NCBI GenBank assembly: GCA_020809705.1
Contig: CP085825.1
Location: 6,758,001 to 6,822,000, forward strand
From: Calonectria ilicicola
Lineage: Eukaryota > Ascomycota > Sordariomycetes > Hypocreales > Nectriaceae
Reading direction: 5' to 3'
Length of the DNA: 64,000 nt
Part shown: positions 1-64,000 of the stretch, in pieces
How positions within the stretch are numbered: position 1 is the first letter of the stretch
How the letters are laid out: the number at the start of each line of letters is the position of its first letter
Program-made: the position numbers and the translations under genes
The notes under the pieces: model-generated
Told to the model about the DNA's origin: nothing
Seen by the model: only the letters and a program-made list of their open reading frames with translations
Databases searched by the model: none

Positions 1-257
1 GACTGGATCGCCAAAACTGCATTTTATTACAATTTCCCCATCCCTGGTATGTCAATTTTTGCTTTTTCTAAAGTCTCACCAGAGCACAACTCTTCGACGT
101 CATTGCGTGCGCTTCGTGACGAGATCCCTGTCACGTGTGGCCACAGACGTCACAGTTTGCTTTGCTGATTACATCACCAAACCCCCGTTTTTAAGGAAAC
201 TTAACAATCTTAACATCAATGCACCGAATAAAAACAACAACAAAATTTTGATTCATT

Positions 258-1447
258 ATGCCGCCAAAGCTCAGGAAAAGGAATGCACGACATGGTCCGC
301 CGGGAAAACCCCGCAGGGGAAAAGTCGCAAAAAAATCCAACGAGACAAAACTGAGAGAACGGAAATGGACACAGCAGTACTACCAAGGAAAGGATCACTC
401 GAGTTTTCCTGGAATTGGCTGCGGCACATGTACATTTATTTCTCCAGAGATTGAATTCCTCTCTCCGTTCGAGGGGAAGGGCCACTTGGAGATTATGACT
501 GGGGTGAAAGAACCTCTGCATGCTTGCATTCGAATACACCCTCAGAAAGACCATCCTGACGATGTGCTTGCATTTATAGTGCCCTTTGAGCATATTGGTG
601 AGTTTCCCATATTAATTTAATGAGTATTCGGAAAGTTAATAAATACTAGAGCAAATATTTATCATTCCAAATGGCCCAACTGATTATTTTATTGGGGAAG
701 ACACGCTGAGAGTTGTCGTCGTTCCCACTGCCGCAACTTGCACGTCTTCCGTCAGGAATATATACTCTCAGATCATTCAATTCAAGTTGCCTAATCGAAT
801 GATCGATGATCAGACCAAAGGAGCAGCCAGGACACGGCGCAAATCACAAGAGAAGCCTGTATCGTATCTCAACGCCTTTAAAACCGCTTTTGACCAACAG
901 TTGGAGTCATTCGGCAAGGAAACCATACTTTGCAGCAAAGAGCAAAAGGATATTTTTACCATCTCCACGCATATATCACCGATAGAAGGTACCTCAGTTA
1001 CCAATAGTATTGAAGGTAAGATTGCGCTCTTCAACACCCCGACCGCGAGCTCACTCACAGCTGTGTGCAGGAAAACTCTACTTTGTCCCCACCGGGATCT
1101 TATGGTTCTCGTCCAAAATCCTTTATTTTCCCTTGAGGTCATTTTCAGTTATCAACATGATATTTAATCGTGACATGGCCTCTGAAAAATGCTCTACGCC
1201 GGTCGTCGCAACTGGCCTCCTGTTGGCTCTCCTCGAACCATCAGGCGACGCGGAAGAAGAACAGGACTGCACTCCTGAGCCCGTATGCTTTGGGGACTTC
1301 AATAGCAACTTTTCTTTGGGGGTTCATATTGGCAAATTTGTTGAGAAGCATGATCTTAGACTAGAAAAGGTTGAACAGGTGTGGTATGACTTTGCAAAGC
1401 GGGAACTAATGACAGGATTCTCGCCAGTGGATGATGATGATCTATAA
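258..1447 (+). CDS. Rtt106-like histone chaperone paralogue
   Basis: Three exons (258-597, 650-1015, 1071-1447) give 360 residues with phases that match exactly. The first intron is GTGAGT...ACTAG and the second is GTAAGA...GTGCAG. The N-terminus is basic (PPKLRKRNARHGPP). Residues around 75-140 look like a first PH-like fold (SPFEGKGHLEIM ... FIIPNGPTDYF). The third exon opens with GKLYFVPTGILW and continues into a second PH-like fold, which is the hallmark of the Rtt106/Pob3 group (LYFLPTGILWGFKKP type). It ends in an acidic tail (DDDD). That group binds H3-H4 in nucleosome assembly; a chromatin role here is inferred from the family. The protein is shorter and more divergent than core Rtt106, so it is probably a lineage-specific paralogue. 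It is convergent with the NmrA-like gene. Start choice: first ATG of the open frame. Confidence 0.6.
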
Positions 1448-1672
1448 AATATGGCCTTACAATGTGTTTCGACAGCTGTAAGAACAAAATTGAGAAAGAG
1501 GTCGCTCTACAACTATGTGCCATCAACCAAAGTTTCAGGGCAAATGTTGCTGAAATATTTGTCAATTGCGGATTACTTGAGCGGAGGTTCAATTAATACA
1601 GAACTCCATAAAGCATTGTCATTTCCTATTAGTTCATGTTTCTATAGTACACGGCCACTTATAGTATGGCGA

Positions 1673-2640
1673 TTACCACTTGTCCTTGTTCTGCTCCACA
1701 AACTCCTTCCAGGTAGTAGGCTTCTCGCTGAGAAGACCAAGACTCTCTGTCAAATCCTCACCATTGAAATAACCGGGGTTTTCTAGGAGCAGCATGTTCT
1801 CGAGCATCTCCTGTGCAGCTTGGGGCAAGAATGCCTTGAAGGTCTCTGCGGGAAGTTGAATAGCAACACCAGGCTTTCCAATGACCTCAGAGAATTCGGA
1901 CATGATTCGTGCAGGGGTGTAATAATCGGTAGCAGCATAGATTCTCTTGCCGACAAAGCTTGTTTGCTTCAGAGCCGGCACTGTAAACTTTCCTGTGTCG
2001 GCGCTGGCATCGAAGAGAGGTACCTGAGCGTTGTCTGGGGAAACGGGAAGAGCAAGAGCGTAACCTTCATCCTGTCCCTTGCGAATCATCATGAACATGT
2101 TTGACATGAAGAAGCCAGGAAGGACAAAGGTGGATGGGACACCGCTGTCGCGAATGTATTGCTCGATGTCGGCCTTGGAAACGAAGTGGCTAATGTTGGG
2201 CAGGGCGCCCTTGCTAATCTCGGTGGTGTTGAGGAGCGAGGAGAAGATGATGTGCTGAACACCAGCTGCCTTGGCGGCTTCAGTAACGGCCTTGCCCTGA
2301 GCAAGCTCGATGTCTGCAGAGGCGCTTTCCCAGAAGTTGGTTACAAGGAAGACAGTGTGGGCACCCTTGACAGCTGGAGCAGCTTGCTCAGCGGATGACA
2401 TGTCGGCCTAAGAAAATTGTAAGAATGCGATGATAGATATTATGAGATTGGCGATGATCAACTTACAGTAACAACCTCGACTCCCTTGGCAGCCAATTCC
2501 TTGGCGGCAGGCTTTGTAACATCACGAGTGACTGCACGAATCTTGAACTCCTTGGAGAGAACAGGGTCGTTGAGGATGGCTCGAACGACAGAGCCGCCCT
2601 GGTTGCCAGTGGCGCCGAAAACAGTAATGATCTTGGACAT
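1673..2640 (-). CDS. NmrA-like NAD(P)-binding protein
   Basis: Two exons (2640-2467 and 2407-1673, spliced at GTAAGT...TTCTTAG, phase 0) give 302 residues, a normal length for the NmrA/HSCARG family of atypical short-chain dehydrogenases. The Rossmann motif GATGNQGGSV lies at residues 9-18, right after the N-terminal beta strand. The strand-helix pattern continues through HTVFLVTNFWES and HIIFSSLLNT. No Tyr-x3-Lys catalytic pair is visible, as usual for members that sense NAD(P) rather than oxidise substrates. Redox sensing or an isoflavone-reductase-like activity are both possible. A TATATAAA box lies about 140 bp upstream of the ATG, and a 17-bp motif occurs twice 200-330 bp upstream. A second, unrelated-looking NmrA-type gene lies at 51,337-52,263. 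Confidence 0.85.
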
Positions 2641-2776
2641 GGTGGAGAAGGATGTGGTGAAAGTTGTGTGTGTAGGTAAGAATCGAGTGGGATTCAATGT
2701 GATGATGTGAATGTGTGTTTTTATTGATGGTGTTAGATATCTTCTTCATTTTTTTCGAGGGTTCTGTTCTAGTTCT

Positions 2777-2785
2777 TTTATATAG
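2777..2785 (-). promoter_or_regulatory. TATA box of the NmrA-like gene
   Basis: TATATAAAA reads on the minus strand 137-145 bp before the ATG at 2640. It is followed downstream by pyrimidine-rich sequence, as in many filamentous-fungal core promoters. Confidence 0.45.
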
Positions 2786-2843
2786 TTCAATGGCAGTCAA
2801 GCCAACTACGTGCACATTACGAATGCATGAAGGCGTCGGGCAT

Positions 2844-2967
2844 TCGGAAAACGCCAAGACCAGAGTGGGTCCCGATTTGAGAGCAGCTTGAGGCCAAACA
2901 GAAGCCTTTGGATTTGCTGGGTGACAAATCAGACACGTGATCTCGGTCAATCGGAGAACGCCAAGAC
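2844..2967. repeat. Pair of 17-bp direct repeats upstream of the NmrA-like gene
   Basis: TCGGAAAACGCCAAGAC occurs at 2844-2860 and TCGGAGAACGCCAAGAC at 2951-2967, in the same orientation, 107 bp apart and with one mismatch. They lie just upstream of the TATA box of the NmrA-like gene, so a regulator binding site is a reasonable guess. They could also be a chance remnant of a small duplication. Confidence 0.5.
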
Positions 2968-3491
2968 TTTTAGCGTCGCCAAGCGGCATCTCCCCGCCGT
3001 CGCGCGCGCGAGATGGCGAGATGCGCCAATACGAATATCACCAAATGCGCCATGTAATGCATGATGTAATAATGCGTGCGCTTTTGCATGTTCTATCGCC
3101 CGAGAAAATCTATTCTCAGTCACGTTTTTCCCTGCCCCGGCGTTGACTAGCAACTTAACAAGATATATAGTTGACTTTGCATGCTTGGAATGTGAAGCCA
3201 AGATGCCCTCTTTTGCTGAACTGACGAATCTGTCTTTGAAGAAAATATTATTTGCGCTGTAACTGCGTTGGATAAATTAAAACAAATACTCCTTGGGTGT
3301 TGATTACACTCACTATGATAACCCGCATAGTGATCAAATCGTGTTCAGAAAGGCACAGCATGTCCACATCTAAGACTAATTACCGATATACAGTGTTTTC
3401 TTCTTCTTCAACCCTGCATCTAGATTTTCCTACTGCAGGCATACTTCTCAGCCTTTAAGCCCCGATAAGATTTTAGTCGCGTATGTATTTA

Positions 3492-6400
3492 TTAAATTAG
3501 GATAACAACCTGGCTCTTCCAACCAACCATTCCCTTCTCGCCGTCAAAGTCTTGAAATGCCTTCTCTTTATCTTCACAAATCCAGCATCCAACTCTTCTA
3601 GCAACTAGTGGATTCTGTGACTGGTTTACAAGATCGATCAAGAGGCAAAAGCTATCACTGACTCGAAGTATCTTCAGCATAGGTTCTAGTTGCTGATGAG
3701 GTTCATCCCTGACCAAGTCACTTTTTGACCCTGGAAATAGGTCAGGGAACCCTCTATCTGTGAGCTGCACTCCTTGTGGGTTCTCATCTTCATCTAAACC
3801 TTCTTGTGCCGTCAGCTCGGTCTCTAGACCAGAGGAGCTCACAGCATCATCCGAGGCATCGTCATCCGATTGGCATATTGGCGTTGTCTCATTTTCTAAA
3901 CTGATACTACTGTGCTTCCTGTTGCTGCGTTTGAAATGAATCGTCTCGTCCCCCAAGTCAACGTGAAATGGAATATCCTTGACATCGGCGAGTAGAACAA
4001 GCCTTGCAGACTGCGCGTCTCCAAAACGGTTCTCTCCTCGTGGGACCACCCTGGCATCAAGGAGTCTGGGGAGGTTGGTATATGAAAGCCCTTCTGGTCG
4101 CTCGTATCTAAAATTGGTTTCATTAGGCTCGTACAATATCCTGGCGGCGTCCATGGATGTCCATGACCATGATGGAGCACGATATACTGGAGCACGAGTG
4201 CAGGGTGTTTGACAGAACCACTTCAGCTGATCAAAGATGTCGGCTTTCCATATCCCCGCCAGGTATGTGTCATCAAGCACAAACCCTGGCCACTCAGTCC
4301 TGGCCTTCACAGGGTCATCTTCGCCATATATGTAGATGGCGGCTTGCGCCGGAAATGGTGGTTCGATCTCCATGTCGGGATCAAGAGGAAAACCTTCCTG
4401 TACGGCTGCGAGCTCTTTCTGTAGCTTCTTAGGCAAAGGGGAGAGCTCATCCCTGTTTACAGTGGCACCTATGGGCATTGTATCATCGGTAGAATTGTTC
4501 TCAGCCTGCGGTTCCTCTTCAATTGGAATCCCATCTTCCGTGGGATGAGGTGCAGACTCCGATTCTGCAGTGAGCATCCTTTGTTCAGCGACTTTAGGAC
4601 TGCCTTGGATTGGCGAAAGACTATCTTCGGGTAGAATTGGCCCGTCAGATTCAGTATCAAGCTCTTTTTGCGGTGTTTTGTTTTTAGCTTCCCACATTTG
4701 GTACGCTCTTTGATACGCCGCATGAGTATCCGGATGAGACATGAGTTGAATATACTCATCATCATAATCAGGGTTCCCCTGGTCGTCGAGAAACTCCAAA
4801 AGCTTCTCCATTCCCACGGCCCTCATAATCTCTCGAGTGCTGGGGCTTAGATTCTCAAATTCCCGTTCCGCCTTGGGGTCTAGCTCACCTATAAATCTCA
4901 AGCTCAGCCAAGGATCCATGCTCAATGGACCGCCCTTGTAAAGCTTGCCACCGTCGCCAAACAAGGATATAATCCACCGCAGGCTTGCATTTGCGCCGTC
5001 ATGTCGCAAGGGCCCTATTGCAAGAGGATTATCAGGTACTGCCCAATGTTTCGGAAGTTTCACATCCCTGTACATCTTCTTCTCCTCTGGACTGGCAAGC
5101 CGTCGGTTAAGCCTCGACTTGATGAATTCTGCGATGGACGAAGCAATGCCAGCTATGGCAAAGAGCTTATCGGACTGATATGTAAGCTCCCGCTCGGTGA
5201 ACTGCCTTACAAGATCTTGCCACAGCGAAAATATATTGACTGGATCATCCGTATAAGCATCAAAGATTCGCCGCCGAGAAATCATGAGATCATTCGTCAT
5301 GATGAGATCAGCTGGAACCCGCTCTTGTCGGATACCCTCTTGACATTGCCAGTAGAGACCTCTTTGGTCATAATAAATCACTCTTGGGGCAAGTTGAGTT
5401 TCCTGCAGTGTCCACCCGCGCGTCTGTAACTTCGCTAAGCCCACGATTCGTTCCCAGGGCTGTCTAGGTGGATGAATCCAGCGATATTTTGTGCCCTTCA
5501 TGTCGTCCGGTTTGCGGAATTGCAGCTTGCAAGGTCGGCTCTCTAGCAAATTCCTATCGATCCCCAGCCCAGCATCTGCATTATCGCCAATATTCGCGGC
5601 AATAGTGATGTAGGCGTTTTGGTAGACATTCATCATCTTGGGCGCTTCGGTCTGCCAATCAATCTTGGAATCTTGTACGATACATAAGGCGTCGACCCAG
5701 AGATATCGGATTCCGAGGCTTTGAGTAACAGAAACGGCGTCTCTGATTGTTCGCGGCAGACCATCCATAGGAATCCTTTGCAGATATTCATCAAAGTTGG
5801 ACGTTGTTGTGCGATACGCCCCATCAACAGTGCCCCAGCAGTAGCTCAGTGCAGTCCACTTGCCACCGGAACCTTTGGGAGAAACAACTAGAGCAAGGTC
5901 GTTGCCAGGCTTCCCCCCTCCGCTCACATCGATTAATCGTGTGGGAAGTATCCCGTCCTGTATTCTTGAGCACAGTTTATGGCTCCGTTCACAGTCGTTT
6001 ATCCAAGCCCTTGCTAGGCCATCAAGCTCTAGACCGACCATCTCTGGTCCTGCTCGACGCCTGTTGTTAATATCCCGCAACTCTAGGCGGAAATCAAGAT
6101 TTACTATTTTCGAGAGAACAAATTAGCAAAGAGAGGTGATGGTAATAGACTTTAGAAGGAACTCCCACGATTATGCGGCAAGGTTGACAGTTGCAAGATT
6201 GCTTTATGATTCGCCCAGCTCGCGGGCGCACATCTCACTTGTATGGTAACCATATTACTGAAACCTGAGACTTCAAACTGGACGGCAGGATCCGATAGAC
6301 ATGGACAATCATTCGTAAGCCTTGTGCACTCGCCATAAGGATCAAACGTCTTTAGAGCCCCGTAGAAGAGGCTACATAGATGGCATCCTTGATTTGCATT

Positions 6401-6544
6401 GCGAGAAAGTGCACTGAACGGAGACAATATTTGAGCCTTGTTGTTACCGAGAATCTCCCCCCAGTTCAGATTAGCGCAGATGCATTTTGGGGACATGATG
6501 TCCAGCTGCTCAGTCCTATTTGCCACAAATGAGCTGGCGTCCAT
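3492..6544 (-). CDS. HET-domain protein (heterokaryon-incompatibility type), 995 aa
   Basis: Two exons (6544-6169 and 6103-3492) joined by a 65-nt intron with donor GTGGGA, a GCTAAT branch site and acceptor AAATAG give 995 residues in frame. The N-terminus carries the short Cys-rich lead common in this group (CICANLNWGEIL, then GCHLCSLF). The HET domain follows, with the three usual blocks: ALSYCWG (about residue 210), LWVDALCIVQDS (about 260-271) and VYQNAYITIAANIG. The C-terminal RAPSWSWTSMD block is typical of large HET proteins. Between them lies an acidic low-complexity region rich in Glu, Ser and Pro. HET domains trigger programmed cell death on non-self recognition in fungi and are related to TIR domains. 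The partner and trigger of this protein are not visible. A weak donor makes the first intron the least certain point. Confidence 0.85.
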
Positions 6545-7084
6545 GATTAGAAAGCCCCGACCCTTGATGGCGTATGAGTTGCCCTATGTGCTAAATAGTT
6601 AAAGACGGGCCAACAAAAAGGGGGGGCAATTTCTTGGAGTGGAGGATTCAGAATATGGACTATTGCAATACTTTGGCCGTGTTATCCGCCCCTGCAAAAT
6701 CGCTCACGTCAGCTGTGGGTCGTGAGGGTTGCCTGAAGGCACCATTGCAAGATGTAGGATTCAAGATCCTGTTCGATGGACCCTGGTTAGGCACTAAGAT
6801 TTACGACCTCTTTTCTTACCTACCTTGAAGCTATTAGATCCTTTGTGTGCAAGTATGATTGGTTAGACGCTCGGACACTGCAGAATCACACCAATGATGC
6901 GCTGGGATGTGGATATGCTTCAACTCTGACCTAAAAAAGACACTGCATCTATGGCAGTCAATCATGACATACATCGCAATGGCGTAGTAAAGAAAAAAAA
7001 ACAAAAGGAGTCTTACCGGCTGCTTCTGGCAATTTCAAATTCGCAAAAAGGTTGACCAGATGATTTTACATCTGGGGCTGGAAT

Positions 7085-7156
7085 CTCTCCCGCCGGGAAT
7101 TGAACCCGGGTCTCAAGCGTGACAAGCTTGCATACTGACCACTATACTACGGAAGA
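7085..7156 (-). tRNA. tRNA-Asp (anticodon GTC)
   Basis: On the minus strand TCTTCCG pairs with CGGGAGA to form a 7-bp acceptor stem. The D arm reads TAGTATAGTGGTCAGTA. The anticodon loop is CTTGTCACG with GTC centred, and the T arm holds the GGTTCAATTCC box. Length is 72 nt with no intron. The structure is complete, so it is probably functional. Confidence 0.95.
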
Positions 7157-9026
7157 TTCGTGGTTGTGATCAACCACTGTAGCACGGATTGCGATGTCGG
7201 TGGCTTCGGGGAACTGCTATAAGTAGCTTTTCCAAGAGGGAATATCGAATTTACATTAGAAAAGGGTTTCCTGCTACCACAATATCCTTTCTTCGATAAT
7301 CCAGTAAATATCAGGCTATAATATTTGTACTTAGAAGAAATCGTGTAGACTGCACTGTGAAGGAAATAGGTCTCAAGTTGCGCCTTTTCGCCTACCACGA
7401 GCTACCCTAGACTCTTCGAATGTGACAGTAATTAATGCTCGTCGTCACCTTATCTGATGTTGGCCGAGACGGTCAAGCTGTAGATCGCTGCGACCTTAAA
7501 ATAGAAAGCCTTGGAGGTCAGTGGGACTTTAGCGACGGAAACTATACAGCATCAAGCTAGAACTGAGACCTTCACCAAAGCCGCTGGGGAGCAATCGAAG
7601 CGTGGGAGGTGAGATGCAGTCCTAAAAGGCCAGAATTGGTTTCACCAGACTGGACAGGCTGCATGGCCGTTACTATTTATTAATTCTACATGATGTCAAA
7701 GACTGGATACAATTAAGTAAGCGGCATGAATAGGGCAGTAAGTAACTATCGTTCAATATCTACAGCAGGTTAGGAATTACGATTTGATTTCGGTAACTAC
7801 ATTCTACATGGCGACCAGTATTGGGGGGAGGCCACCTAGAGGGGTAGCAAGACTAGTTATGCAGGGCAATGGTGGAATTTTATTGTTCTAGTTTGTAGAT
7901 ATTTTTATCCTTCTGCTCGTCGCGCTTAAACTTGATTCCGAATGCGAGTCGCTCGGCTGGTCCGGATGGTTTGACTGATCGGCACGGGATCCACATTGGT
8001 GAGATACACGAAACAGCCAGCCCGGGCCCGACCCGATGGCGCCTAGATTATTCAATCAGTGGTTTTCCATTCGACTGCAAACGGTGGAAAGAATAGCCTA
8101 AGCCGTGATGTCCCGTGCATCAGATCTGACCCTTTTTTGCATCATTGTCTATCTAGTGGGTGTCACTGATTCAATAGTGCCTGCCGAGACCTATAAACCC
8201 CTGGTTGGTAAGCACAGAGACGGCGCCTTGAACAACCAACACCACACAACAAAGATGACTTGACGCCTCAACTCCACTTGTGGAGCCAGAGCACCCAATC
8301 ACTTATGATAAGCACGGCTAAAACTAAAGTCGGGCGGTGAGCGAGATGGCTTGTCTCACGGACCTTTCCAGCTTGGGTTGAGCCGAGTTGTGTCAAAGAA
8401 ACTTGCTCATCCTGTCGATCATTCTGTCAACACTGAAACAACTCCCTCATCCTCCCGCCAAGTCCCCAAGTGCCCTTAATTTCGGGTTTCCAACGCCAAT
8501 CCCGTTTCTTGGTAGGTGGGTACGGCTAACAGATTTAGGGACGCTTGTTTGGGATCTGCCTATTCGTAAATGTAAGCTTGACGGGAATGCAGATTCCGAT
8601 TTCCGTAGCTCTTAACCCCGATTAACCAGTCACAATCGCCAAGTAGGGGTGATTCAGATCCACAGGGTATAACCAACTGACGATTGCCATATCAAATGAT
8701 TGAATTCGGAACATCCCCTGTCTCAGTAAACGCCTCCTCTTGGCACGCTCTCGGGTGGTTCATCGCGAATAGCGAAGCATGGGAATCTAGGCCCATGCGT
8801 ATGTCAGCGAATCGCTTGGCTGTGAACAGAGCTGTTGGCCTCCACAGCGTTCCAACCCTGTCTGTTCCTGACCGTAAGCTGAACAGTGATTGGTGGATGT
8901 TGGCGGTTGGTTGAGGGCGTTAAAGATGAGCACATTAAAAAGTGGATCGCCCCAGTGACACGGATGATGTCACGGATTTAGAGGTGTTCATTGTTCGCTT
9001 TGTGTAAGGGAGACTTGCGTAGGAGG

Positions 9027-9032
9027 TATAAA
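9027..9032 (+). promoter_or_regulatory. TATA box of the tannase-family gene
   Basis: TATAAA, 111 bp before the ATG at 9143. It argues that transcription starts close to this ATG and leaves little room for an upstream signal-peptide exon. Confidence 0.5.
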
Positions 9033-9142
9033 GATTGCTTGGGGATCGCTGATTCACTTTCCTTGATAGGTATCATAATTTAATCGCCAAACCCACTTCA
9101 TCCACTCCCTGCAAGGCTTTTTCTTTTGTTAGATACCCCAAC

Positions 9143-10850
9143 ATGCATATCCAGGCAGCTGGCTGCGTCCCGGCGACGTTCTCCAATATTACTCTCTTCG
9201 GAGCTAACATTCTTTCTACAAGCGCTGAACTTGTTACGAACTATAACGGATCATGTCCTTATCTTTACCGACCGACTCAACCCTCAGCTGAGGTGGAGAA
9301 TGCCACCTTCTGCAACGTGACGGTGACTTACACCCACCCCGGCCAGAACGATACCCTTATTGTTGAAACTTGGCTTCCTCCCGCTAAAGAGTGGAATGGT
9401 CGTATGCAAGCTGTTGGAGGCGGTGGCTGGAACGCTGGTCGTTACACGCCGTCATACACCGCCATGGTTGGAGCGATCGCGGACGGCTATGCTACTACCA
9501 CTACTGATGCGGGACTTGGAAACTCATCTGACCCTACGGACTGGGCTCTTTTGAGTACCGGAAATGTCAACTTGTACAATCTTCAAAACCTCGGCTCTGT
9601 TTCTTTGAACGATCAGGTTCGTTAAGGCAGGTTCTCTAAAAAACTAATGTCATGTGTGCTAATTGATAATTAGGCTATCATTTCAAAGGCAGTTATTAGA
9701 AACTTCTATGGAAAAGGCCCCGATTACTCATACTGGAACGGCTGCTCCCAGGGCGGACGCCAAGGTCTCATGTTGGCTCAGCGATACCCAACCGCCTATG
9801 ACGGCATCGCGATAGGCTCTCCTGCTATTTACTGGACGGAATTGTTCCCCACGTTTCAATGGCCACAACAAGTGATGAATATGGGTGGTGAATTCCCTCG
9901 AGAATGCGAGATCGATGCTCTCTCGGCCAAGGCCATTGATTTCTGCGATGAGCTTGACGGTGCCAAGGATGGCATCATTGGCGAAGCATACAACTGTCAA
10001 GACAAATTCGACCCGTTCAAGTACGTTGGCGAAAAGATCCAGTGTGGAAATGAAACCGGGACAATTAAGATCAGCGAGGCTGCCGCAATTGTCACTAACG
10101 GGACATGGAAAGGCATGTCGACTGCTGACGGACAACCGTTCTGGTATGGTCTCCTGCCAGGAGTTGATCTCACTGGCAACCAACCCACTTCGTACCAGCC
10201 AGGCGCGGTGACGACAAAGTGTAACAAGGATGGATGCAAGGGTGACCCCATCAGCCTAGGTGTTTTCTGGTTGCAACTATTTGTTGCACAAGGACACGAG
10301 CTGGATTTGAGTAATCTCACTCACGCTCAATTCGACAGTCTTGCCGTCCGTGGGAGAGAATTGTACCGATCTGTCATTGGAACAGATGACCCAAACCTCA
10401 CACCATTCAAGGAAGCGGGAGGAAAATTGGTTGTTTTCCATGGCATGGTAAGCCTCACCACAGACATGGTCTGATTGAGTATAAGACTTGATTCATTTGA
10501 CTAACAAATACATTCAGGCTGATAATGCCATCACACCTCATAGCACAGACAGGTACTACAAAGAGGTGTCCCAAACAGTGGGAGGCATGGACGACTTTTT
10601 CCGCTATTTCCAGATCCCTGGCCTGGCTCATTGTGTCGGCGGCTCGGCCAACCCACCCACGTCGCTCTTTGGCGAACTCAGGTCATGGGTCGAAAAGGGC
10701 AATGCTCCCAACACAACTGCTTACAGCATCAAGGATCTCGATGGAAAAGTGCAGAACCGAACTGCTTGCCTCTATCCAAAGCAAGAGAAGTTCAGTAAGA
10801 ATTGTGGGGACTCGGCATCAGCTAAATGCTGGAGCTGTGAGTATCATTAG
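9143..10850 (+). CDS. Tannase/feruloyl esterase family hydrolase, 526 aa
   Basis: Three exons (9143-9616, 9674-10447, 10518-10850), both introns phase 0, give 526 residues. The catalytic Ser sits in NGCSQGGRQG (Ser about 183), the Asp in HGMADNAI (about 418) and the His in IPGLAHC (about 454). A Cys directly precedes the Ser and another directly follows the His, the CS-D-HC arrangement known for tannases and type-B feruloyl esterases. Many NxT/S sites suggest a glycosylated secreted enzyme hydrolysing esters of gallic or ferulic acid in plant material. Oddly, the protein begins MHIQAAGCVPATF and lacks the hydrophobic signal peptide usual for the family. No in-frame upstream ATG is present back to the TATA box. 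Either the signal exon was missed or the protein is now intracellular. The first donor (GTTCGT) is weak but gives the expected join. Confidence 0.88.
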
Positions 10851-11730
10851 TGGCGACTGTGTACATGTAAGATTAGAAGAGAATATCATAGAGTTCGGCC
10901 ATCCCCTCTGGAAGGGGTATATCGAACACTGCCGAGAAATACGTTCCGCTTAATATGGTGTCTCCTGTGACCTAAAATATGCCGCGACCTGATCTTATTG
11001 GTTGAATCCTAGTCTTTGTCTTAGTATGTGAGAACTAGAGATAGAAAAATGGCTTTGCCCTCTGCCTGCAAGAAACTGTTAGGTGTGATCACCGAGATCC
11101 CGAAACTCTGACAATAAGGACTATTGCAATGCTTAATCATGTTTTCAATTCCAAACGCGCAAGACACATATGGGAAGGGCAACAATTAATTAAATTGGAG
11201 ATGATAAAAAGTGATAAATGTGCCTGGCACAAGGGTCCTCTCCAGTTATCAGCCCCTCGCTCCACCTTTGTCGTTTCATCCCTGTTTAATAACCTTAGTT
11301 CTCAGATAGGCAGGAGTAGAATATCCCTATCATATTCTAGCCAAATGCCGCGCTTCTAGGTTTCATATCCACTATGGTGACCCTCCCTAGAAGGCGAATT
11401 CTGTGTTCTTCCTACCAGGTAGGTGCGCGTCAGCTCGACATCCGCGATAGTCACGGTTATCACTTATTCGTTGGTTTTGTCCTTGTTCAAAAGTAAAAAG
11501 AAAAAAAAAAAGTCTGGTTCAAATGATTTAACATTAAAAAAACAAGTATTGGGGCAATAAATAGTGACAATGTGGGCTCACAAGCAAAGGAGGTTCATTC
11601 AAAGGATTAATTGCAGCGTCATATAACTGGATTTAAGTGAATACAACTTAAAAGTTACCACTATAGATATTTCTAGTTTTGAAGATATTTATTAAAATAC
11701 CGAATCTGAGTTCAGACAATCTTGCTCTGC
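10851..11730. other. Convergent intergenic region
   Basis: Shared 3' flank of the tannase-family gene (+) and the MFS transporter (-). It is AT-leaning with an A run near 11,500. I see no gene. Confidence 0.6.
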
Positions 11731-13511
11731 TCAAGATGCGGTCTCATCAACGTGCTTGGTCACACCAGTGTCCTTCTCCAAGAGGTCTTCGGGACGTTCG
11801 ACACCTGCCAGACCCAGCTGCTCTCGAATCCTTTGCATGCGAGCAGCATCTTCTTGCGCAATGGTTGTGTCATCACCACCAAAGTAGACGTCAATCTCCT
11901 CCAGAGTCTTATCCTTGGTCTCTGGCACACACTTCCAGACAAAAGTCGCACCGCCAGCACAGAAGATAGCGAAGAAGATGTAAGTGCCATATTTCATCGA
12001 GGCGAGCATGTCCTTGGTGGTCAAGCCAATAACAAAGTTGAACATCCAGTTAGTAGATGCGACAACGGCGACACCACGAGATCGAAGCGAGTTGGGGAAC
12101 AACTCCTGTGCCATGACCCAGGCGACTGGACCCCAAGAGTAGGCAAAGTTGACTGCAAATAGCCAAATGAAGACAACGGCTGCCCATCCAGCGGCAGTAT
12201 GATCAGGCCAATCATTCTCGAAGGAGCCTTCGACAGCGGCCACAATGACGTGACAAACCATCATTCCAACAGCGCCGGTGATGAGGAACTTCTTTCTGCC
12301 AAAACTGTCAAGCAACAGAACAGCCGGGATAGTGAAGACAATCTGGAAAATTCCGGTAACACCAGTGGCGAGGAGCTGGGTGGTGACGGAGGTGAAGCCG
12401 AAGGTAGCAAAAATTTGGGGCGCATAGTAGAGCACAGCATTGATACCGGTGAACTGCTGGAAGATCATGATCCAGATACCAATCGACAAACGCTTGATCA
12501 TGTTCTTGCTGAACATGGGCTTCCATGTACCGATAGTTCCGCCATTCTTGCTCAATTCCGACTCGACTTCCTCATCAAACATTACACCAGCCTTGATTTC
12601 AAGGAACTCGGCACGCAGAAGAGGGTCATCGGGAGAAAGACGGCGGAGACGGCTGAGTGCATTCACGCAGTCATCATCTCGGTGCTTGATGGCAAGCCAA
12701 CGAGGGGAAAATGGAAGGAAAAACATGCCGAAGAAGAGAATCCAAGCGAAGACCAGCTGGAAGGCAAGAGGGAATCGCCAAGCGACGGCTTTCTCACCAA
12801 GACACTTGTGGCCGTGAGCAAGAGTAGCGTTGAAGTCGCCAGAGCTATCGTACCATTCACTCTCAGGAATGCCTTCAGGTCGACACTTGGTACCACCGAC
12901 AAAATGCATACCATCTGCAACAAGTATTAGTTTGGGGATTCAATTACTCTTTTTCGGAAAAACTCACAGTCCAGCCAGAAGGCAACAGCAGTACCAATGG
13001 TAATGCAAAGCTGTTGAAGGGAAACCAATCCACCACGCAGCTGAGGAGGAGCAATCTCAGCCTGGTAGAGAGGGATGACCATGGAGAACATTCCAATGCC
13101 AATACCACCAATGATACGACCAGCAAAGAGCATACCAGGGTTGGTAGCGGCGCATTGAAGACAAGTTCCCAGGGTGAAGATGATGACAGCCACCATCATG
13201 CTATACTTTCGAGAAATAACATCAGCAAGCCAGCCACAGAACAGGGAGCCTACCCAGGCGCCGAGTTCAAGGGCTGCAACGAGCCATCCCTGGATAGAGT
13301 CACCCAACAGAGTGGGAAATTCTGCTTTGAAGTTCTCCATGACGAGAACGGAAGACATGACACCCTGGTCGTAGCCGTACATGACACAACCAATTGAGGC
13401 AAAGGCACAGGTCATGAAAACATAGGGATTCTTGAGCATGCCAGCGAATCCATGTTGACCTTCAGCTGCTGCCCTGCCATAGGCAGATTGACTAACGGCT
13501 CCAGCACCCAT
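11731..13511 (-). CDS. MFS sugar-type (hexose/quinate-like) transporter, 575 aa
   Basis: Two exons (13511-12968 and 12914-11731; GTGAGT...TTGCAG) rebuild a continuous sugar-porter protein of 575 residues; the join makes WLDYGMHF. Family signatures are all present: GYDQGVMSSV in TM1, the loop motif GRIIGGIGIGM, a FSPRWLA version of PESPRWL after TM6, QQFTGINAVLYYAPQIF in TM7, and PETKDKTLEEID at the end of TM12. These define a 12-helix plasma-membrane proton-coupled monosaccharide or quinate transporter; the substrate cannot be read from sequence. An earlier in-frame TTG is not a plausible start, so the ATG at 13511 is used. The gene lies tail to tail with the tannase-family esterase, which could link ester hydrolysis with uptake of a released sugar or quinate. 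Confidence 0.9.
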
Positions 13512-13609
13512 TTTTGGCGATCTTTGGGTCAATTGCTAGAAGAAAGAAGAAATTGAAAGATGCTGATCAACAAATTCAAATTCACTAGACTAAAATTCTA
13601 TCCGCATCC

Positions 13610-13615
13610 TTTATA
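13610..13615 (-). promoter_or_regulatory. TATA box of the MFS transporter
   Basis: TATAAA on the minus strand about 100 bp before the ATG at 13511. Several CGG/CCG-flanked half sites lie just upstream at 13,640-13,740, compatible with a Zn2Cys6 regulator, but this is only suggestive. Confidence 0.4.
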
Positions 13616-15910
13616 GATTTTTCGCCCTTACTCTCGAGTTTCAGCGGCCTTCATGTTGCCGGCGTATTTTGCCGTCGACGGACAAGTGCGGCTCGTTGAC
13701 CCATGCTGGTCGTATGCAACGACAATACGGTTTGCCGGTAACGTACGTATTGAAGATGCTAAAAACTTCCTTTTTGTCAAACTTGGTCGGCTGACTAGGT
13801 AATCTGGGGAGTTAATTGGGTCATGGGGTCTCCAAATTCTGCCAGTTGGGGCCCCGCGTAAAGGCTCTCGGGACCGTGTAGTTTGAAAAATGGAGTGTTC
13901 GTACCGACTTGGTATTGTCCGTTCGGCGGCATCACGGTCATATTCTTTTCAATACTGCAAATTACCAGCATTATGGGTAAATCGGCAACGGAGCGGAGTT
14001 GGGGGTAATCAATGACAAAGCTGCGAGAGCCTTGCGAATGGTCCGTAGTGGTGGGGACACTCGCAATCATTTGTGGGGTCGTTCGTGATGGAGATTTTTG
14101 GCCAACTAAATAAGGGTTTAAATCATAAACTAGAACAAAGTATCTCGTTTTCCAAAATCCTTGGATCGGAAATTTTGAAGGCGAGGCCTAAATTTGAGCC
14201 TCTAGTCTCGCCAAGGCGCTCAACCTAGCTAACCTTCGGATCTGTGCTGGAAGATGTTACATAGCTCCGATCGTATTCTTGGCAATCGGCGCTCAGTCGC
14301 TGACCAATCGGCGCAAAGCTCGGCCCTTTATTGAGAGATTCGTGAGCAAAACAAGGACCAACACGGCCGAGTGGGGAATGAATTCGGGACTCGGCTCACG
14401 GCAACAGCGTATATCCGAATCTTGCTAAAGGTTCCAAAGCAGTATCCAAGGAAAGCAGAGCCGCCTATTGGCGGTGGCGGCGCCTCACGAGATCATCGTG
14501 TGGCCTTGTGGGTCTCTCCAGGTTTTTTATCCTCCATACGCGCGTCAACCCATGGATACGGCGCAGAGGTCTTGCCTCAGAACTCAACTTCCGATTACAG
14601 ATTTAATCAGATGAAAACCGCATGATCAATCCGAATTCTACAGATTTCACACTCGGAGATGTCGGTTTGAAGAAAAATACACGAAATGTCTTCTCCTTTG
14701 AACGGGATTTTGGGAACCGTTTTGGTGGAGGGCCTGCGGGCCGAATTGAGGGTACTCAATTCCAGGAGCACCCTTTCCTAGAAGATTACAAATACTCGGT
14801 AAAACGCTACCCGATTGGGGGCGGCGACGTATGCTGGCAGGGAATAACGGGGACATACCATTGACAACGTCGCCCGACAGCTTAAATGATTAATTGTGGG
14901 GTTAGTATCTGATTTTGATAACCATCCAAAATGGCCATTTTTCGTGCATAAGAAATGCGGGGAGCTGCATCACATTTGATAAAGATAAAGTGAAGATTTA
15001 ACTCAGGCACTGGTGGGGATAAATGCTGATTCTGAGGATAAAATTGATGTGTCGAAGGGATTGCGCTTCAATGAATTTTGGAATGACTCTGAGTGATCAA
15101 TGAACAAGGTGGAATTTCCGGGTTTCAATTAGACAAACAACATTTGGAAACATTCATGACGAATACTTGTAGTCAAAAATCAGGTGACGAAGTGATGCAT
15201 CAGCCCATCACTTCTCTGACGTACAGGGTAGTTCACTGGGCAACCAACCCATCAATACCAAACTCAACGAGAAAGAATCTAATATATTATAAGAATAAGT
15301 CGTGTCATTTCTAGAACAATTTCCCTTGGTTGAATGCTCTCGGAACGAGAGTTTAAGGGGCGTTAAAAAGAAGAGGTACGGGATGATGTTTGCAATTGGA
15401 TCATGTGATTTAGCTTGAGGGCCCCCCGAGGTGGGGGGCTAGTTTAGCCTTACCTGTTTAGCTTTAGTGTTCTCTACCTCTAAGATCTCTCTTAAACTCG
15501 AGTCCGAGAGCACTTCCTAGAGCGTTTAGGAGCTGAGCGACTGATCGCTCTTTCCGCAATAGATCCTAAGTTGAACAAGTGGTGTGTCTTGACTCTTCGA
15601 ACAGCCATCATGTCTTATCAACATCACCTGACCTGCTTAGTCAGGACCACCAAGTACAGCTGGTGACTGATAAGGCGTTGCATTTCTGCCTAGATACATA
15701 ACCAATGAAGATTTGGATTAGAACTGCGCCACCGCCACCAGCTTAGTACTAGATTTGAGTAACAATCTGATTTTGTCCTCTTTGAAACTTGATGACATCT
15801 AATATCCCGCATCAATTTTCCGCCACGATACAGCTTGGCCAATTCAAAGGAATTGGTCCCCGGAGCCTAATTTTTATTTTGGACTGTAACACCAACGATC
15901 TATCGACATC
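13616..15910. other. Intergenic region, gene-poor
   Basis: About 2.3 kb without a supportable gene. Short open frames at 14,371-14,864 show no known motif. Near 15,420-15,440 a GC-rich inverted repeat (GCCCCCC ... GGGGGGC) sits in a 250-bp stretch that has the look of an old solo LTR, but I could not match its two ends or a target duplication. The last 50 bases lead into the ATG of the large ATPase gene. Confidence 0.5.
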
Positions 15911-18017
15911 ATGGGCTTTCCTCAAAGCATATCGGAAGCAAAGACCCATATCTCTGATATTCGACTTGAAAAAGGGTTGGGAAGATCGGGGGCAAATACC
16001 ACCGATCTAGATGCGGCCTTGGTTATGTGAGTTGCCAAACTGGTGACATATTTATTTTCTTATGGTTTGATTAGCCTTTCCGAGCAGCTATACCAGAAAT
16101 CAACACACTTCCTTCTAGAACTACTTCAGAATGCGGATGACAACATCTACGGAGACAACCTCTGTCCAACTCTTCAAATAATTTATCAAAACGGGCGGCT
16201 GCAAATATCATGCAATGAAATTGGGTTCCAACGGGAAAATGTAGAAGCTATCTGCCGCATTGGCCGTAGCACAAAAGGCTATGCTAATAGCAGCACCCAG
16301 TACATCGGGGAAAAAGGTATAGGCTTCAAGTCAGTATTTAAAGTCGCTAATGTGGTATGGATTGATTCGGGCTTTTATTCTTTCAAGTTTGATAAAAGAA
16401 GGGAACTTGGTATGATTGCTCCAATTTGGGCGACGTTTCCAGGTTTCCGTCGAGAAGGTTTTACATCTGTGCTACTGGACATGGTGCCGGATCAGGATCA
16501 TTCTGGTCTTCTCCAGGAACTCAAATCCATAGACTCAAGGCTTCTTCTTTTTCTAAGAAAGTTAAAGAGAGTTGAGATTTCAATTGAGGAAGCCGGTAAT
16601 CCGCCATGGCATGCTAATCTAAGTCGCGATGACCACCATAATTTAAAAGGGGATAATCCCCAGTGGGTTCATTTACGCCAAGATGACAATTACTCCAGAT
16701 TTATTATGACCCGTTATACAATTGATGACATGCCGATTGAATCAAAGCGACCAGGGCATTCTAATTCAGAAATTTTGATGGCATTTCCTGTTTCTGAAAA
16801 TGGCTTCCCCCAAATATCTCCCCATCACGTATTTGCATTTCTTCCTATACGAGACTATGGTTTCAGGGTAACAAAACCTTCTTATAGCCTCTTTCACAGC
16901 TAACTTTGATATAGTTTTTACTCCATGCGGACTTTCTCTTGATTGCCAGTCGCGAAGACATAGATATGTCCTCGACATGGAATGCACACTTGCGAAACGC
17001 AGTGCCCATGGCTACCTTGCAAGCCGTACAACTCCTGAAAGAAACAGAACTGAGATATTCCTGGCCACGATATCTACAACACAGGGGCACGATGGTCGAT
17101 TTCTTCGAGGATTTAGAAAATAGGACTATTGAGCTATTGTCGTCTAGTCCCATTTTGGAATCGATAAAACGAGAATTCACTATTCCCAAGACGTTGACTA
17201 TCGTAACATCAGACCACATGGACAACACTGGTACACCATTGACTGTGACTCTGCAAACTAAATCACGATATTTATGTTCGGATTACAGCCGTGAGGACTG
17301 GGGGTTTCTTCAAAAGCTTGGCGTTGGGAAAATGGATGACAACCAATTTTTGGAAGATTTACAACTTTGTTTCTCAGATCCTGATTTCCCTAAACAGAAA
17401 TCCTTGCAATGGCACTCAAGTCTAGCTCAGAGGCTCACTACTATCTTGACAAGGGACATATCAAGAATGGAAACAATCCGCGGATTGCATCTAATTCCGC
17501 TCTCGAATGGTCAATGGATAAACGCACGGGTCTCAAATATTTTCTTCCCAGGCGCTAGTGAGCCCTTTGCTATACCTCGTGGGACAGAAGTCTCCGAAGT
17601 TCACTTGGACGCTAGCACAGACCTACACCGTCAGAACCTTCTTGCGCTTCTTGGTGTCCAGCAATTTAGCACTACAAAAATTTGTCGTATTATAGCACAA
17701 TCGCACTCTCGCGATTCCTGTCTAAACTTACCTAGTCCAGAGGATATCCTCCAGCAAGTTCTTTTTCTCTTTCACTCAAATTGGACTGATAAAACGTCAG
17801 GACAATTGTGGTTTATTAATGAAGATAGGTCATACGAACGAGGCAGTCAGCTGTACACCCGCACCGCTGCAACCATACTAACTCAGAAGGCTTTCGCTGA
17901 ACTTGAAGGCATCGTCTCATTTCTGCACCCTGATTATGAAAACCAGCTACATCCAACACTACACAACAGCTGGTCCGAATGGGTAGCCAGCTCGCAAAAC
18001 GCGAGTCGAATGATTCC

Positions 18018-18023
18018 TTTTTT
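18018..18023 (+). other. Frameshift in a T6 run of the ATPase gene
   Basis: Before the run the frame reads ASRMIP. After it the conserved series LSNEFKHLIEKWPP lies one frame away. One extra T would join them without loss. It is either a real 1-nt deletion or a homopolymer sequencing error. Confidence 0.7.
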
Positions 18024-18563
18024 CTATCAAATGAGTTTAAACACTTGATAGAAAAATGGCCTCCCACTGATATTTTATGTCTTCTGAAATCATATTGGTC
18101 ATACTACAAGGTATGGATGAAACCAAAATATGGCATCGAAAATTCCTCGACGTGGGATCGACACCGAAGGGAATTAGTACGCAACTTCTCGGCGATGAAG
18201 GTGGATTGTCGCCATAATTATACCGCACTCCTTCAAGACGCAGTGCTTCCGCCACAACAAAGACTAGATCATGTTTCCTTAGACCTTCAAATTCCTATCT
18301 TGGATCTTCCCTGGCAGGGAGGGGACCATGAATGGAACTTCCTCAAAATCTTTGGTGTTGAAAGAATTGATCCGGTGGGGCTCTTGATAAAGAACCTCAA
18401 ATATATTAAAGAGTTTACAACCACCCTTAGCGCAGATTCTATGTCTCAAACATATAGAAATTTCCTGCCCTATATAGATAATGAGATTGCGGTCGCAAGG
18501 TTAAGGTATTTTCCCTTCGCTTCACTGAAATATTATCATCTTCTTAGGATTTTTCCATCTAAT

Positions 18564-18806
18564 TGTCACAGGCTGATGCCTAGTAAGGGGTTACGGCTGT
18601 GCCGTACCCGAAGCTACTAGTGAAACAGGTGAAACCCGGAATACAACTCTTCCGCAATACTGTCATTTCCTACAGAACTAGAATCTGACTATATAGCTAG
18701 TGTAGCAGCCCTTCAGGCTGCTCTCTTCCTTCCTTTCTCTTTAGTCTTAGATAGACCAATACAGAGCACCCTTCAGGTTGAATAAACCCAGGACCAGCCC
18801 TTCACA
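18564..18806 (+). mobile_element. Solo LTR (family B) inside an intron, TSD CTAAT
   Basis: A 243-bp element starts TGTCACAGGCTGATGCC and ends CAGCCCTTCACA, with TG...CA termini. It is flanked by CTAAT at 18559-18563 and 18807-18811. Its ends match the copies at 28,529-28,740, 33,631-33,842 and 38,708-38,918 (the last two inverted). The middle differs, suggesting another subfamily. It lies between donor GTTAAG (18500) and acceptor TTTTAG (18820). The duplicated CTAAT looks like the intron branch site itself. Confidence 0.85.
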
Positions 18807-19136
18807 CTAATGCCTTTTAGATCAGAGTTCGAGAGACATCCCTTGATATTCATTCCAAATACATCCACCAACAGTAATGGGATATGGGTAACGACTGAAA
18901 AGTGTGTTTGGTCAGCGCCACCCTACATTAAAAGAATGCCACAGCTGGTCAAATTCTATCCACAACTTGAAGAACTATTCAGAGAAGTCATTGAGGTTAA
19001 AGAGGTAGATGCTTTTGCAATCTTGAATGAGTTATATGAGATCAAATTGGGAGATTCACTTCAAGACATCTCGCAGCTCTTCGGCGTACTTGGTTTGCAT
19101 CTACGAATTGATCCTGAACCAAGTCTCTTGAATTAT

Positions 19137-19304
19137 TGATACGGTAGGATTATGTCACAAGACGAGGCCAGGGGTAGGCATAATAACTGTATTATGCGAT
19201 GAAGAGGGCAGAAGGCTCTCACTACAGTCGGCTAATATTAACATTGTACGTATGTGTGGTACACACGTGACTCCGCATATGATTATCTGTGTGATTTATG
19301 ATAG
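19137..19304 (+). repeat. LTR family A, left part
   Basis: It matches the copy starting near 25,690 from TGTCACAAGAC up to GTGTGATTTATGATAG, where the other copy reads GTGTGACCTGTGACAG. The differences are C-to-T and G-to-A. Homology ends abruptly at about 19,304, where AT-only sequence begins. Confidence 0.75.
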
Positions 19305-20759
19305 TATTCCCTTTTTTAAATTTGTTTGGTCTTTTAAATTATAATTATTTTCTTTTTAATTTATAATTAGGATATATAATCTATATATTTTGATTTTCTT
19401 AATAATCTTTGCTATTTATTTATTATTTATATTAATTCTTGGTTTATTAAGTAGACTTATTATTTATTTTGTATATCTGGTTTTATTATTATACTTATTA
19501 TATTTTATTTTAGTAAGTTTATTATTTTATTTATTTTAAAGGCTTTATTTTAAGTGCTTGGGATTATATTTTATATTTAAAGTAAAGGGCTTAGTTAATT
19601 TAGGTAATTTTAATAAAATCTTTTTATTAATTTCTTTAATTCTTTTAAATTAATTTTTAATTATTATATAAGTTTATTTTAATATTTTTATTTAATTAAA
19701 TAGATTAGTTTTTTATTATTTTTATTATAAATATTTAAAATATTTTTAAATTTTTATTATTTTTTAATATTTCTTTAATTATCTTATTATATTACTTATT
19801 TTATAATATTTTAATATTTATTTTTATTAATTCTATTTTATTTTAAGATTATAAGTAATTTATAAATATAGATTTTTAATATATAAAAGTTATTATTAAT
19901 CTTTAAATTTAAAAGGAAATTAATAATTACTATTTTTTTATATACTTTTAATATTTTAAATAAACTATTCTATTTATTATTTTATTTCTTTTTTAGCTAA
20001 TTTATTATAATATTTTTTAAACTTATTATTATTAGATTATCTTCTTTAAACTTAAATACCTTTATATAATAAATATTTATATTATTTTTATATTTTTCTT
20101 ATAATTACCTTATTAATACTTAAAATTATATTAAAATCCTTTTAAATTATATTATTATAATATCTACCTTAATATACTCCTATCTTGCTTATTTTATTAG
20201 ATTTAGTAGGCAAGGGGTAGGTAATTTTATTTTAATTTATAGATTAAAATTATAATTAGTAAAAAAAATAATATCCTTATTATCTTATTAATTTAATTAT
20301 TTATAGTAAATTTGGCTAAAGGAAGCTAATTAATTTAATTATCTTAAGTAAAATTAATAAATATATAGAGGTATTTATTTATTATAATATTAATAATTTC
20401 TATTTAACTATCTATTTTTAAATAAAAAGCTAAGTTAATATATAATTTAATCCTTAATTATTTATTAAATTATTTTTAGAATATAAAGATAAATACTAAC
20501 CCTCTATCTAATACTATAAAGTCAGATATATTATATAATTTATAAATATTCTAAATAAAGTATTCTACTAATTTCTCTATATTTAATATAAAAATAAATA
20601 TTAAATATTATATTTCTATTAATTTATTTACTATTATTAAAATATATTAATAAATTTTATTATTTTAAATATATTTTAGTAATTTAATAATATAATTTAT
20701 AAATATATTTATCTATATATAAAGTAATATATTTAATAGTTTAAGGAAATCTAATAATA

Positions 20760-22210
20760 TTTTATATAATATTTTTATTCAATTATAAAGTAAGCATCCT
20801 TTTACAAACTTTATAATAAAGTATAACATCCTAGGCCACTAGTAGTTATAATTTATAAAATCAATTATTTTAATATAGCCTAGATAGCCTACTAGATCTA
20901 ATATATATATTCTATATATTATAGTATAATAAAGGTCAGGGTGGTCTAGTATAAAGATATAATTGCGAAAGTAGATCAAGCTTTTAATAATCTTATATTT
21001 TATTTTATTATATTTTAATTTATTTTATAATTATTTAGGCTATTTTTATATTATTTAATTTTATAATATTTCTATTATTTTTATTATTAATTTATTATAA
21101 TTATATTTTTTATATATAAAATTAATTATAGTAATTTAATTAATATTAATTATTATAAGTATAAGGTATTCTTTATTATTATTATTTTTTATTTATTTAA
21201 ATAGTTCTTTTATTATTATAAGGTTTAATTTCTTTTAAAAGAAGATTATATATTTTTAATCTTAGATATATTTATTATTATTATTTATAGGTTTTATTTT
21301 TAAAAGTTGGCTAAATGTATTTAGAAGTATTATCTTTTTTCTAATTAATATATTATTTAGAAATTAAATTATACTAAGAATTTAAATTATTTAATTTATT
21401 TTTAATTAAATTGTTTTATTATTATAAAAATTTAAAGATTTTTATAATTTATAATAATCTTAAAAGCTATTAGTAAGCCTATTAATTCTAATTATTATTC
21501 TTCTAATACTTTAATAATAACTAAAAATTCTTTATTATAGATTTTATAATTATATTCTATAGTATTATATTTTAAAGAGAAGAATATAATAAAATAAAGC
21601 CTCTTATTCTTATGATATTATAATAATATACCTTCTAATACCTAGTTTAATATATTTATTTCTATTATTATATATTTTTTATAATTATAATAAGTAAGTG
21701 TAAGTGCTTATATAAATTCTTTTTTAATTATTTAAAGTATTTTATTTAAATATTAATTTATTTTTATTTTTTTCCTTTTTTTAATAATTATATTATTAAT
21801 TTAATAATTAAAAAATAATTTTAAATAAATCTTTAATAGAAATTTATAAATTTAAGAAATTATTATAATTATTTAATTAATAAAGGTATTTGCTAGTTAA
21901 TAATAGCTTTAATCTTTTCTAGGTTTATAGTAAGGCTATTAGTAGATATAATAAGGCTAAGGTATTTTATTTTTATTATATAGAACTTAGATTTTTTAAT
22001 ATCAATCTATAGGCCTACTTCTTCTAATCTTTTAATCATTTTGTATATATACTTTATATATTTAGCTCTTATTTTATTATAAATAAATATATTATTTAAA
22101 TAGATTATATAGTATTTATTAAGTATATTATAAAGAATATAATTAATATAATTTTAAAATATTATTAGTATATTATATAGACCGAATGGTATTATTAGTA
22201 TTTTATAAAG
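20760..22210 (-). mobile_element. Ty3/gypsy pol remnant (integrase zinc-binding region and reverse transcriptase)
   Basis: Read on the minus strand with stops ignored, 22,200-21,870 gives IPFGLYN, later RLEEVGL and DIKKSKFY, and then the TKYL-type block of gypsy reverse transcriptases. Further left, 20,990-20,760 gives a DHPDLYYTIIYR...DFINYNY-type block ending in KFVKGC, the H2C2 integrase lead. Integrase lies downstream of RT in the minus direction, the Ty3/gypsy order. Nearly every Gln and Trp codon has become a stop, as RIP would cause. Confidence 0.65.
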
Positions 22211-25200
22211 ATTGAATTAAGTAATAAATATTATTATCTACTTATATCCTTTTATAATCTAGATTTAATTAAATATAATAATAATATTAAGTTTAGTATA
22301 AAATCTTGTATTATAAATAAAGTTAAGTATTTTATAGATTAGAGATAGTAGGTATTTATTTTTAATAATAATTATATTAAGTTTTTAATAATTTTAGTAA
22401 ATATATATTCTATTATTTAGTTTAGTTATTAGAAGTAATAATATAGTAGTAGATAATAATAATTCTTTAATAAAGCCTTTTATAAATATCTTATCTATTT
22501 ATTTTTTAATATATTTAAATTTATTTAATAAAAATAATTAGTTTTTTTAATATAGTGTCTCTTTTTTAAAAATAAGTTTAATTTTATAATTCTAAGGTTT
22601 ATATAATAGAAGGGTATTTATATTTTATTTTAAAAAATACTTTAAAAGATAATAGAACTTTTATAATAATCTTTTTTTAATTTTTTTAATTATAAAATCT
22701 ATTTTAATATTAAGGAACTTATTTATATTAATTTAAATAATCTTTTAGTATAGTATTTTGGATTTTATAGTCTTTTTTAGATTTGTTTGTAAAAAGTTAT
22801 AAAAGTATAGATTAAAGGCTTTATATGCTTCTTTTATTGTATAATCACTTGCTATAATCTATTAGAAGGATTTCTCTTATAATTATAGGACTTCTAGTAA
22901 GCCTTATAGAAGTTTATTAAATATTTATTTAGTTTCTTCTTTTTTAATTAATTATTATAATTTTAATAAATAGATTACTATTACTTTTATTTCTTTTTAT
23001 TTATAAAACTATATAAAATTACTTACTTTAATAATTTAAATATTATATAAATTTAATATAAATATTTGGCTTAATTTATTTTTTATTTTTCTTATTTATA
23101 GGTATTATTTATTTATTCTTAAGTAATATAAGCTTATAAGGAATTAGGCTAGTAATAGATATTTCCTAAGCTTTTTATTTTAGCATTTAGTTGCTCTAGT
23201 CTTTATTAGGTCTATAGTCTAGTCTTTAATAAAAGGTCCGGTTAATTCTGTAAAAGTATTATCTTTATTACTATCTTTAATAAAGGCTTTTTAGTAATTG
23301 TAACTTTGGGTATATGCTATAGTTCCCAGGGGTGTATTATAGCTAGTTTTTAATATTCCTTAAGGTAGATACTTATATAAATAATATCTAGATTTAAAAA
23401 TAAGCTATTTTTATAGCTAATTATAGTCTGGATTATAGTAATTTAGCTATAGTAGACTAAGAATAATTGGGTTGCTTTTTCCTAGGTTTGTAATAAATAT
23501 AAGTAAGATCTTTATATAATTTCTAATATATAATTAAGTAGTAAAATAATATAAGATTATAAATTAGATTATATTATTAATAAGATAAATATATTTTAAT
23601 TTTTTTAATAATTTAATAATTAAATTATATCTTTAGATTACTTTTTTTATTAATAAATATAAATATAATTAAATTATTATTAATTAGATTATTAATTTTA
23701 AAGAAAGTAAATAATATTAGATTATATAGATTAAAAAGATAGATTTTAATAAAAAAAGAGTTTATTATATTAAATAATAAGTAAAGTTTAAGTAAAATAT
23801 TATCTAATAGTATAATTTTAATTAATTTATTTTTATTTTTATATAGTATTAACCCTTAGTTATAATTTAAACTAAGGGTAAGCCTTTTAGCTAATAGTCC
23901 TATATCTTAATTAATTAAGTTAGCTTATTACCTATAATACTAGATATCTTTAAGATTATTTCTTTAATTATATATTCTTATTATATTAGATATACTTATT
24001 ATAAAGGTTATAATAGAGGCTATAATTAAGGCACTATTTGCCAATTTCCTTATTAATTTTAGCTATAAGTTAGCTATAGTTATATATAGTTGTTATTATA
24101 ATTTTAGGTAAAAGCTCCTTGGTTATATATTCTAAAGCCATAGCTATAGCTATAGCCTCAGCCTCAGCCTTAATAGTAGGTCTAATTAATGTGGTTTTGG
24201 TTTATTGGTTGTGGGGGCATAAGAATAGGATTATCTAGTTAGTGGTAATTAGTGGTAATATAGTTAGATCTACTATATATAATATATAGATTAAGATTAA
24301 GTTTTTATTTTTATTTTTAATTAATAATATAGATATAATTAAGGTCTATTAGTTTATTATTCTTTTTATTTGTTAGTTAATTTATTTTAAAATATATAAG
24401 ATATATATTCTAATTATTAAATTTATTAATATACTCTTTTTATTATAAATTTCTTATAATTTTATTTATTATTTTATTTTATAATTTATAATTATTAATT
24501 ATTAAAAGCTTAATTTAAGAATTAATAATTATTATAATTTCTTTATTAATATATTTTTATAAATAATTAACTTTAATTTAATTATTAATTTAAGCTTTAT
24601 TTATATAATAATTAAAATTAGCCTTAAAGTTTCTATATATATAATCCTTTTAGTATAAAGTATTAAAAGTATTTTTAATACTTTAGATTAAGTTAAGGAG
24701 AATATATTAACTATTTAATATATTTAATAATATATCTATTATCTATTATTCCTATATAATAAACTATATAAGATTTATATTTATCTTTTTAATACTATCT
24801 TAAATACTATTTTATACTTATTTTCCAAGTTAGTTTATTATAAATATAAGTTTTTTAATTAATATTAGAAAGTATTTAATATTTATTATAAATATAAATT
24901 AGATTTATATTTTCTATTATTTATAAACTACTTAATATTTTTCTATCTTCTATTCTTTAACTATAAACTTTTTTAAGTTTATTATTATATATCTTAATTA
25001 TTAAAAGCCTTAGGTAAGGTCCTAATTAATTATTCTTAGCTAGGTTTTAAGTTAGGTAATTTTTTTATTTAAAGCTATATTTTAGATATTAGTTTGTTTA
25101 AATATTTTATTAGTTTTAGTAATAGTATTAATCTATATAATAATTATTATTTATAAATTCTGGTTTTCTTTTTATATTTAAGTAAGATTATTATATTAAG

Positions 25201-25689
25201 CTGAAAATCTAGTTTTAATATTTATAAATAATGCCTAGAATATTATATAATTAATTATATAATAATTATTATTATTTAATAATATTAAAAGATATTTTAA
25301 TAAAAATAATAAATTATTCTTATTAATAAATATATAGCCTTCTATTATCTTTACTATAATTAGCTAATTTATATATAAGATATCTTTAATCTAGCTATTA
25401 AATATATCTAGAATTCTAAGGTTTATATAACTACTAGCCAATATTATAATATTAACTTTACTTATCTTAATATAAATATTCTTTCTTAATAATACTTAAA
25501 TTAATTATTACTTATACTTAAAATAATCTAATACTATCTTATTTATAAAATTAAAGGATTTTTAATTAATTTTTATAAAAATCTTTATTATTATTAGATT
25601 ATAATAATATAATTTAAGCTTTTCTTAATTTAATAATATTTTCTATTTTAAATAACTATAATAAAACACAATTAAATAATCACACAAAC

Positions 25690-25992
25690 TATCACAAGAC
25701 AAGGCCAGGGGTAGGCATAATAACTATGTTGTGCGATGAAGAGGGCAGAAGGCTCTCACTACGGTCGGCTAATATTAACATTGTACGTATGTGTGGTACA
25801 CACGTGACTCCGCACATGACTACCTGTGTGACCTGTGACAGATTAGAACAGTAGGGGTCTTAATGATATATAGTAGGAAGGTTAATGTCTTCTTCTCTAT
25901 CTACTCTAGTAATAGGCTTATATATGTTTTCCAAGGGTGCCTAAGGTATATATTTATAGGGTTTTATATATATTAATATTATTTCTGTATTA
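25690..25992 (+). repeat. LTR family A, uninterrupted copy
   Basis: This copy contains both the sequence found at the left edge of the nest (AAGGCCAGGGGTAGGCATAA) and that at its right edge (CAAGGGTGCCTAAGG ... ATTTCTGTATTA). That shows the outer edges are parts of the same repeat. Its first 170 bp keep normal base composition while its right half is mutated. The exact left end could not be placed. Confidence 0.65.
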
Positions 25993-27079
25993 TATTTTGG
26001 TATATTTAAGAAATTATTTATTATTTTTAATAATTAGAATATTATATATACTTTCTTATTTTAAATCTTTATATTTTATATAATCTTTTCTTTTAATTTG
26101 CTTAAATAGTAATCTTATTTTTAAGAGATTGCCTTTTAGGTCTTTTTATAGGGGGATCTAGGCTAGATCTTGGATTGATAATTAATAGGGGAGTTTTGTG
26201 TGATTGCTTTGGTTGTTACTTAAAAGGATCTAGGCTTATATTGTCTTTCTATTAATCTAGCTTAGGATATTTATAAAGTCTTTTAGATTATTATTTTAGT
26301 AGTAAGATAGTTCTATTTTTTAATGATTTTTTTAAGTTAGGAGTAATAATAGGGGCTTTAGTTTATTTTTTATTATAATCTTAAAGTTATTAAGCTAATT
26401 AAAGGATATTATTTTTAGGAGCTTATTAATATTAAAATTCTATAATTAGATCTAGATTAATATTCTTTGCCTAGATCTATATGGTCTAGTAATATTTATA
26501 ATCTTTCTAGTTTATTTAATATCTTTTTATAATTATTAGATTATATCTATTAATATACTAGTTTTTCTAGCTAAAGATCTTATTTATCTTATATTAATTA
26601 GCTCTATTATTTTTAAGAATTAGTCTAGATTCCTTTAGTTAGAAGTTATTAGTATGGGCTAGTATAAGCTATTAATATAAGATTATTAAATATATCTTTA
26701 TATTACTTAGTAGATCTAGCTTATATACTAGATTATTAACCATTCTCTTAATTATAAATAGGCCTAATTACTACTATAATTATTTATATAGTAGCTTATT
26801 TAGTAAATAATATTTATAATATAATTATAAGTAAACCTTATTATTAATCTTAAGTTAAATTAATTAATACTTAATATTATATTATCTTTTTACTTTAGCT
26901 ATTATAAAATCTATAATTAATTATACTTCCTTCTAAATAGCTTCTTTTAAAAATAATAGATCTATATTTTTTATTATTAATTATACTAACTTTATTAAGC
27001 TTTAAAGAGTAATCCTATAAATAAATTTATATATAAAGGCTTTAATTATAATATTAAATACTTTATTTAGATTTTATTA

Positions 27080-27330
27080 TAATATAAATAAAATATATAA
27101 CCAATCTTTTATTAGATACTTTATATAATAAAAGTATATTACTATTTTAATTATTTAATTATATCTTTCTATTAATCTATTAGCCTATAGGTAATATATT
27201 ATTATTATTATTATCTTTATTTTAAAACTTATTTATAAATCTCTTTAAAATTTTAAATTAAATTTACTATTATAATCTAAAATAATAATTTTTAATATAT
27301 TTTAATTAAAGAGTATAAACTATTAGGCTA
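27080..27330 (-). mobile_element. Integrase-core remnant
   Basis: Minus-strand reading with stops ignored gives an SKFNLKF-type block, then HPQANGLIERYNQ in degraded form (..YYL.ANRLIERYN.), then DWLYI. This is the distal integrase core of an LTR retrotransposon. It lies too far from the 20.8-22.2 kb pol remnant to belong to the same element in that order, so a further element is present. Confidence 0.5.
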
Positions 27331-28528
27331 ATATAGTTGCTTACTTTTTACCTATATATTTAATAAATCCTAGAATTAATAAATATCTTTTACTTACTAT
27401 ATAAGTAATTATTATTAATTAATTATAGATATTTTATTCTTCTAATACTTATAATAATCCTTTTATTAATATTAATAAGAGTTTAATAATAAAATCTATT
27501 ATTATTATATATATAGGTAGGACTGGAGATCTATTTAATAAGTAATTTCTAATAGTTTATTAGTAATTAATTTACTTAAGGTAATATATTTTATATTTAT
27601 AAATATACTTTTTAATCTATTATATTAAGTTTTTAATATAAAGATTAAATAGCTTTTTTAATATTCTTTTCTTATTAAAATAATATTAATTATTATAGGC
27701 TATCTCTAGGAATTTATTAATTATAAAGTAAAAGATATAAAGCCTATAATATTTAAATTAGCTATAATAATATAGAAATTTTTTATATAATTTAAAATAT
27801 ACTTTATACTTTAAAATATTTATAATATTTTTATTATTAAATATTAAAAGATTTAAGATCTCTTTCTTTATTATTATATTAATAATCTTTATATAATATA
27901 TATTATTAAAATATCCTTCTTAAAACTTTCTCTTAGATTTCTCTATTATTAAAGCTTCTATTACCATTAGTATATTATCTAGGACTATATAATTAGATTA
28001 TAGTTATACTTAATTCCTATTAGTCTTTAGGGCTATTAAGTAGTTTAATATATTTAAAATAAAGTTCTTTTCTTTTAAAAGGTAGTATATATTAAGTTTA
28101 TATTTTAATAAGTAAATTAAAGTAATTATTAATTTATAGTTTATTTGGTTTATATTAGATATAGTAAGTATAATTTTCTTTATAATTTATTTTATTATAA
28201 AGTGGTTTATAAAGGTAATTATTAGATATATTAATAATTAAATATATATATATAATCTTTTAATTACTTATACTAAATATACTACCTTTAGTTCTAATAG
28301 GCTATAGTTTTTTTTATTAAGCTAAGAGTGTAATTTAGAAAGTAAATAGATTTTATTATTATTACTAAAATATATAATATTTTATTTTATTTATAATTAT
28401 CCTTAAAATAGAAAAGTATTACTTTAAAGTCTTATTAAATACTTATATTTACTTAAAAATATAGTTTTTTACTTTATTTAAGGTAAAAGAGTATTTTTAT
28501 ATTAGCTACTTTATATTAGATTATTTTA

Positions 28529-28740
28529 TGTCACAGGCTGAAGCCTGGCAGAGGATTACGGCTATGCCGTATCCACCTAGATTAAGCTTCATGACTATGT
28601 TGGTAGCGAGGGCACACCAAGGCATATATAATCAGAAGAACACGTTCTTCTGATCGTCTTCTTCTCCTTCCTCCTTAGCTTTAGACAGACCAATACAGAG
28701 CACCCTTCAGGTTGAATAAACCCAGGACCAGCCCTTCACA
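28529..28740 (+). mobile_element. Solo LTR (family B), TSD TTTTA
   Basis: A 212-bp element with TG...CA ends (TGTCACAGGCTGAAGCC ... CAGCCCTTCACA), flanked by TTTTA at 28524-28528 and 28741-28745. Base composition is normal although both flanks are AT-only. It either arrived after the flanks were mutated or was too short to be targeted. Confidence 0.9.
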
Positions 28741-31700
28741 TTTTAAATATAAATCTTTCTTCTTTTATAAGATTATAATATATTATATAAATATAAGCCT
28801 TTTATTTATTAAGATTTTTATTAATTATTTTACTTTATTTATATCTTACTTTTAATAATATAATCTTATATTTTTATAAAGGCTTTATAAGTTAAGTATA
28901 ATATAAAATAAGGTATTTAATATATCCTATAACTTTAATATATTACTCTAGAGCTAATAATTAGGCTAGGAACTCTAATTTTATAAATAATATAATCTAC
29001 TCCTCTATAATAGTTAAATTAAAAGTATCTACTTAGAAGCCAAGCACCTACACACTAGAGTATCCAATCTAGCTCTTTTTAGAAAAGATAATAATATTTT
29101 TTCTTAAAAGAGTTTAAATAGTTTTTATAAATATCTAAGGTATTCTTCTTTTATCTTAGAGAAGATTATAATATTATTAATAAGGGCTTTATAGAATTTA
29201 TAGTATAGGTATAATAGATAGTCTATATATTATTATATATATATTAGGAAGTTCTAGAATCCTATTAAAGTAATTATTAATTACTTTAATTTTTAATAGT
29301 TAGTTATTATAAAGTAATTATAATACTTTAATTTTACTTTAAATTAAAAAATAATAATAATATATTAATAATTATAATATATTAAGCTTTTTAAAGTACT
29401 TAAATAATATCTTTCTATTTTAATAATAGGTAGTTATCTAAGATAATAATCTTATTAAGGGTATATAGGTTTATTACTATCTTTCCTTTTAATTCCTTAT
29501 TAATTATTTTTTATATAATAAAAATAGATATTATAAATAAAGTTAATTTTTTAATCTATTTTAATCTACCTTATTAATAGAGTTTATTAAACTTTATATT
29601 AATAAATTATTAATCTTTTAAGCTAGATAGATAAAGGTATTAGAAAATAGTTTACTTATATTAGTTATTAATAAGTGATACTTATAGCTTTTTATCTTTT
29701 AATACTTTCATTAAGTTAGTATTATTCTATAATTAAATATACTTTTTTACTAAAACTTTAATCTTTTTAATAAAATAATTATTTAAACTATAAATATATA
29801 TTCCTTTTATTATAATAATCTTAAAAAAATTAAATATTTATTAAATATATATCTAATATAAAATACTTAATTATCTTTTAAATATTAAAATAAAGTTCTT
29901 AATAATCTTATTATTTATTTTAATAATAATAGTTTTTAATTCTTATATAAGGTATATTATTACTTTTAAAAATAATTTCTTTCTTTACTTTTAAAGTAAT
30001 ATAATTATATATATATTAATAAAAATAATATTATTAAGTAATTTTATAATTATATTAATTATTATTAATTAATTTTAGTTTATTTTATAATTATTAATAA
30101 TAATTATTATATTAATTAAGGTAAATATAAACTTAAATCTTATAATACTTATTTATAATAAAAATATACTTTTTTCTTTAGATGCTATATTTAGAACTTT
30201 ACTTTCAAATATTATATAAATTATAGTTATAATTGTGAGTACTTGGACCTATGTGGTGGCTATAAATACCTACTTCTTTTTATATTTAGTAATATTATTA
30301 AGCTTTTACTTTTAATAAAGCTTAATAATCTTTTTAAAATTATTAATAATTATAATTTTAACTAAAATATTATAATTAATTATTATATTTATTATATATT
30401 TAGTGGAGGTATAAAATATAAATACTTAATCTTTAGGAACCTTCTTCTAAATTATTAATATAATATATACTTACTTTATAAAAATAACTATATTTTTAGC
30501 CACTTTAACTTATTAAATTATATTCTTCCTTAGGCAATTAATATAATATAGGATATAGAAGTTATCTAGGGTATTATAATAAAGCTATTTTTATAATATA
30601 ATAATATTAATCTTATAGGGGTTTAAGAAACCATTCTTAAGAAGAGCCTTTAGTTTAAGTCTATCTTATATTTATATATTAGTTATAAATTTTATTATTT
30701 GCTTGGTAGTTCTACTAGTATTTATTTCTTTAATAAATATATTAAAGGTTGTTTATTTATTAATTTAAATTATATTATTAATACTATTAACAGATAATAG
30801 GGTTCTCTACTCTATAATATAATTAAATAGTTATAATAACTTCTTATTAATTATAGGGTTTCTATACCTTATATTAGTATAGATCTTCTTTTCTTTCTTA
30901 CTATCCTTACTAACCTTAATCTTAATATATATATAAGTATAGTATATATTATTTACTTTTATCTTTTTATATAGAATAAGTAGTTTATTTATAGGTAATA
31001 ATTACTTAGATTTCTTTCTTCTAGATCCTTAATACCTTTTATTAAGATATATAAAGAGTTTATTATAAAAAAGAAGTCCTACTTATAGCCCTTATAATAT
31101 ACTTTTTTAAAAGAGATTATAAATACTTCTTTAATTAATTTTATAAGTTTTATATAAATATTAATATATATATATTCTTTAAGAAGAATTAAGGAGTTAA
31201 AAGTATACTTATATTAAATATACTTATTCTTTCCTTAGGTGCTTTATAGGACCTATTCTTATAATAGTATATAATATCTATTCTAAGAAGTTTCAAAGGT
31301 AGTAGACTTATTGGAGCTTGATTTGCCCTCCTTAGGGCTAGGTTTTTATTTTTAGTTGGTAGGTTCTTTCTTAGTAAGATATTTGCTTTTAGGTTTTGCT
31401 TTCTTATTTTTATATAAGCTATTTTTAGTAGGGTATTATTATTCTTAGGATTAATTCCGGTCCTTATATTATTTATCTTTATAATAATAATTGTAATTAT
31501 AGTTATTTAATTATTTATTATTTTAGTAAGTATAATATTTTTATTTATTAGTATTATTATATTTTCTTTTATAATATAATTATTAATTATTCTAGTATTT
31601 TTATTAAAAGTTTATTTATTTATTTTTAAATATTATTATATTAATATTTTTCTTTTAATTTTTATAATTTTAAATAAACTTAATAATAATTATCTTAGAT

Positions 31701-33630
31701 ATTAGAATTTATAATAGGTATATAATCTTATAATTAATAAGTAAAAAGATTATTTTAAAAATCTCTTTATTTACTTATATTTTAGCTTATTTAATAAGCT
31801 TAACTTTATATTATATTTAAAGAGAAAGAAATATATTTTATTAGATAGAGTTAAGTATATATTTCTTAATTATATACTCTTCTAATAAATCTAACTCCTA
31901 AGGCTTAAATTGCTTTATAAGATCTTAATAAAAGTAAAAAATAGAGCCTTTTATAATCTTAGCTTGCTTTTTATTATTAAACTCCCTATTAGCTATTTAT
32001 AAGCTATACCCTAAAGTATTATAAGATAGTATTTTTAAAAAGAATCTTTATTAAATTATTTAAAGGTTTTAAGGTATATATAAAAGAGATTAATATTAAT
32101 ATAAAGTTATTTACCTTATATAATAATAAATCCTTACTTCCTAAGATTCTTAAAATCTAGGTTAAAGATTTTAATAGTATTATGCTTAATTTGTCTTCTA
32201 TCTGCCTAACTATTTATTAAGAGTGGTATATAAGATTAAATATACTATAATAAATTAAGGCTTATATTTAAAGAGTCTAATAAACTAAAAAAGAGTGATA
32301 AATTGTTTGGATAATTATTACTATTATATTTAGTTTATAGCTATATTAATTTGTGGTAGTATTTGCTTAAATAGGCTAAGGTTTGTAATCTTCTACTACT
32401 AGAGGTATCTAGGCTAAAATGTATTAAGCTTCCCCCTTAAGTTAATTAGATTAATTGGGTAGAGTAGCTAGCCTCCCTTAGGCTAGAGGGGTTATCTTGT
32501 TATTTAGGTTCTTGCTTGTTTATAAAGATTAGGTTTTTTAGAATAGGTAAATTAGATGTAGTAATATTTATAGATATATTATTAGGCTATAGTATTTTAT
32601 TAAAAGAGATTATAAGAAATCTAGAGAAGTTTAAGAATATAATATATTTAATAGCTTTTTATCTCCAAACTGCTAAAGTATTTAGATATTAAGTCTTAGC
32701 TTAAGGTATATTAGTTAAAATAATGGTATTTTAATAGCCTTATTTAATAGTATTATTTATATAATCTTTTATTTATTAAGTAAAGATAATATTTTAAAAA
32801 TAAACTTATTAAAAGTTTTTATTAATTATTTCTTAAATATTAATTTATTATAATAAACTTTCTATCTTATAATTCTTCTTATTTTCTCTTTATCTAAGAA
32901 TTAATCTTTATATTATTTATTAGATTCTATAATAAATACCTTTTAATTAATAATTTTAGCTTTTTAGGGCTCTAGCTAGAGCTAGGGGTATTATCCTCTA
33001 TAAATTCTACCTTTTTATCCCTATCTTTTTTAAGGATTAGGTTTATTAAAAAGGATCTTTTTTCTTTTAGAAAGATATAGGCTTTATTAAGGCTAAGGTT
33101 AAGGTAATAGGTCTTATTATATTATTATAAGCTTATTTAATAATAGAGGAGTAGTAATATAAGAAGGTATTTATTTTAAATAAGTTAAAATAATAATTAT
33201 AAAATATAAAATAATATTAATTAGTAAGAATATAGATCTATAATTAAATTATTATAATTTTTATAAAAGTTAAATAATTTATTATAATAAAGATAATATT
33301 AATAATTTTAAATCTTATTTTTATAATAAAGAAATACTTTTTATAATTTTATAAAATAACTTAAGATTATTTTATAATCTTTAATAATTAATATTTTCTT
33401 TAAATTATATAAATAATTAAATAAAGTATTTTTTATATAAAAAAAGATTTTAAAAAAGATTTTAAAAATAGATTTATAAGAATTATTATAAATATTTTTC
33501 TTATTAATTAATTAATAAATAATCTAATAATATATTATATTAAAATATAATTTAAAATTATTTAATATAATTATTTAAAATAATATTATAATACTAATCT
33601 TAAAAAGAAATAATTACTACCATATAATAC

Positions 33631-36600
33631 TATAAAGGGCTAGTCCTGGGTTTATTTAACCTAAAGGGTGCTCTATATTGGTCTATCTAAAGCTAAGAAG
33701 GAAGAAGAAGAAGATAATTAGAAGAATATATTCTTTTAATTATATATATTTTAATATACCCTTATTACTAATATAATTATAAAGCTTAATTTAAATAGAT
33801 ATAGTATAATTATAATCCTTTGTTAGGCTTTAGTTTATAATATTATTCTCTCTCTCTTCTAAGTAATAACTTTATTACTTTAATATTATATACTTGCTTA
33901 TTAGGCTATCTGATTCTATAATTAGCTTATAGGTAGCTTTATATATATCTAGAGCTTCTAGCTCTATTAAGAACTCTATTAGTTATTAAGTAAATTCTTT
34001 ATAGCTATACTATTAAATAAGAGTTTCTTAGATTTTATTTTATTTTTATTACTTCTACCTAATATATAGGATTTTTTTAATTATTTACTTATCTTTATTA
34101 TTTATTTAAATTAGTAAAGGCTAGAAGTTATTTTATTATTATTCTAGTAAGGGATCTTGCTATATTCTTTTTAAAAGATTAATGTGGAATTGTAGGTATA
34201 TTGCCCTAGGTATATTAACCTTTATTATATATATACTTATTATCTTTATTATAATATATTATTAATATAGCCAATTTAGCTTCTTATAAGGTCTAGGGGA
34301 CTTATAGTTGGTTAAATTAACCTAGACCTTATCTCCAACCTTAAACCTCTCCACTAATATCTACTTCTTATTTATTATCTATTTATAATACTATTATATT
34401 ATAATTATTATAATTTATATAAATTCTATAGCATCTTAAATCTTCTATAATAGATTCCTAGCCTAAGCCTTATTATTACTTAATAATAACTCTATAATAA
34501 TCTCTTAGACTTTAAAAGGCTTTATATAGTACCTATACTTTAAGAAGAAAGGACTTATCCTTATAGCTAAGTTCTTATAGTTGTTTAGTATTAATTATAT
34601 TACTAGAAGATAATAACCTTAATCCTTTTACAAATAGTAAATATATACTTATAGGTATATTTAGATTTCCTAGTTTATTTATTCTAGCCTTCTATTAATC
34701 TATAAGTAGTATACTATATTAAGCTATTATATAATATTAATTAGCTTATAGAAGGTTTACTAGAACCTATTAATTTAATTACTTTCTTAATTATTAATAA
34801 TAAACTAAGGTATTCTATATAATCTATAATAGTAGTTAAGAAATTATTTTATATAAGCTTTTACTTTTATTATAAATATAACCTTAAATATAATAGCTTA
34901 TATAAATTAATTAATTATTATTTATAAATATTAAGATTTATTCTTGCCTATTAGAGAAAGATCTATTATAAAATCTATAATTAGATTACTCTATAGTTAT
35001 TCTAGAACTAATAAAGGCTTTAATAGCCCTCTCTTTAATTACTATTAAATATAACTTCTTTTATAGATTTAATAATTAATAATAAACTAGTAAACTAATT
35101 ATAATAATCTTAGTTAAAAGAATTACTTTAATACTAAGGCTATTATACTATTATAGCCTAGATAACCTTTAATAATAATATTATACTTTATCTATATAAT
35201 ATAAGTATATAATATCTTTATATTAATCTTATTATTAAATATCTATAATTAATCTTAAAAAATTAATTAATTTTTAATATTTAAAATATATTTTAAAATC
35301 TAAATCTTTAAATCTAATTTAAATAATAAACTTTACTTTTACTATTATATTATAATATATATACTTATATAAGTCTTATTTATAATAATAACTTAATTCT
35401 ATAAATCTTATAACTCTAAATAATTAAAGAAAACTACTATCTATAATATCTTTACCTAAGTTATTTAAAAAATAACTTACTTTAGTGTAATTACTCTATT
35501 CTATAGAATAGCTAATTAAAGGATTAATTATAGATAATAGCCTTACTTTTTAAAGTCTTTGATCCCTTTAGGTATATCTTACTCTCTATAGTTTAATATA
35601 TCTAGTATTATTATCTTATTATTAGATTAATATTTAAGTTAGAAATTATATTCTAATAATTATTTTATTTAATAATTTTATTATTTTATAAAATATTAAT
35701 ATTTTATAAAATATATTAAGTTCTTATAATTTATAATAATAGTAAATAGGCTATAATTATATAATTTTATTCTTTAAATATCTAGATAATATATAATTAT
35801 TAATATTTTCTTATTATAGATTAAGTAGTTATATTTTATTAGGCTTAGTTATTATAAGTGAAAGATAATTAGCTAATAATAGCCCTACTTATTTTCTTAA
35901 GCTAGAACTTCTTCTAATATATTATTTAAGTAATTAACTTTAAAAAATATTAATTTATCTAGATCTTATTATTATAATATAAAAGCTTTATAAAATCTAT
36001 ACTTAAGTTTCTAAAAAGCTATTTTTTTATTAAATCTTTATTTAAAAATAATCTCTTTTTAAATTAATATTATTAAGAAAATTAATATTTTTATAAAATC
36101 TAATATAAAGATCTAATAATAATTTATAAAATTTAAAAAAATTTATATACTTTTTATTATTTAAAGTACTTTTTATTTATAAATTACTTATTACTTTTTT
36201 AAATTATAAAATACTTCTTTCCTAATCTATATAATAAATCCTAGATATTTTACTTTTTAAACTATAAACTTATACTTCTTTAAATCTAAATATAATCTAA
36301 TAATAATTAAGATATAAAATACCTTCTATATTTTTACTAAATAATCCTTTTTAAATTACTAAAATAAATTAATATATTATTTAAATAAACTATAATAAAG
36401 TTATTTAAAAAATCTTATAATATCTTATTTATATATCTTTAGAATATAATAAATATATTACTTAGGCCAAATAGGCATACCAGCCACTTATATAGCCCAA
36501 ACCAGATCCAGAAGGCAATCTTAGCCTTATATTCTTTAATCATTCGGACCTTATAGAAGATAGCAACTATATCTAGCTTAATAAATTACTTAGCCTTAGA

Positions 36601-38918
36601 TAGGTTTTATAGTATCTTTGTGATTAAGGAAAGAGGATATTGGTCCTACTATGTAATAGTATTAAATGTATGGTAATTGTAATAAAAGTATAGTCTTTCT
36701 CTAGGCTTCCTAATAAACAATATTAGGGTACTAGTAGTTAAGTTACTAGCTTAAATAAATCCCTTATTTAATAAATCTTTAAAAGTCTTTTTAAGAACTA
36801 GTAATTCCTTTCTAGATATATTATATAGAGGTTTCTAAGGGAGTGGTAGTTTATTCTTGAACTTATCTTATTATAGGTTAATCTTATAATTAATGCTTGG
36901 TTGATATAGTAGTAATTTAACTATTTTTATTATTAAAAATAATTTTTTAAATTTATTAAATAATATAATTAAAATTTATTTTTTAAATCTTTCTTAATCT
37001 TTTATTAAAAAGCTTCTTTAATATCTTTTAAATTAATAGATTATATTAATAATATTACTAGATTATATATTCTATATAAGTAGTAATATTTAGCTGTAAA
37101 GGTTGTAGTTGTAATATAATAAGCTGCCTATATTTAATAGACTTTTAGGGTTTCTTCTTTGCTAGTAAGCTATAGCTTGATTCTAGCTATTTTATAGGTA
37201 ATATATTTTTTTACTATATTATAAATAACCTCATTTACCTTTAACTAAGGCTTACTTAAAAATAAATCTTTTTCTAAACCTTTTATAGTATAGGCATATA
37301 GCCTCTACTTATAACCTTTTATCTTAAAAATTAATATTATAACCTTAAAGATATAAGTTCTTTCCTTAAATTTAGTAAAGCTATTAAATTATTATAGCTT
37401 CTTCTTAATATATAGAAAGGCTAGCTAATTAACTAAATCTTTACTTATAAGGGTAAAAGTATTATAATTTATATTAATAAAAGCTTAAATAAATTAATTA
37501 TTAACTCTTATTTTAACTAAAACTAATCTACTAATTATTATAGGCTTTTACTTTATCTACCTTTAAAAATCTTCCTTAAATAATTTTAATATTTAATTTT
37601 ATATTAAAATTTCTTATTTTCTAAATCTTTACCCTTATTAATAAATAAATCTAACTTTATAAAGTTAATATTATTAGCTTACTTAGCTTTCTTTATATAA
37701 GATTGTTAGATTATTAATTAATAAATTGGATAAGAGATCTTTAAGTAATTAAGGCTTTTATAGTTAAAGTAATATTATATATTTTAATCTTGGTTATTAA
37801 TAGATTGTTTATAAGAGATTGGTTTCTTAATAGCTACTTTATCTATTATTAGTATATTATCTTTATAGTTCTTAATTACTTTAAAGATTTAAGAAATATA
37901 ATCTTACCTTTAGCTAGTAGTAGGTTCCTTTTTCTCTAGCTTCTTAAGTTTCTCTAGCTTCTAAGCTATATCCTATACTTAAACTAATTAATTTATATAA
38001 TTATATAATAGATCTATTATAATTAAATTATATTATAATTATAAATTTAATATATCTTTTAAAAAAATAATCTTAGCTTAATTAGTTTATTAAGAATCTC
38101 CTATATTTATTATAATTTACTTAAATTTAAATAAAAAGCTTATAAGAGAGATATTCTTATCTTATTAAAAGGTTTATAAAAATACTATTATATATAATTA
38201 TAAATTAATATTTTTATATATATAATCTAAATAATATATAAAATCTATAAGATTATAATAACCTCTAGATCCTTTAATAGTATAAAAGATAGCTACTATC
38301 TTCTAAAATCTTATTATTAAATATAATTATATTAAATATTTATAATAATTACTTAAAAACTTTAATAAATTTAAAAATAGCTTTTACTTTAAAAAAGATT
38401 ATTAAAAAATATTAATATTTAATCTAATTAAATCTAATAACTCTACCTTAATTAAAACTTTTAAACTTTTCTTAAAACATTCTTATAATAATATTAATCT
38501 CTTTATTATATTACCTTATTAAGCTCTTAATTATATAATTTACTTTTAAATTAAAATTAAAATTATATTTAATTTCTATTATATAAACTATATTAATTAC
38601 TATTAAATTATTTTATTTAATACTAAATTACTAAATCCTTAATCTATTATTATACTTATAAATATCTTAATTAATAATTTATATTAAAATTAATTAAATT
38701 TTAAATATATAAAAAATTAATCCTAAATTTATTTAACTTAAAAAATACTCTATATTAATCTATCTAAAACTAAAAAAAAGAAAAAGAAAATAATCAAAAG
38801 AACATATTCTTCTAATTATATATACTTTAGTATGCCCTCACTACCAACATAATCATAAAGCTTAATCTAGGTGGATACGGCATAGCCGTAATCCTCTGCC
38901 AGGCTTCAGCCTGTGACA
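33631..38918 (-). mobile_element. Full-length inverted Ty3/gypsy element (family B), TSD AATAC
   Basis: LTRs lie at 33,631-33,842 (212 bp) and 38,708-38,918 (211 bp). Both are inverted copies of the solo LTR at 28,529 once C-to-T and G-to-A changes are allowed. AATAC flanks the element at 33626-33630 and 38919-38923. Minus-strand reading gives reverse-transcriptase blocks at about 36,610-36,150 (LDIVAIFYKVRM, FGLYKWLVCLFGL, then YLNNILIY) and an integrase-core trace at about 34,800-34,600, in Ty3/gypsy order. The element is 5,288 bp and has no surviving open frame. The last 90 bp of the right LTR are hardly mutated. Confidence 0.85.
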
Positions 38919-38923
38919 AATAC

Positions 38924-39080
38924 AATAAAATTAAAATAATAAAGATCTTAATAATATATAATAAAAAGATTAATATCTTCTTCTCTATCTACCCTAGTAA
39001 CAGGCTTATATATGCCTTCCAAGGGTGCCTAAGGCACACACTTACAGGGTTCCATATGTGTTGACACCATTTCCGTATCA
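38924..39080 (+). repeat. LTR family A, right part
   Basis: It matches 25,830-25,992. The section just after the inverted element differs only by C-to-T and G-to-A changes (AATTAAAATAATAA for GATTAGAACAGTAG). The last 90 bases are nearly unmutated and end CCGTATCA at the host junction. Confidence 0.75.
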
Positions 39081-39414
39081 ATTATATCAAGCAAATATTG
39101 AAAAGGAAAATCTTTCCTATAGAGGAGACGAAAGGAAATGGTGATTTTCAGTTTCTAAAAACTGCAAACGACCATGATATATGGTTTATTGCTGACCGTC
39201 CACATCTACGAGAGTCCTTCGTCAAGAACATTCCACTTCTCGCTTTGAGTGTTGATACTATCGCTAGAATGCAAACTCTCATTGACCAGATACCCCAGCT
39301 TAATGTACGATTGCTCTCAAAGATAGCGCAAGGAACCCCTTCAGTCGAAGGTAGTACTCGGCTTCACAATGATTACACACTGAGGCTGAGACAAAAAGCC
39401 AAGTTTATTGCCAG

Positions 39415-39927
39415 GTGAGTTCCTTCGAAGAAAAAAAATCAATTTATGTTTCTATCACTAGCTATAGAGGCCACAGGGTTACATTTGGAAGCTCTTGTCT
39501 TGTCAATTGAAGGGTCTATCTAGGTCTCTTATAGCTGCTGTTGTGACCAGCTGTTCCGGTCGGCCGAGGGGAGTTTCTTTTAGGTTGAGGCTATCCAAAG
39601 CTAGCTACGGTGACCACCGCATACGGATGTTGCTTGCAGCCGCGTTGGGATAGGTCTGTAGTAGCTAGATCCTTCATCTAGGCATTTATCCTGATTTGTA
39701 TGACTATTTGGGGCCGGTTGCGGCAAGAGCTATCTAGCTGTTACTATAAGTACTGGACTGTGCCGTCGAGGGCATCGAGGCTTTGTAGTCAAGGTCCGGC
39801 CGGGCCCTAAGAGGCCCGGCTGCTAGGCTAGGCTGTTGAGACCATCTTGTGAGTGTGACAGTTTCCTTATCCTATTAAATTAATTAATAAATTGATGTTT
39901 GCAATCCTCTAACCCCAAAAACAACAG
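39415..39927 (+). other. Oversized intron holding a GC-richer insert
   Basis: The exon phase on both sides requires this 513-nt interval to be spliced (GTGAGT ... ACAACAG). All other introns of the gene are 48-83 nt, apart from the one holding the solo LTR. The segment 39,480-39,860 is richer in G and C than its flanks (for example GGTCGGCCGAGGGG and CGGCCGGGCCC) and is probably a small mobile element. I found no clear termini or target duplication. Confidence 0.45.
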
Positions 39928-41337
39928 TATTGTTCCAACAGAAGGGCCTGTTAACCGAGAAGAGGTCATAAAGAAGCTGAGAATAATCGAAGTATTTGAG
40001 GCAGAACAAGTGAACGTGAAATGGACAGTTAAACTATCCAATGGTGAACTGATCAATGGCAGAGCTGAAGCTGGCCGTGTTAAGTTAACGTCCCAATCTG
40101 AGTCATTAACTGTTTACTTGACCGAAGCTGATATCAATCACATGGTTATGCCTATCGAATTGGGTGAAGAGTTATGCAAATATTGCGGTATTACCGGTGC
40201 AATCGAAGGTGTCCTATTACAACAAATTCTCACTTCGTTCGACGATGTGGTATTAAGAGACATCGTGGAGCGACGTGGCCTCATTGTTGAAGAGTTTGAG
40301 GGAGATTTGGACCCAGCTCACTTTTGTATGTCATACTAAGTTAACATTCCAAACATCAGCAAAGAATCGTGTCAATTAAAGCTAATTCATATCAAAACAG
40401 TTACCAGAACATCAAAATCAATTGTGCCCGATGAAAAGCCCCGGTTAAAGCAAATCAAAGAAGATGGGACACAGCCAAAACAGAACGCAGAGGCCGGCCA
40501 ACTCATGTCCTTCCTTCAAAATGTTGAGGCGGCGAATTCGATAAAGACAATACTTTCTAAAAGTTGGGGACAACATCATCGGCGACAATTAAACCCTATG
40601 ATATCTCGCATATGCAGGCTTGAAAGACAGAATTTCTCAATTCTACTGCCTCTGACCGATTCCGAGCGACTCGATCGTCCGGGTACCGTCCCATACGACC
40701 TCCCTAATCAGTGGATCTTTACCAGACCAGATAAATTCATTGATGGAGAAATTCAACAATCGCTGGAAATTTATCCAGCCATTTGCTATTTATCGAATAG
40801 GGGTGAATTCATCCAAAAGTGTAAGACTGGAGGCTCTAAAATGAATCAAGAAGCCAATTTCCTAGCAGAGTTGATGGTAAGTAATTCTTGTCAAATTGAA
40901 TATAGTTTCATAAATTCTCAGATGCTTACACGTAGATAGATATCGAAGTTATTTGAAAAACACCTGGGTTCATTATACGTCCCAAATAACCACTGGACTA
41001 GCTCTAGGCGGAGCCAGGCAGGCCATATGCCTTACCATCCCATGGACTCCGATTCTACACCATCTTCATTCACTATGGAAAACAGTGAACGTTTCCGAAG
41101 ACTTCTATCTTTATGTGGCTATAAGAATGCATCTCATCTTCCAAAAGACTGTTTGTTACATATAGAAGTGGTCACTTCTGAACAGCCATTTTCCACAGGG
41201 TAATTGCAGCTCAGTGGGCCTCAGATGAACAAGGTAGGTTTTTAATCCCGTTGATTACCACACAGAGCGCGAATGTTTTGGAAATGAGTCAATTCGCTAA
41301 ATCGAGCCCGTTTTAGGCCCAATCATATCATGCTGGG

Positions 41338-43458
41338 ATGAAGGTCGAGCAGTTAAAAAATGCTTTCATTCTAATTGCTGTATTCAAAATATGGGAAAAC
41401 CCACAAGCATTCCTCTTTGTTGATCCCTGGAGTCTCGTTACCAAAGGGATCTTACAGATCGAAAACCCGACTTGTTATACCGCTCAATTCCTGGGTAATA
41501 TGCCCAATATCAACCTACTAAACCTAGAGCGGAACGAAAAGGGCACGGTGCGTCGCAGTTTACCAAGTCGTTTAGCAGGAAAACTGCGATCTATCGACCT
41601 TGTTAGTGAGGCATCAAGTTTGTATCGCTACGAACGGTTGAAGGGGCTACGAGATATAAGGCTCTTTAAACTTGAAGAAGGGTCAAAGGAGGAACCTTTA
41701 AGAGCTACTATCTGCCATCTATCTCTCGATTCCGAAATAGAGACCGAGTTTTGTGCGATATCTTATCAATGGGGCGCAGACCTGAAACCTCATGAGATAC
41801 GGACACCAGATGGCAGAATTCCCATAACCAACTCACTGCATCAAGCACTATGTTTTGTTCGGAAGGCTAACCAGCCACTTTTGGTATGGGCAGATGCCAT
41901 TTGCATCAACCAGGACGACAAGTATGAGAAATGTGTTCAAATACGTCTGATGGCACAGATATTCAAGTCTGCAGTTTGCGTCTATGCTTGGATTGGAGAA
42001 GAAGCCCAGAGGAGTAATGAGGTGATGGAAATGCTTGTTCAAATAAGCACTTTAGCCCTGTGTCCCAATCCTTGGCCAGATACGCTAAAGCCCGTTCCAA
42101 AAAGTTGGCGAGAGTACGGCGCTCCACCAAAGGATGATGAGATATGGGATGCCGTCGATGCTATGTTAATGAGGGGTTGGTTTAGGCGTGCCTGGGTCAT
42201 TCAAGAGGTCGTATTTGCGCCGCGGGTTATCCTTTGTTGTGGAGCCTGGAGTGCTAACTTGGATGACATCTTTGGCGCTTTGGATATTTGCATGAAAGCT
42301 GGAAGGTTTGGTGCGAGCCAGAATGTTAGCCGAAATCTCAGCAGCCGCAACGCATATGCTGTCTATATCTTGGGCTCGACTCGGAACTCATTTGCTAACC
42401 CAGTACAAAGGAGAAAATATGACTTGCTCTCTCTCTTTGAGCTTTTCGTTCATACAGAGTCAACAATAAAGCTAGACAAGCTATTCTCACTACTTGCTCT
42501 GGCATCGGATGCTACAGATCAATCTTTCAATCCTGACTATGAGTCATCTGAAGAAGATGTCATTCGCAGATTTGCGAGCACCTTCATAGCTCGTGGCGCA
42601 ACACCACGGCTATTACAACGAGCGGGTATTGGGAGATCATACCGCTTCTGCTCTTGGATTCCCGAATGGACCAAGAAGCAGGCTATCGGTACAATATCTG
42701 ATTGGTGTGGTTCCAAGGGACGATTTTCAGCGTCGGCGGGGGCCAGCTTGGATTGCGGTGTTCTGCCTGGCCACGACAGCAAACAGTTGCGCATAAAAGG
42801 GACAGCTGTAGATGTTATCAAAAGCGTGGGGTCCATTACACTGCAACACCACGACGCTATTACCTACATCAACTCCCTCAGAGAATCCATTGGGGCTTTA
42901 AACTCTTACCCCACCGGTGAGAGCATCGAAGATTTACGGTTTTCTCTTCCCATCGGCAGCACTAATCGCCCACATCTTGATGCTAAAAACGACTTAGTTT
43001 CCTATGTTGATTTTCTCAATACCCTAGAAGGAGATAGTACTGGATCTGAGGAGCAAGGGGGAGTGGATCAAATGGGAAGTTACGATGATGATGACAATTT
43101 CGATATTAAAAACACCCTTCCTAACATTTCCTCTATCGGCGAGATGATGGAATTCCTCAAGGAACCATCATCAGTCCGTGATAGAACCTGGAAATACTGG
43201 CATACTGCAGTGTCTTTTGCCAAACGCCTTTCCTGTGGGCGCTTTTGCGTAACGGAACGTGGTTATGCCGGAATTGTGCCTCCTACTGCTCGGCCTGGGC
43301 AACATATTGCTATTTTGAATGGTTTATCAGTGCCTTCGGTGCTTAAATTTGACGGATATAATTATATTTTGGTTGGTGAGTGCTATATACATGGAATCAT
43401 GTATGGGGAGGCTGCTTTTTTGAGTCAGCTTAAACAAACGGATTTTATACTTGTATAG
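41338..43458 (+). CDS. Surviving HET-domain ORF (706 codons) of the fusion gene
   Basis: Open from the ATG at 41338. Residues 1-50 are the tail of the DUF3883-like domain (LKNAFILIAVFKIWE, then LFVDPW), not a typical HET start, so this ATG is internal to the older fusion gene. The HET domain covers about residues 100-290: YERLKGLRDIRLF, AISYQWG (141-146), LLVWADAICINQDD (181-194), VYAWIG (215-220) and RGWFRRAWVIQE. The C-terminal half holds an acidic DDDD stretch and a closing ERGYAGIVPPTARPG ... LVGECYIHGIMYGEA block that is standard for HET proteins. It could still be expressed as a free HET effector if transcription starts after the stop at 41201. It is preserved better than the upstream parts. 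Confidence 0.85.
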   Translation: MKVEQLKNAFILIAVFKIWENPQAFLFVDPWSLVTKGILQIENPTCYTAQFLGNMPNINLLNLERNEKGTVRRSLPSRLAGKLRSIDLVSEASSLYRYERLKGLRDIRLFKLEEGSKEEPLRATICHLSLDSEIETEFCAISYQWGADLKPHEIRTPDGRIPITNSLHQALCFVRKANQPLLVWADAICINQDDKYEKCVQIRLMAQIFKSAVCVYAWIGEEAQRSNEVMEMLVQISTLALCPNPWPDTLKPVPKSWREYGAPPKDDEIWDAVDAMLMRGWFRRAWVIQEVVFAPRVILCCGAWSANLDDIFGALDICMKAGRFGASQNVSRNLSSRNAYAVYILGSTRNSFANPVQRRKYDLLSLFELFVHTESTIKLDKLFSLLALASDATDQSFNPDYESSEEDVIRRFASTFIARGATPRLLQRAGIGRSYRFCSWIPEWTKKQAIGTISDWCGSKGRFSASAGASLDCGVLPGHDSKQLRIKGTAVDVIKSVGSITLQHHDAITYINSLRESIGALNSYPTGESIEDLRFSLPIGSTNRPHLDAKNDLVSYVDFLNTLEGDSTGSEEQGGVDQMGSYDDDDNFDIKNTLPNISSIGEMMEFLKEPSSVRDRTWKYWHTAVSFAKRLSCGRFCVTERGYAGIVPPTARPGQHIAILNGLSVPSVLKFDGYNYILVGECYIHGIMYGEAAFLSQLKQTDFILV

Positions 43459-43685
43459 ATTGACTAAGCTAGCATATCAAGCAACTTGGGTTTTCTCGTT
43501 CATAAGAAGCATCTAGTGTAGCCTGATAATTTTATAAAATGGAAAGTGAGTATTTGTTTCTTGAAGAATTAGGTGTAGAAATTAGAGAATTATCTAGAAA
43601 CGGCGCATCTGAATCATTTGTTTCGGGGGTCGGGTCATCAAATTACTGATTGATATTATTTATTTCTTTTTATGGTCAACTTAGG

Positions 43686-45825
43686 TCAAGTTTTGTCTTG
43701 CCATCTGGACGGGGAAGGATACTTTTTCGAGAGAACTGTCATGTTCCAAAGGAATTCCGCCGCATCTTCTTGTTTGAACTTCGCTGGCCAAGCGACTCTT
43801 AACAATATCTTTTTCACTTCTTTCCACTGAGTAACACCAGTAACTTCTCTCCAAACTCGTAGGTATCTTGTAAAGTCGGCCAGCATCCTCTCAAACCACT
43901 TCTCAGAAGCAAGCGATTGTGCATGTGCGAGGTTGAATGCCCCAATGCATACCTTCCAGAACCAAAGATCGCGACTCTCCTCCGATTTCGTTGCAAGATC
44001 TTTTAGGCTGTGTTCGGCGTCCCGCCCTAAAATCTCCAGCAAATGACAAAGAAGTCGATTCTCTACTGGAGATGATGTTTTCCAGGCGTGGAGTATTCCA
44101 GTCATGTACATTCCGTTCGCCACGCATAAGCCTGACCAAGAAGATTTGAGCTGCTGTGCATTCGAAGTTGGTGCTGGAATATCATTCCCCAATGATTCCA
44201 TATGCGCTTGAACCGCGACGCATAATAACCTCGGCCATCCGATTTTACTCAAATCAAGCGAAGGGGCCTCTTGGGCTCTGGGTTTTCCGGCTTCAGGGTG
44301 TCGCATATTGAAGACTTCTGTGATATCTTTCAGACATTGGACCATGGGTCGGGCGTCGATTTGTTGGTAAATGTTGGCTGGGGGTATCAAGTTGAAGAAA
44401 AACGGAAACATTCGAATACATTTCAAACGCAACCCAGATCCACTGCTGTCATGTACCTCAGATCTGTGTTCAAAATATTTTACTTTTTCAGTACTCTCGG
44501 CATTTGATTCATCCTCGGTATTGGTTGGGGGCGGGGGCTCCGCAGTGTCCTGGATGGGGCGTCTGAGCCGGACAACAATGCTGTAGCAACTATGAAAGTA
44601 GTTAGAGAAAATACACAGAATGGTATGAATGGACCTAGTTGCATACATGATGAGATATCTATCGGTCAATTCTCTCTCGGCAGCCGATATTGTATCCCAG
44701 TTACGGTCATTATTCCACAGTTGGTGCTCCAAATACATGATGAGCCCGTGTAGATGCATTTCTGCAAGTGCAACATTTCCTAGATAGCACTACAATGTCA
44801 TCCAACTTTTAGCGGGTTTCTTACCGAAATGAGCGTCACAACATACCTCTATGAAACATAGCGTAGCAATGTGTTTTGCACATACTGCGATGGCATTCAT
44901 CTGTGTGCCTTTTTCAAGCCATCTGTTGACTGTGCGTATACTTTGGGCTTTGTGAAAAAGGTATGTAGATTGAAAAGCGCTTAGGTCACCAACATGCCAC
45001 GCATAATGCACTCCGGCTATCAACATCAAGTTTTGAAGACCATGAGGGTCTTGGAAAATTAAGCTCACACTGACAACATGGGAAATCAGTTGGCGGCTTG
45101 GTCAAAATGCGGTTACTATGACTGACCTGTCATTTGCCACACCTCTAGGGACATGCTGCCCTTGGACAACTGTTTTGTCACAGTCAGGATGATGATACAT
45201 ATGCACGGTATGGGCCGCACTTACAGTAGTGAAGCAGTTCCTTCGATTTCAGTGGCATCTCTATGGGCAATGCTTCAAACGGGTCCACAGATTGCCAGGG
45301 GACGAGTTGCCAGGAAGTAGAGGCCTGTTGCAGCCTTGGGGCTAACAGGGGTTTCGCTGATGAAGCGGCTTGATGTTGTGGAGTGGGCGCACATGGTAAA
45401 GACGACGGGCGATACTCAAGCGTCCAGGGTGTCTGTTCTCCTGGCTGCGTTTGCAACCTGCGTTCGCGACGCGGGATCCCAACGTCGTAGTGACACGACT
45501 CCTTCAAAGCTACGCACTTGGAACTGACGCACAATTGATTAGCTCTCGAGGCTCCCCGTAAGCAAGCATGAGTGGATACAAGCTGGGTGCATGAGATGCC
45601 CGTCAGCGTCAGCGTCAGCGAACCAACACTACCGCTGCCACTACCGGCCGCGTACGGATATTTAGACGAGACGCGGCAATTCCTTTGGCTTACTTACCAA
45701 GATGGGCGCTTCTCATCGCATCGACGGTGCCGTTGCTTGCAATTAGTGCACCCCGCTCGACTCCGCGTGTGAAACTTTCGCTTGAAGCTCACAATCTCGC
45801 CCGCATCGTTTACACCCTTGGCCAT
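43686..45825 (-). CDS. Zn2Cys6 transcription factor, about 602 aa
   Basis: Five exons: 45825-45698, 45523-45225, 45169-45127, 45069-44825 and 44779-43686. The join of exons 1 and 2 creates the fourth Cys and completes a perfect Zn2Cys6 cluster: CTNCKQRHRRC then DEKRPSCSKCVALKESC. The rest is the helical fungal transcription-factor domain, starting KELLHYFVQGQ, with VHYAWHVG and a C-terminal GNVALAEMHLHGLIMYLEHQL series. A further 45-nt in-frame intron (about 44,630-44,590) is possible. An earlier TTG gives a longer frame, but the ATG at 45825 is preferred. It lies at the end of a five-gene same-strand series and is the natural candidate for its pathway-specific regulator. Confidence 0.85.
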
Positions 45826-46686
45826 TGCGAGTTGCTGAGTTCTGTCAATCAATTGATGTACAGCGGGAGGATCGAATGCTCGCTCGCCCGGGACTGCAAG
45901 CTTCGTATGGCTGGCTGAGCGGTAAGATATGAACAATTTCTCGGTAGTTGTCAAAGCTCAAAATTTGGGGCGGGTAAAATTGGCATTCCACCGTCTGCAC
46001 CGTTCGCCAATCAGGGGCCAAGCCCTGACCCAGGTTCAGAATCCATCCGGGCGCCCTGGTCAAGCCCCCTTTTTAGCCAGTGTACCATCTCGCTTCTTGG
46101 TTGAAGCCAGCAATCGTTAGAGAAGCGGTCCTATAGCAAAAGGATCCTGCACGAGCCGCAAGGAATCGAGCCTCCGTCGCACCAGTGGGAAAACCTCGCT
46201 CCGTGTTTCAACCCTGTGCTTGATCTATTGTTAGTGATAAGAGACACCATTTCATCATGTGTGTTCGCTCGCCATTCGGGAAAACAATGTCCCCTCAAGA
46301 GGTTGTGTAAATCGCGCTGTGCTAGATACCACGTGTAACCAGGACCAGGCAGACGCACCACCGGAAAACCCCACCAATTTTCTCGCTATGCTTAATCAAG
46401 TATTCATTGATTGCCTCCATTTTTGGGCCGCAATGAGTTTCAACCGTGCAGGTGCGTCCCGCCACGGCTAATTCCGCCAATTAGTCTCATTCGAAATGCT
46501 GTTTCAGACAATCTTTCATACCCAAAACCCCCGTCAAACTTGAAAAACAATTCAGCATGTGATTCTCGCTGTTCAAAATGCAAAATAGCATACGGGTCTT
46601 ATCTACGAGGTAATGTACTCATGTGGACCATAACTAGACTCAAACAGGTCTTCCGTCGTATTCAGTATCCGCTTCGTTGAACCCCA
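45826..46686. other. Intergenic region between the regulator and the SDR gene
   Basis: Upstream flank of the Zn2Cys6 gene and 3' flank of the SDR gene. I see no gene. A tRNA-like B-box near 46,165 does not fold. Confidence 0.5.
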
Positions 46687-47507
46687 TTAGCAATGCCATC
46701 CACCATCAACGTAATGTACCTGTCCGGTGATGTACTTTGTGTCCTCACAGAGCAACCACGCAATCAGATTAGCCACTTCCAGTGCTGTGCCTCTGCGCTT
46801 AATTTGACATTGCCAATTCATTTCCCCTCCACGTGTCGATACGGACTTTTCCTGCATAGGCGTATCGATGATTCCGGGCGCGATGCAGTTTATCCGAATC
46901 TCCCTATCGCCAACTTCCTTGGCTGTGGATCTACTAAGGCCAATTATGGCGTGCTTTGTCGCAGTGTATGCCGCGTTTTTGGGAAACCCTGGCATTGTGC
47001 GATTAGCATCTCAGTGAACAGCCTCAAGGGAAATAAGTTTGTATAGTTACCAATATCGCCACAGATGCTTGAAGCATTTACAATGCTACCTTGGTTCTTC
47101 ATATTCTGCAGTTGAGCTCTCATGCAGTAAAATACACCGTTCAGGTTGACATCAATCGTAAACTTCCAGTCTGCGGTATTGTGCTCCTCGACCCGCTCCT
47201 TGTTGATGCAATCAGGAACTACTCCGGCGAGATTTGCTGCGCCGTCAAGCTTCCCGAATTTATCAACCGTGTTTTTGATCCAGTTGTTGACCGCATCCTC
47301 ATCTCTCACATCCACAACAGTGGCCATGACAGTGTACCCCGCTTCATCAAACTGCTTGGCAGCCTCGCTTAACGTTTTCTTATTGACGTCAGCCATCGAA
47401 ACAATGGCCCCTTGAGATGCCAATAACTTTGCAGTCTCATAGCCTATTCCTTGCCCAGCTCCAGTGAGAGCGATGACCTTGCCGCGAACATCGTAAATGG
47501 TGGGCAT
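46687..47507 (-). CDS. Short-chain dehydrogenase/reductase, 252 aa
   Basis: Two exons (47507-47051 and 46988-46687; GTAACT...TGCCAG) give 252 residues, the classical SDR length. Cofactor motif TGAGQGIG, then NLAG, catalytic Ser in NASSI, YTATK as the Tyr-x3-Lys pair, and PGIIDTPM are all present, so it should be active. An Asp after the second strand (MADVNKK) favours NAD over NADP. The frame continues upstream to 47705 and could add 66 residues, but the ATG at 47507 gives the normal N-terminus (MPTIYDVRGKVIALTG). It is probably part of the five-gene series, oxidising or reducing an alcohol or ketone intermediate. Confidence 0.9.
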
Positions 47508-48200
47508 CTTTTCGCTGGGCTCAAAGCCGTGAGTGTGTTGAATGAGCCTCGTGCAAAGCTTCCGAATTCGCCGCCTGTAGTCTAACAATTCTGAAATATG
47601 ATATTTTAGCTCAGAAAATTGGCGTGCGTTTGTATCATTCCTTAGGATATGTGACAAATAGGATAGATAGCCTTGTGAATTGGTCAGCCGAGATGAGGTA
47701 TCCAAACTAACGCCTACGATCTTCGGCTAATCTTTCCCTTGCCCCATAGGCCGAAATACCGCAGTTTACCGGCGATTGCCCTATGCGGGTTAATTTTATT
47801 TGGATCAACATGTGTTTGACCTTGGCCTTTTGAGCTTTTCCGATAACCGGAAAAGCTTTCCGCCACATGTTTTTTCGAACAGGTGCTTAGTAGTCTTCAA
47901 TAGCCTAAGTTACATTGGAACACGGCTCTTCTATTAGCGAGTGAGATTTGTATTCACAGTGACGACATGTCTATCTCAGCCAATGAAAAGAAGAAGGGAC
48001 AATAAAGTTTGCTTATAGATGCATGCAAGTTTAGGATTGGAGAAAGACTGAACGAAGCTGGTATCTATGCTCTTTTATTCGGTTGATTGACGTTAAATTA
48101 TATTTGCATCGTTTTTCGGTTACAATAAAATATTTGAGCTTGTGAGGAAACTCTCAAAGACCGTTCAAATTTGAAATTCTCTCATTTTTGCAATAAAGAC
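47508..48200. other. Intergenic region
   Basis: Promoter side of the SDR gene and 3' side of the EthD-like gene. It may include a longer 5' end of the SDR gene up to 47705. Nothing else seen. Confidence 0.5.
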
Positions 48201-49020
48201 TTAAATCTCTACTCCATAAAACCAATCCTTTTCTCCAAATTCCCCACCAAGTTTGTAAATGTTGAATTCGAATTTTTCGAACGCTTCTTCACCCCAAGGA
48301 TTGGAGGCGATCTTTCTCAGTTCTTCATCATTCAATTCTTCGGCCTCGCACTCAAATTCGTGAATAGATAGCCACGTGGGAGGCTGTGGCGGAGGCTCGT
48401 CGGTCGGTGGTGCAAGACCTTTTAGCACTCGTGACTGTGCATTGGTCCTCGCAAAAACGAGCTTGAAGCCTGTTGTGCGAAGGTACCCTTTAGTCTGAGC
48501 TAGTGAGGCACAGTGCTATATTGTCGTTAGATTAATGCCAATGCGCGTGGGTCATCAGCTCACAAACCTTTTCGCGGAACCATCCATCAACTTCCCCGGA
48601 TGAGATTTGTGCTTTTGGTTTAACGGCAATAGTAACTAAGCTTTTTACGGCTCCCTTTCCCCGCATAGCCACGTCATGGACACGAACTAAGCGATCGTTC
48701 CGCACGTCCATATCGGCCAAGTCATAGATGGGCTTGTCGCCCGGCAAGATGTCGCTTTTGACGCGAATCTTTCGAAATTCCTCGCCTTTGACAAAGTTGA
48801 GGTCATCCATAGGGTACATAGCAATATATGGCATGTCTACATTGGGGTTTATGTTGATAAACCGGCGTGCTGACCGGATGCCGCTGGTCTCGATGATCTC
48901 GGGAATGTGGTCATGATCGTACCATTTCATAAATGTGGGTACATCTAAAATATCAGGCTGAGAGATTTTAGAGTTGACGAAAAGGATTCCCTTTCCATGT
49001 AGCGTGGGAGGCGAAGCCAT
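48201..49020 (-). CDS. EthD-like dimeric alpha-beta barrel protein, 255 aa
   Basis: Two exons (49020-48568 and 48515-48201; GTTTGT...ATATAG, phase 0) give 255 residues. The N-terminal half looks like a dimeric alpha-beta barrel: strand GKGILFVNSKI, then VPTFMKWYDHDHIPEI with the Tyr-x-x-Asp-His-Ile-Pro pattern, then SARRFINI and YIAMYPMDDL. Fungal proteins of this kind (EthD and relatives) are small enzymes or accessory proteins in polyketide and aromatic pathways. The C-terminal half (FKLVFARTNAQ, EFECEAEELNDEELR) may be a second, degenerate repeat of the fold. No catalytic residue can be named. It lies between an SDR and a zinc alcohol dehydrogenase. Confidence 0.65.
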
Positions 49021-49433
49021 GATGACGTTTGAGATAGATTATGGCGAGGTTGTAATGGGCTTGACTGGTGAAACCATCAATTGACGATGATACTTGGTAC
49101 AGGGTATATTTCAAGAAGACGACTGCGGATGATTTACACAGCCTCGTCCCCCTGGCGGGTATGTTTTACCACATTGCCGATGCGGCACTTCGGATCATAT
49201 ATTGGCCTCCGCATTACGGAACAAGACAACCATGGGTTGTGTTAAGACAGGCGATGACTTATTGCAGGGGCTTTAGTGGACGGACTCCGCTTTTTGGGGC
49301 TGAGTTTTTGGCTACAGTGACCCACGCCATTAACGCGCTCGGCATTATCTTGACAACTGGGTAACTCTCACACAGCTGGGTCGTGCTTCACACAAAATCA
49401 TGCGATTAGCTAAATCAACCCTGCCTATGGTGT
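49021..49433. other. Short intergenic region
   Basis: About 410 bp between the ADH 3' end and the start of the EthD-like gene. The plus-strand open frame at 49,068-49,364 has no recognisable motif and lies in the promoter. Confidence 0.5.
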
Positions 49434-50575
49434 TTACAAAGCAACCAGCATTCTCTTGGAGCTCTTGCCAGCCTTCATCTTCTCTACCATGTGATTGACG
49501 TCCTCCAAAGATTTGTAAACCTCAGCATCTGGTTTGATGCCGTGCTTGGTCGTGAATTCTATTGCCTTTGGCAACCTTTGGGGGATGCCTGTGCTGTCTC
49601 CTTTGACACGATATGTCCCGCGAGCAACATCAAGAGCCCCAACCCGGATGCCCTTGTGGGGTAGTCCAACAACCATCAAAATGCCTCCTACCTTGATCAA
49701 GGGAATCGCACCTTCGTACGCAGCTTCTGCATCGCTGTATACGGCTACGGTATCCGCCCCGCCATTGGTTAGCTTTAATATCTCCTCGCGATGAGATTTG
49801 TTTGTTAAGGAATTGAATGTGAAGTCTGCGCCTTGGGACTTGGCGTCTTCAAGACATTCATCATTGATGTCTAGAGCAATCACCTTGGCTCCCATGGCCT
49901 TGGCGTACTGGATTGCAAACTGTCCAAGGCCACCGCATCCAACGATGGCAAGCCAAGACCCAGGCTTCAACTCACATGAATCGACGGTATGAAATGCTAT
50001 CATAGTTATGAATATGTGAGTAGTTGTCGGAATGAATTGATGCGCCCGTCTATGACTCACCTGTGACACCAGCACAGAACATTGGGGCGGCGGTGGACGG
50101 TGGCAGGCTCTCTGGAAGCTTGATACAGTTTTGCCAATCAACGACCGCGTACTCCGCAAAGAACCCAGGAATTGTGAATCCATTCACATGTGACTGGCGC
50201 TTCATGCAATGATTATTGTGGACCATGCAGCCAGGGCACTCGTAACAACCGTTTTGCACATAGAGAAATCCAACAGGGTCGCCAACTTCGAAACCTTTCC
50301 CTTGAGCTGAAGGATGCATCTTGTGAATGTATCCAGCTCCCTCATGGCCGATGGTAATTGGTTCCTTGCGGTCCGCCATAGCCATTGAGATCAAGTCGGA
50401 GCGACAGAGACTGGCTGAAGCGATTTGGATAACAAATTGCCCTTCATTGGGATCCGGCTTAGACACGCTATTCACCACTACCTTCCCTTGAGCCTTGAAA
50501 TAGTGATTAATTAACTGAAGCGTTGTCCATAAAGTAGCTGGAATTGCTTACAGGGTCCCATTGTGTAGCCTTCAT
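49434..50575 (-). CDS. Zinc-dependent alcohol dehydrogenase, 339 aa
   Basis: Three exons: 50575-50552 (24 nt, MKATQWDP), 50493-50061 and 49996-49434. All phases agree and give 339 residues, standard for medium-chain ADHs. Catalytic zinc ligands: Cys in SLCRSDL and the His-Glu pair in GHEGAGYI. Four structural-zinc Cys lie in GCYECPGCMVHNNHC. The Rossmann motif GCGGLG follows in AIVGCGGLGQFAIQYAK, and Asp in ALDINDE favours NAD. The tiny first exon is supported by a good donor (GTAAGC) and by the family-typical start MKA.QWDP.QGKVVV. It presumably oxidises an alcohol to an aldehyde in the same pathway as its neighbours. Confidence 0.92.
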
Positions 50576-51336
50576 TTTGAGCCCTGAATCTACATGTTGG
50601 GGCACATCGCTGATCTCCGAAGATCCGGCGACCTGTATGTTGTAAGCAAATGTGAATTATCCATCAAGGTATACTCACAGGGTCCCATTTACTCATGTTG
50701 GCTTGCGAGGGTGTCTTTGTGTGCACCAACTTTACGTTTCGCGATGCTGCTTGTGATTCAGTTCCACTTTAATATTGACCTGTAGAAATTTGATGTTGAA
50801 AATCAAGATCTTTCAGTAGTAAATAAGAGGGTTTCTCATTCCCTGCTTTCTTGGTACGGAATATACGGTCTCCTCTGACGGCAAATTGTTCGGAAACGAT
50901 TTTCCTGTCGATTAGTCATGAAGGGCGCACGCCGCGTTTATCTTACTTGTCGGCATCTAAAATAATAAAATTTCCCGGGATTGAAAAATACAGTTACCTT
51001 TATGACACCGAACATTAGCCTCCAGATAGCACTGACAGGAGACAGCGACAAGATGAATTAATGTTTCCTTTTCTGTGAGGTCAGGAATTTTTAAAAGCTG
51101 ATATTATTATGCAACAGAATTCAATCTCTACAATTGTTCATTTACAGGAGAGAAGGTTCAAAATTTAAGAGTAGCTACGTGATTTAAAAAGGGAAATATC
51201 GTTGCCAAGTATCGTTGCATACGAGTCATTCTCAGTTTCTATTATTTTGTTGCTTATTGTTAGGCGACAAGCTAAATAAAGAAATCAAGGACTTCAAAGA
51301 ATTCTACAAGCACCACATGGTAATTGTTTCTTGTCC
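50576..51336. other. Intergenic region
   Basis: Promoter of the zinc ADH and 3' flank of the second NmrA-like gene. I see no gene. Confidence 0.55.
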
Positions 51337-52263
51337 TCAAGCGACCTGTGGAGGCAGCCTTTCCTTAGTCCACCGGCCCCATTCCTCAATAGTCGTTAAT
51401 TTTGCTGGCAGCTCTTCCAAAATAGGGCCCATGTCTATCTTGAAAGGCTTTTCTGGCGCGTCATTGTAGTATGTGTAGGCCTTGTGCATCTGCTTGACGA
51501 CGGTATCCACATCCAACCCGGATCTAACTTTCATAGCCTCGCTGATCTTGTCACAAAAGTCATCTACTGTCTGATTTTCGTAGGATATCTTTCGTTCCCA
51601 AGCCCGTGATAACTTTTCTGCCAATTGCTCTAGACGCACGGTCTCAGGGCCACCCACAGCAAAGTTGCGGCCAGCCAGATGCGGTTTGTCCATTGCTGCG
51701 ATCATGAGTTGAGCAATATCATGGTGGCAGATCCAAGAAACCTCGAGGTCCGGTTTATGACAGTATACAATAGTTTGTCTCTCTGCAATTGTGGGGTATG
51801 CCCAACCTTCAAACAAGTTTTCGAGGAAGACGACAGGTTGGATAGAGACAACGGGAAGGCCCTTGTCTCTGAGGATGTTACGGATGTCAATTCGGTCATC
51901 CTGGGAGTGGATTCCAGACTTTTCTTCTGGAACCGGCATACTCGTGTTGAAAACAATGAGCTTGAGCGACGAAGCTTTCGACGCAGCCTGGGCTATGACT
52001 TCAACTCCGGCAAGAAGAGGCCCAGTGGGCTGGAAAGAAGTTGAAGGGAGATTGAGGAAAAGTACTTCAGCACCGTCCAGCGAGCGAGATATGGCATCTT
52101 CATCGGAAAAGTCGGCTGCAGAGGTTTCGATGGACTTCCCATCAATCTCAAGCGGTTTTGGGTTTCTGCTCACCGCGACAGGGTGATGTCCAGCACGAGC
52201 TAAGGCGGCCACTTGAGCAGATCCTTGGACCCCAGAAGCTCCGAATACAACTACTCTCGTCAT
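51337..52263 (-). CDS. NmrA-like NAD(P)-binding protein, 308 aa
   Basis: A single exon of 308 residues from the ATG at 52263. An upstream in-frame ATG is possible, but the start MTRVVVFGASGVQGSAQ places the dinucleotide loop (GASGVQG) at the usual distance. Typical NmrA-family blocks follow: HHPVAVSRNPK, LFLNLPST, KLIVFNTS, VVSIQPVVFLENLFEGW, then VSWICHHDIAQL and FAVGGPE. It could act on an aromatic or quinone substrate or be a redox sensor. It is the most upstream of the five same-strand genes (52.3 to 43.7 kb) that I treat as a cluster. Confidence 0.88.
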   Translation of the reverse strand: MTRVVVFGASGVQGSAQVAALARAGHHPVAVSRNPKPLEIDGKSIETSAADFSDEDAISRSLDGAEVLFLNLPSTSFQPTGPLLAGVEVIAQAASKASSLKLIVFNTSMPVPEEKSGIHSQDDRIDIRNILRDKGLPVVSIQPVVFLENLFEGWAYPTIAERQTIVYCHKPDLEVSWICHHDIAQLMIAAMDKPHLAGRNFAVGGPETVRLEQLAEKLSRAWERKISYENQTVDDFCDKISEAMKVRSGLDVDTVVKQMHKAYTYYNDAPEKPFKIDMGPILEELPAKLTTIEEWGRWTKERLPPQVA

Positions 52264-53881
52264 TTTTGATACCGTATTGCAGATGGAATAAAAGTAGGCA
52301 GTAGATCCAAAAGCCAGCCAGTGAATCGCCGAACTTAAACGTGAGTCGAGAAACACTTATGGGCTATTTTATGATTGGCGGGTGCCTTTTTCCGCCTCTT
52401 GAGAAATCGCCATATTGGTGTCATTCCCCACCCCCGCTGCGTCGCCCACTGGATCACTGGCCCGGAGTCTTTAACCAGTACCCGGACCGCATTATAGGGC
52501 CGGTCGGTTCAAGGATGAAAAATGTACCACTCACCCGCGGCAATAGTTGGCGCGAAAACATGACAACACTGGGGGTTGTGCCAAACGCTGTATGGTTAAA
52601 TAATCGTTTCCGGGGTGTTCAGGAAATGTTCTGCAGTCATCAAATTATGAACTAACGGATACCAGGGGGCATGATGGAGAGATCTTCAGTGAAGCGTGTG
52701 TCCGGTACTGTGGAAAGTATAAATGGTGGCACTGCATTTAAGCGAGGAGATGAATTTCACGGGATACTGGCCGTGCACACGGATGCGAATTTAGGCCTCA
52801 CATGTTGTCACCGATCTCGATTGGATAACCTGAAAGCTCAAGGTTTTGAATCGGGCAGAAGCAACGACTATTCCGATGAGAAGTCTTGCAGCAGATGAAG
52901 TGCCGTCCGTCAAAGTTGGCCTCTCAGAGCCTGTATTTGATGTGCGGATTTATGTATAAAAAGATAAAAAGAAAATTTACTCAAATATGTAGAAATTTAC
53001 TTCTTACAAACCATATCACTCTGCACTTTACTTGATATCCCCGCCGAACAGCAACCTGAACTTGTATGGGTGTGGGCAGCGGCCCAGAGAAGTCTAAATG
53101 TCTTCAAATGCACAAAAAAAAAAACTACTCAATTAAAAGAATAGTTTGCGGCCTCGGCATATAGAAAATTTGGCAAAATAAAATTTTCAAGCTAAGAAGA
53201 AAAGATGATGTAAATCTCGAAGATGGTCGGGATATGCAGAACAAAGTTACCTTATCACAATTGGTCAACGGGCAAAAGTTCTCCCAACAGCACAATATAC
53301 TACGTCAGCGGCAATACACCACCAGTTGCAGTCATAACAGATATCACATCACGCAAAATACCACTCACAATACCCACACCATCTCATCCACCTTACAGGT
53401 AGGTATCTTCAATACAGCGACGGCTAGATTCTAATTGAAGAAGTGGGATGGGGCTAACGACTTTCACCGGTTTTTCATTTCTTACAATCTCGTTAATAGT
53501 CGATCCTTTGCCTTCTTTTTGGCTATTGTGATAAAAGGAACAAGGGAGTTTCATTTCTGGGCCTGGGTGGCTAGACTAGGCTGCCTAGCAAGCCTAGCAA
53601 GCCCACTAAGACCAGTTAGGCGAGTGAGGTATGCTGAGCCGGGGTATCGTAAAGATTAGTCAAGAACTAAGGAACAATTTTCAAGTTTCTGAGAAAATTG
53701 TACCAAAGGATTTGAAAGTCGACCCGCCCCCAGGTCTTGTTCCCTTGTTGGACTGTTACTTTCTATCACATTTTGGTCATAACTGAAAGGTTGAAAGAGC
53801 CTTGATTCCGATGAAATGAAGAGCCAAATCTGATTTCTATAGCTAGATTGAGTGCCGATTGGCTGTGGGGCTGCGCCAACA

Positions 53882-53917
53882 CGTTGAGGCCGTTGAGGCT
53901 ATTGAGGCCATTGCGGC
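53882..53917. repeat. 9-bp tandem repeat, four copies
   Basis: CGTTGAGGC, CGTTGAGGC, TATTGAGGC and CATTGCGGC follow each other without a gap. Too short to assign a function. Confidence 0.7.
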
Positions 53918-54103
53918 CTACAACCGCTTTTCTCCACACTTTCCTTCAGGGGATAAGAATAACCTCATAACTATCATATCTAGGAAAGACTTTACACTTC
54001 GATGAATGAATCGCTCAATGCCATTTTCTATTAGCAATGGCTCCAGTCCTCCTCGGTCATCAAAAGAAACAGTTTCATCATTCTTAGAGAGCCTTCTGAT
54101 CAT
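53918..54103 (-). pseudogene. Possible NLR/NACHT-protein relic
   Basis: The frame reads SFDDRGGLEPLLIENGIE and then RFIHRSVKSFLDMI. The pattern GGL...FIHRSVKDFL marks the helical region after the NACHT domain in many fungal NLR proteins. No P-loop or repeat domain is found nearby, so at most this is a fragment. The match is short and could be coincidental. Confidence 0.3.
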
Positions 54104-54449
54104 CTCTTATTTGAAGAGACTGGAGGCCTTCCGAGGGTAGCGACTCTATAATGAGTCATAATAGGCTATAAACTGGCAGATAACGACGTGACGGGTTCAC
54201 GCAGTCCAACTATGAAATGGTAAATAACCAAACGCATCATGACTAAAATCATTGCCTTTGTTTCATGAGATTGTTTCAGCTCATGAGTGATAATTCTGCA
54301 GCGCTTCTCAGGAGCTCATTTAAGAAACTCCGATACGCAACTGTTCCATTTCATTGGAAGATTTTCTGATTACCTGACCTATTGGAGGGACCGTGCTGCA
54401 TAAGGGCCAAAGACATTGCATATTTCAGAATGTCTGTGGTCAAGTCGCT

Positions 54450-55200
54450 TCACCCATACCCATACGGTCGATACTCGGTTTGCAATTGATGCTTGTCGGT
54501 GTTGATCTGGACTGGCTCCGACTCAACATTCTTTGCAATCGGTTGGTATCGATGCCGACATGTTACAAAGGCATGGAAGATGAGAGATATAAGAAAGAAT
54601 ACACTAGTCGTTGTCAACATTGCTACTGTGGAGCATATTTTGAATGTATTTGACTTACAATTCCACGATACCAAGACCGCAGATAGCAGCGAACACATAT
54701 CCATAAAAGTTTCTAACTCCAGCTAAAGGACCAGTGCAGAGGTGAGTGTCACAGTAGTCGGCACCGTGGGCCCACAAGATTGCACTTTGAGCTGCGAGAA
54801 CGCCAACCGAGGCCGCCCAGAATATGAAAAGCAGCGTATCGAGTATGATGCTGGACAAGTAATTGTATAAATGGGTGTTGGTGATGTGAGCGGTCATCAT
54901 CACCATGGTTGTAAAAAAAGATGCAGAGGCCTATATATCGTGCAAACCATCAGCATTTGTTGTATTCCCTCTATACTTTTTTATCTTCTCGCAATTGCAC
55001 AAACCGCCGATTGGGAATCACGGCTTTAGGTGGGGAAAAAGACTTACAGTAAACATCATCAAGCAGTTTCCTGCAAATACAGCCGCCTGGATTGTAAATG
55101 CGACGATGATAATAATAATGAGACTAAAAACAGCCTGGAAAGTGCGCAAAACAGTGAACCCGGTGGGGTACTGGAGGACGTCGGGGCGTTGTTTAGCCAT
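54450..55200 (-). CDS. MARVEL-like four-helix membrane protein, 192 aa
   Basis: Three exons (55200-55048, 54930-54659, 54603-54450) with good GTAAGT donors give 192 residues. Four membrane segments are visible: VFSLIIIIIVAFTIQAA (TM1, completed across the first intron), SFFTTMVMMTA (TM2), LDTLLFIFWAASVGVLAAQ (TM3), and VFAAICGLGIVE continuing across the second intron into FVFFLISLIFHAFV (TM4). A loop with two Cys (DYCDTHLC) lies between TM3 and TM4, and a hydrophilic tail ends the protein. This is the layout of fungal MARVEL-domain membrane-associating proteins linked to eisosomes or plasma-membrane organisation. No substrate or partner can be inferred. Confidence 0.8.
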
Positions 55201-56515
55201 CGTTTTTGCTGCTAGCGCTAACAGACGCTAGGCTGTGAGTTTTTAGATTCGTTTTCAGTGACAGCCTCGTGCGTTTTGTTTTGCTCAACAAGGCCAGAAT
55301 CACAAGAATGACGAAACACAGAGACGCCGACGATGTGCGAGCTTTTAAAGTGTCGACCCGTCTTACATGCAGACTCCAGGCAAGGTGAACAAAGGACCGT
55401 TGAGCCCCGCACAGAGTAAGATTCCGCACCATCATAGGACGCTGATTGGCAGGATAAATCCATGGGGTGCCTGAAGGATGGGGCGGTGTCAGAGCTGAGG
55501 CTGATGCTTGGAACACCTGTTTGGACGAGCGGGTCATCCGACCAACAAACCCCACCGCTACAGGTAGGACATGCAAAAGCTGTGAGTTGCACAGGGAGAG
55601 CGATACAGATGTCCAGCTATAGGTGGTAATATTAATCTGTACAATTCTTCGTTTTATTTAATAAACAATTAGCCAAAAGAGCCCTTTCTTCCGGTTTGTC
55701 CAAGCAGCTCATGTGTCTATAAATAGCGCCCACAACAAGCCCTTGCCCAAACCGAGCACAGCACTGTACAGCACAGCATTGCACAGCCTCGACCCCTCGC
55801 CAAGAGGCTAGTGACGCGAAACTGCAAAAGGAAATGAGCGAAAATCTATGAGCGTGGTACGACCCAAGCTTGAGCCTCGTTTTTCAGCTCATGCTCCATC
55901 CTTTCTTGGCCAATTGACCCTTCATTTCATATCTACCCTAGCGATTGGGACCTCAGCCTTACCAACGTGGCGATTTAGACCTGAAAAAGGACAAACCCTC
56001 CGCTCGTGTAGCTCCACTATCAGAGAGGCAAACGAATCATGCCAAGCCACAGCCTCGGAACGAAGCGAGAGGCCATAGGGCTGAATGTCTCACCGCCCCG
56101 GAATCTCGCTTCGATCGGCCACCTTATTATCAGCTCCAATATATGGATAATAAATCAGGAAAATCTCTAATTAGGCGATTGACAATTGCCAAATGACCTA
56201 TCACCATATAAAAGTATGCGCAAAGGATAAACTCAATGTTGCAGCACCACAAGGGGATACTACAAACCTACCGCAGAAAGTCTCATAAAAATCGGGATAC
56301 AACCGTAGAAATAAGAAATAAGGTGTCATGCTAGACAAGGGAGTGCCCATTGCATCAATTACCCGGGCAAAATCTTGGAGCCGATGTTGTGTGGACCAAA
56401 GACAACAGTTGATGAGATGCGAGAGGAGTCTACATGCCGAATCCCTCCTTGAGCTTCCGGCGGCAAGTGAAAATTTAAGAGTTTGATTTAGATCGCTCGG
56501 TTTCCATCCAGAAGC
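55201..56515. other. Intergenic region
   Basis: Promoter side of the MARVEL-like gene followed by sequence with no supportable gene. Near 55,755-55,790 a GCACAGC-type short motif recurs (CAGCACTGTACAGCACAGCA). Confidence 0.5.
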
Positions 56516-56640
56516 GGATCGATAGCTCAGTGGTAGAGGTTAGTCACAAATTGTCTCAGTTACACCAATTCGCATTCTAACGAGCATCACAGCGAGAGAT
56601 TGCAGATCTCTAGGTCACGTGTTCGATCCACGTTCGGTCC
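56516..56640 (+). tRNA. tRNA-Cys(GCA)-like gene with a 53-nt extra segment (pseudogene or unusual intron)
   Basis: The acceptor stem GGATCGA pairs with TCGGTCC over 7 bp. The D arm is TAGCTCAGTGGTAGAG. The anticodon arm AGAGA-TTGCAGA-TCTCT carries GCA, and the T arm is ACGTG-TTCGATC-CACGT. A T-rich terminator follows. A normal tRNA-Cys would be about 72 nt, but here 125 nt are spanned, because about 53 extra nt lie between the D arm and the anticodon arm. That segment includes GTTAG ... CTAAC as terminal inverted repeats bordered by GAG on both sides. Eukaryotic nuclear tRNA introns sit between positions 37 and 38, so this is not a canonical intron. Confidence 0.6.
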
Positions 56641-57391
56641 TTTCTTTTTGAACATTTTATCATCCTACAAGACGGAAAACTTTTTGGTAAATCATGAATA
56701 GAGAGAAGCTTGAATCATGGTTTTTTTTTTTTAATTGATTTTAGGCATGGTGCGCGCGGCGTGTTGTGATAGATCGTGGCCCGACATTGACCAGAAGTTT
56801 GGAGCTCTGTTGGGGCATCTCTCATGGAATGCATCTAACACACTGGGAAGAAGGTGTGTTGGTGGTGCCTTGTCAGAGCTACCTAGATTCCGCTAGGAAG
56901 CACCTATGACTTTCTTAAGCACGTCATGGTACTAGGTGGGCGACACCCAGTCGGTGCCGTCGTCTAGATCTTGGGGGTGATCCGATTTATTGCCTGGATG
57001 GCTGACTTAAATCATTCTGAGGTCGTAGGAGAAGAGTTTGCTACCTTCTATTAGATCGAGTCTGCCGCGGTAGACTATCCATTTTGCAAAGTCTTCCTAA
57101 CCGCCTTATAGGGTAGGCTAACCAAGCTCCATTCTAGTATTTCGGGTCGAAATTATAGAGACTTTGGCTAACGTTTCCTGTCAGGTGGTCTGAGGACTGT
57201 TTACTGATTATTGTGACTCAATAAAAACGACCAACAACACTAGAACTAGCATACAATGAAGGCTATTTTATTTCATAAAGTAATCAACGTGTAAATTAAT
57301 ATGTATTGGTCTCTGATGGTGGATTAAACCTCAACCTTTTTGCTACCTTGTCTTGTGGATGCGACTAAAAATATCTATCCAAACACGCTCG
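56641..57391. other. Intergenic region
   Basis: Starts with the pol III terminator and contains a T run near 56,720. No gene is seen up to the 3' end of the S8 protein gene. Confidence 0.5.
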
Positions 57392-60300
57392 CTATGTCTC
57401 TAGTGTCCTCATAATTTCATGATTTACCCATTCCAACTCCCCACCGAATAGATTATGCCTGTTCAGACTCATCTCAACGTAGAAATATCCATCCCTGGGC
57501 TTATAGTTCGGTCCCCTCTCCGCACACCTCCTCAGCAACGCCTCCATTCTCTCTCTCCGTTTCAGCGCCGCCGCCGCTGTCTCCGGCAGATGCACCCGCG
57601 CATACTGCAGCAGGAACGCCGCCATACCCGCGATGATGGGCGTCGCGTATGACGTGCCTGATCGGGATATGACGCAGCCTGGGTTGTCGGGGCAGAGCTG
57701 CGTCGGCCAGGCTGATTGGATCGACTCACCGACCGTTGCGATGTTGATAGCGTTGGGCTCGGCCGTCGGGCTAAAGTCGGAGGCGCTGCCGTACGTGTTG
57801 GTTGAGTGCACACATATCACCTGCGAGCTACTCGCCGGATAAGCGCGGCCGAGTCGGCCTCCGCTATTGGAGGCGGCGGCGAACATTAGGACTTTGTTGC
57901 TGTATGCGTTGTCGATTGCGGCTTGAAGGACGGAGTGGCCGTCAAAGTCGGAGGATGGCCAACCAAACGACATGGAGATAATTTCTACATTCCATTCGTT
58001 CACGGCGTGGTTGATGGCCTATGTGCGTTAGCCACCTTAAGAAGAACCATGCCTAACTAACTTACATTCACCACAAGCTGAGCGTCTGGCCTCGCGTTCT
58101 CCTTGTCCACTACCTTGATGATATAGAGCGCTACATCTGGAGCATAGTCTAGAATCAAACTCGCAGCAAAGGTGCCATGTCCATTTCTATCTGGGACGTT
58201 TTTCTGGGAGCTATTGTAGCAGTTGTACTTGCCTTTGAGGCTGTCATCGCGAGCTTCAAAGGCGTAGTGATCTCTGTCGATGCCACTGTCTAGTATTGCA
58301 ACTCTTACAGGCTCTGACGGAAGTTTTGGGAGGTACCTTTTGACAAATTTATCATAGACCTTTTCGTATATGGATTTCCACGTCAAGTACCGCTCAGTTC
58401 TATAGCAGAGTCAGTAGATGTATCAGAAACACGTAGTTTCTCCACGAGAGAAGGACTGCTTGTTACGAAACTTACTCAGCGGTAGAATACCCTGCGTCGC
58501 TTGCTTCATCATCAAAGAATTGCGATGCCTCGTAATCATCGGCTAGATTTAACATGGAATCTAGACCCGGTATCGGAAATGATGAGGTTGGAGACTGGAG
58601 GTGTGAATATGGATGCATATGCTTCCAGAGCTCGGGCCTGATCGGGCGAACTCCAAAGTGGTCTGGATTAAGCACCATAAACGCTGGCGAGGGAGTGCGT
58701 GGAGGTTTGGACCCTCCAAAGGCCAACGGAGCGACCTGCTGGTTGTCTAGTTCCTGACTAACCATGACCTGTCCCCACTTACCAAAGTCCAGAGCTCGGG
58801 CGTATTTGTCAACTCCATCGAGTGGTATGTGGCTGAAGCCGTGGGTTAGGTGAAGCTCCAGGGGCCGAACGACCTGCTGGTATATCCTCGATCTGAGTGT
58901 TGCGCTGTCGAGAACCTCCCCTTCTTCGTCTTCCCAGAGCTCGCAGTCCAAGCAGTTATCGATAGCTGTGAGAAGAGGAGAGTCCTCGGGGATGTGGGAC
59001 CGCCACCCCTCCTTGACAATCTTGTCGTCTTCCTCGACGCCGTTAAACACCAGATCCACGTCTATGAGTGTAATGCGGCCGCCGGTGTCATTTAAAGGAA
59101 TATCGTGCATCTGCGCTAATTTCCTGAAAGGCTTGACAAAGTACACTTCTATCAGGACCACGGCTAGTGTAACCATTGCTGGGCAGCGATGTACCGAGTC
59201 TAACTCGTCCGCTGTGTCATCATTGCCGTCTTCGTCATTCACGACGAGGCCAAAATTGGGGGCTGTGCCAGTCTTGGGCAGCTGGGTCTGAATGAAAGGT
59301 CGCAGCGGAGTCTTGCTTGATTTGGTCTGGAAGAACTTGATGTTTTCAGAACCCCATCCAGGCTGGAGCCACGAAGTGCCGTTTAGGTGGAGGGCTGTAT
59401 AGGCCATGATTAGCGACAGGATCCGCTTAGTCTTCTCCGTGAAGAATTCGTGCCGCTCTTCGAAGCACTGAGAGAGGGAAATTGGCGCAGTTGTCTGGTC
59501 GGCCCAGAAGCTGCTCTTCTCAAACCCCATCTCGAAGAGCTGGCCGCTGGTGAGCTTCAGCACAAGGCGTTGCAAGGCCCTTGTCTTTGTTTTTGTGATT
59601 GGCCTGCAGTCTCTCCACCTTTGCATGCCTGCCGTTGGCAACGTCACTTCCGTGCGTGGGTGATGCTACTTCTCCCGGTATATTGAAGTAGACGCCTCTT
59701 TCTTTAACGGTCTGAACGCGAACCTCGTGCCAATCATGTTCCATGGAGAGAAAAATGTCGAAATCCATCATCCCAACTGCAGCACCATCGTCACCATCGT
59801 CACCATCGCGAGCCTTTCGAATCCGACTTCGGATGGATTTCCCGGGCAGTTTCTTGTCTGGGTTTTTGTCGGGCTTTCTGTACGTGCCCAGTTCGAGTTT
59901 TGCTCCAAAGTTGTGTTGGCTAGGACAGGAGCATCCTTTACAGTCTAGAAGCGCGTCAAAGATGGACTGCGCCGACTTCCACGCGGCATATGTTGGTTCG
60001 CCAATATCCGGGTATGCGGGTTTCTCCGCGGATGTCATACAAGGTTGCTCGGGATACTGCTTGTCGAACTCGTCGGCACAACTCTCCAGGGCCCTGTCCA
60101 CCTCGCCCCGCTGTTTCTCTGATGCTCCAGGACTCAACCACCGGCTAATGAAATCGAGTTTCTCCTTAAGTGGTTGCCTCCGCTCCTCACTCCAGTGGAG
60201 GTTGAGTGACCTGAGACGAAATTTGGCGCCGTATGATTTCCGTTCTTGAAGAGCGCTCTCAGGTATCAGAGAGCCGAGATGGCTCAGAGCCTGATTAGCC

Positions 60301-60509
60301 ACATCGTCGTTGAGTTGTGATGTAGTCTGCCGGGCGCGTCTCGCGTGATCTCGGAGCCTGACGCAGTGAAAGCCCAAGTGGCTGTAGAAGGTTCTGATTT
60401 CTTTGTCTACTTCGTTAGTACGAGCTATTTCAGCCATTTGCAGGATTGTTTCGGTGGCTGTTAAAAGGAGGGGGTCGTCCCATCCTTCTTCGGGGCCTGG
60501 TATGGCCAT
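57392..60509 (-). CDS. DUF7580-like helical protein with C-terminal subtilisin (S8) domain
   Basis: The gene runs from the ATG at 60509 (MAIPGPEEGWDD) through a first block to about 59,580, then 59,5xx-58,476, 58,399-58,066 and 58,018-57,392; the last two introns are clear. The long N-terminal part is helical with the VLKLTSGQLFEM ... EKSSFWADQ region of fungal DUF7580-type proteins. The C-terminal S8 domain keeps all catalytic residues: Asp in AILDSGID, His in NGHGTFAA, oxyanion Asn in AAASNSGG and Ser in SGTSYATP. In fungal NLR-type repertoires S8 domains are proposed effectors of regulated cell death; that role here is inferred. The frame changes near 59,578-59,580 (a GGG run; dropping one G joins NHKNKDK to ALQRLVLKL), which is a frameshift, an error or an intron I could not place. 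Confidence 0.75.
59578..59580 (-). other. Frame change in the S8 fusion gene
   Basis: The upstream frame (ending NHKNKDKG) and the downstream frame (ALQRLVLKL) overlap around 59,520-59,647 and meet best at this GGG. No donor/acceptor pair nearby gives matching phases with good signals. Confidence 0.5.
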
Positions 60510-61124
60510 CTCGCCAGCCAACGTGTGTCCCTACCACAGGGTCTAGTGCTCGCTCCGCGACTCCCCCAAGCAGTTGACCATTTCATCACGAGAGGTCTTC
60601 ACAGCCTAGTTAGCGCTTTAGGGAGGTCTCGTGAGGCGGACGAGGGTCTCAAGTGGGGAGCAGGTGCGGCTGAGATGGGTGGGGCCTATGTTAGAGGCTA
60701 TGATAACAAGATGACATGGGTGTGCTAACATAGCTGTGCATAGTGTAGCTTGACCTCACATCATGGAGAACATGAATGTTTCAACTGACCATAGATTGTG
60801 GTGCTTCAAAGAAATTGGGCCATTTTCAACTGTATTGAAAATTCATTGTATGCTTCATCTTGGATCCACTTTAATAATCTTTGGGGCGGTCTGCTACAGG
60901 GAACACTCCAACTGTTAGTGCCACCATGTCAATGGGGCCAATCATAGAATTGGAGGTTTCACTGCCCAACTCATCCTCGTCTGCAAAGCGAAGAGACTGC
61001 GGCCAACTCGTTCGATTTCCCATTGAAATAACAGCAAATATGACCATCCCAGGACAATCGCATTAATGACGATCCATAACTCAAGATCCATTCTGCCGCC
61101 GCCATATGAGTCAGCCTCGTCGCC
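60510..61124. promoter_or_regulatory. Divergent promoter region between the S8 and zinc-finger/SH3 genes
   Basis: A 615-bp gap between two head-to-head genes, each with the N-terminal helical regions typical of fungal NLR-related proteins. A shared control region is plausible, but no specific site was recognised. Confidence 0.4.
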
Positions 61125-64000
61125 ATGGCAGACATAGCTGAAACTCTGATGCCAGAGGGGCCGACCGTTGCCGCGTCCGCCAACCAGAATCTAGAATCCT
61201 TCCAGAAGTGTCTCTTTCGGGCGGCATTAGTCCACCCCCGGGAGCTTTCAAGGGTAAAGGACCAAGTCGCGAGATTCTCAACCTGGGCTATGGGTATCGG
61301 TGTCTTTGCTCCCGCGCGAGCATCTATGGATCATCGTCTACGGTACGCACCAGAAGTTCGGAACGTCGTCACCGGCCTGCTGGAGTCTCTGAATTATCGT
61401 ATTGAAACTTGTAGGTATCTACGCTTTCGTGGAACCTCCGTAGGTTCATTTTATCTCAACCAACCCCAACTCTCTAGCGATAACCCAGCAAAACTAAGAA
61501 CATGCAGGCTCAGATGCCCTTGACATTCTGGGCAAGTCCCAGGCACCTGGTACCGGAACTGTCGCCAATGAAATTATAGAACAGCCCCTTGGAGACATGG
61601 CGGCTGAGATTAGTCGTCTTAACAAGATTTCCAACACAATCCGCAGAGCTAGCAAAGAGACCCAGCTCCTCCAGGCGAACGACTTTCAGATCAAAGATGA
61701 CGATGGAAACGACGTGGAGTCACTCCTGCTTGGTCATTTCGAGAGTTATGTTGGTAATCGATTCCCTAATATCAGCACTAGTCTTCAGCAGAGACTTTCT
61801 CGTGCAATGCTGCTAAGACGGAAACGGATTCTACATAGGAGACATCGTCAGGGGAACGCCTCTATCCGACCGCAGGTAGTCGTGCAAAAGGCTACCCTCA
61901 CAATGCCATCTGCTCCAGCACCAGCGCCACTCTCGGTGCAGAGCAAATCTAAACAGAACACCCAGGTTGCTACTGACCTGGGGGCGAGCACAATTACACC
62001 TTCCCAGATCAAAAGTGCAACGACTTTATCCTTAGACAAGTACAGGGTGGCTTTAAGCCCGTCTGTTGTTTCCTCTAGCAGGACTGTCGCCTTGGGTAAC
62101 CATGAGACCCTCGTTTTCCCACCCGCCCCTGGTTTCTCCGCCAAAAGGAAATACGAGCAGCTAAAAAAACGGCGAGAGGCGGAATGGCATAATGCGGTTA
62201 AACTCCAGGAGGCAACGGCGGACACTTTGTTAAGGCTCGATGAGTTGTTCAAGTTAGACCTCCAGGTAATAGGAGAGATCACCTGTCCTTATTACCTTTA
62301 CGCTCTCCCTGCCCAAGAGGTATTTGATGAACGGAAATGGCAGTGAGTATTCATATGGCTCTCAACAAGCAAATCGCCATCCTCTGTTATTTACGTTAAA
62401 TTTTGGAAGATTGCTAACCGATTTTGTAGAAATCATGTCAAAGCTGACCTTGATCCGTATGTGTGCCTTTTTGAGGACTGCGATGAGCCAGACATACTAT
62501 ACCATCACAGCGATGAATGGCTAAAGCATATGCACCAGCACGGAAGGCAGTGGCGCTGTTCCTCCCACCGCAAGTTAAGTCCCTTTCCAACTTGCGAAGA
62601 GTACATGGAACACATGCGGAAAGATCATAAGAACAAACTAGGCGATGTGGAGCTGCGCGCCCTGGCAAACAGGAGTGCTCGCAAAACAGTGAAGCTATTT
62701 CCGTCGTGCCCGCTATGCGGTATTGACGCGGCCGAGGGTGATACCCGACTGGAAGATCACATCATCGGACACTTGAGGTCCGTGGCCCTCAAGTCCCTGC
62801 CAAGTTACCAAGATGAGATATTAAACGACGCTGGAAGTGGAACTGATAGCGCCGATGGTTCAAGGCCGCATAGCAGGAGCACACTTAGGGATCTTGAAGC
62901 TGATGAGGACATGCTTGACATTAGAGCAGAAAGTTTCTGGGATAATTGGAGACCTCAGCTAATTGAGAATGACGCTACAAAATTTCTAGGAGATGCTCAT
63001 CTTGAAGCAGACGCGAGTCACGAAAATGCCTTGGTGGCCAGCTGGAAGGTTTGGGACTATTGAGGACGATCCCATCATTCAAACGATTCTACAGCTGAAG
63101 AAGGAGGGTTCAGAGAAAGGCAAAACTGTAATGACAGCTGAACCAAATACATCGCCCACATCATCCGTACCCGCCACGCAGAGCAACCTCCAAGAGGTCC
63201 TTCCTGTCGAGCAGCAGCCGGGCCCAGAACCTTTCCACGCCTTCTTGCGCGCCTTCTTGCGCGCCTTCTACCCCTTCCACACTGAAAAAGTAGAATCCGA
63301 CTCAAGCGTGACAGTGCCGCTAAAAGAGGGGGATATCATCCTAGTGCACTCGATCCACGCCAACGGATGGGTCGATGGCACGCTGCTCACCTCGGGCGCT
63401 CGCGGATGACTCCCTAGTAACTACTGCGAACCCTACGAGCCTGCCGATATCTGCAACCTTCTAAAGACCTTGCTAGAGTTTTGGGACCTCATGCGAACCA
63501 CTGCCAATAATGAGAAGGAGATCTTTGGCAACCCGACATTCATGCGTAATATAATTGCAGGAGTACGATTACTACTGGTAAGTTATCCCGGTGCTTGGCA
63601 CCCGCCGTCTTGCTAAACTTCTAATCTAAGGGTTGTGTATAGGAGCGGACAAACTGCTTGAATAGGGAGAGTCCTTTCATTCTGAGAAACGATGCTCTAC
63701 GCAGGCGCCGCAAGTCTTTGCTCTCTACCCTCTCGTCGCTAGTCAAGGCGGTCAAGCGATTACAAGAAGCCGTAGCGATCCCCTCACTCGACGACAATAT
63801 CGATGAAACTGTTGGTGAGGTGATCTTAACAGCTTTTAAAGTTGTAGTGAAGGGAGTCTACTTTATGGACGTTCTCGAAGAGGACCGACAGGCGCGAGTA
63901 CCAACGTCTGTCACTATCTTGTCCACGATTCTCGAAGAGGACCAACAGGCATGAGTGCCATCGTCTCTTACTGTCATGTCCACGATTCTCAAAGAGTCCT
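61125..64000 (+). pseudogene. Decayed zinc-finger plus SH3 protein gene (runs off the window)
   Basis: Exons 61125-61410, 61508-62342, 62430-63577 and 63643 onward. The N-terminus has the fungal helical signature (QVARFSTWAMGIGVFA, then SMDHRLRYAPEVRNVV). The third exon holds C2H2-like fingers: CLFEDCDEP...WLKHMHQH, WRCSSH...MEHMRKDH and CPLCG...LEDHIIGH. An SH3 domain follows (RAFYPF, PLKEGDIILV, NGWVDGTL). Three lesions break it: a 1-nt shift at 63,058-63,063 (WDY to DDPIIQ), TGA at 63,407-63,409 where SH3 domains have a Trp (ARG-stop-LPSNYCEPY), and TGA at 63,952-63,954 in a repeat whose first copy has CGA. The exons on both sides still match the family, so decay is recent. Confidence 0.75.
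63871..64000 (+). repeat. 57-bp in-frame tandem repeat
   Basis: Units start at 63871, 63928 and 63985 with a 57-bp (19-codon) period. The coded unit is about ILEEDQQARVPTSVTILST. The array continues beyond the window end. Confidence 0.85.

Follow-up and report, generated by a model that had tools for sequence, protein, structure and literature searches.

The window analysed here is a stretch of 64,000 nt from Calonectria ilicicola (GCA_020809705.1, CP085825.1), and coordinates refer to this window unless another locus is named. The gene under study spans 15911-43458 and lies in two halves, an ATPase half (15911-19136) and a half that encodes a NOV_C-like region and a HET domain (39086-43458). 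Its parts and the repeats among them are as follows, L027 and L028 being two paralogues in the same genome that are described below.

15911..16026, plus strand: putative exon 1 with the start ATG; donor GTGAGT at 16027, with position and phase (2) matching the L027 and L028 models
16075..16867, plus strand: exon 2, Hsp90/sacsin-type (GHKL) ATPase domain; Pfam SACS 2.9e-11, PADLOC TmtA 4.3e-51
16915..18620, plus strand: exon 3 region, TmtA-like middle, broken, 3' limit provisional; ORFs 16915-18048 and 17940-18620
18563..18810, no strand assigned: repeat resembling a solo LTR, where exons 3 and 4 meet
18786..19136, plus strand: exon 4 up to the insert that interrupts it, 5' limit provisional; ORF 18786-19139
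19137..39080, no strand assigned: nested, RIP-degraded LTR retrotransposons within an exon, 19.9 kb; outer target duplication ATTAT
19153..25840, no strand assigned: inner LTR element near the left end of the outer element; target duplication GATTA
39086..39415, plus strand: continuation of exon 4 beyond the insert; aligned at 39110-39442 with L027 residues 969-1079
39450..39860, no strand assigned: 410-bp repeat in the intron after exon 4, without AT degradation; 26 other near-full-length copies
39929..40875, plus strand: exon 5, acceptor inferred; ORFs 39896-40339 and 40340-40939 in the same frame
40940..41239, plus strand: exon 6, which opens the NOV_C/DUF3883-like domain; IEVV at 41162-41173, TAA at 41201
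41317..43458, plus strand: exon 7, NOV_C-like tail (VDPW) and complete HET domain; single open frame of 713 aa, Pfam HET 2e-27

A first-pass annotation had read the GHKL motifs NADDN and GEKGIGFKS in exon 2, and profile searches bore this out, with Pfam SACS matching at 44.1 bits (cut-off 32.8) and NCBIfam giving a sacsin ATP-binding match at 5.1e-17 (NF047352, 62.1 bits; cut-off 50). Residues E15, N19, D22, G78, G81 and G83 were invariant in an alignment of the window copy with five paralogues, and the patterns E..N..D and GxxGxG are ones that we take to be the catalytic and ATP-lid motifs of GHKL proteins. The exon 2 ATPase was 41-48% identical to those of four paralogues and 30% identical to that of L032. 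Homology to TmtA reached past the ATPase domain into exon 3 (1.6e-17 over 16915-18014). At the other end of the gene, exon 7 proved to be the unbroken frame that had been annotated, with a DUF3883-like tail (LFVDPW) and a HET domain that covers the whole profile (96.8 bits, cut-off 22.5; residues 145-297, profile positions 1-146 of 146). The annotated join of tail to HET indeed needs no splicing guesses, and the two also share one exon in L027 and L028.

The window copy is a pseudogene and is thoroughly inactivated. Exon 3 is broken by a shift of frame that tblastn and ORFs place between about 17973 and 18023; there is a T-run at 18018-18023, the site being approximate, and in tblastn with L027/L028 the second frame was taken up from 17997/18006. 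In-frame TAA codons follow at 40337 in exon 5 and at 41201 in exon 6. The 19.9-kb insert is flanked by the 5-bp target duplication ATTAT (19132-19136 and 39081-39085), and since the left frame ends and the right frame resumes at codon borders beside this duplication, exon 4 is split at ATTAT. The segments on both sides of the insert are collinear with the L027 and L028 models in tblastn, L028 residues 919-988 aligning to 18885-19097 in the left part of exon 4. The borders of the outer element are LTR-retrotransposon-like (TGATACGG...CCGTATCA), and copies of its right end (38919-39080) were scored at 40 further sites in the genome. The inner element has an LTR pair (19155-19304 and 25692-25841) that is 92% alike. 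Base composition and the RIP indices set the insert (GC 16.5%, TA/AT 1.27, (CA+TG)/(AC+GT) 0.34) apart from the gene sequence flanking it on both sides (TA/AT 0.73-0.75, (CA+TG)/(AC+GT) 1.33-1.34).

The first-pass annotation had proposed nine exons and a single lost base. A frame change is indeed present, but the damage is larger, comprising two TAAs, repeats and the 19.9-kb insertion, and the reasoning given had left out this insert with its AT-rich composition, nested LTR elements and target duplication. The open paralogues have seven (L027) and six (L028) exons, not nine. Given the additional lesions and the insertion, nine exons with one lost base thus describe the gene incompletely.

Three further features of the window were noted. 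A 141-nt inverted repeat (89%; 28529-28669 and 38778-38918) lies within the AT-rich block and hints at another nested element of about 10 kb. The 26 other near-full-length copies of the 410-bp repeat are 91-100% identical (core TATCACTAGCTATAGAGGCC...GTGAGTGTGACA) and the repeat is free of AT-decay although the genome has RIP-like blocks; it is probably a recently mobile short element. A sugar-transporter-like gene, its translation judged by eye, lies on the minus strand at 11731-13535 with overlapping antisense ORFs.

It could be argued that, once the insertion had occurred, the HET half (41317-43458) became a functional HET gene in its own right, as this 2.1-kb exon is still open and its HET domain complete. 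However, the exons upstream of it hold two stops and an open frame is also expected after a recent break, and we regard such a gene as very unlikely.

The search for paralogues covered the source genome (69.9 Mb, 12 contigs). The ATPase exon gave eight matches at seven loci, window included, while the best three other loci in the HET exon search (E 5e-68, 1e-58 and 3e-50; the next 4.5e-35) each lay about 5 kb downstream of an ATPase-exon match. Spliced models were open from ATG to stop at L027 (contig C4; 2165 aa, seven exons) and at L028 (contig C7; 2256 aa, six exons), with five introns common to both in the same phases; their joins were chosen by a simple splice score together with alignment, so that the top score was not always taken. 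Pfam HET was found in both models, and Pfam SACS scored 45.5 bits in L028 exon 2, above the cut-off, and 31.6 in L027, just below 32.8. L029 (contig C6) has the order ATPase-NOV_C-like-HET but is broken. The remaining loci, L030 (contig C10), L031 (contig C11) and L032 (contig C3), combine the ATPase with a NOV_C-like end, and HET was absent within the 9.5 kb examined at each. Fused loci thus make up four of the seven, two of the four being open. Since its order recurs in two open paralogues and in a broken one within the same genome, the window copy derives from one ancestral gene, in the order ATPase, DUF3883(NOV_C)-like, HET that the first-pass annotation had given. On these gene models, the ATPase-HET fusion is real and recurrent in the Calonectria ilicicola genome.

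L029 (G000 C6:3485501-3495000) shifts frame near 1719-1734, next to an A-run, and has an in-frame stop at 7187. Provided that these lesions are not assembly errors, two of the four fused copies are dead, which is consistent with birth and death.

An interruption of 20 kb accompanied by stops, together with the existence of ATPase loci without HET (L030, L031, L032), might suggest that two ordinary neighbours, one encoding a NOV-type ATPase and the other a HET protein, only appear to be fused. Three observations argue against this. The NOV_C-like tail and HET lie in one exon in the window, L027 and L028; the L027 and L028 models are open at full length through GT-AG joins; and the HETs of the four fused copies formed one clade (support 97/97) in a tree of 19 HETs with long branches. 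Such a pair of neighbours is extremely improbable, and we consider this explanation close to refuted.

The window holds a second HET gene on the minus strand (3495-6122; open frame of 876 aa), which is distant and whose HET was placed outside the clade of the fused copies. The genome has a large HET repertoire, with at least 150 places scored, all above the Pfam cut-off, of 372 candidates. Parts of PMC10197012 describe some fungi as having over a hundred HET genes, often without clearly assigned architecture, and HET is treated there and in parts of PMC9815663 as a TIR-like cell-death domain; a fold search of the HET examined here gave no confirmation of TIR likeness.

The region ahead of the HET domain was annotated as DUF3883-like, and this stands as far as homology to the unfused paralogues goes: the exon 7 tail aligned to L030 with E 0.001 and to L031 with E 0.005. 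Pfam NOV_C itself (PF13020), run on L027, L028, L030, L031, L032 and two window pieces, found no match in L031, L027, L028 or the window pieces, nor in a scan of the fungus's own genome. The region is very divergent, L032 reaching 21.1 bits against a cut-off of 22.1 and L030 an E of 0.27. Within it lies a pattern that the first-pass annotation had missed: all three paralogues without HET keep the basic residue of the ExK motif (IEVK, IEVR, IDVK), and all four copies with HET have lost it. The window has IEVV and the three fused paralogues FDIA, IQVC and LDLV, so that the [E/D]xK of the nuclease signature is absent from each. Among prokaryotic NOV_C domains, D...ExK was kept in eight of eight aligned, and a model of a bacterial NOV_C was similar to PD-(D/E)XK nucleases, in keeping with a predicted nuclease-like fold. 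Since the basic residue is kept without HET and lost with it, this pattern suggests an effector swap.

The same residues could be read differently, with both outputs in use, NOV_C as a putative nucleic-acid sensor and HET as the killer, so that loss of the basic residue would only mark the change from a cutter to a reader. Retention of the domain in all four fused copies despite loss of the basic residue, and the nuclease-like fold of the bacterial domain, would fit this; the divergence of the region speaks against it, and we find it somewhat unlikely.

The ATPase is akin to prokaryotic candidate-defence proteins, as had been annotated. L027 matched PADLOC TmtA at 2.5e-76 (residues 38-706; profile 23-683 of 1302), the defence role of TmtA being a database label (candidate defence). 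Searches for relatives in bacteria and archaea gave 80 loci among the matches listed, of at least 421 relatives; ORFs were read in 43 of the 80, and 30 of those 43 were scanned by profile. All 30 matched TmtA (E up to 1e-20), 29 matched SACS and 12 Pfam NOV_C (E up to 0.001), and Pfam HET was found in none of the 30. The survey of neighbours covered these ATPase loci only, with 69 ORFs listed at 15 of them. Five of the 15 (L053, L054, L057, L061, L074) have an ORF of about 1.72 kb whose start lies no more than about 10 nt from the end of the ATPase gene. Four of the five were scanned; PADLOC RTasNERD-Hel was the best match in all four, Pfam NERD was found in three and a helicase/AAA domain in four:

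L053:12617-14347, L054:12668-14386, L057:12596-14311, L074:5138-6871: NERD/UvrD-type helicase genes immediately downstream of the ATPase-NOV_C genes or slightly overlapping them

Of six other neighbours, one was a phage integrase, one a UvrD helicase and one LmuB-like; the remaining three were housekeeping-like or unknown (IMP dehydrogenase, DUF3352, hydrogenase/Complex I type). The prokaryotic ATPase-NOV_C gene and its NERD/UvrD-type helicase partner may be a two-gene defence system.

These relatives bear on whether the fungal protein has an immune role at all. The solved structures closest to the ATPase by sequence are the N-domains of sacsin and Hsp90, and no HET accompanies the ATPase at three of the genome's six other loci, as might be expected of a folding or developmental factor of Hsp90/sacsin type in which HET forms a tail that is dispensable or regulatory. 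Against this, every scanned prokaryotic relative (30/30) matches a defence-database family, part of PMC3710099 describes DUF3883 as an REase domain that accompanies R-M genes, and HET is a cell-death domain according to parts of PMC10197012 and PMC9815663. We consider a purely folding or developmental role unlikely.

We favour, with some confidence, a model in which the window gene is an inactivated member of a small family of proteins of about 2,200 residues, with the ATPase (NO VEIN/TmtA type) at the N-terminus, a long middle region, the NOV_C-like domain and a C-terminal HET; as in the first-pass annotation, the ATPase would sense and HET would be the death effector. The ATPase and middle region would detect a non-self or damage cue, and ATP-driven closure of the clamp would gather HET domains and lead to cell death. 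The ancestral output would have been nucleic-acid cleavage by NOV_C, of putative PD-(D/E)XK nuclease ancestry; in HET-bearing copies it would have passed to HET, leaving the NOV_C site to decay. The window copy was disabled by retrotransposon insertion, stops and a frame change, a loss in line with birth and death in an immune repertoire. More tentatively, we suggest that fungi may possess non-NLR immune receptors built on a prokaryote-type sacsin/NO VEIN ATPase, in which HET would have taken over from the NOV_C nuclease as effector, the nuclease site decaying whenever HET is present.

If correct, an ATPase-gated HET receptor would be a concrete switch, testable through the open genes L027 and L028, and prokaryotic defence ancestry would mean that cell death in fungi is linked by descent to defence in bacteria. 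The nuclease-motif residue, kept without HET and lost with it, would be a visible case of effector swap.

We found no description of the ATPase-HET architecture among the matches listed from the open-access literature. The nearest fungal counterparts are the HET-NACHT-WD40 NLRs HET-E, HET-D and HET-R, which, as described in parts of PMC10197012 and PMC12881547, likewise couple an NTPase switch to a HET death domain. They have a STAND/NACHT ATPase, an N-terminal HET and a WD40 sensor, whereas the fusion has a GHKL ATPase, a C-terminal HET and no recognised repeat sensor; the full L027 model matched HET, SACS, HATPase_c and DUF5339 in Pfam at E up to 1, with no NACHT or NB-ARC. In animals, parts of PMC3710099 and PMC8195603 report sacsin-like proteins joined to DEATH or TRADD-N domains, which also combine a sacsin-type domain with death signalling, but with another death domain and in another lineage. 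With PADLOC TmtA the fungal protein shares the N-terminal ATPase and the next 650 or so residues, and with the 12 ATPase-NOV_C relatives, such as L053, NOV_C as well; the prokaryotic proteins differ in having no Pfam HET match among the 30 scanned, in the D...ExK kept by the eight aligned and, in the four tested cases, in the helicase gene directly 3'. Plant NO VEIN (Pfam NOV_C family) is a folding or developmental factor. By description it resembles the fusion in joining an Hsp90-like ATPase to NOV_C and, unlike the fusion, it is not known to carry a HET. By descent, as far as homology tells, the fungal fusion is a TmtA/NO VEIN-type ATPase to which a HET domain has been added.
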